A stretch of 64,000 bases of DNA, from contig NZ_JANBBF010000009.1 of assembly GCF_024648885.1 (NCBI RefSeq), positions 682,001 through 746,000 on the forward strand, given 5' to 3'. Numbering within the stretch: position 1 is the first letter of the stretch; each line of letters opens with the position of its first letter. Of this stretch, positions 1 through 64,000 are shown piece after piece. The position numbers were made by a program, and so were the translations under genes. This DNA comes from Prauserella salsuginis. GTDB taxonomy: Bacteria; Actinomycetota; Actinomycetes; Mycobacteriales; Pseudonocardiaceae. The notes below the pieces were generated by a model. The model worked only from the letters and a program-made list of their open reading frames with translations. It searched no databases and was not told the origin of the DNA.

Positions 1-1
1 C

Positions 2-1126
2 GTGATGAACGGTGTCACGGGCCGGATGGGCTACCGCCAGCACCTCGTCCGGTCGATCCTGGCGATCAGGCAGCAGGGCGGACTGTCCCTGCCGGACGGC
101 ACACTGCTGTGGCCGGAGCCGATCCTGGTGGGACGGAGCGAATCGAAGCTCGCCGCCATCGCGAAGGAACACGGACTCGACCGGTGGACGACCGACCTCG
201 ACGAGGCGCTGCGTTCCGGCGCCGAGATCTACTTCGACGCGCAGGTCACCAGCAGGCGCGCAGAAGGCGTGCGCAAGGCCGTCGCCGCGGGGCTGCACAT
301 TTACACCGAGAAGCCGATCGCCGAGGACACCGAGGGCGCGCTCGAACTCGGCAGGTTGGCGAGGGACGCGGGCGTGAAGGTCGGCGTGGTGCAGGACAAG
401 CTCTTCCTGCCGGGGCTGCGCAAGCTCAAGCGGCTCGTCGACGGCGGGTTCTTCGGCGAGATCCTGTCCGTGCGCGGGGAGTTCGGGTACTGGGTGTTCG
501 AGGGTGACTGGCAGGAGGCCCAGCGCCCGTCGTGGAACTACCGGGCCGAGGACGGCGGCGGCATCATCGTCGACATGTTCTGCCACTGGCGCTACGTGCT
601 CGAGGACATCTTCGCGCCGGTGCGTTCCGTGCAAGCGCTTGCGGCGACACACATCCCGAAGCGGGTGGACGAGCAGGGCAGGACGTACGAGGCCACGGCC
701 GACGACGCGGCCTACGGCATCTTCGAGCTCGCGGGCGGTGTCGTGGCCCAGCTGAACTCGTCGTGGGCGACGCGCGTGTTCCGCGACGAGCTCGTCGAGT
801 TCCAGGTCGACGGCACCGAGGGCAGCGCCGTTGCCGGGCTGCGCCGTTGCCGGGTGCAGCACCGCTCGATGACGCCGAAACCCGTGTGGAACCCGGACCT
901 GCCGGCCACGGAGGACTTCCGCGGCCAGTGGCAGGAGGTTCCGGACAACGGCGAGTTCGACAACGGGTTCAAGGTCCAGTGGGAGATGTTCCTGCGGCAC
1001 GTCGCGGGTGACGAGCCCTTCCCGTGGGACTTCCTCGCCGGGGCGCGGGGTGTCCAGCTCGCCGAGCTGGGACTCCGGTCTGCGCGGGAGGGCCGCAGGG
1101 TCGAGATCCCGACGCTGGCGCTGTAA
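2..1126 (+). CDS. Gfo/Idh/MocA family oxidoreductase, 5' end cut by window edge
   Basis: This is a predicted NAD(P)-dependent dehydrogenase of sugars or polyols. The reading frame is open to the first base of the window, and the first residues visible (MNGVTGRMGYRQHLVRSI) are already part of the N-terminal Rossmann strand, so the true start and the first few residues lie outside. The Rossmann half includes a YTEKPIAED segment, which is the family's EKP motif carrying the catalytic lysine. The C-terminal alpha/beta half includes DMFCHWRYVLED. About 374 residues are visible, against a usual family length of 370-390, so little is missing. It ends 24 bases before the next gene. The exact substrate cannot be deduced. 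Confidence 0.85.
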   Translation: MMNGVTGRMGYRQHLVRSILAIRQQGGLSLPDGTLLWPEPILVGRSESKLAAIAKEHGLDRWTTDLDEALRSGAEIYFDAQVTSRRAEGVRKAVAAGLHIYTEKPIAEDTEGALELGRLARDAGVKVGVVQDKLFLPGLRKLKRLVDGGFFGEILSVRGEFGYWVFEGDWQEAQRPSWNYRAEDGGGIIVDMFCHWRYVLEDIFAPVRSVQALAATHIPKRVDEQGRTYEATADDAAYGIFELAGGVVAQLNSSWATRVFRDELVEFQVDGTEGSAVAGLRRCRVQHRSMTPKPVWNPDLPATEDFRGQWQEVPDNGEFDNGFKVQWEMFLRHVAGDEPFPWDFLAGARGVQLAELGLRSAREGRRVEIPTLAL

Positions 1127-1150
1127 CGGGCCGCGGGCAGACTGCGGGGT

Positions 1151-2170
1151 ATGCAGCTCGTTTCACTCGACGACATCCGGACCGCCGCCGACCGCGTTCG
1201 CGGCCAGGTCCTGCGCACCCCGCTTCTGCCCGCTCCCTGGGCCGACACCGACCGGCCGCTGTGGTTGAAACCCGAGAGCCTGCAGGCGATCGGCGCGTTC
1301 AAGCTCCGCGGTGCCGTGAACGCGCTCGCGGCGCTCGACGAACGGGCCGGTGCGCAGGGCGGTGCCGCCGGGCAGGGTGGCGCAGCTGGGCAGGGTGTCG
1401 ATGGGCAGGGTGTCGCAGCGAGGCCGAGCGTCGTGGCGTACTCGAGCGGAAACCACGCCCAGGCGGTGGCGTGTGCGGCGCAGCGGCTCGGCGTCGCGGC
1501 GCACATCGTGATGCCGGAGAACACGCCGCAGGTGAAGGTCGAGGGCACGCGGATGTACGGCGCCGAGGTCGTCCTGGTGCCCGTCGGCGAGCGCGAGTCG
1601 GCGGCCTACCGGCTGGTCGACGAGCTGGGCGCGGTGCTGGTGCCGCCGTTCGACCACCCCGACATCATCGCGGGTCAGGGGACCGCCGGGCTCGAGATCG
1701 GCGACGACCTGCCTGACGTCGAGCTCGTGCTCGTCCCCATCAGTGGCGGAGGGCTCGCCTCGGGTGTCGGCACCGCGGTGAAGGCACTCTGCCCGAACGC
1801 CACCGTCGTCGGGGTCGAGCCGGAGCTGGCCGCGGACGCCGCCGACAGTCTGCGCGCAGGGCAGGTGGTCGAGTGGCCGGTCGAGGACCGTGTCAGGACG
1901 ATCGCCGACGGGCTGCGTTCACAGCCGTCGGAGTTGACGTTCGCGCACCTCCAGGCCGTCGTCGACGGCATCGTGACCGTCACCGAGGACGAGATCCGCG
2001 ACGCGATGCGGGTCCTCGCCACCCGTAGCCGGTTGATCGCCGAGCCGTCCGGCGCGGTCCCGCTGGCCGCCTATCTCCACCGGTCGGGTGAGCTGCCCCG
2101 GGGGCGCACCGTCGTGGTGGTCTCCGGCGGAAACGTGGACCGCGCGATGCTCGCCGACGTCCTAGGCTGA
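1151..2170 (+). CDS. Threonine/serine dehydratase, PLP-dependent, with low-complexity insert
   Basis: This is a fold-type II PLP enzyme predicted to deaminate L-threonine or L-serine to a 2-oxo acid plus ammonia. Lys51 in GAFKLRGAVNA is the PLP Schiff-base lysine, SSGNHAQAVA (about 98-107) is the asparagine loop over the cofactor, and PISGGGLASG (about 196) is the phosphate-binding glycine loop. Its 339 residues match the single-domain biodegradative type; there is no C-terminal ACT regulatory domain, so isoleucine feedback is not expected. Residues 66-91 form an odd Gly/Gln/Ala-rich insert (GGAAGQGGAAGQGVDGQG) coded by a short imperfect DNA repeat between two catalytic segments. The ATG lies 7 bases after CAGACT (1138-1143), which would suit a leaderless transcript. 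Confidence 0.88.
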   Translation: MQLVSLDDIRTAADRVRGQVLRTPLLPAPWADTDRPLWLKPESLQAIGAFKLRGAVNALAALDERAGAQGGAAGQGGAAGQGVDGQGVAARPSVVAYSSGNHAQAVACAAQRLGVAAHIVMPENTPQVKVEGTRMYGAEVVLVPVGERESAAYRLVDELGAVLVPPFDHPDIIAGQGTAGLEIGDDLPDVELVLVPISGGGLASGVGTAVKALCPNATVVGVEPELAADAADSLRAGQVVEWPVEDRVRTIADGLRSQPSELTFAHLQAVVDGIVTVTEDEIRDAMRVLATRSRLIAEPSGAVPLAAYLHRSGELPRGRTVVVVSGGNVDRAMLADVLG

Positions 2171-2212
2171 CGGGAGAGCAGAGCCAGCCGACGCGTGACG
2201 AAGGGGCCGACG

Positions 2213-2626
2213 ATGAGCGACGTGCTGTTCGGCGACGAACACGTTCAGAGGTACGAGGAGACCGACGGCGAGGTCGGCCACGTGTGGCAGAACGGCGTGC
2301 CGACACTGGTCCTCACCACCACCGGGCGGAGGACCGGCGAGCCGCGCAAGTCGGCGCTGATCTACCAGGTGCACGGTGGTGCGTACGTCGTCGTCGCGTC
2401 CAAGGGCGGCGCGCCCGACAACCCCGGCTGGTACAAGAACCTGGACGCCGACCCGCACGTGAAGGTCCAGGTGGGTGCCGAGAAGTTCGACGCGGTCGCC
2501 CGCACCGCCGGTGCCGAGGAGAAGGCCGAGTTGTGGCCGCTGATGGCCGCGGTGTGGCCGTCCTACGACGACTACCAGGCCAAGACCAACCGTGACATCC
2601 CCGTCGTGGTCCTCGACCCGGCGTGA
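2213..2626 (+). CDS. Nitroreductase/deazaflavin-dependent (DDN-type) oxidoreductase
   Basis: This is a small split-barrel protein of the actinobacterial DDN family, predicted to bind F420 or a related flavin and to reduce an unknown substrate. LTTTGRRTGEPRKSALIY followed by VASKGGAPDNPGWYKNL is the family signature for the cofactor pocket. I chose the ATG at 2213 because AAGGGG (2201-2206) sits 6 bases upstream; an in-frame GTG at 2195 has no ribosome binding site. The product is 137 residues, close to the usual 130-150. It stands alone between the dehydratase and lpdA. The family is broad, so the substrate cannot be named. Confidence 0.85.
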   Translation: MSDVLFGDEHVQRYEETDGEVGHVWQNGVPTLVLTTTGRRTGEPRKSALIYQVHGGAYVVVASKGGAPDNPGWYKNLDADPHVKVQVGAEKFDAVARTAGAEEKAELWPLMAAVWPSYDDYQAKTNRDIPVVVLDPA

Positions 2627-2735
2627 CCTGCACAGACGCTCTGCCGGGTCGGTAGCCGATCCGGCAGAGCGACCCACGTCACGCCCGTGGCCGGGGTGAC
2701 GGCCCCTCGGTGTGGTCCGGGGCATAATCGCCGCC

Positions 2736-4136
2736 ATGAGCGAACACTTCGACGTTGTGGTCCTGGGCGCCGGCCCCGGCGGATACACCGCCGCGGTCCG
2801 GGCGGCCCAGCTCGGGTACGACACCGCCATCATCGAGGAGCGCTACTGGGGCGGTGTGTGCCTGAACGTGGGCTGCATCCCGTCGAAGGCGCTGTTGCGG
2901 AACGCCGAGCTTGCCCACCTGTTCACGTCCGAGGCCAAGACCTTCGGAATCCAGACGACCGGCGAGGTCACCTTCGACTACGGCGCGGCCTACCAGCGCA
3001 GCCGCAAGGTCGCCGACGGTCGCGTCAAGGGCATTCACTACCTGATGAAGAAGAATGCCATCACCCAGTTCAACGGTCGTGGTTCGTTCACCGGCCCGAA
3101 CGCGATCGACGTGCGGCGCAGCGACGGCGAGACGGACACGGTCACGTTCGACCACTGCATCATCGCCGCCGGCGCCAGCCCGAAACTGCTGCCCGGTACG
3201 CAGCGCAGCCAGAACGTGGTCACCTACGAGGAGCAGATCCTCGCCGAGGAGCTGCCGAACAGCATCGTTGTGGCCGGCGCGGGTGCGATCGGCGTCGAGT
3301 TCGCCTACGTGCTGCACAACTACGGTGTACAGGTCACCATCGTCGAGTTCGCCGACCGCATGGTGCCTGCCGAGGACGAAGAGGTGTCCGCCGAACTGGC
3401 GAGGCGCTACCGCAAGCTCGGCGTCGACGTGCTGACGTCCACGAAGGTCGAGTCCATTGAGGACAACGGGACCGGGGTGCGCGTCACCGTCTCGTCCGGC
3501 GGCCAGCAGCAGGTCCTCGAGGCCGACAAGGTGTTGCAGGCCATGGGCTTCACACCGAACGTCGAGGGTTACGGGCTCAAGAACACCGGCGTGCGGCTCA
3601 CCGAGCGGGGCGCGATCGACGTCGACGGCCGCGGCCGCACCAGCGCGGGGCACATCTTCGCGATCGGCGACGTGACGGCGAAGCTGATGCTCGCGCACGC
3701 CGCCGAGTCGATGGCAATGATCGCCGCGGAGACCATCGCCGACGCCGAGACGATGGAACTCGACTTCCGCATGATCCCCCGCGCGACGTACTGCCAGCCG
3801 CAGGTCGCCTCGTTCGGGCTCACCGAGCAGGAGGCACGCGACGCGGGCCACGACGTGCAGGTGCAGAAGTTCCCGTTCACCGCCAACGGCAAGGCGCACG
3901 GCCTCGCCGAGCCGGTCGGGTTCGTCAAGGTCATCGCCGACTCGGCGTACGGCGAGTTCCTCGGTGCCCACCTGATCGGCCCCGAGGTCACGGAGCTGCT
4001 GCCGGAGCTGACGCTCGCCCAGCAGTGGGACCTCACCGTGCACGAGGTCGCCCGCAACGTGCACGCCCACCCGACGCTCGGCGAGGGAATCAAGGAGGCG
4101 GTCCACGGCCTCGCGGGGCACATGATCAACATGTGA
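2736..4136 (+). CDS. lpdA: Dihydrolipoyl dehydrogenase
   Basis: This is the E3 flavoprotein that reoxidises lipoamide in 2-oxo-acid dehydrogenase complexes and passes electrons to NAD+. It has a FAD-binding GAGPGG near residue 11, the redox-active disulfide Cys42/Cys47 in [12 protein letters not shown], an NAD-binding [11 protein letters not shown] near 182, a second FAD motif in [10 protein letters not shown] near 307, and the C-terminal [10 protein letters not shown] segment with the His/Glu catalytic pair at about 445/450. Its 466 residues are standard for the family. Mycobacterial Lpd enzymes that carry the [15 protein letters not shown] stretch are close in type. The ATG at 2736 is preferred over an upstream GTG because the homologous N terminus begins just before [11 protein letters not shown]. 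It is monocistronic, with a strong hairpin 44 bases after the stop codon. Confidence 0.95.
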
Positions 4137-4179
4137 CCGTCCGGGGCTGTCGGCAGACACGCGCGAAGGCGCCGAATCG

Positions 4180-4220
4180 ACACGCGGCCGAGGTGGGCGA
4201 CCCCGACCTCGGCCGCGTGT
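4180..4220 (+). terminator. Hairpin terminator after lpdA
   Basis: A perfect 15-bp inverted repeat, ACACGCGGCCGAGGT and its complement at 4206-4220, is separated by an 11-base loop. It begins 43 bases after the lpdA stop codon. There is no T-tract, as is common in high-GC actinobacteria. The right arm runs into the 21-bp repeat array that follows. Confidence 0.7.
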
Positions 4221-4276
4221 TCTGCATTCAGCACCGCGTGTTCTGCGCTCAACGCCGCGTGTTCTGCGTCCGTGAC
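4214..4276 (+). repeat. Three tandem copies of a 21-bp intergenic repeat
   Basis: Units begin at 4214, 4235 and 4256, each opening with CGCGTGTTCTGC and followed by a variable 9-base tail. A related 21-bp unit (CGTGTTGC...) occurs as two inverted arrays at 5927-5989 and 6179-6228. The rest of this 318-base gap (4277-4454) shows nothing I can identify. Confidence 0.75.
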
Positions 4277-4454
4277 CCGGTCCCCACTCCTCACCGACAT
4301 GCTGCCGCGTGACGGCGTTCCCGCGCGTGTTGCGCATGCGGGGTTCGTGTCGCTCCCACCCGTCGTCCGGCTGCCGTTCCTCGTCGACGCGCCGACACGA
4401 GACCCAACTTGCCGGGGCGGTGCCGCGGGGCCAGGTCAGCGCCTTTCAGGCCCG

Positions 4455-4895
4455 TCAGCCCGTTGCACGCCGGACGGACTCCGGCCGGATGACGATGCGC
4501 GCCCAGTTCTCCGACCGCATGGTGGCCAGGTCGGCGGCGTGCCCGGGGTCGTCCAGGTCCCAGTACCGAGCCGCGAGACGGTCCAGCAGTTCGTGCGCAC
4601 CCTCGAACTCGATCGTGACGCGACCGGCGACCGATATCCACTGCTCCTGTTCACCCACCGGTGCGGCGACGACGATCGAGGCGCGTGGGTCCCGGCGCAG
4701 CCGCCGTACCTTGGGCGCGTCCGGATAGGTGAACAGCTGGATGGTGCCCGCCTCGGTGGCCTCGAACCACACGGGGCGCGGTTGCGGCGGAAGCGGTCCC
4801 GCCGCCACGGACAGGAAGCCGTGCAGCGGCCGACGGAGGAACGCCAGGTCGGCGGCGGTCAGCAACGGAGTCGACACAGCGGTCTCGGTAGTCAT
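4455..4895 (-). CDS. Pyridoxamine 5'-phosphate oxidase-like (PPOX) family protein
   Basis: This is a small FMN- or F420-binding split-barrel protein of 146 residues. Visible family features are RPVWFEATEAGTIQLFTY, where PPOX proteins read out the substrate/flavin site, DPRASIVVAAP, and the YWDLDDPGHAADLA segment near the C terminus. The start is the ATG at 4895. It is divergent from an AraC-type regulator whose start is 92 bases away, so that regulator may control it. The physiological reaction is unknown; members range from F420 reductases and heme-binding proteins to true pyridoxine oxidases. Confidence 0.8.
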   Translation of the reverse strand: MTTETAVSTPLLTAADLAFLRRPLHGFLSVAAGPLPPQPRPVWFEATEAGTIQLFTYPDAPKVRRLRRDPRASIVVAAPVGEQEQWISVAGRVTIEFEGAHELLDRLAARYWDLDDPGHAADLATMRSENWARIVIRPESVRRATG

Positions 4896-4987
4896 GTCGA
4901 CCAGTCAATCCGAGTCGATCGGACGATCCCATAGGTAGGACACCGAGTCGCCTGTGTATTCGTCTCGGCACGGTTATGCTCGGCACG

Positions 4988-5911
4988 GTGGACGTGTTCG
5001 ACGACCTGATCCGCGGGGTGCGTGCGCACGGGTCGCTGTTCGGCAGCTCGGTGCTGACGCCGCCGTGGTCGTTGCACTTCGCCGACGGTGCGCCGTTGAC
5101 GCTGTGCGCCGTGCTCGGCGGCGCGGGCTGGATCGTGCCGGAGCACGGTGAGCCGGTCCCACTGCGTGATCGCGAGACGGTCGTCGTCCGTGGTCCGGAG
5201 CCGTTCAGCTTCGTCGACGAGGTCGGCACGCGGGCCGCACCCGTCTCGTGCGGGCAGCACTGCGCGGTCCCCGGCCAGGGAGGCACGCGGCATCGCCGTG
5301 GCTGGCACGACAGCGGTGACGCCGACGTGACGTTGATCGTCGGTGCCTATCCCGTGCGGGGCGAGATCAGCCGCAGACTGGTGGAGGCGCTGCCCGGTGT
5401 GTTGCGTGTGGACGGCGGCGGAACCGGTGACGGCGTGCTGGACCATCTCGCCGAGGAGGTCGCGATCGACCGGCCGGGTCAGCAAGTGGTCCTCGATCGG
5501 TTACTGGACTGGATGTTGGTCTGCACGTTGCGCGAGTGGTTCGACCGGCCGGGTGGCCGGCCCCCGGCGTGGTGGGCGGCGCAGCACGACCCCGTCGTCG
5601 GCGATGCGCTGCGACGGATGCACGCCGAGCCTGCGGCGCCGTGGACCGTCGCCGTGTTGGCCGATCGCGCCCGCGTGTCACGGTCGACCTTGGCCAAACG
5701 ATTCGGCGAGTTGATGGGCGAACCTCCGCTGACGTACCTCACGCGCTGGCGGATGACCCTCGCCGCGGAGATGCTGGTCGAGCGGAGCTCGGCGACCGTC
5801 GCCGACGTCGCCCGCGCCGTGGGTTATTCCGACCCGTTCGGCTTCAGTGCGGCCTTCAAACGCGTCCGAGGTGTCAACCCCAGCGAGTTCCGCAGGACCG
5901 CGACCGCCTAA
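4988..5911 (+). CDS. AraC family transcriptional regulator with N-terminal cupin domain
   Basis: This is a predicted DNA-binding activator/repressor of 307 residues. The N-terminal half (about 1-190) is a cupin-type ligand domain beginning VDVFDDLIRGVRAHGSLFG. The C-terminal 100 residues carry the double AraC helix-turn-helix, with WTVAVLADRARVSRSTLAKRF as the first helix pair (seen in part) and VADVARAVGYSDPFGFSAAF as the second. I prefer the GTG at 4988 over the ATG at 4976 because homologous proteins start at MDV and because TATGCT (4975-4980) would be a -10 box placed 7 bases upstream, giving a leaderless message. It is divergent from the PPOX gene, a common pairing for this subfamily. 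Confidence 0.82.
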   Translation: MDVFDDLIRGVRAHGSLFGSSVLTPPWSLHFADGAPLTLCAVLGGAGWIVPEHGEPVPLRDRETVVVRGPEPFSFVDEVGTRAAPVSCGQHCAVPGQGGTRHRRGWHDSGDADVTLIVGAYPVRGEISRRLVEALPGVLRVDGGGTGDGVLDHLAEEVAIDRPGQQVVLDRLLDWMLVCTLREWFDRPGGRPPAWWAAQHDPVVGDALRRMHAEPAAPWTVAVLADRARVSRSTLAKRFGELMGEPPLTYLTRWRMTLAAEMLVERSSATVADVARAVGYSDPFGFSAAFKRVRGVNPSEFRRTATA

Positions 5912-5926
5912 CTGGTGTCTGACCAC

Positions 5927-5989
5927 CGTGTTGTCGATTCCGGAGCCCGTGTTGCGTTTTCCGGGGCCCGTGTTGCAGACCTGCGGGCT
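5927..5989 (+). repeat. 21-bp repeat array, left arm (three units)
   Basis: Units begin at 5927, 5948 and 5969, each opening CGTGTTG followed by a variable core containing TTCCGG and ending GCC. The same unit recurs in inverted orientation at 6179-6228, so the two arrays flank about 190 bases. This fills much of the 394-base gap between the AraC and Clp genes. The enclosed part (5990-6178) holds no convincing gene. Confidence 0.75.
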
Positions 5990-6178
5990 CGCAGCACGCA
6001 CCATGACCCGGCACCGCGCGGATCGTGGGTGGAAATTCCGTGGGTGGAGACGCCGTGCCGCAGTGGCGGTTCGACTGGCACCGGGAGAACCTCCGCAGCA
6101 CGCCGACGCGCGTGGTCTTCCACGCGCACCGGGAATCCGTGGTCTACCCACGTGGCGGACACGCGACCCCGTAGGTGA

Positions 6179-6228
6179 CAACACGAACTCCGGAAAGCGC
6201 AACACGGCCCCCAGGATCCGCAACACGG
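6179..6228 (-). repeat. 21-bp repeat array, right arm (inverted)
   Basis: Complementary units begin at 6179, 6200 and 6221 (CAACACG...), exactly 21 bases apart and in inverse orientation to the array at 5927-5989. The transcript across both arrays could fold into a large stem. The array lies about 80 bases before the Clp ATPase start. Confidence 0.72.
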
Positions 6229-6305
6229 CAGGCTGGTTGACACCTCGGCTCAGTGGGTAGTCACGTGCGCGGCAGATCCCGCCATCGGTAAGGAGGAGGC
6301 TGTCC

Positions 6306-8891
<2,586 letters not shown>

Positions 8892-8928
8892 CCGGGTGGT
8901 CGGCTGACCGCGTGGCTACGGTGGGGAC

Positions 8929-9795
8929 GTGTCCATCGCCGACGAACACGTTCGCACCTTCGAGGAGGCGCGTGGCCGGCTGTCGGCCATCGCCTATCGC
9001 ATGCTGGGCACCGTCGCCGACGCCGAGGACGCCGTGCAGGACACGTACGTCCGCTGGTCGGGAGCCGAGCACGGGGACGTGCGCGAACCGGTCGCGTGGT
9101 TGACGCGGGTGCTGACCAATGTGTGCCTGAACCGGCTGACGTCGGCCAGGGCCCGGCGTGAGGAGTACGTCGGGCCCTGGCTGCCGGAACCCGTCGTCAC
9201 CGAAGAACCGCTGACGACGCTCGCCGAACGTGAGTCGGTGTCGATGGCGATGCTCGTGGTCCTCGAACGGCTGACGCCACCGCAGCGAGCGGTGTTCGTG
9301 CTGAGGGAGGCGTTCGGCCACTCGCACGCGGAGATCGCGGCCGTGCTCGACATCACCGAGGTCTCCAGCCAACAGCTGTACCGCAGGGCCCGCGGGCACG
9401 TGGCCGACGGCAGGGCCAGGTTCACCACGTCGGCCGAGGAGTGCCGGCGGATCACCGAGCGCTTCCTGTCCGCAGCCCGCGGAGCCGACCAGGAGGCGCT
9501 GCGCAGCCTGTTCGTCGAGGACGTCGTCGCGTGGGCCGACGGTGGCGGCAAGACCACGGCCGCCCGCCGCCCGGTCTCGGGTGCCGACCGGGTGACCCGC
9601 TACCTGGCGTGGATGAGCAGGGACATCCCCGGCCTCGTGGTCGACCTGCCGGACATCAACGGGACGCCGGGCGTGGTGGCCTCGATCGACGGCGTGACCG
9701 TGCTGGCCGTGTCGCTGCATATCGTCGACGGGGCGATCGCGGACATCTATCTCGTCGCCAACCCGGACAAGCTCGCCCGGCTCGTCGTGCCGTGA
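8929..9795 (+). CDS. sigJ: ECF41-group RNA polymerase sigma factor SigJ
   Basis: This is an extracytoplasmic-function sigma factor of 288 residues with sigma-2 (about 8-75) and sigma-4 (about 105-160) regions followed by a SnoaL-like C-terminal domain. That extension, together with WLPEP in the linker (about 84) and the C-terminal NGTPG (about 244; usually NGGPA/NGxPG), is diagnostic of ECF41, where the C-terminal domain itself modulates activity and no anti-sigma factor is needed. The start is GTG. The next gene is a flavin oxidoreductase, as expected, because ECF41 genes are normally adjacent to a carboxymuconolactone decarboxylase, oxidoreductase or epimerase gene that they control. Confidence 0.92.
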   Translation: MSIADEHVRTFEEARGRLSAIAYRMLGTVADAEDAVQDTYVRWSGAEHGDVREPVAWLTRVLTNVCLNRLTSARARREEYVGPWLPEPVVTEEPLTTLAERESVSMAMLVVLERLTPPQRAVFVLREAFGHSHAEIAAVLDITEVSSQQLYRRARGHVADGRARFTTSAEECRRITERFLSAARGADQEALRSLFVEDVVAWADGGGKTTAARRPVSGADRVTRYLAWMSRDIPGLVVDLPDINGTPGVVASIDGVTVLAVSLHIVDGAIADIYLVANPDKLARLVVP

Positions 9796-9796
9796 T

Positions 9797-9823
9797 CCGG
9801 AGTTGTGACGCGTGACACTCCGG
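9797..9823 (+). terminator. Short hairpin after sigJ
   Basis: A 7-bp inverted repeat, CCGGAGT and ACTCCGG, with a 13-base loop sits directly after the sigJ stop codon and before the candidate promoter of the oxidoreductase gene. It is a modest terminator candidate. Confidence 0.4.
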
Positions 9824-9828
9824 CCCGT

Positions 9829-9858
9829 TGTCAGTTCTCGCGCCGCTGTGCGGTTCAT
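9829..9858 (+). promoter_or_regulatory. Candidate ECF41 (SigJ) promoter of the oxidoreductase gene
   Basis: TGTCAG (9829-9834) resembles the ECF41 -35 element TGTCACA. GGTTCAT (9852-9858) about 17 bases downstream is a weak match to the CGTC-type -10. The pair lies 35-65 bases before the flavoprotein ATG, the place where ECF41 factors normally act. The call depends on position as much as on sequence. Confidence 0.4.
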
Positions 9859-9892
9859 GAGGTGACGTGCTCGGGTTCGGAAGGAGTTCCTC

Positions 9893-11026
9893 ATGGCTCA
9901 TCGGATCGTGATCCTCGGTGGTGGCTACGCGGGTGTGACGGCGGCGAACCGGATCGCCCGCAGGCTCGACGGTGCCGAGGTGACGCTGGTGAACGAACGT
10001 GCCACGTTCGTCGAGCGGGTGCGACTGCATCAGGTCGCGGTGGGGGAGTCGATCGTCCTGCGGCCGTTGCGTGAGCGGGTACGGCCCGGCGTCACCGTCG
10101 TCGTGGCCAGGGCCGGTGGCATCGATCTCGACCGGAGGGAAGTCGTACTGGAGCGTGGGGCCTCGTCCGGCGCGCAGCGGCTGCCGTACGACACGCTCGT
10201 CTATGCGCTCGGCAGTCAGGCGGCGCCCGCACCGGACGACGCCGTCGCGCTGGCGACGGTGGACGACGCGTGGCGGGCGCGTGATCGGGTCGGCGCACTT
10301 GCGGCCGAACCCGGTCCGGTGGCCGTCGTGGGAGGTGGGCTGACGGGTATCGAGGCGGCGACCGAACTCGCCGAGCGGCATCCGGCCGTGCGGGTGCGGG
10401 TGGTGTCCGATGTGGATCCGGGGTCGTGGTTGTCGCACCGGGCGCAGCGGCATCTGCGGCGGGTGTTCGGCAGGCTCGGGATCGAGGTCGTCAGCGGCTC
10501 GGTCGCCGATGTTCGGGACGGTGCGGTGCAGCTGACCGACGGCCGGGTGGTCGGCGCGGGTCTCACGCTGGCGTGTACGGGTTTCGCGGTGCCGTCGTTG
10601 GCTGCCGGATCCGGACTGGCGGTCGACGGGACGGGGCGGATCCGCGTCGACGGGACGATGCGCTCGGTGTCCCATCCGGACGTCTACGCGGTCGGCGACG
10701 CGGCCGTGCCGGAGCTGCCGAACGGGCGTGACTTCCGCATGGCCTGTGCGACGGCGTTGCCGATGAGTGCGGCCGCGGGCACGGCGATCGCCGACCGGTT
10801 GGCCGGGCGCAAGCCCGCCGGGCTGCGCTTCCGGTATGTCAACCAGTGCATCAGCCTCGGCAGGCGGGACGGCGTGATCCAGGCCGTCGACGGCGATGAC
10901 AGTCCACTTCGGATGATCCTCGGCGGGCGGGTGGCCGCGTCGTACAAGGAGGCCGTGGTGCGGGGCGCGTCGTGGTTCGCGGCACACCCCGGCCCGTATC
11001 GTCCGGCGCGCGCCGTTCCGGCGTGA
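9893..11026 (+). CDS. FAD/NAD(P)-dependent oxidoreductase (NDH-2-like), ECF41 partner
   Basis: This is a two-dinucleotide-fold flavoprotein of 377 residues. The N-terminal ILGGGYAGVTAANRI binds FAD, VAVVGGGLTGIEAATELAER (about 142) binds NAD(P)H, and VYAVGDAAVP (about 263) is the second FAD contact. Length and order match NADH dehydrogenase type II-like and nitrite-reductase-like FAD oxidoreductases. No C-terminal membrane helix is obvious, so membrane quinone reduction is uncertain. GGAAGGAG lies just upstream of the ATG. It follows sigJ, and oxidoreductases are classic targets of ECF41 sigma factors. The gene is convergent with the hydrolase that ends 4 bases away. Confidence 0.85.
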   Translation: MAHRIVILGGGYAGVTAANRIARRLDGAEVTLVNERATFVERVRLHQVAVGESIVLRPLRERVRPGVTVVVARAGGIDLDRREVVLERGASSGAQRLPYDTLVYALGSQAAPAPDDAVALATVDDAWRARDRVGALAAEPGPVAVVGGGLTGIEAATELAERHPAVRVRVVSDVDPGSWLSHRAQRHLRRVFGRLGIEVVSGSVADVRDGAVQLTDGRVVGAGLTLACTGFAVPSLAAGSGLAVDGTGRIRVDGTMRSVSHPDVYAVGDAAVPELPNGRDFRMACATALPMSAAAGTAIADRLAGRKPAGLRFRYVNQCISLGRRDGVIQAVDGDDSPLRMILGGRVAASYKEAVVRGASWFAAHPGPYRPARAVPA

Positions 11027-11029
11027 AAC

Positions 11030-11857
11030 TCAGCCGTCGAACGTCTCGCCGAGGAAGTGCTGCACCGTGTCGTTGAAGGCGACCTCGTGCTCCAGGTTCG
11101 GCAGATGTGCCGTGCCGTCGAGGACGGCGAGCCGGCCCCGGGGCAGGGCGGCTGCCGTGTCCCGGGCGATCGGAACCGGGGTGAGGGTGTCGTGCCGGCC
11201 CACGACGACGAGCGTCGGGACCGTGACCTCGGCGAGTTCGGTTCGGTAGTCGGGCCGCATCGCGCGGCCGCGGAGTGCGGCTGCGGCACCGTTCGGCGGC
11301 GCGGCGGCCATCATGCGGCGGACGTGCCGGGCGGTGGCGGGAAGCCTCCGGATACTGGCGGGGGCCAGCATCCGCGGCAGCATGTCCTCGGCGAACCGTT
11401 CCATACCGTCGGTCAGTAGCCGGTCGGCCGTGGCATGACGAGCTCGGACGCCTGTGGCGTCCTCCGGGTGCGGGGATGACGCGGCGATCAGCATTCGCCT
11501 GATGCGATATTGCTCCGATCTTTCTCGGAGCAATCGATGGGTCGCGAGGGCGATCTGCCCGCCCATCGAAAGGCCGCCGAGGATGAAGTGTTCGACGTCG
11601 AGTTCGTCCAGCAGGGCGAGGAGGTCCCCGGCGAACACCTCGAGCGGGGTGCACGTGTCGCTGCTCGGGGTTTCGCCGTATCCACGCAGGTCCGGGGCGA
11701 TGACACGCCATCCCGCCGTGGTCAGTCGTTCCCGTTGCGGCCACCACATCGACCGGTCGAACGGGTGTCCGTGGACCAGCACGACGGCGGGTCCGTGTCC
11801 TGCGTCGTCGTGGGCCATCCGGGTGCCAGGGGTCGCTGTCGGTCTCGTCGCCGTCAT
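11030..11857 (-). CDS. Alpha/beta hydrolase
   Basis: This is a predicted serine hydrolase of 275 residues. The catalytic triad can be read: Ser in GGLSMGG, Asp in VVVGRHDTLTPV and His in DGTAHLPNLEHE. The oxyanion-hole segment is VLVHGHPFDRSMWW. The start is the ATG at 11857. TTGCAC (11888-11893) and TAATGT (11865-11870), 17 bases apart on the minus strand, form a good promoter whose start point would fall at the ATG, so the message is probably leaderless. The -35 box lies inside an 11-bp direct repeat that may be the operator of the divergent MocR-type regulator. Substrate unknown. Confidence 0.85.
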   Translation of the reverse strand: MTATRPTATPGTRMAHDDAGHGPAVVLVHGHPFDRSMWWPQRERLTTAGWRVIAPDLRGYGETPSSDTCTPLEVFAGDLLALLDELDVEHFILGGLSMGGQIALATHRLLRERSEQYRIRRMLIAASSPHPEDATGVRARHATADRLLTDGMERFAEDMLPRMLAPASIRRLPATARHVRRMMAAAPPNGAAAALRGRAMRPDYRTELAEVTVPTLVVVGRHDTLTPVPIARDTAAALPRGRLAVLDGTAHLPNLEHEVAFNDTVQHFLGETFDG

Positions 11858-11883
11858 GGTTGAGACATTAGAAGTCCGCTCTG

Positions 11884-11917
11884 ATCGGTGCAATAAAATC
11901 ATTGACATCGGTGCAAT
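11884..11917. promoter_or_regulatory. Perfect 11-bp direct repeat, candidate MocR operator
   Basis: ATCGGTGCAAT occurs at 11884-11894 and again at 11907-11917, in the same orientation and 23 bases (about two helical turns) apart, in the short gap between the divergent hydrolase and MocR genes. MocR/GabR/PdxR-type regulators typically bind direct repeats. The first copy contains the -35 box of the hydrolase promoter and the second abuts TTGACA (11902-11907), a possible -35 for the regulator. Confidence 0.7.
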
Positions 11918-11936
11918 TCTCCTTCATCGTTCGAGC

Positions 11937-13262
11937 ATGGTCGGTTCCAGTGACGAGGACTATCGGGCCATCGCGGACGGGGTCGCCGCGGACATCGCGG
12001 CGGGCCGGTTGCGTGTGGGGGAGCAGCTGCCCCCGCAGCGTCGCTTCGCGCGCGACCGCCGCATCGCCACGTCGACGGCCGCTCGCGTGTACACAGAGCT
12101 GACGCGGCGCGGCCTCGTCGTCGGAGAGGTCGGCAGGGGCACGTTCGTCCGGGCCGCCGCACCGCCCGTCGACCCGCCCGGTGGGGAACCGGCGCGGGCA
12201 GGAGTGGATCTCGAACTGAACTTCCCGTCGCTGCCGGGGCAGTCGGAAATGTTGACCCGCAGCCTGTCAGCCGCGCTCCGGCCGGATGCGTTCGACGCGG
12301 CGTCGGCGCCGGTCCCCGTCGGCGGTACCGCCGAGGCGCGGCGGGCCGTGGCCCGCTTGCTCGGAGAGGTCGACCCGGACCAGGTGCTGCTCGCCGGCAA
12401 CGGTCGGCAGGCGATCGGCGCCGCCATCGCGGCCGTCGTGCCCGCGGGCGGCAGGCTCGGGGTGGAGGCGCTGACGTACCCGGTCGTCCGCGGGATCGCC
12501 AGGAATCGCGGCGTCACACTCGTACCGCTCGAACTCGACGAGGACGGCATTCGCCCCGATGCGCTCGAGCGGGCGGCGGTCGACGCCGTGTATGTCCAGC
12601 CGGCGTTGCAGAATCCGCTCGGATCGACGATGTCTGCGGAGCGGAGGACGGCATTCGCCGAGGTGGTCCGCGACCGCGGGGTTCCGGTGATCGAGGACCG
12701 CGTGAACGCATTCCTCTGTGACGAACCGCGGTTGGCCGACCACATACCGGAATACACGATCGTCGTGGACAGCCTGTCGAAACGGATCGCCCCCGGGCTG
12801 ACCCTCGGCTTCGTCGCCGTGCCACCGAAGTTGTGGGGCGAGGTCGCGCGGGCGTTGCGATGCGGGGGATGGGCCGCGAGCGGATTCGCCCTCGATGCGG
12901 CCACGCGGTGGATCGTCGACGGCACGCTCGACGAACTCGTCGGGGGAAAACGTGCGGACGCGGCCTGGCGGCAGGAACTGATGCGTGCTCGACTGGGCGG
13001 ATTCGCGATCCGCGCCGATGCTCGTGCCTATCACTGCTGGTGGGAGCTTCCCGAGCCGTGGCGGGCGGACACCTTCGTCGCCGCGGCGGCCCGTCACGGC
13101 ATCGCGGTCAGCCCGGCGGCGTCGTTCACGGTCGACGAGGGACATGCGCCGTCCGCGGTCCGGCTCGCGTTGGCGGCACCGCCCGAATCCGTGCTCACGG
13201 GAGCGCTCGAGGTTCTCGCTCGACTCGCCCGCGGCGGACCGGACGACACGGGTCCGAGCTGA
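11937..13262 (+). CDS. MocR/GabR-type PLP-dependent transcriptional regulator
   Basis: This is a fusion of an N-terminal GntR winged helix (about 1-70: GVAADIAAGRLRVGEQLPPQ then STAARVYTELTRRGLV) with a fold-type I aminotransferase-like domain of 441 residues in total. Lys281 in VVDSLSKRIAPG is the PLP lysine, and QPALQNPLGSTM is the typical substrate/PLP aspartate-asparagine region of these regulators. It should sense an amine or vitamer through PLP. The ATG at 11937 is preferred; the frame is open far upstream, but that part is antisense to the hydrolase. It is divergent from the hydrolase and probably regulates both. Confidence 0.88.
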   Translation: MVGSSDEDYRAIADGVAADIAAGRLRVGEQLPPQRRFARDRRIATSTAARVYTELTRRGLVVGEVGRGTFVRAAAPPVDPPGGEPARAGVDLELNFPSLPGQSEMLTRSLSAALRPDAFDAASAPVPVGGTAEARRAVARLLGEVDPDQVLLAGNGRQAIGAAIAAVVPAGGRLGVEALTYPVVRGIARNRGVTLVPLELDEDGIRPDALERAAVDAVYVQPALQNPLGSTMSAERRTAFAEVVRDRGVPVIEDRVNAFLCDEPRLADHIPEYTIVVDSLSKRIAPGLTLGFVAVPPKLWGEVARALRCGGWAASGFALDAATRWIVDGTLDELVGGKRADAAWRQELMRARLGGFAIRADARAYHCWWELPEPWRADTFVAAAARHGIAVSPAASFTVDEGHAPSAVRLALAAPPESVLTGALEVLARLARGGPDDTGPS

Positions 13263-13336
13263 TCCGAATCCGAGGGAGTCATCCGGTTTCAGCGGAATTC
13301 GATCTTCGTTCGTCGGCGAGTCGCGCCGGAATCGGG

Positions 13337-13359
13337 TTTGCCGACGATAGCTCGGCAAA
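13337..13359 (+). terminator. Small hairpin in the gap after the MocR gene
   Basis: TTTGCCGA (13337-13344) pairs perfectly with TCGGCAAA (13352-13359) around a 7-base loop, followed by AAAC. It lies 75 bases after the stop codon and is a weak terminator candidate. The rest of this 245-base gap contains no clear feature. Confidence 0.4.
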
Positions 13360-13507
13360 ACTTGAGCTTCGCCACATCGTGGCAGAAACACCGGCTACCC
13401 GACGTTAACGTGGATGCGAGCTCGGATTCTCCGGAGATATTTCCGGCCCCGAGTTTCTCATGCCCGTGTTTTCACCGCGCTTTGTGCCATGACCGTAGGG
13501 AACCGCC

Positions 13508-13906
13508 ATGACCGCATCCGGCAACGCCGACCAGACGAACGTGGGCGCCCCGGCCGACCCCGGCGTGCTGGCCGCCCGCGCTGAAGACGCGACGCGCACC
13601 CTGCAGCAGTGGGCCGCCCGCCGCGGCTCTCACCCGCGGGCCGATCACGAGGCGGAGCTGCACGAAGTGCTGAGTTCGCTGCGGCAGCTCGCCGAGAACC
13701 TCGCCCGGTTCCTGCCCGAATCGGGCACGTGGCTCGAGCAGCAGCTCTGGTCGGGCAACGTCGGTGAGGACACGGCCTACGGCGAGCTGGCACAGTCGAC
13801 GTTCGAAGCGGCTGCCGCGCTGGCGCGTGCGCAGCGCATGGCGGCTCAGTTGGGTCGTGAACTCCACACCGCCGAACTCGCCAGCCGGTCGCTCGTCACC
13901 CAGTGA
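13508..13906 (+). CDS. Hypothetical protein, alanine-rich helical
   Basis: I do not recognise this 132-residue product. It has no signal peptide or membrane segment. From about residue 25 to 125 it is Ala/Leu/Glu-rich and probably all-helical (EAELHEVLSSLRQLAENLARF, seen in part, then FEAAAALARAQRMAAQLGREL). The C terminus overlaps the convergent Rho_N-type gene by 11 bases. The region also holds Hsp20, so a stress role is possible, but that is only positional. Confidence 0.65.
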   Translation: MTASGNADQTNVGAPADPGVLAARAEDATRTLQQWAARRGSHPRADHEAELHEVLSSLRQLAENLARFLPESGTWLEQQLWSGNVGEDTAYGELAQSTFEAAAALARAQRMAAQLGRELHTAELASRSLVTQ

Positions 13907-14222
13907 TGCCGCCGGCCAGCCGCCGCGCAGCCGCGCGCTGATCGGTGCGGTCACCGGCGCGTCGCCTTCCGGTGCGCTGCCGGTCGGACCGCGGCTGATC
14001 GGACGGTTTCGTGGCGGACGGCCGACGGTCGGCGTCCGGTTCGTCGGTGCGTTGCGGGTCGGCACGTAGGACTGCGTTCGTTTCACGCTGTTGCCTGATC
14101 GCTTCGATCAGTTCCGCTTTGCTCATGTGGGCCGTGGCGAAGATACCGACGGCCCGTGCCGACTCTGCGAGTTCGGCCATGTTCGCATTGTCATTTTCCT
14201 GCTGTTCCGGGATGTGCACCAT
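13896..14222 (-). CDS. Small Rho termination factor N-terminal (Rho_N)-domain protein
   Basis: This is a 108-residue protein whose centre (MAELAESARAVGIFATAHMS then KAELIEAIRQQ, about 15-45) matches the helical Rho_N/SAP-like fold that precedes the RNA-binding domain of Rho and occurs alone in many small actinobacterial proteins. The remaining C-terminal 60 residues are Arg/Asp/Pro-rich and probably disordered (RSDRQRTGRRRAGDRTDQR). I take the ATG at 14222; a second ATG at 14180 (MAELAES) is equally possible. It overlaps the convergent hypothetical gene by 11 bases. Nucleic-acid binding is likely; the role is unknown. Confidence 0.7.
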   Translation of the reverse strand: MVHIPEQQENDNANMAELAESARAVGIFATAHMSKAELIEAIRQQRETNAVLRADPQRTDEPDADRRPSATKPSDQPRSDRQRTGRRRAGDRTDQRAAARRLAGGITG

Positions 14223-14383
14223 ATTCTGCAGATACCCGGCGCCATGGTTCCCAAACCGGCACGGTCCAGCACGAAAGTCCATTGAGGACACATGCCACAT
14301 TCGATGTGAGTCACGGCACAGAAATGGCGACGCGGCCGGGCCGGAACCCGGCATTCCGGATTCCGGCCCGCCCGAACTCGTCG

Positions 14384-14824
14384 TTACTTGATCTCGATGC
14401 GGCGCGTCGCGTCCTCGGGGCGCTTCGGCACCTGCACGGTCAGCACTCCCTCGGCGAGCTCCGCGCTCACCTGGTCGGGATCGACGCCCTCGGGGAGGGT
14501 GACGGCGTACCGGAACTGGCCGGTGCGGCGGGTGCGTCGGCGGAAGTGCCCTTCCCGCTCGGCGATCTCGCCGCTGACCGCCAGGGTCCCTTCGGTGAGG
14601 TCGACGGCGATGTCCTCGCGCTTGACTCCCGGCAGTTCGATCTCGACCGTGTAGGCCTCGTCCGTCTCGCGGACGTCGGCGGCCGGCGACCAGGCCGGTG
14701 TCCTGTCGTTCGCGGCGCCGGCGAGCAGGCGCTGCAGTTCGTCGAGCTCGCGCAGCGGGCTCCAGGTCGGGGTCGACGTGCGCAGCGGGCGCGCCGTGCG
14801 GGTGTGCAGTACCGGGAATGCCAT
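14384..14824 (-). CDS. Hsp20/alpha-crystallin small heat-shock protein
   Basis: This is an ATP-independent holdase chaperone of 146 residues. The alpha-crystallin domain (about 45-138) contains VEIELPGVKREDIAVDL and VTLPEGVDPDQVSAEL followed by GVLTVQVPKRPE, the conserved A-x-x-x-n-GVL motif. The C terminus ends RRIEIK, matching the IxI-type anchor. The ATG at 14824 is preferred because AAGGG lies 9 bases upstream; the ATG at 14833 would abut it. A near-consensus HspR operator (HAIR) lies about 85-105 bases upstream, so heat regulation by HspR is likely. Confidence 0.93.
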   Translation of the reverse strand: MAFPVLHTRTARPLRTSTPTWSPLRELDELQRLLAGAANDRTPAWSPAADVRETDEAYTVEIELPGVKREDIAVDLTEGTLAVSGEIAEREGHFRRRTRRTGQFRYAVTLPEGVDPDQVSAELAEGVLTVQVPKRPEDATRRIEIK

Positions 14825-14909
14825 CTCGTTCATCCCTTCTCGGGCTCGAGGCCCGCGGCTCGGGCCTGCCATCTCGTCCAACGGAGTTGCGGCAGGCCTT
14901 GTTCCTAAA

Positions 14910-14930
14910 GTTGAGCCTTGTTCGCTCAAG
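14910..14930. promoter_or_regulatory. HAIR-like operator (HspR site) upstream of hsp20
   Basis: GTTGAGC, 7 bases, GCTCAAG matches the HspR-associated inverted repeat CTTGAGT-N7-ACTCAAG in the core TTGAG-N9-CTCAA. It lies 86-106 bases before the hsp20 start. No hspR gene is in the window, so the regulator must act from elsewhere. Confidence 0.75.
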
Positions 14931-14965
14931 GCGATTTCTCGCGAGCCCGGGGGTCCACCTTAGCC

Positions 14966-14986
14966 TTATAGGGGTAGGGGGTATAT
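14966..14986. promoter_or_regulatory. CsoR-type operator before the copper operon
   Basis: TTATAGGGGTAGGGGGTATA lies 33 bases before the csoR start. Two G-runs framed by TATA ends are the hallmark of the GC-rich pseudo-palindrome bound by Cu-free CsoR. The site probably overlaps the operon promoter, so repression is lifted by Cu(I). Confidence 0.68.
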
Positions 14987-15018
14987 GATGATGGTGTCGA
15001 CAACGAAGGAGGCATGTC

Positions 15019-15300
15019 ATGCGGGGTTACAGCGGCGACAAGGACGCCTATCTCAAGCGGCTACGCCGGATCGAAGGGCAGATCCGTGGGTTGCAGCGGA
15101 TGATCGAAGACGACGAGTACTGCATCGACATCCTCACGCAGGTCTCGGCCGCTACGAAGGCGCTCCAGTCGCTCTCGCTGGGCCTGCTGGACGAGCACCT
15201 GAAGCACTGTGTCGCGGAGGCCGTCGCCGAAGGCGGCGAGACGGCCGACGAGAAGGTTCGCGAGGCCAGTGAGGCGATTGCCCGCCTCGTGCGCTCGTGA
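15019..15300 (+). CDS. csoR: Copper-sensing transcriptional repressor CsoR
   Basis: This is an all-helical metal-sensing repressor of 93 residues. Cys35, His60 and Cys64 (EYCID ... DEHLKHC) form the Cu(I) site typical of CsoR, which separates it from RcnR and FrmR relatives. YLKRLRRIEGQIRGLQRMIE is the DUF156 family's first helix. It heads an operon with a copper chaperone and a P-type ATPase, and a G-rich operator lies upstream, so it should repress its own operon until copper rises. GAAGGAGG lies just before the ATG. Confidence 0.93.
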   Translation: MRGYSGDKDAYLKRLRRIEGQIRGLQRMIEDDEYCIDILTQVSAATKALQSLSLGLLDEHLKHCVAEAVAEGGETADEKVREASEAIARLVRS

Positions 15301-15341
15301 CCGGCAAAACCATTGGTGATTCTGAAGAGAAGGCGATCGTG

Positions 15342-15548
15342 ATGTTCGAGAAGACCTACACCGTGACCGGAATGACCTGCCAGCACTGCGTGGCGTCGGT
15401 GACCGAGGAGGTCGGCGAGGTCGACGGCGTGCGTGCCGTGAACGTCGACCTCGACACCGGAGCCGTCACCGTGAGCAGTGACGCCGAGGTGGCCGACGAG
15501 GCGGTGCGGTCGGCGGTTGAGGAAGCCGGGTACACGCTGGCTGCGTGA
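15342..15548 (+). CDS. copZ: Copper chaperone, heavy-metal-associated domain
   Basis: This is a 68-residue single HMA-domain protein with the Cu(I) motif GMTCQHC (Cys13, Cys16). It should carry copper to the ATPase coded next. The frame is open back to a GTG that overlaps the csoR stop codon. I chose the ATG at 15342 because AGAAGG lies 8 bases upstream and the resulting length is exactly that of CopZ. It is the second gene of the csoR operon. Confidence 0.9.
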   Translation: MFEKTYTVTGMTCQHCVASVTEEVGEVDGVRAVNVDLDTGAVTVSSDAEVADEAVRSAVEEAGYTLAA

Positions 15549-15589
15549 GGCTGCACGTCGGCAATGGATGATCCGTGAAGGAGGCGGTG

Positions 15590-17890
<2,301 letters not shown>

Positions 17891-17895
17891 CCGGC

Positions 17896-17948
17896 GCCCC
17901 CAAGGGCACTTTGGTTGCACTCAATGCAACCAAAGTGCCCTTGGGGGC
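17896..17948. terminator. 24-bp perfect hairpin, bidirectional terminator
   Basis: The left arm 17896-17919 (opening GCCCCCAAGGGCACTTTGG) is perfectly complementary to the right arm 17925-17948 around the loop CTCAA. It lies 6 bases after copA and 27 bases before the end of the convergent TetR gene, so it can serve both. There is no T-run. The length and perfection suggest a mobile or repeated terminator element. Confidence 0.85.
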
Positions 17949-17974
17949 TTCTCGCGTGCATCAGCGCGGTGCTC

Positions 17975-18592
17975 TCAGCTGCTGCGCCAGTGCGGCACGC
18001 CGAGAAAGATCAGGCGGAGTTTCCGCTCGGCTTCGGCCGTGATCTCGGCCTCCGAGCCGGGGCGTGCTTCCAGTAGGTCGAGCACGGTCGCCAGCATCGC
18101 GGACACGATGAGGTCGGCCAGCATGCGCAGGTCGTCGGTCGACCAGTCGCGCAGGCCGTCGAAGCGTGCGAGGTCCACCGCCAGTTCGCCCGCGAGGAGT
18201 TTCAGCTCCACGCCGATGGTCTGGCGCACCGCGCCGGTGCCGCCGTAGCGCTCCCGCACCAGGAACCAGTAGTGCTCCTCGTGTGAACGCACGTGCTCCG
18301 AAAGAGTTCGCACCGATGCGCGGATGAGGTCGGCCGAACCACCGGGCGCGTTGCGTGCTCCGCGGATCATCGTCCGCAGCGTGCGCATCGACTCCTCGAC
18401 GAGCGTGACGCCCAGTTCGTCCATCGACTCGAAATGACGGTAGAACGCCGTCGGCACGACACCGGCCTGCTTGGCGATCTCCCGCAGGCTCAACCCGGCG
18501 AATCCCCGCTCGGACGCCTGTCGCAGCGCCGCGTCGAGCAGTGCGCGCCGCGTCCGTTCCTTCCGCTCGTTGCGGGTCTCCGGTGCCGTCAT
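17975..18592 (-). CDS. TetR family transcriptional regulator of the desaturase operon
   Basis: This is a 205-residue regulator with an N-terminal helix-turn-helix (about 10-55: RRALLDAALRQASERGFAGL then IAKQAGVVPTAFYRHFESMD) and a ligand-binding helical domain. The start at 18592 (MTAPETRN) is the usual distance before the HTH. It is divergent from the ferredoxin reductase/desaturase operon, and a 24-base imperfect palindrome lies between them. By analogy with DesT and the mycobacterial desA3 regulators it probably senses acyl-CoA or fatty acid and represses desaturation, but that is inference. Confidence 0.85.
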   Translation of the reverse strand: MTAPETRNERKERTRRALLDAALRQASERGFAGLSLREIAKQAGVVPTAFYRHFESMDELGVTLVEESMRTLRTMIRGARNAPGGSADLIRASVRTLSEHVRSHEEHYWFLVRERYGGTGAVRQTIGVELKLLAGELAVDLARFDGLRDWSTDDLRMLADLIVSAMLATVLDLLEARPGSEAEITAEAERKLRLIFLGVPHWRSS

Positions 18593-18678
18593 GGCTGTCG
18601 AGCATACGTCGGCCGGTTCTGTAACCCCGTTCACATCGACCCTGGTCACCTTGCGCCTCCACCTGATCGCCTACAAGA

Positions 18679-18702
18679 TTGAGTGTACAGTCGTTCACTG
18701 AA
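18679..18702. promoter_or_regulatory. Imperfect palindrome, candidate TetR operator
   Basis: TTGAGTGTACAG followed directly by TCGTTCACTGAA is an inverted repeat with 8 of 12 positions matching (TTxAGTGxAC ... GTxCACTxAA). It lies 15 bases before the ferredoxin reductase start and 87 bases from the divergent TetR gene. Its AGTG...CACT form resembles operators of fatty-acid desaturase regulators. Confidence 0.65.
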
Positions 18703-18716
18703 AATGGAGGCGCGGA

Positions 18717-19811
18717 ATGGCGATGCGCACAGTGCGGCGAGCGGCGACCCGGCCGGGATCGCTGCCCGCCTCGCTCGCGTCACTGGCGGAGAAACTGCTG
18801 ACGCCGCACGGGGTCGACCGCTACCTCGAACTGATCGACCCGATGCTGGTACGCAGCGAGATCCGCGGCGAGGTCGTGGCCCTGCGCAGGCCGACCAGGG
18901 ATTCGATCACGCTGACGGTCCGCCCGAGCAGGGCGTGGCGGGGTTTCGCCGCGGGGCAGTTCGTCCGCGTCACCGTCGACATCGACGGGGTGCGGCGTAC
19001 GCGCTGTTACTCGCCTGCCGGCAGTGCGCATCGCGGTGACGAGCTCGAGTTCACCGTCAAGGCGCACGAGGGCGGACTGGTCTCCCGGCACCTGCACGAA
19101 CGTGGGCACGTGGGCATGGTGCTCGGGCTGTCACCGGCCGACGGCACCTTCGCGTTGCCCGAACCGCGGCCCGAATCGATCGTGCTCATCGCGGGAGGAA
19201 GCGGCATCACGCCGGTGTTGTCGATGCTGCGGACACTGGTCGACGAACGGCACCCGGGCGAGGTGTCGTTGCTGTACTACGCGCGGACCCCCGACGACGT
19301 GCCCTACGCCGACGAACTCGACGAGCTCGCGGCCAGGCGGGGCGTACGCATCCACGTCCGGCACACGGCGACCGACGGGCACTTCAACGCCGACCACCTT
19401 CGCCGGGTCGCACCGTGGTTCGCCCGCGCCACCACGTATCTCTGCGGGCCGTCGTCGCTGATGGAGGCGGTGCGCGCGCACTACGCCGACGCGGGGATCA
19501 GTGAACACCTGCACACCGAGGAGTTCGCGCCGCCGGTACTGACGGTCGCTGCGTCCGAGGCGGGCGGTCGCATCCGCTTCGTGCGCAGTGGGGTGGACAT
19601 CGTGAGCGACGGTCGGCCGCTGCTGGAACAGGCCGAGGACGCGGGCCTGTCCCCGGAACACGGCTGCCGCATGGGTATCTGTTTCTCGTGCACCCAGCGC
19701 AAGGTGTCCGGCGTCGTGCGCACCGCGGGTGGCGAGGAATCGGCCGAGGACGACGAAGAAATCCAGCTGTGCGTCACCGCCGCGGTGGGTGACGTCGAGA
19801 TCGACTGTTAG
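18717..19811 (+). CDS. Ferredoxin reductase with C-terminal [2Fe-2S] domain
   Basis: This is a 364-residue electron-transfer protein. It has an FAD-binding FNR barrel with RCYSPAGS (about 99), an NAD(P)-binding domain with LIAGGSGITPVLSML (about 158), and a plant-type ferredoxin domain whose cluster cysteines lie in HGCRMGICFSC (about 316-326) plus LC near 355. It should move electrons from NAD(P)H to the desaturase coded 10 bases downstream, replacing separate ferredoxin and reductase. This matches the mycobacterial Rv3230c-desA3 arrangement. TGGAGG precedes the ATG. Regulation is probably by the divergent TetR. Confidence 0.9.
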   Translation: MAMRTVRRAATRPGSLPASLASLAEKLLTPHGVDRYLELIDPMLVRSEIRGEVVALRRPTRDSITLTVRPSRAWRGFAAGQFVRVTVDIDGVRRTRCYSPAGSAHRGDELEFTVKAHEGGLVSRHLHERGHVGMVLGLSPADGTFALPEPRPESIVLIAGGSGITPVLSMLRTLVDERHPGEVSLLYYARTPDDVPYADELDELAARRGVRIHVRHTATDGHFNADHLRRVAPWFARATTYLCGPSSLMEAVRAHYADAGISEHLHTEEFAPPVLTVAASEAGGRIRFVRSGVDIVSDGRPLLEQAEDAGLSPEHGCRMGICFSCTQRKVSGVVRTAGGEESAEDDEEIQLCVTAAVGDVEIDC

Positions 19812-19821
19812 GAGCCACCTC

Positions 19822-20940
19822 ATGACGGGCTTGCAGGACCGGCTCACGCCGGAACAGGTCGAAGAGTTCGGCCGCGAGATGGACGAACTGCGCCGGCGGG
19901 TCGTCGCCGACCTCGGCGCCGAGGACGTCGAGTACATCCAGAACGTCATCAAGACCCAGCGGGGCCTCGAGGTCACCGGAAGGGCGCTGATGTACGCCGG
20001 GTTCTTCCCGCCCGCCTGGCTCGCGGGAGTGGGCGCACTGTCGCTGGCGAAGATCCTCGACAACATGGAGATCGGCCACAACGTCATGCACGGTCAGTAC
20101 GACTGGACGCGTGACCCGGCGCTGAGTTCGCAGCGGTTCGAATGGGACAACGTGGCGCCCGCCGAGAACTGGCGGCACTCGCACAACTACATCCACCACA
20201 CCTACACCAACATCGTCGACAAGGACCGCGACGTCGGCTACGGCATCCTGCGCATCGACCCGGCGCAGAAATGGCACCCGTACTACCTCGGCAACCCGGT
20301 GTACGCGACGTTGCTGGCGATCTTCTTCCAGTGGGGCGTCATGCTCCACGACCTCGAGGTCGACCGGGTCCTCAAGGGCGAGCGCAAGTGGTCGGAGTTC
20401 AGCGAGGAGCGGCGCCGCATCGGCCGGAAGATGGGCAGGCAGATCGGCAAGGACTACGTGCTGTTCCCGCTGCTCACCGGGCCGCTGGCGCCGCTGACGT
20501 TCGCGGGCAACGCAGCGGCCAACCTGGCCAGGAACCTGTGGGCGTTCGGGATCATCTTCTGCGGCCACTTCCCGGCCGACGTCGAGAGCTTCTCCGAGGA
20601 GGAGACCGAACGCGAGACGCGCGGCCAGTGGTACCTGCGGCAGATCCTCGGCTCGGCCAACATCACCGGCGGCTCGCTGTTCCACATCCTCTCCGGCAAC
20701 CTCTCGCACCAGATCGAGCACCACCTGTTCCCGGACATCCCGGCGCGGCGGTACCCGCAGATCGCGGGCGAGGTGCGGGCGATCTGCGAGAAGTACGGCC
20801 TGCCGTACCACACCGGACCGCTGCACAAGCAGCTGTGGTCGGTGGCGAAGAAGATCGTCAAGTTCGCGCTTCCCGGCAGCGGGGACCGCGAGCCCGAACC
20901 GGCTACAGTCGAGCGCGACCGGACACCTGCTGCGGCCTGA
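19822..20940 (+). CDS. Membrane fatty acid (acyl-CoA) desaturase
   Basis: This is a diiron membrane desaturase of 372 residues, introducing a double bond into acyl-CoA chains. The three histidine boxes are visible: HNVMH (86-90), HSHNYIHH (119-126) and QIEHH (about 298-302). Hydrophobic stretches near 58-80 and 215-250 fit its membrane spans. AGGAG lies 7 bases before the ATG at 19822. It is second in the operon with the fused ferredoxin reductase, which supplies electrons. Confidence 0.92.
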   Translation: MTGLQDRLTPEQVEEFGREMDELRRRVVADLGAEDVEYIQNVIKTQRGLEVTGRALMYAGFFPPAWLAGVGALSLAKILDNMEIGHNVMHGQYDWTRDPALSSQRFEWDNVAPAENWRHSHNYIHHTYTNIVDKDRDVGYGILRIDPAQKWHPYYLGNPVYATLLAIFFQWGVMLHDLEVDRVLKGERKWSEFSEERRRIGRKMGRQIGKDYVLFPLLTGPLAPLTFAGNAAANLARNLWAFGIIFCGHFPADVESFSEEETERETRGQWYLRQILGSANITGGSLFHILSGNLSHQIEHHLFPDIPARRYPQIAGEVRAICEKYGLPYHTGPLHKQLWSVAKKIVKFALPGSGDREPEPATVERDRTPAAA

Positions 20941-20969
20941 GGCACGCAGACACGACGAGGGAGGGTGAC

Positions 20970-21179
20970 ATGGTCGGCCGATTCGAGGCGGGCAAGGACA
21001 CGGTGCAGGTACTCACCGAGCAGGCGGCGTCGCATGTCGGCAACATCGCCGGGATCATCACCGGCGCGGTGCGCGACGTCGCGCGCGAGACGGGCGACTG
21101 GGTGACCGAGTTGATCGAGATGCGGGAGGCCTCGGGGAAGGCCGTGGCCGACGAGGATCGGGAGACGGGCGACCGCTGA
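20970..21179 (+). CDS. Small hypothetical protein downstream of the desaturase
   Basis: I do not recognise this 69-residue protein. It starts 29 bases after the desaturase with a good GAGGGAGG site. The sequence [20 protein letters not shown] and then [21 protein letters not shown] is amphipathic and could lie on a membrane; the tail is charged. It may be the third gene of the desaturase operon. Confidence 0.65.
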
Positions 21180-21253
21180 GCCCGGCACGCGCCTGTGTGG
21201 CGTGCGCCTCCCCGGGCGGACCGGGTGCGTACCCGGTGGTCATGATGTCCCGC

Positions 21254-21733
21254 GTGAGTGACGTGATGAGTACGGCAGACCTCGTCGACGAACACGGCGA
21301 GGCGCTGCGCGTGTGCGATACCCAGTTCCGGCAGTTCGGCTCGCACCGGGAGTTCTCCGGCAGGGTGCGAACGGTGTCCTGTCACCAGGACAACGGCCTG
21401 GTCAAGCAGCTGCTGAACTCGGAAGGCGAGGGCTGCGTGCTCGTGGTCGACGGCCGCGGGTCGCTGCACACGGCACTGACCGGTGACCTGATCGCGGGTG
21501 CCGCGGTGCGCAACGGCTGGGCCGGGCTGGTCATCAACGGCGCGGTGCGGGACTCGGCCGTGCTGGGCGGGTTGCCGCTGGGCGTGCAGGCTCTCGGCAC
21601 GAACCCGCGCAAGAGCAGCAAGGACGGGGTCGGCGAGGTCGACATCCCGGTCGAGTTCGGCGGCGTCACCTTCCACCCCGGCGACACGCTGTACGCCGAC
21701 GACGACGGCGTGGTGCTGCTGCCACGGGCCTGA
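21254..21733 (+). CDS. RraA-family protein (HMG/CHA aldolase-like)
   Basis: This 159-residue protein belongs to the RraA/class II pyruvate aldolase family. Typical segments are [23 protein letters not shown], seen in part, [24 protein letters not shown] with the conserved G-x-x-RD substrate motif, and [11 protein letters not shown] at the end. Family members are either regulators of RNase E or 4-hydroxy-4-methyl-2-oxoglutarate aldolases; the RD motif alone does not decide. Start choice is uncertain: GTG at 21254 is 7 bases after CATGAT and would be leaderless, while ATGs at 21242 and 21266 are alternatives. Confidence 0.82.
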
Positions 21734-21819
21734 CCGGCCGCGCGGCCGACTCCGGCTCCGTCCACGACTCGCGGCGGGCCGGGGGTGATGCGCCGGGGCG
21801 CCGCGGTCAGACTGACGGC

Positions 21820-22875
21820 ATGCAGGCTGTCGTCTACGCCGGTTACGGCGAACCGCCCGTGCTCACCGATGTCCCGGAGCCGGAGTGCCCGTCCGACGGC
21901 GTGGTGGTCGCCGTGCGCGCCACCGGCGTGTGCCGGTCGGACTGGCACGCCTGGAAGGGGCACGAGCAGGTGCCGTTGCCGCAGATCCCTGGACACGAAC
22001 TGGCCGGTGTCGTCACCGAGGTCGGCGTGGACGTCACGCGCTGGCAGCCCGGCGCGCGGGTGACGGTGCCGTTCGTGTGCGGGTGCGGGCGGTGTGAGTA
22101 CTGCGCCGCCGGTGAGGCGCAGGTTTGCCCCCATCAGACGCAGCCGGGCTTCACCGGGCCGGGCTCCTACGCCGAGCGCGTGGCATTGCACGCGGCCGAC
22201 CTCAATCTCGTGCCACTGCCCGAGACCGTGGGTTTCACGGCGGCCGCCTCGCTCGGCTGCAGGGTCGCCACGGCGTTCCGCGCGGTCATGGTCCACGGTC
22301 GGGTCGGGCCGGGGGACTGGCTGGCGGTGCACGGCTGCGGTGGCGTGGGACTGTCGGCGGTGCAGATCGGGGTCGCGCTGGGCGCGCGGGTGGTCGCCGT
22401 CGACGTCGCGGATTCGCCGCTCGACAACGCGCGCCGCCTCGGTGCGCAGGCCGTCGTGAACTCGGCTGGATCGGATGCTCCGGAGACGGCGGCGGCCGTG
22501 CGGGAGCTCACCGGCGGCGGGGCGCACGCGTCGATGGACGCCTTCGGTTCGGCCGGTACGTGCATCTCGTCGGTGCGGAGTCTGCGCCGCCGCGGCAGGC
22601 ACGTGCAGGTCGGCCTGCTGTTCGGGGAGGCGGCGACCCCGCCGATCCCGATGGACGTCGTCACCGCGCAGGAGCTGGAGGTGCATGGTTCCCACGGGAT
22701 GCCGGCGCGCGACTACCCGCAGCTGCTCGCGATGCTCGCCGACGGCACGCTGCGCCCCGAGGAGCTGATCGGCGAGACCATCGGCCTCCGGCAGGCACCG
22801 GCCGCACTGGAGGCGATGGACGAGCCGACGGCCGGCACCGGCGCAGGGATGACCGTGGTCGAATTGCCCGGCTGA
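21820..22875 (+). CDS. Zinc-dependent alcohol dehydrogenase family protein
   Basis: This is a medium-chain dehydrogenase of 351 residues. Catalytic zinc ligands are in GVCRSDWHAW and PGHELAG, and the structural zinc cysteines are in CGCGRCEYCAAGEAQVC. The NAD(P)-binding loop is CGGVGLSAVQIG (about 173). SMDAFGSAGTC and the C-terminal LRPEELIGETIGL are typical of the family. The ATG lies 6 bases after CAGACT, so it may be leaderless. Substrate unknown; it stands alone between RraA and the HxlR regulator. Confidence 0.87.
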   Translation: MQAVVYAGYGEPPVLTDVPEPECPSDGVVVAVRATGVCRSDWHAWKGHEQVPLPQIPGHELAGVVTEVGVDVTRWQPGARVTVPFVCGCGRCEYCAAGEAQVCPHQTQPGFTGPGSYAERVALHAADLNLVPLPETVGFTAAASLGCRVATAFRAVMVHGRVGPGDWLAVHGCGGVGLSAVQIGVALGARVVAVDVADSPLDNARRLGAQAVVNSAGSDAPETAAAVRELTGGGAHASMDAFGSAGTCISSVRSLRRRGRHVQVGLLFGEAATPPIPMDVVTAQELEVHGSHGMPARDYPQLLAMLADGTLRPEELIGETIGLRQAPAALEAMDEPTAGTGAGMTVVELPG

Positions 22876-22923
22876 GTCACCGGCGAGCGAGGCGGTCGTC
22901 GGCAGGGGCGAGTGGGGTTCCGC

Positions 22924-23451
22924 TCACGCACCGCCCGTGGATCGACTGCCCGTACGGGCCCGCTCGACGGCGAGTTCGAACGACGGGCCGTGTCCGGGTG
23001 GGTGGTGGCGTGCCGCCGCGCCCAGGTGCGCCTCACGGAGGTCGTCCATGAAGCTTTCCCACAGCGGAGGGCCGCCGTCTTCGAGGACCTCGGCGTAGCG
23101 GCTCAGCTCGTCGTCGGCTCCGAGCTGCCTCCTGCCCCACACCCCGATCTGGACGAACACCGGCACCAGCGTGATGGCCCGTTCGGTCAGGTTGTAGAGC
23201 GCCTTCTGTTTGTGTCCGGGGTCGTCGCTCCTGGTGAGCAGTCCGCGGTGGACCAGTAGTTTCAGCCGGTCGGCGAGGATGTTGGTGGAGATGCCTTCGT
23301 CGCAGGTGAGCAGCTCACGGTAGTGCCGCTTCCCGGCGAAGACGATGTCGCGGAGCACCAGCAGCGTCCAGCGGTCCCCGAAGACCTCCAGCGACAGGTT
23401 GACCGGGCACAGGGAACGAGGAGACGCGGTCATCCGATCCGGCTCTGCCAT
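22924..23451 (-). CDS. HxlR family transcriptional regulator
   Basis: This is a 175-residue winged-helix regulator. CPVNLSLEVFGDRWTLLVLR, then YRELLTCDEGISTNILADRL and YNLTERAITLVPVF form the HxlR domain (about 15-110). The single Cys near the N terminus is in the position used by redox-sensing members. The remaining 60 residues are a C-terminal extension. I start at the ATG 23451, 10 bases after GGAGA. It is divergent from a PPOX protein with a short palindrome between them. Confidence 0.85.
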   Translation of the reverse strand: MAEPDRMTASPRSLCPVNLSLEVFGDRWTLLVLRDIVFAGKRHYRELLTCDEGISTNILADRLKLLVHRGLLTRSDDPGHKQKALYNLTERAITLVPVFVQIGVWGRRQLGADDELSRYAEVLEDGGPPLWESFMDDLREAHLGAAARHHPPGHGPSFELAVERARTGSRSTGGA

Positions 23452-23511
23452 CCGCTTCGATTCTCCAACCGGTTGTGTTCTTGCATCGGTCACCTCTAGT
23501 CTACAACTGCT

Positions 23512-23523
23512 TGCAAAATTGCA
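23512..23523. promoter_or_regulatory. Palindrome TGCAAAATTGCA, candidate HxlR operator
   Basis: TGCAA-AA-TTGCA is a perfect 5-2-5 inverted repeat in the 97-base gap between the divergent HxlR and PPOX genes, 25 bases before the PPOX start. The surrounding AT-rich stretch (23500-23525) is unlike the rest of the window, as expected of a promoter. Confidence 0.55.
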
Positions 23524-23548
23524 GCGGTAGCTGATCCGAGGAGGAACG

Positions 23549-24082
23549 ATGCAGGCACATCCCGTCGTCGAGGCGATTCCACCCGTCGGCCGCGGGACCG
23601 CGCTCGACGCGCAGGCCGAGCTGGAACCGCTGTCCTGGGCCGAGGCCGAACGCCGCCTCAACACCGACGCGTCCTGTTGGCTCGCGACCGTGCGCCCCGA
23701 CGGGGCGCCGCACGTGGCTCCGCTGTTCGCGGTGTGGTCGGAGTCCCGGGTGTACGTGTGCTCGAAGGACACGACACGCAAGAGCAGGAACCTCATCGCG
23801 GACGGCCGGTGCGTGGTCACCACCGACGTCGACGCGGCGCACGTGATCGTCGAGGGTCGTGGCCTACGGGTGTCCGATGAGGACACGCTCCGGCGCACAT
23901 CGGATGCCTTCGCTGCGGTCTACGGCTGGCCGACGACGGTCGCGGGGGAGCTGCTCGACGCTCCGTTCGGCGCGCCGACCTCCGGTGGGCCGCCGTACGC
24001 GGTATTCGAGATCGCCCCGGAGACGGCGTTCGCGTTTCCCATGGAGGGCACGTTCCTGCCGACCCGGTGGCGATTCACGTGA
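23549..24082 (+). CDS. PPOX-class flavin/F420-dependent oxidoreductase family protein
   Basis: This 177-residue split-barrel protein has WLATVRPDGAPHVAPLFAVW (about 43), the classical first strand of pyridoxamine-oxidase-like proteins, followed by VYVCSKDTTRKSRNLIADGR and VVTTDVDAAHVIVEGRG. The C-terminal FPMEGTFLPTRWRF contains the TRW motif of this subfamily. GGAGGAACG precedes the ATG. It is divergent from the HxlR regulator, probably its regulator. The substrate is unknown. Confidence 0.83.
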   Translation: MQAHPVVEAIPPVGRGTALDAQAELEPLSWAEAERRLNTDASCWLATVRPDGAPHVAPLFAVWSESRVYVCSKDTTRKSRNLIADGRCVVTTDVDAAHVIVEGRGLRVSDEDTLRRTSDAFAAVYGWPTTVAGELLDAPFGAPTSGGPPYAVFEIAPETAFAFPMEGTFLPTRWRFT

Positions 24083-24107
24083 CCCGGTGCGCTGCCATGT
24101 GAGCGGC

Positions 24108-25343
24108 TCAGCTGCGGAGGCGATACTCCTTGAGCAGGCCCTTGCTGATGATCGTCTTCTGGATCTCGCTCGTACCCTCGCCGATGAGCAGGAACGGCGC
24201 CTCGCGCATGAGGCGTTCGATCTCGTACTCCGTGGAATAGCCGTAGCCGCCGTGGATGCGGAACGCCTCCTGGGTGACCTCGGCGCAGTACTCGCTGGCG
24301 ATGAGCTTGGCCATGCCGGCTTCGACGTCGTTGCGTGCGCCGGAGTCCTTGAGGCGTGCGGCGTTGACCATCATCAGGTGGGCGGCTTCGACCTTCGTGG
24401 CCATCTCGGCCAGCTTGAACGAGATCGCCTGGTGCTCGGCGATGGGCTTGCCGAACGTCTCGCGCTGCTGGGCGTACTCGATCGCCAGCTCGAAGGCACG
24501 GATCGCGATGCCGCACGCACGAGCCGAGACGTTCACGCGACCGACCTCGATGCCGTCCATCATGTACGAGAAGCCCCGGCCGGGAGCTTCGCCGAGCACC
24601 ATGTCGGAGCCGATACGGAAGCCGTCGAACACGGCCTCGGTGGTGTCGACGCCCTTGTAGCCCATCTTGTCGATCTTGCCGGGAATCGTGAGCCCCGGCA
24701 GCACCTCGCCGTAGCCCTCCGGCTTCTCGACGAGGAAGGTCGTCAGGTTCCGGTGCGGGCTGTCGGCACCCTCGTCCGTGCGGGCCAGCAGTGCGACGAG
24801 GGTGGACGTGCCGCCGTTGGTGAGCCACATCTTGGCGCCGTCGATGACGTACTCTCCCCCGCCGGCCACGCCCCCACTGGCGGAGGCGCCCCCATTACTG
24901 TCGAGGGTGGCCTTCGTGCTGATCGCGGCGACGTCGGAACCGAGGCCGGGTTCGGACATCGAGAACGCGCCCCGCACCTCGCCGGTGGCCATGCGCGGCA
25001 GGAAGTGGCGTTTCTGAGTCTCGGTGCCGTGCCGGGCGATCATGTGGGCCACGATGAAGTGGGTGTTGATCACGCCCGACACGCTCATCCAGCCCCGCGC
25101 GATCTCCTCGACGACGAGCGCGTACGTCAGCAGTGACTCGCCGAGCCCGCCGTACTCCTCAGGGATGGTGATGCCGAACAGCCCCATCTCCTTCATGCCC
25201 TCGACGATCTCGGCGGGATAGGTGTCGCCGTGCTCGAGTTCCTGTGCATGCGGGATGATCTCGTTGTCGACGAACTTCCTTACCGTCGCCAGGATCTCGG
25301 ACTGCACATCGGACAGTCCTGCGGTGTGCGCCAAGCGGGCCAT
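24108..25343 (-). CDS. Acyl-CoA dehydrogenase
   Basis: This is an FAD-dependent acyl-CoA dehydrogenase of 411 residues, last gene of a four-gene operon. FSMSEPGLGSDVAAI is the flavin/substrate signature, QQRETFGKPIAEHQAI the second, and EAFRIHGGYGYSTEYEIERL contains the region where the catalytic base usually lies, with the Glu in FLLIGEGTSEIQ as the likely base. A Gly/Ser/Ala-rich insert (SNGGASASGGVAGGG, about 175) interrupts the middle beta domain. GGAGG lies 10 bases before the ATG. With the CoA transferase, SDR and thiolase it should degrade an organic acid as CoA thioester. Confidence 0.9.
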   Translation of the reverse strand: MARLAHTAGLSDVQSEILATVRKFVDNEIIPHAQELEHGDTYPAEIVEGMKEMGLFGITIPEEYGGLGESLLTYALVVEEIARGWMSVSGVINTHFIVAHMIARHGTETQKRHFLPRMATGEVRGAFSMSEPGLGSDVAAISTKATLDSNGGASASGGVAGGGEYVIDGAKMWLTNGGTSTLVALLARTDEGADSPHRNLTTFLVEKPEGYGEVLPGLTIPGKIDKMGYKGVDTTEAVFDGFRIGSDMVLGEAPGRGFSYMMDGIEVGRVNVSARACGIAIRAFELAIEYAQQRETFGKPIAEHQAISFKLAEMATKVEAAHLMMVNAARLKDSGARNDVEAGMAKLIASEYCAEVTQEAFRIHGGYGYSTEYEIERLMREAPFLLIGEGTSEIQKTIISKGLLKEYRLRS

Positions 25344-25453
25344 GGCTGTGCGGCCTCCAAGGGAGCGGTGTGGGTTCGCGCCCCGCCCGCCGGGCCGGCG
25401 GACGGGGCGTCGGTCTGAGGGCGGCCGGCCGGGTGGCATGCCAGCCGCGGGTG

Positions 25454-26683
25454 TCAGCCTGTGACGCGTTCGACGACCGCGGCGAGGCCCTGACCACCGC
25501 CGATGCACATCGTTTCCAGGCCGTAGCGCACTTCGCGCCGGTCCATTTCCCTGGCCAGGGTGGCGAGGATCCGCGTGCCGGTCGCTCCGACGGGATGGCC
25601 GAGCGAGATGCCGGAGCCGTGGACGTTGAGGCGGTCGAAATCGCCGGCCCCGAAGTTCCACTCGCGCGTGCACGCGAGCACCTGTGCGGCGAACGCCTCG
25701 TTGAGCTCGATGAGGTCCATATCGGACAGTGCCAGGCCGGCGCGGTCCAGCGCCTGCCGTGACGCCGGAACCGGCCCGATGCCCATCGTTTCGGGCGGCA
25801 CCCCGGCGACGGCCCACGAAACGATCCGCACCAGCGGGCGCAGGCCCAGCTCGGCGGCCTTGTCCGGGTGGGTCACGATGCACATCGCGGCCGCATCGTT
25901 CTGTCCGCTGGCATTGCCCGCGGTGACGGTCGCGTCCGAGTCCTGCTTGCCGAGCACGGGTTTCAGTCCGCCCAACGTCTCGAGCGAGGCATCGGCGCGC
26001 GGGTGCTCATCGGTATCCACAACGGACTCGCTCTTGCGGGTGCGAACGGTCACCGGCACGATCTCCTCGGCGAACACGCCGGACCGCTGCGCCGCCACGG
26101 CGCGCTCGTGGGAGGTCAGGGCCAGCCGGTCCTGCTCCTCGCGCGGGATCGAGTATTCGCGGCGCAGGTTCTCGGCGGTCTCCAGCATCCCGCCCGGCAC
26201 GGGATGGTTCCGGCCGCCCGCGGTGATGCGGCCCCGGGCGAGTCCGTCCTCCAGCATCACGCCGGCACCCTTGACGCCCCAGCGCATCTCGGTGGAATAG
26301 AACGCCACGTTGCTCATACTCTCGGCGCCGCCGGCCACGACGACGTCGCTCGCCCCGCTCTGCACCTGCATCGCGGCCTGCAGCACCGCCTGCAGCCCGG
26401 AACCGCAGCGGCGGTCGATCTGCATGCCGCCGGTGTGCTCGCCCAGCCCGGAGTTGAGCGCGACCATGCGGCCGATCGCGGGTGCTTCGCTGGTCGGATA
26501 GCAGTGGCCGAGTACGACGTCGTCGACCGCATCCGGGGCGACGCCGCTGCGCTCCAGCAGACCGCGCAGTGCGACCTCGCCGAGGTCGGCGGCGCTCAGC
26601 GGACGGAGGACGCCACCGAACCGGCCGATCGGGGTGCGGACCGGTTCGCAGATCACGGCCTCACGGGTCGTTCCGGTGCTCAT
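25454..26683 (-). CDS. Acetyl-CoA acetyltransferase (thiolase)
   Basis: This 409-residue thiolase cleaves a 3-oxoacyl-CoA with CoA, or makes one. The nucleophile is the Cys in RRCGSGLQAV, and the second set is NVHGSGISLGHPVGATG (His) and MCIGGGQGLA (Cys). GGGAGG lies 8 bases before the ATG, which shares one base with the stop codon of the upstream SDR gene, so the two are translationally coupled. Degradative use is likely given the neighbouring acyl-CoA dehydrogenase. Confidence 0.92.
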   Translation of the reverse strand: MSTGTTREAVICEPVRTPIGRFGGVLRPLSAADLGEVALRGLLERSGVAPDAVDDVVLGHCYPTSEAPAIGRMVALNSGLGEHTGGMQIDRRCGSGLQAVLQAAMQVQSGASDVVVAGGAESMSNVAFYSTEMRWGVKGAGVMLEDGLARGRITAGGRNHPVPGGMLETAENLRREYSIPREEQDRLALTSHERAVAAQRSGVFAEEIVPVTVRTRKSESVVDTDEHPRADASLETLGGLKPVLGKQDSDATVTAGNASGQNDAAAMCIVTHPDKAAELGLRPLVRIVSWAVAGVPPETMGIGPVPASRQALDRAGLALSDMDLIELNEAFAAQVLACTREWNFGAGDFDRLNVHGSGISLGHPVGATGTRILATLAREMDRREVRYGLETMCIGGGQGLAAVVERVTG

Positions 26684-27423
26684 CACATGAACCTCCCACC
26701 GGTGACCTCGAGCACGGTCCCGGTCATGTAGGACGACAGATCGGAGGCGAGGAACAGCGCCACGCTCGCCACTTCGGACACCTCGCCGGCCCGTTGCATG
26801 GGGATCTCGGCCATCTTGTGATCCCACACGTGTTCGGGCATGGCCTCGGTCATCGCCGAGCGGATCAGGCCCGGCTGGATCGCGTTCACCCGCACGCCGT
26901 GGTGGGCCATCTCCTTGGCGGCCGCCTTGCTCATGCCGACGATGCCCGCCTTGGCCGCCGAGTAGTTGGTCTGGCCGGCCATGCCGACCTTGCCGGACAG
27001 CGACGAGATGTTGACGATCGCGCCGCTCTGCTGCGCGCGCATGATGGCGGAGGCCTTCCGCAGGCCGTTCCACGTGCCTTTCAGGTGGACCTCGATGACC
27101 TGGTCGAACTGCTCCTCGGTCATCGTCCGCATCGTGGCGTCGCGGGTGATGCCCGCGTTGTTGACCAGGACGTCGAGCGCGCCGAAGCGGTCGGTGGCGG
27201 CGGCCAGGAGCGCGTCGACGTCGTCCGGTGCGGTGACGTCGCAGCGCACGGCCGTCGCGACGGCGGAGCCGCCGAGCTTCTCCGCCGCGGCCGTTGCCGC
27301 CTGGTCGTCGACGTCGCCGACGACCACCCGCGCACCGTCGGCGACGAATCGTTCGGCGATGGCGAAGCCGATTCCTTGTGCGGCGCCGGTGATCACGGCG
27401 ACCTTGCCGTCGAGCAGACCCAT
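26683..27423 (-). CDS. SDR-family 3-hydroxyacyl/3-oxoacyl reductase (FabG-like)
   Basis: This is a classical short-chain dehydrogenase of 246 residues. The NAD(P) motif is [20 protein letters not shown] follows, and the catalytic residues are Ser in VNISSLSGK with Tyr and Lys in [10 protein letters not shown]. FabG-type 3-hydroxyacyl-CoA dehydrogenase activity fits its place between a CoA transferase and a thiolase. It is coupled to the thiolase by a one-base overlap. Confidence 0.88.
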
Positions 27424-27464
27424 GTGGTGGCGGTGTCCCTTCTCTGTGGATGCTGGCGTACGGA

Positions 27465-28700
27465 TCACGCGGGGCCCGCGACGAGCCCGGCGTCGTGCAA
27501 CCTGCCGATCTCGGCAGGGCTGAGGCCGAGGCGTTCGCTCAGTACCGCGTCGGTGTCGGCGCCCAGCGCCGGTGCGGATTGCGGTGGGCGGGCTTCGCCC
27601 GCCGTGCGGATGGGACCGGCTGCGGCGGCCATCGGGCCGATGCCGGGCTGGTCGATCTCCCGTACCACGGACGTGGCGTCGGCGAGCGCCAGCCGGGTGG
27701 CCTCGGCCATGTCCCGGTAGGGACCCCACAGCACGCGGGACTCGTCGAGCAGGTCGGCGACCTCGTCGTAGGGGCGCGCGGCGAACCACGGCCGCAGGAT
27801 CGCCTCGATCGTCTCGCGGAACCGGTAGCGATCGGACTCGTCCGACAGGTCGGCACCGAGCGCGGGTTCGAGCGCGGCGAACACCTCCGTGGTGCCGGTG
27901 GCCCTGCACAGCGCGGTCCACTGGCCGCCGGTGAGCGCGACGACGATGACCCGGCGGCCGTCGGCAGTGGGGAAGTCGACGCCGAAGCTGCCGTAGGTGT
28001 GGTTGCCGATGCGCTCGCGGCTGCGGCCCGTCCGATGGGCCTCGGCGAGCCAGCCGAGGTCGCCGACGGCCGCCAGCGCCACGTCGGACAGCGCGATCGT
28101 CGACGACGCACCCGCACCGGTGCGGGTGCGACGGTGCAGCGCGGCGAGAATCGCCGTCACGGCGTACTGGCCGCACAGGAAATCCCAGGCCGGCAGGGCA
28201 TGGTTGACCGGACCGTGGTGGTCGGCCGGGCCCGTGAGATCCGGAACGCCGACGGCGGCGTTGACCGTGTAGTCGACGCCGGGCTTGCCTCCCGCCGCTC
28301 CTTCGACGTGCACGTGGATCGTGTCGGCCCGACGGGCGGACAGTTCGTCCGAGGTCAGCCGGGCGCGCCCCGCGACGTTGTCGAGGTAGATCCCGGCGTC
28401 GGGGCCGGGATCGGTGGCCAGCGCGAGGAGGAGTTCGCGGCCTTCCGGGGCGCGGAAGTCGAGGGCGAGCGAACGTTTGCCCTTGTTGAGGCTGGCCCAG
28501 TACAGGCTCGTGCCCCGATCGTCGACGGGCCAGCGGTGGAAATCGCCTCCGCCGCCGGGCGGGTCGACCCGTAGCACGTCGGCGCCGAGCCTGGCCAGTG
28601 CCATGCCTCCCGAAGGCCCAGCCACGAAGCTAGCGCATTCGACGACACGGAGTCCGGCGAGCGGGTCGGCCGCAGAGGTCGGAGGCCCGGGCGCCGTCAT
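27465..28700 (-). CDS. CaiB/BaiF-family CoA transferase, resembling 2-methylfumaryl-CoA isomerase (Mct)
   Basis: This is a class III CoA transferase of 411 residues. The N terminus [20 protein letters not shown] and then [17 protein letters not shown] are the family signature, and the Asp in [12 protein letters not shown] is at the place of the catalytic aspartate. As far as I can recall the sequences, the stretches [29 protein letters not shown] and [11 protein letters not shown] look more like the intramolecular C1-C4 CoA transferase Mct of the 3-hydroxypropionate cycle than like formyl-CoA or carnitine transferases. The substrate is therefore likely a branched or dicarboxylic acyl-CoA, but not settled. 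It is first of the four main enzymes of the operon, and its start overlaps an upstream 76-codon repeat-rich frame by 4 bases. Confidence 0.83.
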
Positions 28701-28927
28701 GCCCGCGGTCCGGCGGCGCCGACGGGGCGGACGTGGGCACCGGGCGCGGGCGCTGCGGACATGAGGGCGGCAGGCTCGAGTGCTGTGTGCACCGGCGCGA
28801 CGAGCCTGCGTGCCGTGGGCACGGGCGCGACGAGTTCGGGTGCCACGAGCTCGGGCGCGACCGGCAACGGCGCGACCGGCAACGGCGCGACCGGCAACGG
28901 CGCGACCGGCATGGGCTCATCGGGCAT
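28697..28927 (-). CDS. Short Pro/Val/Ala-repeat open frame leading the CoA-transferase operon
   Basis: The frame codes for 76 residues beginning MPDEPMPVAPLPVAPLPV, with four PVAPL-type pentapeptides, then degenerate copies, then a Pro/Ala-rich tail. GGAGG sits 8 bases before the ATG at 28927, and the stop codon overlaps the CoA-transferase ATG (ATGA), a textbook coupling arrangement. These signs favour translation. Against it, the sequence is low complexity, is built on a 15-bp tandem DNA repeat, and has no homolog I recognise. It may be a leader peptide or a spurious frame. Confidence 0.45.
   Translation of the reverse strand: MPDEPMPVAPLPVAPLPVAPLPVAPELVAPELVAPVPTARRLVAPVHTALEPAALMSAAPAPGAHVRPVGAAGPRA
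28854..28912 (+). repeat. 15-bp tandem repeat, four copies
   Basis: GGCGCGACCGGCAAC repeats at 28854, 28869, 28884 and 28899 (the last ending in GCAT). Degenerate copies extend upstream to about 28790 (GGCGCGACGAGTTCG and similar). The period is a multiple of three, so it stays in frame for a minus-strand peptide (PVAPL) and keeps a plus-strand frame open (GATGN). Confidence 0.85.
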
Positions 28928-28959
28928 GTCCGCGACCTCCAACGGTGCAGGCGGGCGTC

Positions 28960-28990
28960 CTTCTATTTTTTATAGCCCAAATATATGATC
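28960..28990. promoter_or_regulatory. AT-rich divergent promoter/operator between the CoA operon and GntR
   Basis: The stretch containing CTATTTTTTATAGCCC and then AAATATATGATC is the most AT-rich segment in this part of the window. TATGAT (28984-28989) is a strong -10 candidate for the GntR gene, and TATAAA on the minus strand (28968-28973) one for the CoA-transferase operon, so the two promoters overlap. No perfect GntR palindrome is obvious. Confidence 0.5.
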
Positions 28991-29032
28991 TGGGGAAGGG
29001 TCGAACCTCGGCGGATGTGAGTGAGGCGGGTC

Positions 29033-29704
29033 ATGACGAACACGACGTCACGCACCAGGGGAAAGCGGTCCCTGCCCGACCAGGTCGCCGCGCACGTACG
29101 CGAGCTCATCATGTCCGGGCAGTTGCGATTCCCCGAGTTCGTACGGCTCGATCAGGTCGCCGCCGACCTCGGCATCAGCGTCACGCCGGTCCGCGAGGGA
29201 CTGCTGACGCTGCGTGCCGAGGGCTTGTTGCAGCTCGAACCGCGGCGCGGGTTCATGGTCGCCCCGCTGTCGGGGGACGACGTCCGCGACCTGTTCTGGG
29301 TGCAGGCGCAATTGGAAGGCGAGCTCGCGGCACGCGCGGCACCGCGGCTGTCCGACGACGACCTCGCCCGGCTCGACGAGCTGCAGCGGGGCCTCGCCGA
29401 CGCGCTCGCCGAGGGCAGGCTCGACGAGATCGAGGACCTCAACCACCGGTTCCACCACCTGCTGGCGATGGCGGGTCGGTCGCCCAAGCTGACGTGGTTT
29501 CTCGGGCAGGCGGTCAAGCACACGCCGTCGCGCTACTACGAGACGATCGACGGCTGGGTGCAGGCGTCCGTCGACGACCACTATCCGATTCTCGAGGCGC
29601 TGCACGCGCGAGATCCGGAGGCCGCGCGAAAGGCCATGCAGGACCACATCCGTCACGCCGGTGAGCTGCTCGGGCGGCATGTCGATCGCCGCGCCGCCGA
29701 GTGA
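29033..29704 (+). CDS. GntR family regulator, FCD (FadR-like) subfamily
   Basis: This 223-residue regulator has an N-terminal winged helix (about 10-75: SLPDQVAAHVRELIMSGQLR then VAADLGISVTPVREGLLTLR) and a helical FCD ligand domain with the metal-site residues in DLNHRFHHLLAMAG and the C-terminal DHIRHAGELL. The ATG at 29033 follows GAGGCGGG; an in-frame GTG at 29021 is less likely. It is divergent from the CoA-transferase/SDR/thiolase/acyl-CoA dehydrogenase operon and probably controls it in response to an acid intermediate. Confidence 0.88.
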   Translation: MTNTTSRTRGKRSLPDQVAAHVRELIMSGQLRFPEFVRLDQVAADLGISVTPVREGLLTLRAEGLLQLEPRRGFMVAPLSGDDVRDLFWVQAQLEGELAARAAPRLSDDDLARLDELQRGLADALAEGRLDEIEDLNHRFHHLLAMAGRSPKLTWFLGQAVKHTPSRYYETIDGWVQASVDDHYPILEALHARDPEAARKAMQDHIRHAGELLGRHVDRRAAE

Positions 29705-29841
29705 GATCGCCGTACCGGGCGAAGCGACGGTGCCGGGTGAGATTTGCCGTGCCGGGCGGACCGCGCTCCGGTCCGGAGTCGTCCTCGTGCGCGGCGGTCG
29801 GCGTCGTGTGAAACGCCCGTGATGTCCGTACGCTGACCCGT

Positions 29842-30018
29842 ATGAGGATCAGGAAGACGGTCGCGGCATTGGCCGCGGTGAGTGCGCTCGGTGGAGTGGC
29901 CGCCTGTGACGAGCCGGTCGAGGACGACGGCAACCAGCAGGAGGAAGACGGCGGCGGCCAGTACGGCGACGAAGGCCGCGACGAGGACGACGGCGACGGT
30001 GAGGGCGGCGAGGACTGA
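29842..30018 (+). CDS. Small acidic lipoprotein
   Basis: This 58-residue product begins MRIRKTVAALAAVSALGGVAAC, read here in parts: a basic n-region (MRIRK), a hydrophobic core, and the lipobox VAAC with the lipidated Cys22. The mature part is 37 residues and extremely acidic and Gly-rich (EDDGNQQEEDGGG, later RDEDDGDGEGGED). TACGCT at 29829-29834 lies 7 bases before the ATG, so the message may be leaderless. I do not know a function; an exported, metal- or cation-binding surface peptide is conceivable. Confidence 0.6.
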   Translation: MRIRKTVAALAAVSALGGVAACDEPVEDDGNQQEEDGGGQYGDEGRDEDDGDGEGGED

Positions 30019-30090
30019 CCGTCCCCGGCCCGGTCGATCACGGCCTCCGATCGGGCCACGCCACCGACCACGGGATTGAGTCGCCTCGCT

Positions 30091-30127
30091 GTCCGGGTAG
30101 TCCACGGCGACGTGGGAATACCCGGAC
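30091..30127 (+). promoter_or_regulatory. Inverted repeat in the leader of the phosphoketolase gene
   Basis: GTCCGGGTA (30091-30099) is perfectly complementary to TACCCGGAC (30119-30127), and the 19-base spacer has a further partial stem (TCCAC/GTGGGA). It ends 15 bases before the xfp ATG. It could be an operator, a regulatory hairpin, or the terminator of the lipoprotein gene. Confidence 0.5.
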
Positions 30128-30142
30128 ACGAGGGGATCCGAC

Positions 30143-32527
30143 ATGGCCGGACAGGCGACCGTGACCGATGTTCATCCGCTCCACGACGACGAGTTGCACG
30201 CACTCGATGCGTACTGGCGCGCGGCGAACTATCTGTCGGTCGGGCAGTTGTACCTGCTGGACAACCCGCTGCTACGGGAGCCGCTGCGGGGCGAGCACCT
30301 CAAGCCGCGGTTGCTGGGTCACTGGGGCACCACCCCCGGTCTGAATTTCGTCTACGCGCACCTGAACCGGATGATCCGGCGCCGCGACCGCAACGTCATG
30401 TACGTGATCGGCCCTGGCCACGGCGGTCCTGGCCTGCTGGCGAACAGCTGGCTCGAAGGTACCTATTCGGAGGCCTATCCCGCCGTCGGGCAGGATGAGG
30501 AAGGCATGCGCCGGCTGTTCCGCGAGTTCTCGTTCCCCGGTGGCATGCCGAGCCACGTGGCCGCGGAGACGCCCGGTTCGATCCACGAGGGCGGAGAGCT
30601 CGGCTACTCGCTGGCACACGCCTACGGTGCGGTGCTGGACAACCCGGACCTGCTGGTCGCGTGTGTGATCGGGGACGGCGAGGCGGAGACGGGGCCGCTG
30701 GCCACCAGCTGGCACATCAACAAGTTCCTCAACCCCGCAACCGACGGTGCAGTGCTGCCGATCCTGCATCTCAACGGGTACAAGATCGACAATCCGGCGG
30801 TTCTCGCCCGTATCCCGCGCGAGGAGCTCGACGCGCTGCTGCGCGGCTGCGGTTACGTGCCGTACTACGTCGACGGTGACGAGCCGGCCACGATGCACCG
30901 GGAGATGGCCGCCACGATCGACCGCATCATGGGCGAGATCGACGTCATCCAGCACAGCGCACGCGAAGGAGAACTCACCGGCCGTCCACAGTGGCCTGTC
31001 TTGGTGCTGCGCACCCCGAAGGGATGGACAGGTCCGATCGAAGTGGACGGTATGCCGATCGAGGACACGTGGCGTTCGCACCAGATCCCGCTGGCCGAGG
31101 TGCGGGAGAACGCCGGGCATCGGGAGCAACTGGAGTCGTGGCTGCGGTCTTATCGGCCGGCGGAGCTGTTCGATGAGCGTGGTGCGCCCCGTCCCGAGCT
31201 GGTGGCGCAGGTCCCGGCGGGCGGCCGCCGCATGGGGGCGAACCCGCACGCCAACGGCGGACTGCTGCTGAAACCGTTGCGACTGCCCGATTTCCGCGAG
31301 TACGCCTCGGAGGTGACGAAGCCCGGGTCGACGATGTCGGAGCCGACACGGGTGCTGGGACGTTGGTTGCGGGACGTGATGCGCGCCAACGACGATCACC
31401 GGAATTTCCGCCTGTTCGGCCCGGACGAGACGGCGTCGAACCGGCTCGACGCGGTCTACGACGGGACCGCGAAACAGTGGCTCGGCGAGCTCCGTGGCAC
31501 GGACGAAAACCTGGCCAGGGACGGGCGCGTCATCGAGATGCTGTCCGAGCACGTGTGCCAAGGCCTGCTCGAAGGGTACCTGCTCACCGGCAGGCACGGG
31601 CTGCTGTCCTGCTACGAGGCGTTCATCCACATCGTGGACTCGATGTTCAACCAGCACGCGAAGTGGCTGAAGACGAGCAAGGGACTCGACTGGCGCAGGC
31701 CCGTCGCATCGCTGAACTACCTGTTGACCTCGCACGTGTGGCGGCAGGATCACAACGGCTTCTCGCACCAGGACCCCGGGTTCATCGATCACGTGATGAA
31801 CAAGAAGGCCGAGATCATCCGCGTCTACCTGCCGCCCGACACGAACACGCTGCTGTCGGTGGCCGACCACTGCCTGCGCAGCCGCGACTACGTCAACGTC
31901 GTGGTGGCGGGCAAGAACCGGACGCCGGAGTGGCTGGACGCCGACGAGGCGGTGCTGCACTGTGCCCGCGGCGCTGGCATCTGGGAGTGGGCGAGTTCGG
32001 ACGCCGGCAGGGAACCGGACGTGGTGATGGCGTGTGCAGGGGACGCGCCGACACTGGAAGTGCTGGCCGCGACGTCGATCCTGCGGGAGCGCCTGCCGGA
32101 GTTGGCGGTGCGGGTGGTCAACATCGTCGATCTGATGCGGCTGCAGCCGGCGAGCGAGCATCCGCACGGCATGACGGACGCCGAGTTCGACGCGCTGTTC
32201 ACGACGGACCGGCCCGTGCTGCTGGCGTATCACGGCTATCCGTGGCTGATCCACCGGTTGACGTACCGGCGGCGCAACCATCGGAACATCCACGTCCGCG
32301 GCTACAAGGAGGAAGGCACGACGACCACGCCGTTCGACATGGTCGTGCGTAACGACATGGATCGGTTCCGCCTGGTCATCGATGTGCTGGACCGGGTGCC
32401 CCAGCTCGGGGTTCCGGCAGCGCGGCTGCGGCAGGACATGGTCGACACCCGCACCCGCCACGACGCGTGGACCCGCGCGCACGGTGACGACCTGCCCGAG
32501 GTGCGGGACTGGGTCTGGCAGTCGTGA
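30143..32527 (+). CDS. xfp: Phosphoketolase (xylulose-5-P/fructose-6-P)
   Basis: This is a thiamine-diphosphate enzyme of 794 residues that splits xylulose 5-phosphate or fructose 6-phosphate with phosphate, giving acetyl phosphate. Signatures are [20 protein letters not shown] (about 92), [20 protein letters not shown] (about 131), the TPP/Mg motif [15 protein letters not shown] (about 177) and the C-terminal transketolase-like domains. Full length for the family. GAGGGGA precedes the ATG. Its product is used by the acetate kinase gene that overlaps it by four bases, making a pathway from pentose phosphate to acetate and ATP. Confidence 0.96.
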
Positions 32528-33633
32528 CGGGAGCGCCGGTGCACGTGCTGGTGGTCAACGCCGGATCGTCGAGCCTGAAGCTACGGCTGCTCGACGCCGC
32601 CGACGAGGTCGTGGATGCCGTGGCCCTCGAGAACTGGGACGGAGCCGACACGGCCGAACTGGAGAGGTTCGTGCGCCGCCTGCCCTCGGTCGATGCCGTG
32701 GGGCACCGCATCGTCCACGGCGGACGTCGGTTCAGCGAACCGGTGCGGATCGACGACGAGGTGCGCGAGGCGATCGGCGGCCTGGCCGATCTCGCCCCGC
32801 TGCACCAGCCGCGTGGCGTGGCCGGGATCGATACGGTGGCGCAGGTGCTGCCGGGCACACCGGCGGTCGCGTGCTTCGACACGGCGTTCCACACGACGAT
32901 CCCGGACGCGGCAGCCACGTACGCGCTGCCCGCGGAATGGAATCGCCGGTGGGGGCTGCGCCGGTACGGGTTCCACGGCCTGTCGCACGCCTACGTGACC
33001 AGGAGGGCGGCTGAGCTGACGAGGCCACCGGAGCGGGAACCGCGGATCGTGTCCTGCCACCTCGGGGCCGGCGCGTCACTCGCGGCGGTTGCGGGCGGCC
33101 GATCGGTCGACACGACGATGGGCTTCACGCCACTGGCGGGGCTGGTGATGGCGACCCGCACCGGAAGCGTCGATCCCGGCCTGGTGCTGTGGTTGCAGCA
33201 ACAGGCGGGAATGGACGCCGACTTTCTGTCGCACGCGCTGGAGCGCGAGTCCGGTCTCGCGGGACTGTCCGGCGGAACCGGCGACATGCGCGAGATCATG
33301 TCCGGAATGGACTCCGGTGACGAGGCGTGCCGGCTGGCGTTCGACGTGTACGTCCACCGGCTGCGACGCGAGATCGCGGCGATGACGGGCAGTCTCGGCG
33401 GGATCGACGTGCTGGTGTTCACCGGCGGCGTGGGGGAGCACAACGCCCGGGTGCGGGCCGAGGCCGCCGGTGGACTGCGGTATCTGGGCGTGACCCTGGA
33501 CACGAAGGCCAACGAGGCGTGTACCGGGGAGGCCGACATCAGCGGGGCAGCGGCGCCGGTGCGCACGCTCGTGGTCCCCGCTCGGGAGGACCTCGAGATC
33601 GCCGCCCACACCCGTCGCACGCTCGCCGAGTGA
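32524..33633 (+). CDS. ackA: Acetate kinase
   Basis: This 369-residue ASKHA kinase converts acetyl phosphate and ADP to acetate and [17 protein letters not shown] is the N-terminal phosphate loop, [10 protein letters not shown] and [11 protein letters not shown] the substrate/phosphate contacts, [20 protein letters not shown] the family signature, and [13 protein letters not shown] the ATP motif. It starts at a GTG that overlaps the xfp stop codon (GTGA), so the two are translationally coupled. It is slightly shorter than the usual 390-400, mostly in the N-terminal half. Confidence 0.93.
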
Positions 33634-33651
33634 CGGGTGTGGGCGGGGACC

Positions 33652-34515
33652 TCAGTCCCGGCCGGGTGGCGTCAGCAGCGAGCGCATGGCCACGACGTCC
33701 CGGTCGCCGTAGCCGTGCACCACGGTGCTCAGCAACTGCGCCAGGGTCTGCGCGGACACGGGGGTGGGAATCCCGAGCCTCCCCGCCGCGTCCACCGCGA
33801 GTCGGAGGTCCTTCGCCGCGAGTGCCGTGCTGAACCGGGCCGTGTCGTCGCCCGCGATCATCCACGGGAGGCGGACCTGCGATTGGAACGAGTAGGCGCC
33901 GGTGTCATCGAGCGCCGAGGCGAACAGTTCCGGGTCGATCCCGGCCTTCTCCGCGAGCGTGAAACCCTCGCTCAGCACGGCGACGTTCGTCATCCCGATC
34001 ATGTTCGAGATGAGTTTGAACACGGCCGCGGCCGACGGTGAACCGAAGTCGTACGTCCGCTCGCCCATCCGGTCGAACACCGGGGCGAGGGTGGTGATCG
34101 CCGCGCCGGAACCGCCCGCGAACAGTGGGATGGCGCCTTGCTCCGCAGCGGCCGGGGTCTTTCCCAGGGCGCAGTGGACGAACGCGTGACCGTGTTCGGC
34201 GAGCATGGTCTCCAGTTGGTCGGCCGTGGCGGGGTCGATGGTCGACACGTCGACAGCGATCGCGGTCCCGGACAGGTGCGGTGCCACCTCCCGCCACACC
34301 TCCGTGACGACCTCCGGCGTGGGAAGGCTGGTGAACACGACGTCGGCGTCCTTCGCCGCTGCCGCGGCGCTCTCGGCGGCTTCGGCACCGACTGCGGTAC
34401 AGCGCTCCACTGCGGACGGCGAGGTGTCGGCGACCCGGACGTCGTACCCGCCGGTGGCGAGGCGGCGGGCCACGGCGCCGCCCATGTTGCCTGCGCCGAT
34501 GAATGCGATTCTCAT
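33652..34515 (-). CDS. 3-hydroxyisobutyrate-dehydrogenase-family NAD(P) oxidoreductase, candidate sulfolactaldehyde reductase/DHPS dehydrogenase
   Basis: This is a beta-hydroxyacid dehydrogenase of 287 residues. Rossmann motif FIGAGNMGGAVARRLA at the N terminus, catalytic Lys in FKLISNMIGMTN. The usual substrate loop (VSGG) is replaced by ALGKTPAAAEQG, which recalls the VGRTSANAITG loop of E. coli YihU, the sulfolactaldehyde reductase. In the sulfonate context it could interconvert 2,3-dihydroxypropane-1-sulfonate and sulfolactaldehyde. Tartronate-semialdehyde reductase is the other family option. AAAGGAG lies 8 bases before the ATG. It is last of a three-gene operon behind a GntR-type palindrome. 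Confidence 0.78.
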   Translation of the reverse strand: MRIAFIGAGNMGGAVARRLATGGYDVRVADTSPSAVERCTAVGAEAAESAAAAAKDADVVFTSLPTPEVVTEVWREVAPHLSGTAIAVDVSTIDPATADQLETMLAEHGHAFVHCALGKTPAAAEQGAIPLFAGGSGAAITTLAPVFDRMGERTYDFGSPSAAAVFKLISNMIGMTNVAVLSEGFTLAEKAGIDPELFASALDDTGAYSFQSQVRLPWMIAGDDTARFSTALAAKDLRLAVDAAGRLGIPTPVSAQTLAQLLSTVVHGYGDRDVVAMRSLLTPPGRD

Positions 34516-34568
34516 TCGAGCATCTCCTTTGTGGTCCCGCGTGGGGATCGGGTGTGCGCGTACGGCCG

Positions 34569-36025
34569 TCACACGGCTGGATGTCGGTCGGGTGCCGCTG
34601 CAGCGAGGTCGGCCGCTTCCTCGGCATCGACGTCCACGCGGGTGGGTTCCCATCTGATCGCCAGCAGGACGAGGAGGCCGAGCAGCGGGGCCGCTGCGAC
34701 GACGTAGAACACGCCGGTTCCCAGGTTCGCGCTGAGGATGGGGAAGAAGAACAGCGAGACCATGGATCCGATGCGCAGCATCGCCTGGCCGAAACCGCTG
34801 CCGACGCCGCGAAGGGACGTCGGATAGCTCAGGGTTGCGATGGTCATGCCCTGAGCGCCGGGGCCGTAGGAGTGGAAGAACACGAACACCCCGAGCATCG
34901 CTCCGACGAGGATCAGCATCGCGCCTTCTGCGTCGCCGACCAAACCCAGGCCGATGAGCATCGCGAAGCAGACGGCGAAGCCGCCGGCCGCGAGCTTCCA
35001 GGAGCCGAGCTTGTTGCTCAACCGCACACCGAGCAGGCCGCCGAGGACGCCGAACACGAGGTTGAAGATCAGCGGGCCCACGATGGAGGTGAGTCTGCCC
35101 TGGTGCAGGAGCGCCGCGATGATCACCGGCAACGCGAACCCGACGGCGTAGTACTGCACCGATTGCAGCGCGCTCACCGACGCGGCCAGAATCGTACGTG
35201 CTCGGTAGCGCGGGCTGAACAGGCGTGCGAACTCGCGCAGTCCGGACGACGGCGGCCCTGTCGCGGCGGGTTCCTGTGCCGAGTCGTCGACGGTGACGGT
35301 GAGTCCGTACGACGACTGAAGAATCTCGGCGGCTCGGTGTAGATCACCCTGTCGAGCGGCCCATGCGGGCGATTCGTTCATGTACCGATGCCGGATGAGC
35401 ATCACGATGAGAGCAGGAACAGCGCCGAAGCCCACGGCCCACCGCCAGAGGTCGGCGTGGCCCGATTCCGGTATCAGGAAGTAGAAGGGCACCAGCACCA
35501 GGAAGCTGCAGCCGGTGGCGAAATACCACATCGGCTGCCACAGCGACACCTTTCCGCCGCGGCCGCGGAGCGCGTTGAACTCGGCGATGAATGCCAGCGC
35601 GACGGGGAAGTCGATACCTATCCCGATGCCGAGGACGAATCGCGCTCCGGTGAGTAGCTCGAAGGTGGGTGCGACCGCGCAGGCCAGGGCGGCGACGACG
35701 AAGAAGACCATGTCGGCCATGAACATCTTGTAGCGCCCGATGCGGTCGACGAGGTATCCGCCGACCAGGGCGCCGAGGAGTGCACCGACCATGATGGAGG
35801 CCGATACGATGCCTTCTTGGATCGAGCTGAGCTCGAAGGTGACCGCGATGTCCTTGAGGCCGAAGGCGATCGCCGAGAAGTCGTAGGCGTCGATGAAGAT
35901 CCACCGAGGGCGATGATGGTGATCGCCGTCGATTTACCGCCTTTGGCCCGTCCGGAATTGATGAGCTCGTTGACGTCCGCCGCCGATGAGATGACAGGGG
36001 GCGGGTCGGAGTGTGGGGTCGGCAT
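34569..36025 (-). pseudogene. MFS transporter gene with a one-base frameshift near its 5' end
   Basis: Two frames join to one 12-helix MFS protein of about 485 residues. The first starts at the ATG 36025 (MPTPHSDPPPVISSAADVNE ... AITIIALGG) behind AAGGA. The second continues IFIDAYDFSAIAFGLKDIAV and runs to 34569 through VDRIGRYKMFMADM, the family's loop 2-3 signature. They meet at about 35900-35904, where one base is missing (GGTGGATC where GGTGGGATC would keep frame). Everything else is intact, so this is either a recent inactivating mutation or a sequence error. It sits between the aldehyde dehydrogenase and the reductase and was probably the island's substrate importer. Confidence 0.8.
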
Positions 36026-36063
36026 GATGAGACGTCCTTGTCCATGGCCGTTCGGTACTCGGA

Positions 36064-37485
36064 TCAGAGACCGATCGCGACGTACCTGGTCTCTTCGAAC
36101 TCTTCGATGCCTGCGGCTGCGCCTTCGCGGCCGAGGCCGGATTGTTTGGTCCCGCCCATCGGGGCGAACGCAACACTGGGAAGCGGATTGTTGACACCGA
36201 CGATGCCGTTGTCCAACTGCTCCGACCAGCGCCATGCGCGTGCCTGATCGCGGGTGTACACATACGCGGCCAGGCCCATCTCGGTGCCGTTGGCCGCGGC
36301 GAGTGCTTCCTCCTCGGTGTGGAATGGGAACACTCCTGCTACGGGGCCGAACACCTCCTCGGTCGCCAGCCGGACGTGACCGGGGACATCGGCCAACAGG
36401 GCGGGCCGGGCGAAATTCGGGCCCGGTACCTCGGTGTCACGGGTCAGCTTGTGTGCGCCGGCGGCGACGGCCTCCTGGACGATCGCCTCGACCTCGCGCA
36501 CCCGGTCGTGATCGATGCACGGACCGAGGTCGGGGGTGGGCTCGGCGAGTCCGTCGCCGATCGACATCGCATCCATGGCCGCTGCCAGCCGCTTGGTGAA
36601 CTGCTGATAGACCGCTGCGTGCACCAGGAAGCGGTTGGCCGCGATGCAGGATTGTCCGGTGTTGCGGAACTTCGCGAGCATGGCGCCCTCGACTGCGGCG
36701 TCGATGTCGGCGTCGTCGAACACGACGAAGGGCGCATTGCCGCCGAGTTCGAGCAGCGGCCGCACGATCCGACCGGCGGCGGCGGTCAAGATGCGCCTGC
36801 CCACTTCGGTCGATCCGGTGAAACTGACGACCCGCACCGCCGGATGGCCCAGGTACCCTGCGGTGATCTCGGCTGCGGGGCCGTGGACGAGGTTGAGCAC
36901 GCCCGGCGGCAGACCGGCATCGTGGAGGCAGCGCACGAGTTCGGTCGCCGCCAGGGGTGCCTTCTCCGACACCCGCGCCACCACGGTGCATCCCGCTGCG
37001 AGCGCCGGGGCCAGCTTGCGAGCCTGAATGGAGCACGGGAAGTTCCACGGGGTCAGGCTCGCGACGACGCCCGCGGGTCTGCGCATGCTGAGGTGCCTGC
37101 GGTCCGCTGCCTCGTGGGTATGCACCGTACCGGCAGGCCGGCGTGCCTCTTCGGCGAACCAGCGCAGGTATTCGGCCGAGAAGGCGATCTCGCCGATTCC
37201 CTCGGGAAGGCGTTTTCCCGCCTCCCTGGCCAGCAACGTGCCGAGCTCCGTCGAGCGTTCGCGGAGCAGGTCTGCGGCCCGCAGGAGGATATCGGCGCGC
37301 TGTCGTGGTGGTGTCGCGGCCCAGCCGGGGAACGCGTCGGCCGCGGCGTCGGCCGCCGCAGTGGCCTCCGCGCCGCCTCCACAGGCGACGGTTCCGATCA
37401 CGGTGTCATCGACCGGATTCCGTACGTCCCGGACCGATTCCGTGTCGAACCACTCGCCGTTCACGAGCATGGTCCCTTGCCCCAT
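36064..37485 (-). CDS. NAD(P)-dependent aldehyde dehydrogenase, candidate sulfolactaldehyde dehydrogenase
   Basis: This is an ALDH-superfamily enzyme of 473 residues, closest in type to succinate-semialdehyde dehydrogenase (GabD). TPWNFPCSIQARKLAPAL and SFTGSTEVGRRI are cofactor motifs, Glu in LELGGNAP is the general base, and Cys in NTGQSCIAANRF is the nucleophile. GabD-like enzymes oxidise sulfolactaldehyde to sulfolactate in the sulfo-Entner-Doudoroff pathway, and this gene lies in an operon whose regulon contains sulfolactate lyase, so that reaction is proposed. GAGGAG lies 6 bases before the ATG; an operator palindrome is 24 bases upstream. Confidence 0.85.
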   Translation of the reverse strand: MGQGTMLVNGEWFDTESVRDVRNPVDDTVIGTVACGGGAEATAAADAAADAFPGWAATPPRQRADILLRAADLLRERSTELGTLLAREAGKRLPEGIGEIAFSAEYLRWFAEEARRPAGTVHTHEAADRRHLSMRRPAGVVASLTPWNFPCSIQARKLAPALAAGCTVVARVSEKAPLAATELVRCLHDAGLPPGVLNLVHGPAAEITAGYLGHPAVRVVSFTGSTEVGRRILTAAAGRIVRPLLELGGNAPFVVFDDADIDAAVEGAMLAKFRNTGQSCIAANRFLVHAAVYQQFTKRLAAAMDAMSIGDGLAEPTPDLGPCIDHDRVREVEAIVQEAVAAGAHKLTRDTEVPGPNFARPALLADVPGHVRLATEEVFGPVAGVFPFHTEEEALAAANGTEMGLAAYVYTRDQARAWRWSEQLDNGIVGVNNPLPSVAFAPMGGTKQSGLGREGAAAGIEEFEETRYVAIGL

Positions 37486-37508
37486 CAACGACTCCTCACG
37501 TTTTGGCG

Positions 37509-37523
37509 AGAGGTCTTACCTCT
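37509..37523. promoter_or_regulatory. GntR-type palindrome 1 (aldehyde dehydrogenase operon)
   Basis: AGAGGTCTTACCTCT is a perfect 6-3-6 inverted repeat 24 bases before the aldehyde dehydrogenase start. It has the GGT-N3-ACC core of FadR-subfamily operators. Near-identical sites precede suyA, the slcC-like gene, the DASS/TauE pair and the lyase operon. Confidence 0.8.
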
Positions 37524-37582
37524 TGCGGGGGTGACGGTAGCGGGTGCACGAGTGCGGGACAAGTCCCGCATCGATCGTCGGG

Positions 37583-38536
37583 TCAGCCGCGGTCGCGTTC
37601 GGACTGCGTACGGCGCACCGATGTTGTACGGGGCCCGGCGCCGGCGCGCGAAGCCAGTGCGAGCAACTCGGCCGCGGCACCGGACGGTGCTGCGCCCGTG
37701 TGCCAGACGGCGCGCAGTGTCCGGTGCAGGTCGACTCCCGAGGTGGCCACTTCCCGCAGATTCCCCGCCGCGAGATCGGATGCGACGACGAGTTCGCTGA
37801 GCAGTGCAGGGCCCGCTCCAGTGGCGACCGAACTGCGTACCGCGGTGGTGGAGCCCAGTTCCAACAGCGGTTCCACAGGGGTGAGGCCTGTCGCGAGCAG
37901 GGCCTGTTCGACGGTGTCACGGGTACCCGACCCGCTCTCCCTGCTGATCAACGGGGTTGCGGCTAGTTCCGCTGCGTCGACGGGCGTGCGCCTGCGCGCC
38001 CAGCGGTGCCCCGGGGCGACGACCAGGACCAGCCTGTCCCTGGCGACGATCTGGGAACGCAGTCTCCGGAGCCGTCGGGGGGATTCGATGAAGCCGAGGT
38101 CGATCTCGCCGTTCCGGACCAGCTCGCACACCCGTGTGGAGTTGAGCACCTGCAGTCCCACGTGAAGATCGGGAACCTGTCTGCGCAGCTCACCGATCCA
38201 CGTGGGCAGCAGGTGCTCGGCCACCGTCAGACTCGCCGCCAGTGACAGTTGGGCGGTGCGTTCCCTGCGCAGTGCGTTGACGCCTTCGACGAGCAGGTTG
38301 ACGTTCTCGATCACCCGCTCCGCCCAGCTGCAGATCAGCCGCCCGTCCGGCGTCAGCGTCGAACCGGTGCGGGACCGGTCGAGCAGCCGTACGCCGAGTC
38401 GGCGCTCCAGCGCGGAAATGCGTTTGCTCGCGGCGGGCTGGGTGGTTCCGACCTGCGCGGCGGCGGTGGTGAGGCTGCGGTGCTCACCCACGAGCACGAG
38501 CAGTTGCAGGGATTCGATGTCCGGCAGTTCGGTCAT
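37583..38536 (-). CDS. LysR family regulator, YeiE/CysL-like
   Basis: This 317-residue LTTR has an N-terminal winged helix (VGEHRSLTTAAAQVGTTQPA then ASKRISALERRLGVRLLDRS) and a periplasmic-protein-like effector domain. LISRESGSGTRDTVEQAL (about 200-217) is the anion-contact segment typical of CysB/CysL/YeiE relatives, which respond to sulfur anions. It is divergent from a YeiH-type exporter gene, the same pairing as yeiE-yeiH in enterobacteria, where the regulator is linked to sulfite tolerance. A sulfite-sensing role is therefore likely but inferred. Confidence 0.85.
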   Translation of the reverse strand: MTELPDIESLQLLVLVGEHRSLTTAAAQVGTTQPAASKRISALERRLGVRLLDRSRTGSTLTPDGRLICSWAERVIENVNLLVEGVNALRRERTAQLSLAASLTVAEHLLPTWIGELRRQVPDLHVGLQVLNSTRVCELVRNGEIDLGFIESPRRLRRLRSQIVARDRLVLVVAPGHRWARRRTPVDAAELAATPLISRESGSGTRDTVEQALLATGLTPVEPLLELGSTTAVRSSVATGAGPALLSELVVASDLAAGNLREVATSGVDLHRTLRAVWHTGAAPSGAAAELLALASRAGAGPRTTSVRRTQSERDRG

Positions 38537-38605
38537 TCCCAGAGGTTATGACGTGCGAACGAGCTGGTGGTACCGCCGTCCGAGCCCCGAAACGACGATG
38601 AAGTG

Positions 38606-39628
38606 GTGACAAAGCAAGAGTCGATCGTGGACGGGTCCGCGCGTTGGCGTGCACTCGTACCCGGTGTCGCGGTGGCGACGGCGGGAACGGCCGTGGCGTT
38701 CGGGATGTCGCTTCTGTGGCCGGTGCTGAGCGCCCTCACCGTTGCGGTGGTCCTCGGGGTGGCCGTCGGCCGCTGGATTCCGGAGCGGGCGCGGGAGGGG
38801 CTCGCGTGGGCCACCAAACGATTCCTGCGAGTGGGAGTTGTGCTGCTCGGCCTGCAGCTCGGGCTCGGCGAGGTGTTGGAACTGGGGCCCGGGGTGGTCG
38901 CCGCCGTCGTGGTGACGGTGCTCGTGGCGTTCTTCGGCACGCTGGGTATGGGGCGTCTCATCGGAGTGTCGCCGGGCCTTCGACTGTTGGTGGCCACGGG
39001 GTTCTCGATCTGCGGAGCCTCGGCCATCGCGGCGATGGACAGCGTGACCGACAGCGACAAGGAGGATGTCGCAACCGGTGTGACTCTGGTGACCTTGTAC
39101 GGCAGCGGGGCGATCGCCGTGGTTCCGCTGCTGGGCCAGTGGCTCGGCATGGTGCCCGAGCAACTCGGCGCCTGGGCGGGAGTGTCGATCCACGAGGTGG
39201 CGCAGGTCGTGGCCGCGGCATCACCGGCGGGTGCGGCGGCCGTGGCCGTGGCCGTGGTCGTGAAACTCACCCGCGTTGTGCTGCTGGCCCCCATGGTGGC
39301 AGGAGTAAGCATGGCGAATCGTCGCGGCAACGGCCCCGCGGGCGCTGCGACGACCGGGAAACGTCCGCCGCTGATTCCGCTCTTCGTCGTCGCGTTCCTG
39401 GTGATGATGCTGGTCCGGAGCACGGGCGCCGTGCCATCGGTGCTGCTTTCGGTGTCCGATGTGGTCGGTACATTGCTGTTCGCCGCCGCGTTGTTCGGCC
39501 TCGGTACGGGAGTGAGCCTGGGTTCCCTGCTCCGGACAGGCCGGCGGGGGCTCGCGCTCGGGGCGCTGTCCACGCTGCTGGTGGCCGTCGTCGGGTACAC
39601 CGCGTTGGCGGCGGCCGGGGCGGTCTGA
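38606..39628 (+). CDS. YeiH-family putative sulfite/sulfate exporter
   Basis: This membrane protein of about 340 residues has roughly ten hydrophobic helices. GFSICGASAIAAMDSVTDSD (about 136) and SIHEVAQVVAAAS (about 195) are the signatures of the YeiH (PSE) family. It is divergent from a YeiE/CysL-like LysR gene and next to suyAB, which release sulfite, so sulfite export is the likely role. Start choice is open: GTG at 38606 leaves room for a LysR promoter, while a GTG at 38567 is only 30 bases from the LysR start. Confidence 0.83.
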   Translation: MTKQESIVDGSARWRALVPGVAVATAGTAVAFGMSLLWPVLSALTVAVVLGVAVGRWIPERAREGLAWATKRFLRVGVVLLGLQLGLGEVLELGPGVVAAVVVTVLVAFFGTLGMGRLIGVSPGLRLLVATGFSICGASAIAAMDSVTDSDKEDVATGVTLVTLYGSGAIAVVPLLGQWLGMVPEQLGAWAGVSIHEVAQVVAAASPAGAAAVAVAVVVKLTRVVLLAPMVAGVSMANRRGNGPAGAATTGKRPPLIPLFVVAFLVMMLVRSTGAVPSVLLSVSDVVGTLLFAAALFGLGTGVSLGSLLRTGRRGLALGALSTLLVAVVGYTALAAAGAV

Positions 39629-39644
39629 CCCGCAACCCGCACAT

Positions 39645-39685
39645 GTGGATGGGGCGCACCTCCGGTCGAGGTGCGCCCCATCCAC
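39645..39685. terminator. 18-bp perfect hairpin between yeiH and suyB
   Basis: The left arm GTGGATGGGGCGCACCTC (39645-39662) and its perfect complement (39668-39685) enclose the loop CGGTC. It lies 16 bases after the YeiH-type gene and 15 bases beyond the end of the convergent suyB, so it should stop both transcripts. Confidence 0.85.
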
Positions 39686-39700
39686 GCGGGGGTCGATCGC

Positions 39701-40861
39701 TTATGCGCTGCGGTAGAGCTTGGTGAGCGTGAACTCGCGGTGGTTCAGTGCCTCGGATGCGGTCACCCGGCCGTTGATCGTCCGTTCGACCAGGTCGATC
39801 AGCGCATCTCCGGCCTGCTCCACGGTCGATTCCTGAGTCAGCACGTCGGAGCAGTCGACGTCGATATGATCGGACATCGCCGACGTCGTCTTCGGGTTCG
39901 CGCTGATCTTGACCACGGGTTGGACCGGATTGCCGATGACATTGCCCTGTCCCGTGGGGAAGAGGTTGACGACCCCGCGCCCGGCTGCCATGAGCGTGAC
40001 GCACTCGGCTGCGGCCGATGAGGTGTCCATGAAGTGCAGACCGGGCCCGGTCGGTGCTTCGGCCGGGGCGAGTGCACCCATGATCGGCACGGATCCCGTC
40101 TTCACGATGTTGCCCATGGCCTTCTCTTCGATGGTCGACAGCCCGCCGGCGATGTTGCCCTGCGTCGGCTGGGAGCCGAGCAGATTCGCCCCGGTCTGTT
40201 CGATCATCTCGACGTAGTCGTCGTAGAAACCCTGGAACCGCTTGCGGACCTCGTCGCTCACACAGCGCTCGGCGATGAGGTGCTCCCCACCGGTCAGCTC
40301 ACTGGTCTCACCGAAGATCATGGTGCCGCCCGACTCGACCCACCGGTCGACGAGGTGAGCGGTGACACGACAGGATCCGAGGCCGGTCGTGGTGTCGGAC
40401 TCGCCGTCCTTCATGGACAGTACGATGTCGGACCGATCAACCGGTTCGCGCGTGATCTCGCTGGCGTCCTGGAGGAACTTCTTGGCGTACCGCGATGCGC
40501 TCTCGATCACGCGCAGGTCGCCTCGTCCCTCGATGGCGATGCGATGCACGGGTTTGCCGGTCTTGGCGATGCCGTCTGCGACGACGTCCGTCCAGTTCGG
40601 CTCGATCCCGATGACGATGACCGCGGCGACGTTCGGATTGGCGCCGACGCCGATGAGGGTGCGGAACGTGAGGTCCAGATCGTCGCCGAACTGGAGTCGT
40701 CCGAATGCGTGCGGGAGTGCGAGGGTGCCGGGCACCAGCGACGCGATGCCCTCGGCCGCGGAGTTGGACAGGTCGTCCACCGGGAGGATTGCGACATGAT
40801 TGCGGGTGCCGACCGAACCGTCCGGCCGTCGGTACCCGGTCAGGCGACGCTGCTGAGCCAC
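39701..40861 (-). CDS. suyB: (2R)-3-sulfolactate sulfo-lyase, large subunit SuyB
   Basis: This is the catalytic subunit of the UxaA/altronate-dehydratase superfamily enzyme that splits sulfolactate into pyruvate and sulfite. Its 386 residues agree with known SuyB. TRNHVAILPVDDLSNSAAEG at the N terminus, FGETSELTGGEHL, SQPTQGNIAGGLSTIEEKA and FPTGQGNVIGNPVQPVVKIS match the SuyB pattern I remember from Paracoccus, and the C terminus ends ALNHREFTLTKLYRSA. It starts at a GTG behind AGGAG and overlaps suyA by 22 bases. In altronate and galactarate dehydratases the two parts are fused; the split form favours SuyAB. Confidence 0.87.
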   Translation of the reverse strand: MAQQRRLTGYRRPDGSVGTRNHVAILPVDDLSNSAAEGIASLVPGTLALPHAFGRLQFGDDLDLTFRTLIGVGANPNVAAVIVIGIEPNWTDVVADGIAKTGKPVHRIAIEGRGDLRVIESASRYAKKFLQDASEITREPVDRSDIVLSMKDGESDTTTGLGSCRVTAHLVDRWVESGGTMIFGETSELTGGEHLIAERCVSDEVRKRFQGFYDDYVEMIEQTGANLLGSQPTQGNIAGGLSTIEEKAMGNIVKTGSVPIMGALAPAEAPTGPGLHFMDTSSAAAECVTLMAAGRGVVNLFPTGQGNVIGNPVQPVVKISANPKTTSAMSDHIDVDCSDVLTQESTVEQAGDALIDLVERTINGRVTASEALNHREFTLTKLYRSA

Positions 40862-41142
40862 CGTGCGCTCCTAACGTTGTGAGTGTGGACGTAGTCGCCG
40901 CGTGCGATGTCCTGCGACGCGATGGCGGTCCGGACGCCGTACTCGATGACGTCGTCGCCGCTGCGGATGTCTCGCAGCGCCACCTTGTGGCCCAGCGGCA
41001 CCTCGTGGGCGAGTTCGAGTTCCTCGACGGCGTCGCTGTCGAGGTACCCGCCCTTGACGGGGCCGGGGGTGAGGTCCCGTACCGCGACGCCGACCGCGTC
41101 ACCCGAGCGATGGGCCAGGAAGTCTGGCCGGGGAGCTGACAT
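40840..41142 (-). CDS. suyA: (2R)-3-sulfolactate sulfo-lyase, small subunit SuyA
   Basis: This is a 100-residue SAF-domain subunit. FLAHRSGDAVGVAVRDL at the N terminus, LGHKVALRDIRSGDDVIEYG in the middle and YVHTHNVRSARW at the end match SuyA; the latter is the HNL-type motif of the UxaA N-terminal domain. AGGAGA lies just before the ATG. It is the first gene of the suyAB operon and has a GntR-type palindrome 18 bases upstream of its start. Confidence 0.87.
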   Translation of the reverse strand: MSAPRPDFLAHRSGDAVGVAVRDLTPGPVKGGYLDSDAVEELELAHEVPLGHKVALRDIRSGDDVIEYGVRTAIASQDIARGDYVHTHNVRSARWLSSVA

Positions 41143-41159
41143 GTTCTCCTCTTTCGGTA

Positions 41160-41174
41160 AGTGGTCTTACCTCT
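41160..41174. promoter_or_regulatory. GntR-type palindrome 2 (suyAB)
   Basis: AGTGGTCTTACCTCT differs by one base from the perfect site before the aldehyde dehydrogenase gene. It is 18 bases upstream of the suyA start codon. Confidence 0.78.
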
Positions 41175-41286
41175 TCCGTTTCCGACGTTAGAAGCAGGGG
41201 AGAAGCGTTGTCAACGCGAGGTGAGGGCTCACTCGCAGTGTCGGCCGTGTTGGCAAGCGATCTTCGGTGCGTTACGTTCATCGGAC

Positions 41287-41301
41287 AGAGGTCAAACCTC
41301 A
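41287..41301. promoter_or_regulatory. GntR-type palindrome 3 (slcC-comC-like operon)
   Basis: AGAGGTCAAACCTCA is a GAGGT-N3-ACCTC inverted repeat, 22 bases before the slcC-like start and 112 bases from site 2, so the divergent suyAB and dehydrogenase operons each have their own site. Confidence 0.78.
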
Positions 41302-41323
41302 ATGGGACGAGGATTGAGATCGA

Positions 41324-42307
41324 ATGAACGGTGCGGAGATGGCCGGTTCGGTGGCGGTTGTCGAGAACGTGTGGGGCGAGGCGTTCGACAAGCTCGCGCG
41401 AACACACGACGTCCGATGGGAGCCTGATGCGTGGGTCGACGATGACCTGCTGCGGCACACGCTCTCCGGTGCACAGGCAGTGGTGGTGCGGAACAAGGCG
41501 CGCATGACGGCGGAGATGTTGGCGGCGGCGCCGGACCTGCGGATCGTGGCGCGGGCGGGCACGGGGCTGGACAACATCGACCTCGATGCCGCCGACAACG
41601 CGGGTGTGGTGGTGTCTGCGGCGCTCGGCGTGAACGCGATGAGCGTGGCCGAGCACACCCTGGCGTTGGCGCTCGCGGTACTGCGCGAGATTCCCGCCCA
41701 TGACCGTGGAGTCCGGAACGGGGAATGGAACCGGAGTTCGGGCCGGGAGCTCTCGGGCAAGACGTGGGGACTGCTCGGCCTCGGCGCCACCGGTATGGCG
41801 GTGGCGCGTGTGCTGCGAGGGTTCGACGTGCGTGTCCTGGCGTACGACCCGTACGTCGATCCGGCGGCGGCGGACGTGCGCGAGGCGGGGGTGACCGTAA
41901 CGGGGTGGGACGAGGTCCTCTGGTCCGCCGACGTGCTCAGTGTCCACCTCCCGGCGACCCGCGAGACTCGGCATGTCTTGAGCGACGAGGCGTTCGCCGC
42001 GATACGGCCCGGCGCGGTGCTGGTGAGCGCGGGGCGCGGGGAAGTGATCGACGAATCGGCGCTCGCGGCAGCACTGCGGTCGGGGACCGTGGCCGGGGCA
42101 GGCCTGGACGTGCGGGAGTCGGAGCCACCGGGCCGAAGTCCGCTCGACGCGCACCCGACGGTGATCTACACCCCGCACGTAGCGGGGTTGACGGTGGAGA
42201 GCCAGGAGCGCATCGCATCGGTGCTCGCCGACGACGTCCAGGCCGTGCTGGCCGGGCGCCGCGCGGTGAATGCGGTCGGCAAGCACGACCTGTGGACACC
42301 GGCATGA
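41324..42307 (+). CDS. D-isomer-specific 2-hydroxyacid dehydrogenase, candidate (S)-sulfolactate dehydrogenase (SlcC-like)
   Basis: This is a PGDH-like dehydrogenase of 327 residues. The NAD motif is LGLGATGMAVARVLRGF (about 151), the substrate Arg is in SAGRGEVIDE (about 237), followed by the Glu in RESEPPGR (about 265) and the catalytic His in TPHVAG (about 285). (S)-sulfolactate dehydrogenase SlcC belongs to this family and is found beside comC and suyAB in Chromohalobacter. The pair oxidises (S)-sulfolactate to sulfopyruvate and reduces it to the (R) form that SuyAB uses. The stop codon overlaps the next start (ATGA). Other 2-hydroxyacids cannot be excluded. Confidence 0.8.
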   Translation: MNGAEMAGSVAVVENVWGEAFDKLARTHDVRWEPDAWVDDDLLRHTLSGAQAVVVRNKARMTAEMLAAAPDLRIVARAGTGLDNIDLDAADNAGVVVSAALGVNAMSVAEHTLALALAVLREIPAHDRGVRNGEWNRSSGRELSGKTWGLLGLGATGMAVARVLRGFDVRVLAYDPYVDPAAADVREAGVTVTGWDEVLWSADVLSVHLPATRETRHVLSDEAFAAIRPGAVLVSAGRGEVIDESALAAALRSGTVAGAGLDVRESEPPGRSPLDAHPTVIYTPHVAGLTVESQERIASVLADDVQAVLAGRRAVNAVGKHDLWTPA

Positions 42308-43329
42308 ACGGCACGAGGACAGCCGGCGAGCTGAGATCCCGCGCACAGCAGCTGTTGACGGCGTCCGGGGTGCCCGAGCCGAACGCGGCACGGACGGCCG
42401 AGATGCTCGTGCTGGCGGACGTGTGGGGAGTGCACACGCACGGACTCATGCGGCTTCCGCACTATCTGGAGCGGCTCGCTGCGGGAGGCTGCAGGGCGGA
42501 CGCGGTACTGACGCCGGTGTCCGACACCGGCGGCGTGGTGGTGTACGACGGCGGTGCCGGCCTGGGGCACTGGCAGCTATGGCGCGCGGCCGAACGGGCG
42601 GCGGAACTGAGTGGCTCGACCGGCATCGCGGCCGTGGCGGTGCGGAACTCGTCTCATTGCGGCGCGCTCGGCGCGTACGTGTACCCGGCTCTCGACGAGG
42701 GATTGCTGACGTTGGTGTTCAGTAACGGCCCTGCGGTCATGCCACCGTGGCAGGGCACGAGGTCGGTGCTGTCGACGAGTCCGCTCGCTGCCGGTGTACC
42801 CGCGGCGCCGCGGCCCGTGGTGGTCGACCTGGCCACCAGTGCTGTGGCGCGCGGTGCCATCGCGTGGCGGGCGCAGCAGGGCATCGAGCTCGAACCGGGC
42901 TGGGCGTTCGACGTCGACGGGGAGCCGACCACCGATGCGCAGGCAGCCCTGCAGGGCATGCTCGCTCCCATGGGCGGTAGCAAGGGCTTCGTCATCGCGC
43001 TGCTGGTCGAAGCGTTGACCGGCGGTCTGGTGGGCCCCAACCTGTCCTCGGCGGTGCCCGACATGTTCAACCGGGCCGACGACGCGGTTCCGCAGGGTAT
43101 CGGCCATCTGGTGGTGACGGTACGTCCCGGTGCGTTCGATCCGGCCGCGATGGAGCGATTCGCCGCACTCGCCGAGCAGGTGGGCGACGCGGGTGGGCGC
43201 ACACCGGGCGCCTCGCGGATCGGCCCGGCGGACCTGGCCGACGACCGTGTCGTCGAGGTGGCGGACAGCACCGCGGCGCACCTGGACGACTGGGCGAAAC
43301 GCCTGAATACGACCGCTGCGCAGGTGTGA
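42304..43329 (+). CDS. LDH2/MDH2-family oxidoreductase, candidate (R)-sulfolactate dehydrogenase (ComC-like)
   Basis: This is a 341-residue enzyme of the malate/L-sulfolactate/ureidoglycolate dehydrogenase family. The catalytic His is expected in NSSHCGALGAYV (about 118), with THGLMRLPHYLERL (about 46) and the C-terminal cofactor segment MGGSKGFVIALLVEALTGG. ComC reduces sulfopyruvate to (R)-sulfolactate. It is translationally coupled to the SlcC-like gene, so together they act as a racemase. The FxxN...P segment VFSNGPAVMPPWQGT is typical of the family. Specificity is inferred from context. Confidence 0.82.
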   Translation: MNGTRTAGELRSRAQQLLTASGVPEPNAARTAEMLVLADVWGVHTHGLMRLPHYLERLAAGGCRADAVLTPVSDTGGVVVYDGGAGLGHWQLWRAAERAAELSGSTGIAAVAVRNSSHCGALGAYVYPALDEGLLTLVFSNGPAVMPPWQGTRSVLSTSPLAAGVPAAPRPVVVDLATSAVARGAIAWRAQQGIELEPGWAFDVDGEPTTDAQAALQGMLAPMGGSKGFVIALLVEALTGGLVGPNLSSAVPDMFNRADDAVPQGIGHLVVTVRPGAFDPAAMERFAALAEQVGDAGGRTPGASRIGPADLADDRVVEVADSTAAHLDDWAKRLNTTAAQV

Positions 43330-43400
43330 CGTTCACCCGGGCAGGGGGCACCGTGCCACGGCCGTGTCCCGTGCCGGGGTCGTCCCCATTCCGAAGGTAG

Positions 43401-43415
43401 ACTGGCCAGACCAGT
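43401..43415. promoter_or_regulatory. Diverged GntR-type palindrome 4 (before the regulator's own gene)
   Basis: ACTGGCCAGACCAGT is a perfect ACTGG-N5-CCAGT repeat, 20 bases before the GntR start. Its TGG-Y-N3-A-CCA layout is the FadR type but it differs from the island consensus in several bases, so autoregulation is plausible but weaker. Confidence 0.5.
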
Positions 43416-43434
43416 TGGCCGGAAGGATGAGGCG

Positions 43435-44169
43435 TTGGACAATCTGTGGGAGCCGATTCAGCCACCGGGTTCGCTCGCCGCGCGGATCGCCGAGCGGATC
43501 GAGGAACTGATCACGGCGGAGCAATTGAGGCCGGGTGATCGTCTTCCGCCCGAACGGGAATTGGCCACGATGCTGGGCGTGAGCCGTCCGTCGCTGCGCG
43601 AGGCCATCCGCTCCCTGTCCGCGCGCGGTCGGCTCGCTGTGCGCCACGGTCAGGGCGTGTTCGTCGAAGAGCCTGCGACCACGAAGCGGCTGACCCACAG
43701 TCTCACCTCTTACGAACACGACCTCGACGAGCTGTTCGCCATGCGTGAGGTACTCGAGGTGCCCGCCGCCGGTTGGGCCGCGAAGAACTGCACCGAGGTG
43801 GGCATCGAGTGGCTCCAGGACGCGTACGACAAGCTCATCGAGGCCACGCGGGATCCGGTCGACTGGGACGAGGTGCAGCGACTGGACGCCGCGTTTCACG
43901 AGGCGGTCGTGCGAGTTGCGGGCAACCGTTTCCTCATGCGCACCCTGGGGGTGCTGAACGAGATCATGGTGACCGGCATGGAAACGACGCTGCGCCTGCC
44001 GGGCAGGTTGGAGAAGTCGGCCGCCGAGCACACCCGGATTCTCGAGGCGATCAAGGCGGGCGACTCGCGCGCGGCTCGTTCGGCGGCGCGGGCACACATC
44101 CGCGGTGCGTACGCGGCGGCGCGGAGACACACGGAGAACCCGGTGGCGGTGGAAGCCGGCGAACTCTGA
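43435..44169 (+). CDS. FadR-subfamily GntR regulator, candidate master regulator of the sulfonate island
   Basis: This is a 244-residue regulator. The winged helix is at about 15-80 (RIEELITAEQLRPGDRLPPE then LATMLGVSRPSLREAIRSLS) and the FCD ligand domain at about 95-230, with LFAMREVLEVPAAGWAA and FHEAVVRVAGN carrying the metal-site Asp/His positions. The start is a TTG behind GGAAGGATGAGG; no better start is in frame. Its location at the centre of the island and the FadR-type palindromes before the other operons make it the likely common regulator, with an island metabolite as effector. Confidence 0.87.
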   Translation: MDNLWEPIQPPGSLAARIAERIEELITAEQLRPGDRLPPERELATMLGVSRPSLREAIRSLSARGRLAVRHGQGVFVEEPATTKRLTHSLTSYEHDLDELFAMREVLEVPAAGWAAKNCTEVGIEWLQDAYDKLIEATRDPVDWDEVQRLDAAFHEAVVRVAGNRFLMRTLGVLNEIMVTGMETTLRLPGRLEKSAAEHTRILEAIKAGDSRAARSAARAHIRGAYAAARRHTENPVAVEAGEL

Positions 44170-44186
44170 CCGGCTTCCACCGCCAC
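44143..44186. terminator. 17-bp hairpin overlapping the GntR stop codon
   Basis: GTGGCGGTGGAAGCCGG (44143-44159) pairs perfectly with 44170-44186. The 10-base loop contains the GntR stop codon, so the left arm is coding. It also faces the end of the convergent transporter gene (stop at 44206) and can serve both. Confidence 0.75.
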
Positions 44187-44205
44187 GGTTCGGGTTCTGT
44201 TGCTG

Positions 44206-45858
44206 TCAGCCGAAGACCATGCCCACCATGAGCGGCAGCAACAACACCACCAGGACGATTCCGGCGATGTCGAAGGTGAAACCCGAGCGGACCATCTTGG
44301 TGATGGGCACCGCGCCCGACCCGTAGACGATGGCGTTCTGCGGCGTCGACACCGGAAGCATGAAGCCGAACGAGGCCGCGAACGTCGCGGCCAGCGCGGG
44401 AACGAACGGATCGACGCCAGCAGCCGTCGCGACCGGGATGAGGATCGGCACCACCACCGACGCCGCAGCGGTGTTGGAGGTCGTTTCGGAGATGACGACT
44501 GCGAGGACGACGGCGAACACGAGGATGGCGATGTTGCTGCCCAGCCCCAGCATCGCTGCCGCTCCGGTGCCGATCGACTCGGCGAGCTGCGTCTCGGCCA
44601 GCAGCGTGCCGAAAATGATGCCGCAGCCGAACAGCACGATCGTTCCCCAGTCGATGCGACTGGCTTCCGACCAGGTGAGCGTGAACTCGCGGTTGGACCA
44701 TTTGGTCGGCAGTACGAACAGCAGCGCCGCCCCGAGTACCGCGACCACGCCTTCGTCGAGGTGGGAGCTCACCGTCCGGTAGGCGGCCGAGTCGTCGCCG
44801 GCGACCAAGGCCACGAGACCCGGCACCATCCAGAGTGTGACCGTCACCCCGAAGGCGATCAGGGTGTTGCGTTCCGCCCACGACATGCGCCCTAGTTTCG
44901 CCCGCTCAGCGGTCACGTAGTCCTCGATGCCGGACAGCCTCTTGATTTCCGGACGGTTGAGCAGCAGGAGGACACCGGCGAGCAGCAGGAACATCACGAT
45001 GCAGACCGGTAGTGCGGTGAGGAACCAGCTGAGGAACGAGATCTGCTGCCCGGTGGCCTGCTCGATGAACTCGCGACCGATGAGGTTCGGCGCGGATCCG
45101 ATCGGGGTGAGCAGTCCACCCGCTCCGGAGCCGTAGGCGAGCATCAGCATCAGTGCCACACCGATGCGCAGGCGCAGCGGGTCGAACGGGGTGCCCTCGG
45201 GCAGATCCTTGCGGACGAGTTCCGCGATGACGGCGAGGATGCCGACGGCGGTTGGCAGCAGCATCGCCACCGTAGCCGTATTGGAGATCGCGGCGGACAG
45301 TACGGCGGTGATGGCGCCGAACGCGCACACCACGCGCGCCGACGTCTTGCCCACCCCGGGCAGTGACAACACGAGGAAGGCGAACCGTCTCGCGAGGCCG
45401 TGGCGAAGCATCGCCTGCGCCAGGATGAAGGCGCCGATGAACACGAAGATCGTCGACGAACCGAACGGTGCCAGTGCTTCGTCGGCCGGTACGACACCCA
45501 ACAGGACGATGGCGGATACGCCGATGAGTCCGCCGATAGGGATGGGTACGGGTTCGCAGACCCACAGCACGACCACTCCGAGCAGGATCGCGGCCAGTTT
45601 GTGCTGCGGACCGTCGAGCGATGTGGGCAGGAACAGGAACACCACGGTCACCAGCGGCGCCAGCACGAGCCCGATGGTGCGGCGGGCGCGTTCGAAGCGT
45701 TCTTCGGTGGGGGACAGGGTTTGTTCGCCGAGACTCCGGTATGTGGTTCCCGACAGCAGGACGGAGGTGACATCACTTCCGGAGCTGCTCCGGGAGTCGC
45801 CGGACACTCCGTCGGGCCCGGCGTTGTCGTTGACCTCAGTAGCCATGCGCCGCACCAT
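44206..45858 (-). CDS. DASS (SLC13) family anion:sodium symporter
   Basis: This is a 550-residue membrane protein with about 12 hydrophobic helices. SNTATVAMLLPTAVGILAVI and the mirrored SETTSNTAAASVVVPI are the two SNT motifs of the DASS family, which carry dicarboxylates, sulfate and related anions. In this regulon it is the likely importer of sulfolactate, DHPS or a dicarboxylate. The N-terminal 60 residues are hydrophilic. The start is either the ATG at 45858 or the ATG at 45846; neither has a clear ribosome binding site. It is divergent from the TauE/SafE gene with an operator between. Confidence 0.87.
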   Translation of the reverse strand: MVRRMATEVNDNAGPDGVSGDSRSSSGSDVTSVLLSGTTYRSLGEQTLSPTEERFERARRTIGLVLAPLVTVVFLFLPTSLDGPQHKLAAILLGVVVLWVCEPVPIPIGGLIGVSAIVLLGVVPADEALAPFGSSTIFVFIGAFILAQAMLRHGLARRFAFLVLSLPGVGKTSARVVCAFGAITAVLSAAISNTATVAMLLPTAVGILAVIAELVRKDLPEGTPFDPLRLRIGVALMLMLAYGSGAGGLLTPIGSAPNLIGREFIEQATGQQISFLSWFLTALPVCIVMFLLLAGVLLLLNRPEIKRLSGIEDYVTAERAKLGRMSWAERNTLIAFGVTVTLWMVPGLVALVAGDDSAAYRTVSSHLDEGVVAVLGAALLFVLPTKWSNREFTLTWSEASRIDWGTIVLFGCGIIFGTLLAETQLAESIGTGAAAMLGLGSNIAILVFAVVLAVVISETTSNTAAASVVVPILIPVATAAGVDPFVPALAATFAASFGFMLPVSTPQNAIVYGSGAVPITKMVRSGFTFDIAGIVLVVLLLPLMVGMVFG

Positions 45859-45895
45859 ACCGACGAGTGACGCAGACCACTAGACCCAGACCACC

Positions 45896-45910
45896 AGAGG
45901 TCTTACCTCT
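45896..45910. promoter_or_regulatory. GntR-type palindrome 5 (between the DASS and TauE/SafE genes)
   Basis: AGAGGTCTTACCTCT, identical over all 15 bases to site 1, lies 38 bases before the DASS gene and 63 bases before the divergent TauE/SafE gene. One site could control both transporters. Confidence 0.82.
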
Positions 45911-45972
45911 TTCTTTCTGGATGAATCGATCCTGCGATAGGGTGCGATCGCAATCAGCGGAAGGGGTGGCCG

Positions 45973-46698
45973 ATGTCGACGGTGATCGTCGGCGGTGCCG
46001 GGATCGTCGTCCTTGCGGCCGTGCTCGGTGGCATGACCGGATTCGGCTACAACCTCATCGCGACTCCGCTGATACTGCTGCTCGGCTTCGATCCCCCGAC
46101 CGTCGTGGCGGTGAATCTCGCGATCGCGCTCGCGACACGGGTCTCGGTCGTGGCGCGTCTGTGGCGTTCGATCCGGTGGCGTCGTGCGATCCCACTCGCC
46201 GTCGCGAGCTTCCCCGGGCTTGTCGTCGGAGCGCTGCTCGGCGGCCTGATCGATCCGTCCGGGATTCGGCTCGTCACCGGGGTGGTGGTACTCGTTGTCG
46301 CACCGGTGATGGTGTTCCGGACGCCGAGTCCTGGTGAACGGTCGCGGAGTCGCTATGCACTCGCGGGCTTCGCCGGGGGAGCGCTGGGTACGACGACATC
46401 GTTGAACGGCGTGCCGGTGGCGCTGACTCTCGCGGCCGATACTGACGGTCAGCGTAGTTTCATCGCCGATCTGGCGGTGTACTTCGTGTCGAGCAATGTG
46501 GTCGGTCTCGTTGTGCTCGGCGTTCGGGACGGGGCGTTCCTCGGCGATGTCGGGTTGCTGGCGTGGTGGTTGCCCGGTGCTCTGGTCGCGAACTGGATCG
46601 GCACGGCGTGGGGTGGTCGTGCCCGGCCCGACGTGTTCCGTATCGCAACGTTCGTGCTCGTGATGGCGGCCGGTGTGGCGACGCTGCTGTCGGTGTGA
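45973..46698 (+). CDS. TauE/SafE family sulfite exporter (SuyZ-like)
   Basis: This is a 241-residue membrane protein with about seven or eight helices. GGMTGFGYNLIATPLILLLG (about 17) and LPGALVANWIGTAWGGR near the end are the paired repeats of the TauE/SafE (former DUF81) family. In Paracoccus a member, SuyZ, follows suyAB and is thought to export sulfite. GGAAGGGG lies 6 bases before the ATG. It shares the palindrome at 45896 with the DASS gene. With the YeiH-type protein, the island has two sulfite export families. Confidence 0.85.
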   Translation: MSTVIVGGAGIVVLAAVLGGMTGFGYNLIATPLILLLGFDPPTVVAVNLAIALATRVSVVARLWRSIRWRRAIPLAVASFPGLVVGALLGGLIDPSGIRLVTGVVVLVVAPVMVFRTPSPGERSRSRYALAGFAGGALGTTTSLNGVPVALTLAADTDGQRSFIADLAVYFVSSNVVGLVVLGVRDGAFLGDVGLLAWWLPGALVANWIGTAWGGRARPDVFRIATFVLVMAAGVATLLSV

Positions 46699-46762
46699 TG
46701 TGGCCGGCGCCACTGGGGCGTTGACACCTGATCAACAGGTAGTAAGCATGTGCCTGGAGGGC

Positions 46763-46777
46763 AGAGGTCAAACCACA
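46763..46777. promoter_or_regulatory. GntR-type palindrome 6 (lyase-SDH operon)
   Basis: AGAGGTCAAACCACA matches site 3 in 12 of the first 13 bases, with a decayed right arm. It is 30 bases before the lyase gene, tying the lyase/succinate-dehydrogenase-like operon to the sulfonate regulon. Confidence 0.68.
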
Positions 46778-46806
46778 TCCGCACCGTCGCGGAGTTGGAG
46801 GTAGCG

Positions 46807-48318
46807 ATGCCGGCCGAGCGGATCTCTCGCGAACGACTGACCGAACCACCGGGTGAGATCTACACGACCACCGTGCTCGAGCCGAGCTTCCGGTTCATGC
46901 TCGACGAGTACTTCGACCCATTGCTCGAGACGAACCGGGCCTGGGCCGTCATGTTGGGCGACACCGGGATCGTCGCGCCCGACAACGTCCGGCGCCTGCT
47001 GGGGGCGCTGGACCGGATGTCGGAGGAGGGTGCGGCGGCCTTCGCGGAGTTCAACCCGGATTTCGAGTACTTCTACTCCCACCTCGAACACCGGCTGGCC
47101 GAACTGGCCGGTGCGGCGGCCGCGGGCGAGATCAACCTGGGCAGAACGCGGCCCGAGCCGCTCACCCGGATGGCGCTTCGGCCACGGATCATCCGGATTC
47201 ACGGGGAATTGCTGTCGTTGGTCGAGGTACTGCTCGATCTTGCAGCCCGCGAGGCGGGCACGGTGATGCCCCAGTGGACGCACATGCAACCGGCGCAGCC
47301 GTCGACCTTCGGGCACTACCTGCTCGGTATCGCCGGCGCGCTGCTGCGGGATGTGGACCGGCTCGCGGCCGCCTACCGGACAACCAACGCCTGCACGCTC
47401 GGCTGCGGCGCTCTCGCCGGCACGTCCTACCCCGTCGACCGGGGCCTCGTGGCAGCCTTGCTGGGCTTCGACGAGGTGCGGGAGAACACGATCGATTGCG
47501 TCGCCTCCGGTGACCACGGGCTCGAAACGGCGGCCGCCGTCGCGAACATCGGTGTCACCCTCAGCAGGCTCTGCGAAGACCTCTACCTGTGGCACACCGA
47601 CGAATTCGGGCTGGTGGAGATCGGCGACTCGTTCGCAGGCTCCAGCAGCATGATGCCCCAGAAGAAGAATGCCTACCCGTTCGAGTACGTGCGCGCCCGC
47701 GGCGCACGTGCGGTCGGCGAGATGACCTCGGCCTTCGGTGCGCTGCACAACACGAACTTCGGCGACATCAAGGACGTCGAGGAGGAGATGGTGCCGCCGG
47801 TGTTCCGCGGGTGCGACGAGATGGTGACGTCGCTGCGTCTGCTCGGCGGGACGCTGGGCACGCTGGTGGTCCACCGAGAACGTTGCGCTGCCCGTGCCGC
47901 GTCGGGTTTCTCGACGGCCACCGAGCTCGCCGCCGTGCTGCATCGGAAATCGGACCTGGATTACCGGTCGGCCCACCGTGTGGTCGGGCACCTGGTGCTG
48001 CTGGCCACGACCCGAGGACTGTCGCCAGGTGAGGTCGGCGCCGCACTGCTCGACGAAGCGGCACGTGAGGTCCTCGGACGGGATGCGGGTCTGGCCGATT
48101 CCCAGGTGCGCGACGCTCTCGACCCGTCCGGGTTCGTCGCGGCGCACCAGGTGCAGGGCGGGCCGGCACCCGAACCGATGCGGCACGCGCTCGCCGGTGC
48201 ACGGCAGCAGCTGGCCGATCGGCGGGAGTGGCTGGACCGCGCACGGAGCGGACTCGACGAGGCGTCGGACCGTCTCACCGCCCGCGTGCGCGACTACCTG
48301 GGCGACTCCCATGGCTGA
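46807..48318 (+). CDS. Argininosuccinate lyase/EDDS lyase-like C-N lyase (fumarase/aspartase superfamily)
   Basis: This 503-residue enzyme has the superfamily signature GSSSMMPQKKNAYPFEY (about 278-294), which carries the catalytic Ser loop, together with THMQPAQPSTFGHYLLG (about 158) and SGDHGLETAAAVANIGV (about 234). These match argininosuccinate lyase topology, but the N terminus lacks the usual GRF start and the length and active-site loop resemble EDDS lyase, which cleaves N-succinyl amines to fumarate and an amine. Release of fumarate is the safe prediction. TTGGAGG lies 5 bases before the ATG. It overlaps the following iron-sulfur gene by 8 bases, so its product is probably handled by the SDH/FRD-like complex coded next. 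Confidence 0.8.
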   Translation: MPAERISRERLTEPPGEIYTTTVLEPSFRFMLDEYFDPLLETNRAWAVMLGDTGIVAPDNVRRLLGALDRMSEEGAAAFAEFNPDFEYFYSHLEHRLAELAGAAAAGEINLGRTRPEPLTRMALRPRIIRIHGELLSLVEVLLDLAAREAGTVMPQWTHMQPAQPSTFGHYLLGIAGALLRDVDRLAAAYRTTNACTLGCGALAGTSYPVDRGLVAALLGFDEVRENTIDCVASGDHGLETAAAVANIGVTLSRLCEDLYLWHTDEFGLVEIGDSFAGSSSMMPQKKNAYPFEYVRARGARAVGEMTSAFGALHNTNFGDIKDVEEEMVPPVFRGCDEMVTSLRLLGGTLGTLVVHRERCAARAASGFSTATELAAVLHRKSDLDYRSAHRVVGHLVLLATTRGLSPGEVGAALLDEAAREVLGRDAGLADSQVRDALDPSGFVAAHQVQGGPAPEPMRHALAGARQQLADRREWLDRARSGLDEASDRLTARVRDYLGDSHG

Positions 48319-49048
48319 TACCGCCGATGCGGACACGAACGCCGGCGGGCTGGTACGGGTGACCGTGACGCGCAGCGTCGAGGGCACGCGGTCGGAGTTC
48401 CTCGTCGCGCGTATCCGTCCGATGACGGTTCTCGACGCGCTGCTCGCCGTACAACGGGAGCACGATCCCGCGCTGGCCTTCCGCTTCTCGTGCCGGGTCG
48501 GCATGTGCGGGACGTGCACGGTGCGGGTCGACGGACGCTCGGCGCTCGCGTGTCAGACGGAGATCCCGGCGGACACCGATCGGATCCGGGTCGACCCACT
48601 CGCGGGCCTGCCCGTGGTGCGGGATCTGATCGTCGACACCGGCCCCTTCTGGCAGGCGTGGGCATCGGTGCGGCCGTATCTCGTGCCCGGCGAGGACGCC
48701 GACGTCGGCATGGACGCCGAGCCGGCCGTGATCGCGCCGGATTCGGCCGAACGCCGCGCCATCGATCCTGCTCTGGACTGCATCGGGTGCGCGGCGTGCT
48801 TCTCGAGCTGTGGCATCGCGAGTGCGCATCGGGATTTCGTCGGCCCCGCGGCGCTGAACCGCGCGATGGTGCTGGTCGCCGACAGCCGGGACAGTGCCAC
48901 GGCCGAACGCCTGGAGGTCGTCGGGGCGGAATCCGGTGTCGACCGGTGTCACTACATCTACGGATGCACCGCTGCGTGTCCCAAGGGGCTCGATCCCGCG
49001 CGTGCGATCCGCCGACTGCGTGGCAGGAGGTTCCGTGGCGACCGGTGA
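48311..49048 (+). CDS. Succinate dehydrogenase/fumarate reductase-like iron-sulfur subunit
   Basis: This is a 245-residue SdhB/FrdB-type protein with all three clusters. The [2Fe-2S] ligands are Cys61, Cys66, Cys69 and Cys81 (CRVGMCGTC ... ALAC), the [4Fe-4S] motif is CIGCAACFSSC (157-167), and the [3Fe-4S] ligands are in CHYIYGCTAACPKG (213-223). It passes electrons from the flavoprotein to the membrane anchors. It overlaps the lyase gene by 8 bases and the flavoprotein gene by 14, so the operon is tightly coupled. Gene order B-A-C-D with a lyase in front is unusual for a housekeeping sdh. Confidence 0.9.
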   Translation: MADTADADTNAGGLVRVTVTRSVEGTRSEFLVARIRPMTVLDALLAVQREHDPALAFRFSCRVGMCGTCTVRVDGRSALACQTEIPADTDRIRVDPLAGLPVVRDLIVDTGPFWQAWASVRPYLVPGEDADVGMDAEPAVIAPDSAERRAIDPALDCIGCAACFSSCGIASAHRDFVGPAALNRAMVLVADSRDSATAERLEVVGAESGVDRCHYIYGCTAACPKGLDPARAIRRLRGRRFRGDR

Positions 49049-50780
49049 GGTATGGCGGGAACCGGAGGTGCTGGACACCGACGTCGCAGTGGTCGGCAGC
49101 GGGGGAGCCGGTCTGATGTGCGTGCTCCACGCCTTGACGGCTCGTCCGGAGTTGGACGTGACCGTGGTGAGCAAAGGCGCGGTGGGACGTTCCGGGTGCA
49201 CCCGCATGGTGCAGGGCGGCTACAACGCGGTCCTCGACCCCGACGACTCGGTGGACCTGCATCTCCGCGACACGGTCCAGGGCGGGAAGTTCCTCAACGA
49301 CCAGTCGTTGGCCAGAACGCTGGTCGACGACGCGCCTCGGGTGATCAACGAGCTCGAGACCAGGGTCGGGTGCTTCTTCGATCGCAGGCCCGACGGCCGC
49401 ATCCATCAGAAGGCCTTCGCCGGGCAGGCGTTCGATCGGACGGTGCATCGCGGTGACCTGACCGGCATCGAGATCATGGGACGGCTTCGCGATCAGATGT
49501 TCCGTCTCGGTCCTCGCGAGCTGGAAGACGTTCGTGCCCTCGACCTCGTCCACGATGCCGAGGGTGAACTGGCCGGGTTGACGGCGTTGAACGTGCGCAC
49601 CGGCGATCCGTTGGTCTTGCGGGCTCGGGTGGTGGTCGTGGCGACGGGCGGTTCGGCGACGATGTACCGCGTCGCGGCGCCGGCTAGAGAGAAGACCGGC
49701 GACGGCGTGGCGATGTGTTGGCGAGCCGGCCTGCCGATGCGGGACATGGAGATGCTGCAGTTCCATCCGACCGGGCTGCTGGCCGGTAAGTCCCGGATGA
49801 CCGGCGCGGTGCTGGAGGAGGGGCTGCGCGGAGCAGGGGCGCACCTGTACAACGCGGCCGGCGAGCGGTACATGGCCCGGTACGACGCGGAGCGGATGGA
49901 ACGATCCACACGGGACGTCGTGGCGAGGGCCGGATACCTCGAGATCATGGCGGGACGCGGTACGGACGAGGGTGGCGTCCTGATCGACATCTCGCACCTG
50001 GGCAGCGGCGAGGTCGAGCGGTGTTTTCCGGGCATGGTCGCGAGAACCCGGCAGATCGAACAGGACCTGGCGATCGGTCCCGTCCAGGTCTCGCCCACGG
50101 CACACTTCCACATGGGCGGTGTGCTCATCGACGCCGACGGCCGGACCGACGTCGACGGACTCCTCGTGGCGGGCGAGGACGCCGGCGGTACGCACGGCGC
50201 CAACCGGCTCGGTGGCAACGGCGTCGCCGAGTCGACCGTGTTCGGTGCACGCGCCGGGGACACTGCCGCCCGGCTGGCCCGGCAGCGGCGGTTACGCACA
50301 CCGGAGCGGACCGAGGTGAACGCGTCGCTGGCGCGAGCGTACGCGCCGCTGACCCGATCACTCGGTCCGTGGCCGTTCGATCTGACCCGGCGGCTGAAGG
50401 AACTCATGTGGCGCTCGGTCGGCGTCGTACGCGACGGTGCCTCGCTCGAGCACGCGGGCAAGGAACTCGACGCGCTGGCCGACGAGATCGAGCACATCGC
50501 CGTTCCCGGTCCGCCACAGGTCAACTTCGCCTGGCAGGAGGCGCTCGACCTGGCCAACCAGGTGACCGTCGCCAGGGCCATGGCTCACGCGGCGGCCTGG
50601 CGTACCGAGACCCGCGGGGCGCACGCACGGTCGGACTTCCCCGATACGGACGCTCGTCCCCGGTATCTGGTGCAGCGGGCGGCCGGCGACGGCCCGACCG
50701 GTGCGATCGAGTCGGAGGTGCGCGACGTGGAGTTCAGCCACCTCCGGCCGGCCGATCTCGATGGGAGGCCGGGCTCGTGA
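49035..50780 (+). CDS. Succinate dehydrogenase/fumarate reductase-like flavoprotein subunit, covalent-FAD His absent
   Basis: This is a 581-residue flavoprotein. FAD motif VVGSGGAGLMCVL (about 20), substrate residues in MLQFHPTG (about 240), LEEGLRGAGAHL (Arg, about 260), HFHMGGVLID (about 357) and THGANRLGGNGVAES (about 385), so dicarboxylate binding and hydride transfer are kept. At the place of the His that binds FAD covalently in SdhA/FrdA (RSHT) it reads RSGCT, with Cys55; FAD may thus be non-covalent. It starts at a GTG behind AGGAGG. Function could be succinate oxidation, fumarate reduction or oxidation of an analogue. Confidence 0.88.
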   Translation: MATGEVWREPEVLDTDVAVVGSGGAGLMCVLHALTARPELDVTVVSKGAVGRSGCTRMVQGGYNAVLDPDDSVDLHLRDTVQGGKFLNDQSLARTLVDDAPRVINELETRVGCFFDRRPDGRIHQKAFAGQAFDRTVHRGDLTGIEIMGRLRDQMFRLGPRELEDVRALDLVHDAEGELAGLTALNVRTGDPLVLRARVVVVATGGSATMYRVAAPAREKTGDGVAMCWRAGLPMRDMEMLQFHPTGLLAGKSRMTGAVLEEGLRGAGAHLYNAAGERYMARYDAERMERSTRDVVARAGYLEIMAGRGTDEGGVLIDISHLGSGEVERCFPGMVARTRQIEQDLAIGPVQVSPTAHFHMGGVLIDADGRTDVDGLLVAGEDAGGTHGANRLGGNGVAESTVFGARAGDTAARLARQRRLRTPERTEVNASLARAYAPLTRSLGPWPFDLTRRLKELMWRSVGVVRDGASLEHAGKELDALADEIEHIAVPGPPQVNFAWQEALDLANQVTVARAMAHAAAWRTETRGAHARSDFPDTDARPRYLVQRAAGDGPTGAIESEVRDVEFSHLRPADLDGRPGS

Positions 50781-51280
50781 GCGTGGCGCAGTTCGTGTTC
50801 TTCTGTGGATTCGCGCTGGTGGCCGTCGCGATCGTGGCGTTCAGCGTCGTGGTCGTGCGCAGCGCTCGCCGGGACGACGGCGGGCCGTTCGTGTCGCGCT
50901 CGCTGGTCGCTCGGCTCGCCCGGCCGGGACGCGACCGGGCCGAGCTGCAACGGTGGGCGTTCTACCTCCACCGCGTCAGCGGCCTGGGACTGTTCGCCTT
51001 CCTGTGCCTGCACGTCGGCGACGTCAGCCTGTACGTGATCTCGCGTGAGATCTACGACGAGGTACACCAGGTGTACGGCAGCGTGCCGATGCGCTTTGCC
51101 GAGGTCGGGTTGCTGTTCGGCTTGCTGTTCCACACGGCCAACGGGTTGCGGCTGGTCGCGGTCGACCTCGTCGATCTCGGGCTGACGGGCTCCACACGAG
51201 CGCTCTACGGCGTCCTCGGGGTGAGTGTGGTCGGCACGCTCGCGGGTGCCGTGTTCATTCTGGGACCGGTGATCGTATGA
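50777..51280 (+). CDS. SDH/FRD-like membrane anchor subunit (cytochrome b, SdhC-like)
   Basis: This 167-residue membrane protein has an N-terminal helix, a charged cytoplasmic stretch and then three helices. FYLHRVSGLGLFAFLCLHVG contains the HRxSG motif of SdhC (His65, Ser68) and His79, candidates for heme and quinone contacts; GLLFHTANGLRLVAVDL has a second likely heme His. It starts at a GTG overlapping the flavoprotein stop codon (GTGA) and is coupled to the next gene by ATGA. Confidence 0.82.
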   Translation: MSVAQFVFFCGFALVAVAIVAFSVVVVRSARRDDGGPFVSRSLVARLARPGRDRAELQRWAFYLHRVSGLGLFAFLCLHVGDVSLYVISREIYDEVHQVYGSVPMRFAEVGLLFGLLFHTANGLRLVAVDLVDLGLTGSTRALYGVLGVSVVGTLAGAVFILGPVIV

Positions 51281-51654
51281 CGGTGGCCGACATCAAGGGT
51301 GATGCGAACTCCGCACGCCGCAGGCGGGCGGCGTACGTCGCGCTGCGGTTGTCCGGTGTGCTGCTCGCCGTGCTGGTGCTGGGGCATTTCGTCGCCACCC
51401 ACGTCACCACGGACGTCGCGGACACCGACTCCCGCTTCATCGACCAGCGGTGGGCGACCGCACTGTGGCTGGTCTGGGACGGGGTGATGCTGGCGGCGAC
51501 ACTGGGCCACGCGGTGCTCGGCCTGTGGGCGGTGATCGCCGACTACACCGCGGGCAGACGCAGGCGAATATGGCGGGTGGTCCTGCTCTGCGGAGCGGGA
51601 GCCGTCCTCGTCGGCGGGATGACCTTGTTGTGGCTCGCGGCCACGGCATCCTGA
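51277..51654 (+). CDS. SDH/FRD-like second membrane anchor subunit (SdhD-like)
   Basis: This 125-residue protein has three hydrophobic helices: LRLSGVLLAVLVLGHFVATH (about 23-42), WLVWDGVMLAATLGHAVLG and VLLCGAGAVLVGGMTLLW. His37/His42 in the first and the His in the second helix are suitable heme ligands. The SG pair after the N-terminal Arg-rich stretch recalls SdhC/D anchors. It completes the four-subunit complex and ends the operon. Confidence 0.78.
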   Translation: MTVADIKGDANSARRRRAAYVALRLSGVLLAVLVLGHFVATHVTTDVADTDSRFIDQRWATALWLVWDGVMLAATLGHAVLGLWAVIADYTAGRRRRIWRVVLLCGAGAVLVGGMTLLWLAATAS

Positions 51655-51726
51655 CCGGGCACGCCGGCCTGACCGGCCACAGCATCCTGACCGGTCGTTG
51701 CCGGATCCGGGCCGGCTCACGGGAGG

Positions 51727-52806
51727 TCAGTGCAGCGGGACGAGGGCCGCGTGCTGGGCCACCGTCCTGGCGCCGAAGGTGCGTTTGAGCTCGGTCATCT
51801 TCTTGCCGAGCACTATGCCCTTCTTGCCGGATGCGAGCGCGAACCGCACGGCCTGGGTGTACATGTCGAAGTACAGATTCCGTCGCCCGCCGCGGTGCAG
51901 CGGCAGCGTCGACCACGAGCGAATCACCGGCCACTGTGGATGGTCGAGGATCAGTGCGAGCGCACGCAGCGCTCCGGAGACTGGGTCGACATACCGTACG
52001 CCGACGACGTCCGGCTGGCGCAACAGGTGCTCGAGGTAGCCGGTGAACATCGGCAGCGGCACGATCGGCACGTCGTGGTGCTTCTCGGCGTTGTGCCGCA
52101 ACAGTGTGGCGACCTCGCCGGCGTCGGTGTCCGCCATCGGGCCGGTTCTCACCTCCAGGTGCGGATCGTCGTCGACGGTCCGCTCGATCTGGGTGAGGCT
52201 GCGCCTGCGGGTGGCGCGCAGTTCGGACTGCCAGTGTTCGACGGATTCGAACGAGGCGGTGTCGAGCATGCTGATCGGTTCGGTCGGCCGGACGATCCGC
52301 AGCGGCGCGCTCACGGCCGCGGCATCGGTGTCGCCGAGCTGGCGGGCGAGCAGCAGGCGCGATCCGCCACCCAGTCGGTCGCGCATCGCAGGCGCGTAGT
52401 CGGTGAGCAGCCGCTGCCCGGTGCCGTCGGCGAACCACCAGCCCGGCGCCGACGCGTTGTTCGGTGCCCGGACGTCGAGCCCACCGATCCGTCCGCCGCG
52501 CGTCGTGAGTGCGAAGCGGTGTCGCCTCGTCGGAGGTCCGACCCACGCGGCCCACACCACCCCGCACGGGCCGTCGTCGGCGTGCAGCACCGTGACGTAC
52601 TGGGGTGTGCGAGCCGCCCACGCCTGGGCGGCCAGGGCGGCCCAGCTCCAGTCCGCGTACAGACCTGCGGTTGCCCGCAGTCGGGACCAGTAGGCCGGTT
52701 CGGGATCGAAACGCGGGTCGAACACCTCGTAGTGGGCGGCCCGCGCCGAACCCTGCAGGGTGCGAACGGCCGCCCGGGAGCCGGAATCCGCCGGCGGCCC
52801 GATCAT
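51727..52806 (-). CDS. GNAT/FemAB-like acyltransferase, paralog 1 of 4
   Basis: This 359-residue protein shares its layout with the three genes that precede it in the operon: an N-terminal EVFDPRFDPEPAYW motif, a long variable half, and a C-terminal acyltransferase half with LRATRRRSLTQIERTVDDD, then SWSTLPLHRGGRRNLYFDMY and GKKMTELKRTFGA. The last segment resembles the end of the BioF2/CelD (Acetyltransf_6) GNAT fold. The most diverged member, lacking the APRP end of the others. Likely an amide-forming acyl or aminoacyl transfer, substrate unknown. Last gene of the minus-strand operon; overlaps paralog 2 by ATGA. Confidence 0.72.
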   Translation of the reverse strand: MIGPPADSGSRAAVRTLQGSARAAHYEVFDPRFDPEPAYWSRLRATAGLYADWSWAALAAQAWAARTPQYVTVLHADDGPCGVVWAAWVGPPTRRHRFALTTRGGRIGGLDVRAPNNASAPGWWFADGTGQRLLTDYAPAMRDRLGGGSRLLLARQLGDTDAAAVSAPLRIVRPTEPISMLDTASFESVEHWQSELRATRRRSLTQIERTVDDDPHLEVRTGPMADTDAGEVATLLRHNAEKHHDVPIVPLPMFTGYLEHLLRQPDVVGVRYVDPVSGALRALALILDHPQWPVIRSWSTLPLHRGGRRNLYFDMYTQAVRFALASGKKGIVLGKKMTELKRTFGARTVAQHAALVPLH

Positions 52807-53846
52807 CGGCACACCGGCCGCGGAGCGATGACGGTATGCAGCGGCTGCGGCGCGAACCCCAGCGATCCCTTGACGTCCTGCATGCCGCGGCCGGACGAGA
52901 TCGACGGCCTGCCGTTGTCGATCATGAATCCGACCACGCGCGCATAGGCGTCGAAGTACAGGTGCCGCTTTCCTCCTCTGTCGGGCGGGACCGCCGCCCA
53001 GTGCTGGTGCAGCGGCGTCACGACGTGATCGAGCACGTTGGTGAACGCGAGCAGCCGCCCGGATGCCGCGTCGCGGTACGTCAGGGTGGCCACGTCCGGC
53101 CTGCGCACCAGCCCGTGCAGGTACTCGGCGGTCACGGCTCCGCGCAGGTCGAGTGGAACGCGGCCGAACTTCGCCCGGTGCGCGTGCAGCAGTGTGGCCA
53201 GCTCCGCACCGTCGACGTCCTCCCTGCCTCGTCCACATCGGATCGTCAACGACGGGTCGGCGGCGACCTTGCGGCGCTGGCCGCGGATGCTGTGCCGCCT
53301 GCTCCGCGCGAGCGACGAGACCCACTCGTCGACATCGGTGAAACCGTTCTGGAGCAACGTCGTGGGCACGGCGTCGCGCACCGCCCTGCCCCTGCCGGTG
53401 ATGTCCGGGAGCTCACCGTCACGGACATAGCGGTGGACGACCCCGCAGCAGCCGGGGCCGATGAAGGCCACGACAGCGCGCTCGGCCGCCCGCGTGATGT
53501 CCCGCCGCGTGGTGGCGTCGAGCCCGGGCGCGAACACCCGCCCCGACGTGCCGGGCATCCACGGCTGGTGCACCTCGGCGAGCCGGGGTGCGAACCGTGC
53601 CATGCCGCCGACGGGCCTGCGGCGGTGCGGATCGCCGGGGCGGGCGACGGTGACCGAGAGCGCTGCGACCGGCTCGCCCCCTTCGCGTGCGACGACCAGC
53701 AGGTTGGGGCATCGCGACGACGCCGTTTCCAGGCGCAGCATGCCGTAGTCCCAGGGCGCGGGCAGCGACTGGGCCGCGGCGAAATCGGCCCAGTCGGCGG
53801 GCTCGGGTTCGCTGCGCGGATCCAGGACGTCGATGTGCACGGTCAT
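52803..53846 (-). CDS. GNAT/FemAB-like acyltransferase, paralog 2 of 4
   Basis: 347 residues. It begins MTVHIDVLDPRSEPEPADWA, the family's opening motif, and has VDEWVSSLARSRRHSIRGQR (about 175) where paralogs 3 and 4 have the same helix. The C-terminal half reads HWAAVPPDRGGKRHLYFDAY and then SSGRGMQDVKGSLGFAPQPL, ending IAPRP. These repeat almost exactly in paralog 4. The start is one base after the stop codon of paralog 3, and its own stop overlaps paralog 1. No signal peptide, so it acts in the cytoplasm or on the inner membrane face. Confidence 0.72.
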   Translation of the reverse strand: MTVHIDVLDPRSEPEPADWADFAAAQSLPAPWDYGMLRLETASSRCPNLLVVAREGGEPVAALSVTVARPGDPHRRRPVGGMARFAPRLAEVHQPWMPGTSGRVFAPGLDATTRRDITRAAERAVVAFIGPGCCGVVHRYVRDGELPDITGRGRAVRDAVPTTLLQNGFTDVDEWVSSLARSRRHSIRGQRRKVAADPSLTIRCGRGREDVDGAELATLLHAHRAKFGRVPLDLRGAVTAEYLHGLVRRPDVATLTYRDAASGRLLAFTNVLDHVVTPLHQHWAAVPPDRGGKRHLYFDAYARVVGFMIDNGRPSISSGRGMQDVKGSLGFAPQPLHTVIAPRPVCR

Positions 53847-53847
53847 G

Positions 53848-54978
53848 TCACGCTCCCGGTACGTGCTGGCGTGGACGGGTGCTGCCGGGTCGCCGGCGCC
53901 AGGCCGCTGCCGACCAGCGGTCGCCGAGCAGGGGCCGTGGCGCCGCGACGGTGTGCAGTTCGCGGGTATCGTGGAAGCCGAGGGCGGCCTTCTCGTCCAG
54001 CATCGCCCTGCCCGCGGTCAGCTCGGTCGTTCCCCGTTCGATCGCCTTGGCCACGGCCTGGGCGTAGGCGTGCAGGTAGAGCCCCGGCTGGCCGCCGTCC
54101 TGTCGGGACAGCGCCGCCCAGTGATGGAAAGCGGCCGTGGCCCGGTCGTTGATCATCGTGTTGAACCCGAGCAGCCGGCCCGCCGCCGTGCGGTAGGTGC
54201 GCGTGAGCACGTTCGATCTGCGCAGCAGCGCATCCAGGTAGGCGGGGGACACGGGACTGCGGGTGTCCATGTGCAGGCCTGCGAACCGCGAACGCTGCCC
54301 GCCCGACCACGCACGGGCGTCCTGGCGCGCCCGGTGGGCGTTGAGGAGCGCGGCGAGCTCGGTCGCGTCCAGGTCGTCGCGGCCGGCCCCGACGTCGGTA
54401 CGCACGTCGGGGTCGGCGTCGATCTCGTCGATGGTGGCGCGCACGTCGTCGGCGAGGCTCGCGCGCCACGCGTCGAACGTCTCCGGTGGGCGGAGCCCGG
54501 CCGCCGGGTCGATCTCTCTGCGCGGCCGGCCCGGTCCGGACATCGCATCGGCCAGCTCGGCGGTCATGGCCCGGTACAGCACTCCGAGCAGGCCCGGGCC
54601 GACCCACCGCACCAGTGCGCGTTCGAACTCGCGGACCGCGGCCGGCGCGTCGGCGTCCGGATGGAAGGCAGCGGCCGGGTAGCCGCTGTGCAGAGGAAGG
54701 TAGACCTCGGCCCAGCGCGGCCGCCACCGGACCGGCCGCCGAGTGACCGGGGGTCCGAAACGGCCGGTGCGCCAGCTGCGGCACACCATGACCTGAAGGC
54801 CTCCGACCACCAGCCCGTGGTCGCGCACCACGGCCAGCACGGGCGGGTTGCGGGCGGTCCACGCCTCGAGCCGCAGCAGCGGATAACGCCAGACGGGATG
54901 CAGACCGTGGGAGCCCACGAAGCCCGCCCAGCCGGACGGTTCCGGGTCGACACGGGGGTCGAGGATCTCGACGTTCAC
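53848..54978 (-). CDS. GNAT/FemAB-like acyltransferase, paralog 3 of 4
   Basis: 376 residues, starting at a GTG (VNVEILDPRVDPEPSGWAGF) that overlaps the stop of paralog 4 (GTGA). It has the ALVRWVGPGLLGVLYRAM segment found as AERALARHLGPGLVGVFYRG in paralog 4, then HHWAALSRQDGGQPGLYLHA and TAGRAMLDEKAALGFHDTRE, ending APRP. A 25-residue Arg-rich tail follows (SAAAWRRRPGSTRPRQ), absent in the others. Function as for the family: transfer of an acyl or amino-acyl group, acceptor unknown. Confidence 0.72.
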   Translation of the reverse strand: MNVEILDPRVDPEPSGWAGFVGSHGLHPVWRYPLLRLEAWTARNPPVLAVVRDHGLVVGGLQVMVCRSWRTGRFGPPVTRRPVRWRPRWAEVYLPLHSGYPAAAFHPDADAPAAVREFERALVRWVGPGLLGVLYRAMTAELADAMSGPGRPRREIDPAAGLRPPETFDAWRASLADDVRATIDEIDADPDVRTDVGAGRDDLDATELAALLNAHRARQDARAWSGGQRSRFAGLHMDTRSPVSPAYLDALLRRSNVLTRTYRTAAGRLLGFNTMINDRATAAFHHWAALSRQDGGQPGLYLHAYAQAVAKAIERGTTELTAGRAMLDEKAALGFHDTRELHTVAAPRPLLGDRWSAAAWRRRPGSTRPRQHVPGA

Positions 54979-56036
54979 CGCCCCATCACCGGCCTCGGCG
55001 CGATGACCCCGTGGACGTCCTGGGGGGCGAACCCCATCGACGTCTTGACGTCGAGCTTGCCCCGGCCCGACGAGATTCGCGGCCTGCGGTGCGCGATGCA
55101 CCAGCGCACGGCGCGGACGTAGGCATCGAAGTACAGCCCCTGTCTGCCCTCGTCCTCGCGAGGCAGCGCCGCCCAGTGCTGTTTGACGACGACGTCGCGG
55201 TGGTCGAGCAGGATGTTGAGCGCGAGCAGCCTGCCGTCGGTGTCGTGATACGTGAGTGTGTGCACGTCGGATCTGCGCACGAACGCCTCCACATACGGTG
55301 CCGCGACGGGTGAGCGCGTGTCGCCGGCCTGCGCGGCGAACCGGGCGCGATGGTCGTTGAGTAGATCCGCCACGGCGGCTGCGTCGATGTCGGTCCGGCC
55401 GGGGCCACCGCGGATGAGCAGCGTCCGGTCGGATTCGGCCCGCCGGTGCTGTCTGCGCAGACCGGCGCGCCGGCTCTTGCTCAGCGATGCGAGCCACTCG
55501 TCGACGTCGGCGAAGGTGTTGTCGAGTACGGCGGAGGAATCCGTGCGCCGGTGGATGCGGCCGTGGCCGTCGAGCTCGGGGAGCAGCTCCGGGCCGACCC
55601 CGCGGTAGAACACCCCGACCAGGCCGGGCCCGAGGTGCCGTGCGAGGGCGCGCTCCGCCGCGCGTACGGCCGCGTGCAACCGGTGTCCCTGGATCTCGGG
55701 CCGCCACACGATTCCGGGCAGTCCGCTGAGCCACGGCTGGCTGACTTCCACCCACATCGGACCGCGACGGGGCCGACGGGGCGCGTAGCGGGGTGTGCGC
55801 GTCGGCCGGCAGACCAGCGCCGACAGTGCCGCCACGATGCCGTCGGCGTCGTGCACGGTGACCAGCAGCGGCGGATTGCGCGCCAGCCAGCCCTCGATGC
55901 GCAGCAGATCCGGATCCCACACGGCGTGCGGACGTGCGGTGCCGATGAACTCGGACCACCCGACGGGAGCAGGGTCGACGCGTGGGTCGCAGATGCGCGC
56001 GGCGGCGACAGCGGTGCGCGCGGACGCAGCCGTCAT
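54975..56036 (-). CDS. GNAT/FemAB-like acyltransferase, paralog 4 of 4
   Basis: 353 residues, second gene of the minus-strand operon. Opening motif ICDPRVDPAPVGWSEFIGT, middle VDEWLASLSKSRRAGLRRQH, C-terminal HWAALPREDEGRQGLYFDAY and SSGRGKLDVKTSMGFAPQDV, ending IAPRPVMGR. The Lys before the aromatic-Gly-Phe turn (DVKTSMGF) matches the last strand of Acetyltransf_6 proteins. Overlaps its neighbours by ATGA and GTGA. The three close paralogs (2, 3, 4) probably arose by tandem duplication and now act on different donors or acceptors. Confidence 0.72.
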   Translation of the reverse strand: MTAASARTAVAAARICDPRVDPAPVGWSEFIGTARPHAVWDPDLLRIEGWLARNPPLLVTVHDADGIVAALSALVCRPTRTPRYAPRRPRRGPMWVEVSQPWLSGLPGIVWRPEIQGHRLHAAVRAAERALARHLGPGLVGVFYRGVGPELLPELDGHGRIHRRTDSSAVLDNTFADVDEWLASLSKSRRAGLRRQHRRAESDRTLLIRGGPGRTDIDAAAVADLLNDHRARFAAQAGDTRSPVAAPYVEAFVRRSDVHTLTYHDTDGRLLALNILLDHRDVVVKQHWAALPREDEGRQGLYFDAYVRAVRWCIAHRRPRISSGRGKLDVKTSMGFAPQDVHGVIAPRPVMGR

Positions 56037-56818
56037 GTCTCGATCACGGGAGAGCCGTGCTTCGGGCAGGCGTGCACCTCGCCCGGCACCCCGCCGCCGA
56101 TGAGTACGTCGACCAGGCGTGGCGAAGTGCGGTCGAGGACGGTGAAGGCGAGCCCGCCCGCGGTCTCACGCACGTAGACGTGCCAATGGTCGACGTGCAG
56201 ACGGCCGCACTCCCGTAGGACGCCGAGATAGCCGAGCAACGGATCGTGGAGCAGCCCGAACGGCCCCGTGCCCGGGCGGTCGATGCGGTGGTGAGGGACG
56301 CGATCGGGCGGTGGCAGCTGCGCAGGCAGGGCCGCGGTCAGTGCGTCGAGGTCTTTGCCCTCGCCGACGGTCAGTACGCGCTCACCACGCCGCAGCGTGT
56401 CGACGACCTCTCTGATTACCGGCTCGTCCCCTGCGGCTGTGGCGGCGTCGGGGTGCAGGACGCATCCGCGGGAACCGCGAGGCAGTCCCGTCGGCGGGCG
56501 GGTGACGTCGGAGTCCACGATGACGACCAGCCGGTGGGAGGGCCGGTGGGTGGCGCGGGTCAGCAGCCCGGCGAGGCCGCGTGCCGGATCCGGTTCGGTC
56601 GATCCGCCCGCGAGCGGAGCGGTGTCGACCAGTCGGCGGTGCACCCCGTCGGCGGGCAGCGCCCCGCCGTTGCTTCCGGTTTTGCCCGGAACGAGGACCG
56701 GATCCGTGCGGCCGTGTAGCGCCCAGGTCTCGCGGTACAGCGGCACGGTCGCGAAGGCCGAGGAGACGGCCCGCAGATAGGCGGCCCGCCACAACCGGAA
56801 GGCCAGCGAATTCCACAT
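56033..56818 (-). CDS. Unrecognised protein heading the acyltransferase operon
   Basis: 261 residues, start at the ATG 56818 (MWNSLAFRLWRAAYLRAVSS). I cannot place it. The first 40 residues (FATVPLYRETWAL) vaguely recall the N-terminal helix of CapK/phenylacetyl-CoA ligase-like adenylating enzymes. The middle (RLVVIVDSDVTRPPTGLP, then GERVLTVGEGKDLDALTAAL) is alpha/beta. The end contains LGYLGVLRECGRLHVDHWHVY, possibly a cofactor or substrate site, and VHACPKHGSPVIE with a Cys/His pair. No adenylate-forming P-loop is visible. It overlaps paralog 4 by ATGA and is divergent from the glycosyltransferase. Confidence 0.6.
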   Translation of the reverse strand: MWNSLAFRLWRAAYLRAVSSAFATVPLYRETWALHGRTDPVLVPGKTGSNGGALPADGVHRRLVDTAPLAGGSTEPDPARGLAGLLTRATHRPSHRLVVIVDSDVTRPPTGLPRGSRGCVLHPDAATAAGDEPVIREVVDTLRRGERVLTVGEGKDLDALTAALPAQLPPPDRVPHHRIDRPGTGPFGLLHDPLLGYLGVLRECGRLHVDHWHVYVRETAGGLAFTVLDRTSPRLVDVLIGGGVPGEVHACPKHGSPVIET

Positions 56819-57087
56819 GGCTGAGCAGTGTGCCACCGCAGTAACCGGATTCGTGCAGGGAATTCCGTGATTGCGCCGAAAGGTCGCCCATGCCCTCATT
56901 TCGACCTCGGCTGAACGGCTCAATCCGGACTTTCCTCCTTGCTGCCGCCGTTTTGTCGGATATAACTCTCGAATCGTTCCTGCTGGGGGCAGAGACTACT
57001 GACGAGTAGAAACGCGAGGACATTCATGCCGTGTTCGCCGAGATGGATTCGCTTACGGGAATCCGCTCCGGTTCTGGTGCGTGAGCT

Positions 57088-58092
57088 GTGACAGGGCCGA
57101 GTGGGGATCGCGCCAGTATATCGAGTATCACAGTTGTGGTTCCGTGTTATAACGAAGTGGACAATATAACGGCATCATACGAGGAAATCGTCGAAGAGCT
57201 CGGCGATATCGAGCTCGAAGTCATCTATGTCGACGACGGAAGCTCGGACGGATCGCTGGATATCATTCGCGGAATCGCGGAACAAGACCCGCGAGTCGGT
57301 TTCATTTCCTTCACGCGGAACTTCGGTTTCGAGGCGGCTTTTTCGGCCGGATATCGATACGCCGCACAGCCGTGGGTGCTGCACATCGACGCCGACCAGC
57401 AGTTCCCCGCCGCCGAGGCGCGGGTGCTGATCGACGAGGCGCAGCAGGGCTATGACGCCGTCTTCGGGGTCCGGACCAACCGGCAGGACCCGCTGCTGCG
57501 GCGATGGGGCACCGCCGTGTTCCACTATCTGGCCCAGCGCGTCCTGCGCGTCGAGATACCGCGTGGTGCGACCGCGTTCCGGCTGGTCCGCACGGACCTC
57601 GCACGTCGCGTCGTCGACCTCGAGCTCGGCACTCCGTACTTCATGGCGACCGTGCCGCGGCTCACCGGCCGGTACACGACGGTGGCCGTCGGCCATCGCG
57701 CGCGGGAGCGCGGTGAGTCGAAGGTGGGGTTCCGTTTCCTCGCCTCGCACGCGGTGGAACTGTTCGTCGGGTTCACCCGCAGGCTTCCCGGCGTCGCGGC
57801 AGGTCTCGCGCTGGGGACCGCGGCGTTGTGCGGCCTGCTGGCCGTCGGTGCGGCCGCCGGAGTGGTCGGTGGTGCCGCGGTGCCGGCCGCGGTGTTCGTG
57901 GTCCTCGCCGTGATCACGGCCGTGCTGTCGGTGGGGATTCGCTACCTCGTCACCGTCGGATCCGGAGGGCCGCGGCCGCGACAGTTCTACATCCGGGAGA
58001 CGTCGCTGTGCGACCGAGTCGATCCGGCCGACCTGCTCCTCGACGAACGGCAGGCTGCGCCGCAGCCCCGGCGTGCGGAGGTGGCCTCGTGA
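57088..58092 (+). CDS. GT2-family glycosyltransferase with two C-terminal membrane helices (DPMS/GtrB-like)
   Basis: 334 residues. SSITVVVPCYNEVDNI, VIYVDDGSSDGSLDII (DDGS) and HIDADQQFP (DAD, the metal site; about 110) are the GT2 nucleotide-sugar motifs. Two hydrophobic helices at about 240-260 and 268-290 resemble the GtrB/dolichol-phosphate sugar synthase tail, so the likely product is a polyprenyl-phosphate sugar at the membrane. GTG start. The first 220 bases are strikingly AT-richer than the rest of the window, which may reflect transfer. Overlaps the ATP-grasp gene by GTGA. Confidence 0.85.
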   Translation: MTGPSGDRASISSITVVVPCYNEVDNITASYEEIVEELGDIELEVIYVDDGSSDGSLDIIRGIAEQDPRVGFISFTRNFGFEAAFSAGYRYAAQPWVLHIDADQQFPAAEARVLIDEAQQGYDAVFGVRTNRQDPLLRRWGTAVFHYLAQRVLRVEIPRGATAFRLVRTDLARRVVDLELGTPYFMATVPRLTGRYTTVAVGHRARERGESKVGFRFLASHAVELFVGFTRRLPGVAAGLALGTAALCGLLAVGAAAGVVGGAAVPAAVFVVLAVITAVLSVGIRYLVTVGSGGPRPRQFYIRETSLCDRVDPADLLLDERQAAPQPRRAEVAS

Positions 58093-59306
58093 AGACTCTG
58101 GTGGTGCTCGGCGGCGCCGACGGTTCGGTCAGCGTGTACCAACGGGCGCGCGGGCTGGGATACCGGACGATCTGCGTCGACATCCGGCCGAGCGCGCCGG
58201 GGGTGCTCCACGCCGACGAGTTCGTCCAGCTGAGCGTGCGCGCCCCGGAGCGGATCGCGAGCGCGCTGGCCGGACGCGACGACATCGTCGGTGTGCTGTG
58301 CCCGGCCAGCGATGTCGGACTGCCGGCCCTGGCCTGGCTCACCCGGCACTGGAACCTCCCCGCCTCGCTGCCGGACCTGGCGATGCGCGCTTCGGTCGAC
58401 AAATCGGTGTTTCGTGAGCTGTGCGCCGAACTGGATCTGCCGGGGTATCGGGCCGTCAGTGGCACACCGGACGACGACCTCGTCAAGCGCGCCCGTGAAC
58501 TGCGATTCCCCGCGCTGGTCAAGCCCGTCGACTCGTCGGGGAGCAGGGGAGTGGTGGCGTGCGCCGGACCGGGATTCCTGCGATCGGCGTTCGCCGAATC
58601 GGTGGCGTTCTCGCCGGAGGGCAAGCTCGTCGTGGAGGAGTACGTGACGGGGATGCACCTCACCGTCGAGGTTCTCATGCGGCAGGGCAGCGTGGCCTTC
58701 CACGCCGTCACCGAACGGACGATCACGCCGCCGCCGTACTTCGTCACCACCTCGCACCTCGTTCCGGCCGAACTTCCGTCCGGAGTGGACGCCGAGCTGG
58801 TGGGCATGCTCGAAGCGGTCTGCGAGCGGATCGACTACCCGGACGGTCCGCTGACACTCGACGCGGTGCTGGGCCGTGACGGCAGGCTGTATCTGGTCGA
58901 GATGGGTGCGCGCATGGGAGGGAACGGCCTCGCCGAGCTCATCGAGTCGTGCTACGGCGTGGACGTCATGGCGGCGACCATGGCGACGGCGATGGGTGAC
59001 GAGCCGGTGCTCGCTTCCCGGGAACCGGTGCCCACGATGGTGCAGGTCTTCGGGGCGGACCGGGCCGGCAGACTCGCCGAGGTCTGTGGCATCGAGGAGG
59101 TCCGCTCGCATCCGGCCGTGGTCGATCTGCGGCTGTTCGCCGACGAGGGAACGTTCGTGCGTGCCTACGAACAGGCCGGCTACAAACTCGGCTACGCGGT
59201 TCTCCAAGCGCCCACAATGGATGATCTGCGTGCCGCGGCAGAGGCGGTGCGCGGCGCACTGAAGTTCCGCCTCGACGACGTGACGCAGGCGGTGCCGCAG
59301 CCGTGA
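58089..59306 (+). CDS. ATP-grasp family ligase
   Basis: 405 residues. N-terminal Rossmann-like domain (TLVVLGGADGSVSVYQRARG), then ATP-grasp with FPALVKPVDSSGSRGV (about 150-165, phosphate loop and Lys), KLVVEEYVTGMHLTVEVL (about 185-202) and the Mg-binding end YLVEMGARMGGNGLAELI (about 268-285). Similar proteins join a carboxylate to an amine or activate it as acyl phosphate, as in carbamoyl-phosphate or D-Ala-D-Ala type ligases. GTG start overlapping the glycosyltransferase stop codon. An amide-bond step in the cluster is likely; the acids are unknown. Confidence 0.85.
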   Translation: MKTLVVLGGADGSVSVYQRARGLGYRTICVDIRPSAPGVLHADEFVQLSVRAPERIASALAGRDDIVGVLCPASDVGLPALAWLTRHWNLPASLPDLAMRASVDKSVFRELCAELDLPGYRAVSGTPDDDLVKRARELRFPALVKPVDSSGSRGVVACAGPGFLRSAFAESVAFSPEGKLVVEEYVTGMHLTVEVLMRQGSVAFHAVTERTITPPPYFVTTSHLVPAELPSGVDAELVGMLEAVCERIDYPDGPLTLDAVLGRDGRLYLVEMGARMGGNGLAELIESCYGVDVMAATMATAMGDEPVLASREPVPTMVQVFGADRAGRLAEVCGIEEVRSHPAVVDLRLFADEGTFVRAYEQAGYKLGYAVLQAPTMDDLRAAAEAVRGALKFRLDDVTQAVPQP

Positions 59307-60601
59307 CCGGCGCTGCGGTGAGCGCGGCCCCCCGCCGGTCGATGATGCTGCGGCTGCTCCTCGGCCGGGGCTCGTTCCGTGCCAGCGTGCAGGTGATGCA
59401 GGTGGCGCTGGCCGTCGTGTGGGGAACCGTCGCCTACGGCCCGTTCGCCAACGCCCTCGGCGCGTGCGCGTGGCTGGTCTTCCTGCCCAATGCGGCCGAG
59501 AAGAGCGCACTGAGGCTGGCTCCGCGGGTGAGGGCGACGCGGGCGACGGTGGCGGCGCTGGCCGTTCGGTTCGCGGCCGCGCCGGTGCTGGCGTTCGCGA
59601 CCGGCCTGATCGTGACCGTCGTCGTGGCACCGGAATCGGCCCTGCTGCCGTACCTGGCCGCAGCCTGCTGGCACACGTGTTCCGGCATGCTGATGACGGT
59701 GGCCGGACTCCACCGGCTCAGGGGAAGGGCCGCGCTCGACGCCTGGGCGTTCACCGCGGGCGCGGTGCTGGTGCTGGCCGTGACGCTGTCGACCTGGCTG
59801 GCCGAGTGGTCCCCGCGCACCGTGCTGCTGGTGCTGCCCGCGGGACTGGCCGCCGTCGCGCTGGTCGCCGTCGGTCTACTGCCCCGGGACTGGCGACGGC
59901 CGGAACCGCTGCGGCGGCGCCGGTTCGTGCTCGCCTACGGGCGCACCACCTGGCTCCTCGGTGTGCCCGAGTTGCTGGACGCCCTCACCGTGGCGGTGGT
60001 GTTCTTCGTGCTCGCCGCCGTGGGCCGGGTGTCCGACAGCGGGCCGTTCTACCTCGCGATGCTCGCGGCGGGGGCGTTCTGCTCGATCGTGCGATACCAG
60101 TTCCGGATCCACCAGCCGGGCGTATCGCTCCGCCAGCGGGGAGCCGGCGCGGTGGTGGCGCGGGCGAAGGCCATGGCGATCCTGCGAGCGGTCGTCGTGG
60201 GCGGGGCGGCGTTCGCCGTGCTGTTCAGTGCCGCCCTGCTGGTGCCCACATCGCGCGACGCGCTGCTCGCCGACACGGGGATCGCGATGTGGGCGGCACT
60301 CGGCGTGCTCACCGCCGTCGAGATCGTCACCGCGATCGCCGTGATGTACGGAATCTTCCTGATCGAGAACACCGGGGGCCCGCTGCTGGGGGTGAGCCTC
60401 AGGGGAGCGCTGTGCCGGCTCCTCGCGACGACGGTGGGTGCGCTGTGCCTGGTGCCGCCCCTCGGCGCCGCGGGTGGGTTCGCCGCAGTCGTGTTCGCGT
60501 TGTCGGCCGAGGCGGCGGCGCTGCACCACATGGTGCGACGACGTCCATCCGGTCCGCCTGCCGGACGGCCCGCACGGTCCGGCCTGTCATCCACCACGTA
60601 A
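59303..60601 (+). CDS. Polytopic membrane protein, flippase-like
   Basis: 432 residues with 10-12 hydrophobic helices (for example LLPYLAAACWHTCSGMLMTV and VVVGGAAFAVLFSAALLV). The overall pattern resembles MOP-superfamily (Wzx/MurJ-like) lipid-linked sugar flippases, but I see no diagnostic motif. GTG start overlaps the ATP-grasp stop codon. The position between a glycosyltransferase/ligase pair and a carbamoyltransferase suggests export of a lipid-linked intermediate. Confidence 0.7.
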   Translation: MTGAAVSAAPRRSMMLRLLLGRGSFRASVQVMQVALAVVWGTVAYGPFANALGACAWLVFLPNAAEKSALRLAPRVRATRATVAALAVRFAAAPVLAFATGLIVTVVVAPESALLPYLAAACWHTCSGMLMTVAGLHRLRGRAALDAWAFTAGAVLVLAVTLSTWLAEWSPRTVLLVLPAGLAAVALVAVGLLPRDWRRPEPLRRRRFVLAYGRTTWLLGVPELLDALTVAVVFFVLAAVGRVSDSGPFYLAMLAAGAFCSIVRYQFRIHQPGVSLRQRGAGAVVARAKAMAILRAVVVGGAAFAVLFSAALLVPTSRDALLADTGIAMWAALGVLTAVEIVTAIAVMYGIFLIENTGGPLLGVSLRGALCRLLATTVGALCLVPPLGAAGGFAAVVFALSAEAAALHHMVRRRPSGPPAGRPARSGLSSTT

Positions 60602-60618
60602 CACCACGGAGCGAGAAC

Positions 60619-62436
60619 ATGTACGTACTGGGTATCAGCAGGGTTCACGACTCGGCGGCGGCGTTGGTCCACGACGGCACGATCGTCGCCTTCGCCGAGG
60701 AGGAGCGGTTCACCCGCGTCAAGCACGACGGGGGCCTGCCCGCGAACGCGATCCGGTTCTGCCTCGACCAGGCCGGTATCACGCTCGCCGAGGTGGATCA
60801 CGTCGCCTACTACTGGCAGCGGTGGCGGGAGGCGATCCACGCCGCGAAGGTGTTCGCGCGGTACTTCCCCGGCACGCTGGACGTCTTCCGCAATCCGGAC
60901 GGTGCGTCGGGCGGCCGGGCCGCCGGGCTGTTGAAGACACTCCGCAGCGGCGGAGGCAAGGGCGTCGACGACTACCACGTCGGCGGTGCGTTGCTCGCGC
61001 ACATCAAACGCACCTACACCCTCGGGCGAGACATCAAGGAGGCCGTCGGCCACTCCGGGCCGACGAACTTCACAGTGCACCTGGTCGACCACCATCGTGC
61101 ACACGCGGGCAGTGCGTACTACATCTGTCCCTGGGACGAATCGGCGGTGCTGACGCTCGACGGCATCGGCAGCGACGGCGCCTCGACGCTGTTGGCGCAC
61201 GGCAGGGGCGACACGATCACCGAGCTGCGGCGGATCAAGTTCCCGCATTCGCTGGGTGCGATGTACGCGGGCGTCACCGGATATCTCGGCTTCTACCCGA
61301 CCCGGGACGAAGGCAAGGTCATGGGCCTGGCCCCGCTCGGCCGCGACACGTATGTCGAGGCGTTCCGCGACCTGGTGCACCTCGACCCGGACGGCGGGTT
61401 CGAACTCGACCTGAGTTGGTTCGAGCACCACCGCACCGGCAAACACGTGATGTCGCAGAAGTTCCACGACCTGTTCGGCCCAGCCCGGCCGAAGACACGG
61501 GTCACGGCCGAGAACCCGGTGCCGCAGCACTACTGCGACATCGCCTACGCGTTGCAGGTGACGCTCGAGGAGGCCGGTCTGCACCTCGCCAGGTGGCTGC
61601 AGGCTGAAACGGGGTCGACGAGACTGAGCGTGGCCGGTGGGGTGGCGCTCAACAGCGTGATGAACGGGCGGATCCTGCTGGAGACCCCGTTCGAGGACTT
61701 CTTCGCACAGCCTGCCGCGGCCGACGACGGGTGCGCCGTCGGTGCGGCCCTCGACGTCAGCGTGGGGACCTACCACCGCCCGCGCCCCCGGAGCGGCTTC
61801 ACCTACACCGGCCCCGAGTACACCGAGACGGACATGGAGCTGGCGCTCAAGGACGCGGGACTGGACTACGAACGCCACGACGACATCGCGGCTCACTCCG
61901 CCCAGCGGATCGCCGACGGTCTGATCATCGGCTGGTTTCAGGGCCGGATGGAGTGTGGTCCGCGTGCACTCGGCAATCGCTCGCTGGTGGCCGACCCGCG
62001 CGATCCCGAGTCGAAGACCCGGATGAACGAGAAGGTCAAGCATCGCGAGGCGTTCCGGCCGTTCGCACCGTCCTGTCTCGCCGAACGTGCGGGGGAGTTC
62101 TTCGCCAGCGGTTATCCGTCGCCGGTGATGCTGCTGGTGTTCGACGTGCTGGAGCACCAGCGTGAGGTGGTGCCGGCGATCACCCACGTCGACGGCACCG
62201 CCCGGGTGCAGACGGTGTCGGAGGAGGACAATCCCCTCTACTACCGCATGATCCAGCACTTCGAGCGGCTGACCGGTGTCCCGATGGTCGTCAACACCTC
62301 GTTCAACGACAACGAGGAACCGATCGTCATGACGCCGGCCGACGCCGTGGCGTGCTACCTCAAGACCGATGTGGACGCACTCGCGCTCGGCCCGTTCTGG
62401 GTCGAGAAGCCGCGCTTGGAGGACGACGACGCATGA
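60619..62436 (+). CDS. NodU/TobZ-type O-carbamoyltransferase
   Basis: 605 residues, full length for the NodU/CmcH/TobZ family. The N-terminal Kae1-like domain has MYVLGISRVHDSAAALVHDG and the metal His pair in HLVDHHRAHAGSAYY (about 156). The YrdC-like C-terminal domain has GWFQGRMECGPRALGNRSLV (about 437-456), FRPFAPSCLAE and VVNTSFNDNEEP. The family makes carbamoyl-AMP from carbamoyl phosphate and transfers the carbamoyl to a sugar hydroxyl. GGAG lies about 8 bases before the ATG. Coupled (ATGA) to a small membrane protein. Supports a carbamoylated glycan or glycoside product. Confidence 0.9.
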   Translation: MYVLGISRVHDSAAALVHDGTIVAFAEEERFTRVKHDGGLPANAIRFCLDQAGITLAEVDHVAYYWQRWREAIHAAKVFARYFPGTLDVFRNPDGASGGRAAGLLKTLRSGGGKGVDDYHVGGALLAHIKRTYTLGRDIKEAVGHSGPTNFTVHLVDHHRAHAGSAYYICPWDESAVLTLDGIGSDGASTLLAHGRGDTITELRRIKFPHSLGAMYAGVTGYLGFYPTRDEGKVMGLAPLGRDTYVEAFRDLVHLDPDGGFELDLSWFEHHRTGKHVMSQKFHDLFGPARPKTRVTAENPVPQHYCDIAYALQVTLEEAGLHLARWLQAETGSTRLSVAGGVALNSVMNGRILLETPFEDFFAQPAAADDGCAVGAALDVSVGTYHRPRPRSGFTYTGPEYTETDMELALKDAGLDYERHDDIAAHSAQRIADGLIIGWFQGRMECGPRALGNRSLVADPRDPESKTRMNEKVKHREAFRPFAPSCLAERAGEFFASGYPSPVMLLVFDVLEHQREVVPAITHVDGTARVQTVSEEDNPLYYRMIQHFERLTGVPMVVNTSFNDNEEPIVMTPADAVACYLKTDVDALALGPFWVEKPRLEDDDA

Positions 62437-63167
62437 CCGCGACGATGCCGGGAGCGGATGCCGCGGCCGGGAGGCCGGGTGGCGACCAGGGCACGGGCTG
62501 GGTGGCCGCGCTGTATCGCGCGCGCGGGTGGCTGTGGGTGGTGCCCACGGTTCCCGCGGCGGTACTGGCGCTGCTGATCATGGTGGTGCTGCCGCCCGAC
62601 CAGACGCTGGACAACGTGGCGGAATGGGCGTTCAAACTGAGCCCGTTCGCGTTCGCCGTAGTGGCTGTAGCCCTGTTGCCGAAATGGCGCGCCGCCCCGG
62701 GACTGCTGTTGCTCGGCGTGATCGGGTACATGGCCTACATCGACACCGAGATGGTCATGCGCATCCAGGAGTTCGGGCGCAACGCCGAGCAGGACGGCTC
62801 CTTCGAACCGGTGTACCAGTTCGAGCTGTTCATCACGACCTTCATCGTGCTGTTCATGCTGCTGGCCTACCGGCTGGGCGGGGCCAGAACCGCGAACGTG
62901 CTCAAGACCGGTGTGGCGGCGATCCTGGTCGTGGTGTCGGGGCTCAACGACCTGACGTTCTGGGCGCTCAACGACGTGTGGGCGGCGGGATCGCGGCCGT
63001 CGGAACTGCCGTGGGCCTCGCACATCATCGTGTTCACCGGCGTGCCGAGCGTCGCCACTGCGGTCGTGTTCATGGTCGTCCACGTCGTGCTGGCCGCCGT
63101 CGTCATCGCGCTTCCGGTGGGCCGCTGGGTCGACCGGGCGCTGGGAGTCGAACCGGCGCGCGGCTGA
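62433..63167 (+). CDS. Hypothetical membrane protein coupled to the carbamoyltransferase
   Basis: 244 residues with about six predicted helices (VPTVPAAVLALLIMVVL, PFAFAVVAVALLP, LLLLGVIGYMAYIDT, FELFITTFIVLFMLLAY, VLKTGVAAILVVVSGL, VFMVVHVVLAAVVIALPV) and a hydrophilic N-terminal 25 residues. Conserved-looking polar residues in the membrane part (YIDTEMVMRIQEFGR, then LNDLTFWALNDVW) hint at a catalytic or ligand role. ATGA overlap with the carbamoyltransferase gene. I do not recognise the family; an integral-membrane partner of the cluster. Confidence 0.68.
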   Translation: MTATMPGADAAAGRPGGDQGTGWVAALYRARGWLWVVPTVPAAVLALLIMVVLPPDQTLDNVAEWAFKLSPFAFAVVAVALLPKWRAAPGLLLLGVIGYMAYIDTEMVMRIQEFGRNAEQDGSFEPVYQFELFITTFIVLFMLLAYRLGGARTANVLKTGVAAILVVVSGLNDLTFWALNDVWAAGSRPSELPWASHIIVFTGVPSVATAVVFMVVHVVLAAVVIALPVGRWVDRALGVEPARG

Positions 63168-63410
63168 CGATCCGCCCTGCTGCCGGCCTCCTCGCCGGCC
63201 TGCTCACCGGCGAGCAGTGGCGGCGAGCGGCGGCGGTGAGTGGGCGGCGCGGGAGTCCGATGCTCTTGTTCGCCGCGTTGCTCCAGGTCGCGGAGCCGCT
63301 TAAGGTCGTGGACGTTCGCACATCCCGACCGGCCTGCCAGGCCGCCGTCCGCGATCCGCCCCGGCCTCGTGGTGCCGGGTCGCTTCCGCGGCGAAAGGAC
63401 GGTGTTGTCG

Positions 63411-64000
63411 ATGTCCCCGTTGCCTCCGCCCGACCGGTCCCGGTTGGCGTCGCTCGACGAGCATTTCCGGTTCGGACTGTCCGAGGCCGAACTCGACGAG
63501 TTCGGCCCGGCAGTGGCCGGCACCCTCGAACATCCGGAGGCCGTCGAGGAACTGTACCGGCGCACTGCGCCGGCTCCGAAACAGCGGCAGTGGTCCTATC
63601 CGGAGGACAACCCGTGGGGCGCCTGGCACGTGACGACGTCCGTCAGGGAGTCGGAGCAGGGGCCGCTCGCCGGACGGACCGTGGCGATCAAGGACAACGT
63701 CGCCGTGTCCGGGGTGCCGATGATGAACGGTTCGCGCGCCGTCGAGGGCTTCGTCCCGATTCGCGACGCAACGGTCGTCACCCGGCTGCTCGCTGCGGGC
63801 GCGACGATCGCGGGCAAGTCGGTGTGCGAGGACCTGTGCTTCTCCGGCGGGAGTTTCACCTCGAAACCGGGACCGGTGCGCAACCCGTGGGACGGGACAC
63901 GCAACGCGGGCGGCTCCTCCAGCGGGAGCGCCGCGCTCGTCGCCGGCGGCGAAGTGGACCTCGCGCTCGGCGGGGACCAGGGCGGTTCGGTGCGTATGCC
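63411..64000 (+). CDS. Amidase signature family protein, 3' end beyond window
   Basis: The first 196 codons are visible. [18 protein letters not shown] contains the catalytic Lys (KDN), and [20 protein letters not shown] with [10 protein letters not shown] holds the Ser-cisSer-Ser system. The N-terminal 60 residues ([20 protein letters not shown]) are longer than in GatA and typical of stand-alone amidases. The ATG at 63411 is preferred although AAAGGA is 11 bases away; GTG at 63402 is an alternative. It is separated by 243 bases from the surface cluster, in which only minor GC-rich hairpins (e.g. CTGCTC...GAGCAG near 63200) are seen, so it is probably unrelated. Confidence 0.88.

Follow-up and report, generated by a model that had tools for sequence, protein, structure and literature searches.

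A putative organosulfonate regulon of Prauserella salsuginis combining suyAB with a complex II homologue and an argininosuccinate lyase-family enzyme

In the window, the 64,000-nucleotide stretch of the Prauserella salsuginis genome analysed here, genes resembling those of sulfolactate degradation are followed by an operon that unites a lyase of the argininosuccinate lyase (ASL) family ('argininosuccinate lyase') with sdhBACD and occupies the last third of the interval. The question raised by this locus is which pathway these genes serve, and whether it is a single one. The original prediction had described a complete route from dihydroxypropanesulfonate (DHPS) through sulfolactaldehyde and sulfolactate to pyruvate and sulfite, and it left the lyase and sdhBACD uninterpreted, though they are the partner kept with suyAB in the lineage.

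Gene content and the sulfolactate exit

The genes named in that prediction (suyAB, slcC- and comC-like genes, those of an aldehyde dehydrogenase (ALDH) and a HIBADH-like enzyme, two exporter families, LysR, GntR and DASS) were all found as open frames in their places with the expected domains (Table 1). The suyA and suyB genes share an overlap of 22 bases and the lyase gene overlaps sdhB by 8 bases. The N-terminal frame of the MFS transporter appeared broken near 35870 as compared with its relatives in G095, G116 and Rhodococcus koreensis.

Table 1. Genes and operator sites of the island (positions in the window).
Feature	Position	Strand	Evidence or remark
HIBADH/YihU-like beta-hydroxyacid dehydrogenase	33652-34518	-	PF03446+PF14833
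MFS transporter	34569-35861	-	PF00083
GabD/SSADH-like aldehyde dehydrogenase (ALDH)	36064-37482	-	SSADH model 473 bits, cut-off 646
Operator AGAGGTCTTACCTCT	37509-37523		upstream of ALDH-MFS-HIBADH, 0 mismatches
LysR regulator, YeiE/CbbR-like	37583-38536	-	PF00126+PF03466; YeiE 169 bits, cut-off 480
YeiH-type putative sulfate/sulfite exporter	38567-39628	+	PF03601 205 bits; TIGR00698 142 bits, cut-off 233
SuyB, predicted large subunit of (R)-sulfolactate sulfo-lyase	39701-40861	-	PF20629+PF04295, SuyB group and tree
SuyA, predicted small subunit	40840-41142	-	PF08666 22.4 bits, cut-off 21
Operator AGTGGTCTTACCTCT	41160-41174		suyA/slcC promoter region, 1 mismatch
Operator AGAGGTCAAACCTCA	41287-41301		suyA/slcC promoter region, 1 mismatch
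SlcC-like 2-hydroxyacid dehydrogenase	41324-42307	+	PF02826+PF00389; adjoins SuyAB and ComC in relatives
ComC-like Ldh_2 dehydrogenase	42301-43329	+	PF02615; NF040650 165.5 bits, cut-off 500
GntR/FCD regulator	43435-44169	+	PF00392+PF07729
DASS (SLC13) anion symporter	44206-45858	-	TIGR00785 273 bits, cut-off 199
Operator AGAGGTCTTACCTCT	45896-45910		between DASS and TauE-ASL-Sdh, 0 mismatches
TauE/SafE sulfite exporter family	45973-46698	+	PF01925 109 bits, cut-off 32.6
Operator-like AGAGGTCAAACCACA, weak	46763-46777		upstream of lyase, 2 mismatches
ASL-superfamily lyase	46816-48318, start possibly 46750	+	PF00206+PF14698
SdhB-like iron-sulfur subunit	48311-49048	+	TIGR00384 196 bits, cut-off 88
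SdhA-like flavoprotein	49035-50780	+	PF00890+PF02910
SdhC-like cytochrome b subunit	50777-51280	+	TIGR02970 61 bits, cut-off 52
SdhD-like membrane anchor	51277-51654	+	TIGR02968 29.5 bits, below cut-off 41.8; position and conservation in 6 relatives

SuyA (100 aa) scored barely above the cut-off of the SAF domain and was missing from a genome-wide search for this domain at E 0.001; SuyB (386 aa) lies adjacent to it, so that small and large UxaA-type subunits are split. Among the best 40 of 312 records, SuyB was matched at 56.8-69.5% identity in 13 plasmid records, the next value being 38.7%, and the copy of Cupriavidus pinatubonensis HN-2, which adjoins hpsN/hpsO, was 57% identical. UxaA and GarD of Escherichia coli were separated from SuyB by a 100/99 branch in a tree with weakly resolved inner forks, and the galactarate dehydratase model gave 135 bits against a cut-off of 731. 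The tree and the identity group support the predicted membership of SuyB in the sulfolactate-sulfolyase type and not in the UxaA/GarD type, as originally proposed. For the ComC-like protein, the L-sulfolactate dehydrogenase model NF040650 was the best of five, below its curated cut-off. The SlcC-like enzyme would convert (S)-sulfolactate to sulfopyruvate and the ComC-like enzyme would interconvert (R)-sulfolactate and sulfopyruvate.

The HIBADH-like protein reached 144 bits with the NCBIfam HIBADH model, below its cut-off, and 139 bits with sulfolactaldehyde 3-reductase YihU (NF012005; curated cut-off 348), and ALDH remained below both GabD cut-offs (TIGR01780, 473 bits vs. 646; PRK11241, 454 bits vs. 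828), its best solved relative being the succinate-semialdehyde dehydrogenase 3jz4. The earlier labels YihU-like, GabD-like and ComC-like were thus retained as resemblances, at scores well below curated cut-offs. In Rhodococcus koreensis, SuyAB occurs together with ALDH (71%), MFS (69%), HIBADH (67%), SlcC (49%) and ComC (56%), and the route through DHPS and sulfolactaldehyde therefore fits, since the same ALDH-MFS-HIBADH cassette accompanies suyAB-slcC-comC there. The 16.3 kb fetched around the corresponding island of Tamaricihabitans gave no relative of HIBADH, MFS, ALDH or LysR, and the 12 kb beside the island of the sister species G116 gave no ALDH, which indicated that the ALDH-type entry is not an invariant part of the island. 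The DHPS route was thus upheld in part, by the R. koreensis cassette and by the common operator in the ALDH promoter, and weakened by these absences; its description as complete depends on two dehydrogenases whose substrates are not readable from sequence. ALDH may be a sulfolactaldehyde or a 3-sulfopropanal dehydrogenase, and the HIBADH-like enzyme would carry out the alcohol-oxidising step of the cassette.

Conserved linkage and a common operator

Lyases of the island type were present in seven of 346 family genomes, and in all seven (the window and six fetched) they were preceded by TauE and followed by SdhBACD. SuyBA-SlcC-ComC was also found in six of them, the contig of the seventh beginning at GntR, and the order SuyBA, SlcC-ComC-GntR, DASS, TauE-ASL-SdhBACD recurred in family relatives. 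A like gene set, with suyAB-type and tauE genes, occurred on two haloarchaeal megaplasmids and in Salinisphaera; the haloarchaeal UxaA pairs were only about 35% identical to SuyB and formed a very long branch in the tree. Apart from the window there were ten lyase-type loci, with TauE found in 9, UxaA in 8, ComC in 8 and SlcC in 7. At 78 other ASL loci (stretches 3-21 kb long), neither TauE nor UxaA was found, and two SdhA relatives scored 239 and 148 bits vs. at least 800 for the clade. Six of the 13 SuyB-type plasmid records (taken from the best 40 of 312) were among the 17 SdhA-type records, 0.003 being expected; two of the six belong to strains of one species. The retention of the ASL-SdhBACD operon with suyAB points to a second entry, from 3-sulfopropanoate via sulfoacrylate.

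The four sites of the genome with at most one mismatch to the 15-bp operator AGAGGTCNNACCTCT were all located in promoters of this island, whereas 0.03 such sites were expected from shuffles of the window. One operator type thus unites three promoter regions, before ALDH, at suyA/slcC and at DASS/tauE. Sites with two mismatches, the quality of AGAGGTCAAACCACA, were common (54 of 60 operator rows in the genome). In Rhodococcus jostii RHA1 a two-mismatch site lies directly before sdhB, and R. koreensis, whose GntR is 58% identical to that of the island, has a like site between GntR and suyA. The GntR/FCD regulator is the probable owner of the operators. The recurrence of the gene order in family relatives, taken together with one operator type in three promoter regions, indicated that the island is more than a chance grouping; it looks like one jointly switched gene set for small sulfur acids.

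The lyase, class-I fumarase and the SdhA-like flavoprotein

Another ASL, 37% identical to the island lyase, was located by genome search at C5:527312, directly 3' of an ORF that was identified as argG by eye. Three further members of the SdhA family were present (37-39% identity), and one of them clustered with NadB in the tree. Since a second argH-like gene next to the argG-like ORF and other SdhA paralogues exist elsewhere in the genome, ASL-SdhBACD is not a housekeeping set. The ASL that follows the argG-like ORF speaks against the island lyase being the arginine-pathway ArgH of this genome.

By profile, the lyase shares its fold family with argininosuccinate lyase, EDDS lyase and XcbC, along with TH..Q.AQ-type and GSS.MPQKKN motifs. 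It passed the curated ArgH cut-off (322.5 bits vs. 279.5), and its best solved relatives (305-306 bits) were 6rx8 and 6g3d, which we take to be EDDS lyase. It differed from these enzymes in having TRPE in place of SRND, presumably the substrate-binding motif of ArgH, in all 11 island-type rows; SRND was present in 8 of 12 other rows (the genome's own ArgH and seven more) and absent from XcbC1, G396, Sedimentisphaerales and E. coli FumC. TRPE was also present in G396, where a tblastn search with the window proteins found no Sdh, TauE or Suy gene. The lyase was no closer to XcbC1 (30% identity) than ArgH is (32%), and with the XcbC model of coenzyme M synthesis (NF052535, cut-off 575) it gave 275 bits vs. 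742 for XcbC1. Island lyases formed their own 100/99 group in the tree.

Class-I fumarase alpha and beta genes lay beside members of the same SdhA clade at all 20 newly fetched proteobacterial loci (controls, 0 of 10), and on the SdhA tree the hydratase type required two extra changes, at RHA1 and Salinisphaera. We propose that the lyase is a sulfoacrylate hydratase, a role suggested by the class-I fumarase found in its place elsewhere. At the fumarase-type loci, of which four were shortened to 4.6-14 kb by contig ends, SuyB was nearby in only 3 of 20 and TauE in 9 of 20 (controls, 1 of 10), so that some members of the SdhA clade may have another substrate or a different exit; 11 of the 20 had neither gene in the stretch.

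The Sdh set resembles succinate dehydrogenase/fumarate reductase (complex II) in its four subunits and in six site residues, H242, E255, R258, R286, H354 and R399 (presumably functional residues of succinate dehydrogenase), kept in all 41 SdhAs of the clade. It departs from complex II at the position of E. coli SdhA 254, where Thr lies, as we understand it, in the dicarboxylate site: all 41 had Glu, as against Thr in seven and Ser in one of eight outgroups. The His at position 45, which we take to be the covalent-FAD histidine, was found in none of the 41 and in five of the eight outgroups. The clade also carries a conserved loop insertion, [RK][ML]TG, and forms a separate 100/100 group; the best NCBIfam model for the island SdhA was fumarate reductase TfrA (531 bits, cut-off 718). 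With a second anion to be bound, a Glu in the carboxylate pocket would be surprising if the insertion did not pair with it. On the basis of these residues, the flavoprotein is proposed as a 3-sulfopropanoate dehydrogenase.

Proposed pathway and competing readings

Gene content, conserved linkage, the common operator, the altered residues and the replacement of the lyase by class-I fumarase elsewhere were observed directly, and the reading that we hold to be rather probable is one organosulfonate regulon with two entries and a single exit, in which 3-sulfopropanoate would pass through sulfoacrylate and sulfolactate to pyruvate and sulfite; every substrate, the direction and the operator-binding regulator are what we infer. 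In the entry originally predicted, the HIBADH-like enzyme and ALDH would convert an alcohol sulfonate, either DHPS or 3-hydroxypropanesulfonate, into its acid by oxidation. In the other, DASS would import 3-sulfopropanoate, which is the sulfonate analogue of succinate, a dedicated SdhBACD complex in the membrane would desaturate it to 3-sulfoacrylate with transfer of electrons to quinone, and the ASL-family enzyme would hydrate this product to 3-sulfolactate in the manner of fumarase. At the exit, SuyAB would split (R)-sulfolactate into pyruvate and sulfite, SlcC and ComC would interconvert the sulfolactate enantiomers through sulfopyruvate, and sulfite would leave through TauE, perhaps also YeiH.

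The ASL family is one of adduct cleavage, and the lyase might instead release fumarate from an N- or S-succinyl compound, with Sdh reducing or oxidising the C4 acid and the link to suyAB being a regulatory convenience. The ArgH score, the solved relatives 6rx8 and 6g3d and the 11 fumarase-type loci devoid of TauE and SuyB agree with this; a class-I fumarase in place of the lyase fits hydration of a fumarate-like SdhA product rather than adduct cleavage, and the uniform change of Thr to Glu, the operator and the repeated linkage to suyAB-type genes across separate lineages also argue against it, which leaves it unlikely. We give slightly less credit to the DHPS route alone with ASL-SdhBACD as an unrelated neighbour: in R. 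koreensis the cassette accompanies suyAB-slcC-comC with no annotated Sdh set within 10 kb, but ASL-SdhBACD is under the same operator and stays with suyAB in Tamaricihabitans, where HIBADH, MFS and ALDH were not found.

A shade less credible still is reversal of the pathway, in which dehydration of sulfolactate would give sulfoacrylate, whose reduction to 3-sulfopropanoate would serve as an electron sink. For E. coli Frd, the lack of the FAD histidine is said to favour the reductive over the oxidative reaction, and both the missing histidine and the TfrA match would suit reversal; nevertheless, the regulon also includes SuyAB and sulfite exporters, which would be competitors for sulfolactate, the set comes with anion importers from several families, and its hosts include Paracoccus, Methylobacterium and Rhodococcus, which are of aerobic habit. 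Least probable of all is the addition of water at the sulfonate-bearing carbon, which would give a bisulfite adduct of malonate semialdehyde that falls apart to sulfite without SuyAB. Such a route would agree with the 17 of 20 fumarase-type loci without SuyB in the stretch and with a CoA-acylating methylmalonate-semialdehyde dehydrogenase directly 3' of the fumarase genes in Pseudomonas sp. MPC6, yet that enzyme could be a CoA-acylating sulfopropanal dehydrogenase, and suyAB, slcC and comC, all in the regulon of the window, would not be needed.

The regulon with two entries, extended to the other lineages, suggests with slightly better than even confidence a cross-domain 'sulfo-Krebs' module of actinobacteria, proteobacteria and haloarchaea, in which a dedicated complex II homologue of the respiratory chain would desaturate 3-sulfopropanoate, one of two unrelated hydratases (ASL-superfamily or class-I fumarase), swapped at least twice, would make sulfolactate from sulfoacrylate, and SuyAB or another exit would follow. 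Such a module would be a first gene set for 3-sulfopropanoate dissimilation. Our literature searches found no published genes for 3-sulfopropanoate degradation or for its sulfoacrylate and sulfolactate intermediates. 3-Sulfopropanoate arises from homotaurine and is formed by Enterococcus gilvus from sulfoquinovose or DHPS (PMC11489063), its degradation in the case of Bilophila is called unclear in a 2026 review (PMC12890257), and a 'fumarate and tartrate' cluster that includes a TauE homologue is raised in Paracoccus wurundjeri when it grows on sulfofucose (PMC12421959). Candidate genes for 3-sulfopropanoate oxidation would make the question of its degradation testable, would set right how a class of genes labelled 'argH' and 'sdhA' is annotated, and would show enzymes of central metabolism retuned from carboxylate to sulfonate, with one job done by two unrelated hydratases.

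As in the SuyAB-SlcC-ComC pathway of Chromohalobacter, Paracoccus and Cupriavidus pinatubonensis, the island has split SuyA and SuyB, paired 2-hydroxyacid and Ldh_2 dehydrogenases and a TauE-family exporter; in contrast with those proteobacteria, it is actinobacterial, shares a 15-bp operator and is joined to the complex II homologue and the ASL-family lyase. The intermediates proposed here, 3-sulfopropanoate, sulfoacrylate and sulfolactate, are the same as in the homotaurine route put forward for Roseovarius nubinhibens in a thesis (J. Mayer) described in PMC11489063; the passage concerned names no genes, whereas the present analysis puts forward candidates for them, with hydratases of two alternative types.

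Island content and predicted operator

All genes named in the original prediction were found in the window, which spans C2:682001-746000 of the 5.64-Mb, 15-contig genome, each with the expected domains. The organosulfonate island was thus confirmed as an observation and its pathway interpretation was supported in part, with the lyase-Sdh operon at the 3' end having been left unread. This part is the more interesting content of the region: a tight operon in which a lyase of the argininosuccinate lyase (ASL) superfamily is followed by the complex-II homologue SdhBACD, with overlaps of 8 bases for lyase/SdhB, 14 for SdhB/SdhA, and 4 for both SdhA/SdhC and SdhC/SdhD.

Judged by its sequence, SuyB is of the sulfo-lyase type. 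It occurred on 13 plasmid records at 56.8-69.5% identity, the next match among 40 listed of 312 being at 38.7%; C. pinatubonensis HN-2, among the 13, carries hpsN, hpsO and the UxaA pair together, and the identified SuyAB came from C. pinatubonensis JMP134 according to the accessible part of a review (PMC12890257). The sulfonate reading had been preferred to altronate or galactarate metabolism, and in a tree with UxaA/GarD outgroups E. coli UxaA and GarD were indeed separated from SuyB (support 100/99); inner forks were weakly supported and haloarchaeal pairs stood on a branch of length 6.96. A second haloarchaeal cluster with a putative sulfate exporter, the UxaA pair and Ldh appeared on plasmid unnamed1 of Haloarcula sp. 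GH36, with the Sdh-lyase set absent from the listed genes of that stretch.

Promoters scanned with GntR consensus patterns gave no match. A listing of palindromes showed AGAGGTCTTACCTCT both upstream of ALDH and between DASS and TauE, and the pattern AGAGGTCNNACCTCT with up to one mismatch occurred at four places in the genome, all four in the island (see table), as compared with 0.03 sites per shuffled window (30 shuffles, preserving only local single-base composition). With up to two mismatches the own genome gave 60 rows in total vs. 159 for the reversed control pattern, and two-mismatch sites were excluded as evidence. Sites at this looser threshold were present at matching promoters in two genomes of the same genus (G095 and G116), Tamaricihabitans, genomes G031 and G056, R. 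koreensis (one site separating gntR from suyA, another ahead of an SLC13 gene) and RHA1 (three sites, one just before sdhB), and an exact copy preceded the GntR gene of locus L115. None was found in loci L127, L013 and L020, and L012 and L123 had only a two-mismatch site, away from these promoters. The predicted operator probably belongs to the FCD-type GntR, since the R. koreensis relative of this regulator (58%) stands next to an operator-like site. That the regulon is concerned with sulfonates seems to us highly probable.

The MFS gene of the island has its N-terminal part in a different frame from the remainder, the frame being unbroken in G095, G116 and R. koreensis; the gene is either a pseudogene or affected by a sequencing or assembly error. 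A CaiB/BaiF protein in the window had 2-methylfumaryl-CoA isomerase as its best model, scoring 395 bits where the cut-off is 725.

Positions of predicted operators and other features
Feature	Position	Setting	Pattern
Predicted operator	37509	before ALDH-MFS-HIBADH	AGAGGTCNNACCTCT, <=1 mismatch
Predicted operators	41160, 41287	suyA/slcC intergenic	AGAGGTCNNACCTCT, <=1 mismatch
Predicted operator	45896	between DASS and tauE-asl-sdh	AGAGGTCNNACCTCT, <=1 mismatch
MFS gene	34569-36045	frame break near 35870	
CaiB/BaiF protein	27465-28700		
Phosphoketolase-acetate kinase pair	30143-33633	directly adjoins island	
Second haloarchaeal cluster (putative sulfate exporter, UxaA pair, Ldh)	L194:4631-8162	Haloarcula sp. 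GH36 plasmid	
CoA-acylating dehydrogenase	L132:15406-16896	Pseudomonas sp. MPC6	
ALDH relative	L136:4571-7326	R. jostii RHA1 pRHL1	

Linkage and altered residues of the lyase-Sdh operon

The island copies of ASL and SdhA are extra ones, since the genome has a second ASL (37% identical to the lyase) directly 3' of an ORF read by eye as argG, and three further SdhA-family genes (37-39% identity), one of them clustering with NadB of E. coli. Island-type ASL was present in seven of the 346 genomes of the family, own included; TauE preceded and SdhBACD followed it in all seven, and SuyBA-SlcC-ComC accompanied it in six, the contig of the seventh starting at GntR. The same unit is carried by Tamaricihabitans halophyticus (Pseudonocardiaceae, Actinomycetota; NZ_SLXQ01000019.1), where argH- and mpg-like genes lie on one side and a tyrS-like gene on the other (by eye) and no relatives of HIBADH, MFS, ALDH or LysR were found in the 16.3 kb around it. 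As these flanks differ from xfp-ackA, the unit occupies two different sites, as if moved whole. The phosphoketolase-acetate kinase pair, which flanks the island in both same-genus genomes examined (G095 and G116), was rejected as a member of the system; it was not found in the Tamaricihabitans stretch and so seems part of the chromosome site.

Comparable sets were present in more distant genomes. Megaplasmids of Natribaculum luteum and Haloarcula sp. GH36 had the listed order IclR, SdhB, SdhA, lyase, TauE, UxaA small, UxaA large (with Ldh additionally in GH36), no SdhCD being listed beside these sets; Salinisphaera hydrothermalis had SuyAB, transporter-like ORFs, SdhB, SdhA, lyase, SlcC-like and ComC-like genes; and genome G686, of the same phylum and a different family, had lyase and SdhBACD with SlcC and ComC, SuyAB and TauE not being found on that stretch, whose contig starts inside SlcC. 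Island-type loci were 2 of the 80 listed in the ASL contig scan, and around the 78 others, serving as a control (mean 18 kb), there were no TauE, no UxaA, one YeiH, one class-I fumarase and 12 TPP enzymes, SdhA relatives being limited to two weak ones. Lyase profile matches numbered 0/385 in Alphaproteobacteria, 1/369 in Gammaproteobacteria (Salinisphaera) and 3/396 in the own phylum, namely the own genome, G686 and G396 (538 bits).

The lyase retains the TH and GSS.MPQKKN motifs, with TRPE instead of SRND in 11/11 island rows. XcbC was the second-best NCBIfam match, but as a model it was rejected, XcbC1 (pXAUT01) being 30% identical and no closer than ArgH; it therefore serves as chemical precedent only. 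Two lyase copies of equal score (538 bits) with the TRPE motif lie on one contig of genome G396 (L124/L125), in stretches where relatives of Sdh, TauE or Suy genes were not found; they perhaps represent a third function within this lyase group.

All 41 SdhAs of the clade to which the island copy belongs keep H242, E255, R258, R286, H354 and R399 (E. coli numbering). The position of Thr254, presumably a dicarboxylate-binding residue, is Glu in 41/41 (Thr in 7/8 and Ser in 1/8 outgroups), and a short insertion containing [RK][ML]TG immediately ahead of this position is common to the 21 SdhAs of the first alignment; a literature search on the residue gave nothing useful. The FAD histidine, whose loss affects redox direction, is present in 0/41 clade members and 5/8 outgroups. 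These differences would argue against succinate as the substrate.

Two proposed hydratase forms beside one SdhA clade

When 72,556 plasmids were searched with SdhA by tblastn, 17 records matched at 46-71% identity, and the values that followed were at most 38.7% among 40 listed of 491. Class-I fumarase replaced the lyase beside the Sdh genes in 10/10 bacterial plasmid loci read from this set, the RHA1 and C. necator loci being unannotated and their second fumarase subunit read by eye. SdhA profile matches were 18/240 in Alphaproteobacteria, 3/114 in Gammaproteobacteria and 1/119 in the own phylum. Salinisphaera was already known among the 21 proteobacterial matches, and the other 20 were all fetched as test loci, which may overlap in species with the plasmid loci; fumarase alpha and beta stood beside SdhA in 20/20 of them and in 0/10 control stretches from the test genomes (those retrieved of 20 requested). 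TauE was near SdhA in 9/20 test loci vs. 1/10 controls, and SuyB in 3/20, accompanied by SlcC and ComC in all three.

The SdhA tree placed the 41 clade rows on one side of a 100/100 branch. R. jostii RHA1, a fumarase locus, fell among the lyase loci of actinobacteria, and Salinisphaera, which has the lyase, fell inside the fumarase group of proteobacteria; hydratase type required two changes above the minimum possible. As class-I fumarase and lyase are exchanged beside the same SdhA clade, the simplest reason would be that both hydrate the product of this SdhA.

Other genes recurred at fumarase-type loci. A TPP enzyme resembling acetolactate synthase or hydroxyacyl-CoA lyase adjoined the Sdh-fumarase set in L129, L131, L138, L162, L165, L171 and L177; all models listed scored under their cut-offs, and it might be a sulfopyruvate decarboxylase. 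A NIPSNAP-family gene recurred beside YeiH-type and fumarase genes in L130, L132 and L135. The methylmalonate-semialdehyde dehydrogenase directly 3' of the Sdh-fumarase genes in MPC6 suggests an additional sulfite-releasing branch. In RHA1, a relative of the window ALDH (66-69%) is split into two fragments close to the Sdh-fumarase set, transposase-like ORFs (by eye) separating the two.

Two proposed entries and one exit

The original prediction had the pathway begin with dihydroxypropanesulfonate (DHPS). R. koreensis carries SuyAB with ALDH (71%), MFS (69%), HIBADH (67%), SlcC (49%) and ComC (56%) in one stretch, with no Sdh set annotated in it, which indicates that the alcohol-aldehyde-acid entry is a real cassette; this much of the claim held, and DHPS may be the substrate of ALDH-MFS-HIBADH. 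In strain NT-25, a gene annotated as sulfolactaldehyde 3-reductase and gabD (only 34 and 44% identical to their window counterparts, respectively) adjoin the Sdh-fumarase set, and this pair would suit the conversion of 3-hydroxypropanesulfonate to 3-sulfopropanoate.

The second entry would be the Sdh-lyase arm, leading from 3-sulfopropanoate via sulfoacrylate to sulfolactate, a mechanism that we regard as somewhat better than an even chance. No description of the module or of genes for a 3-sulfopropanoate route was found in the open-licence literature searched, and the accessible portions of PMC4334477 and PMC9169050 do not describe such a module; degradation of 3-sulfopropanoate in Bilophila was still called unclear in 2026, in the part of the review consulted (PMC12890257). 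Compared by description, the sulfofucose cluster of Paracoccus wurundjeri, as presented in an excerpt of PMC12421959, looks like the cluster type of L130. The proposed chain of 3-sulfopropanoate, sulfoacrylate, sulfolactate and sulfopyruvate would correspond one-to-one with succinate, fumarate, malate and oxaloacetate of the Krebs cycle.
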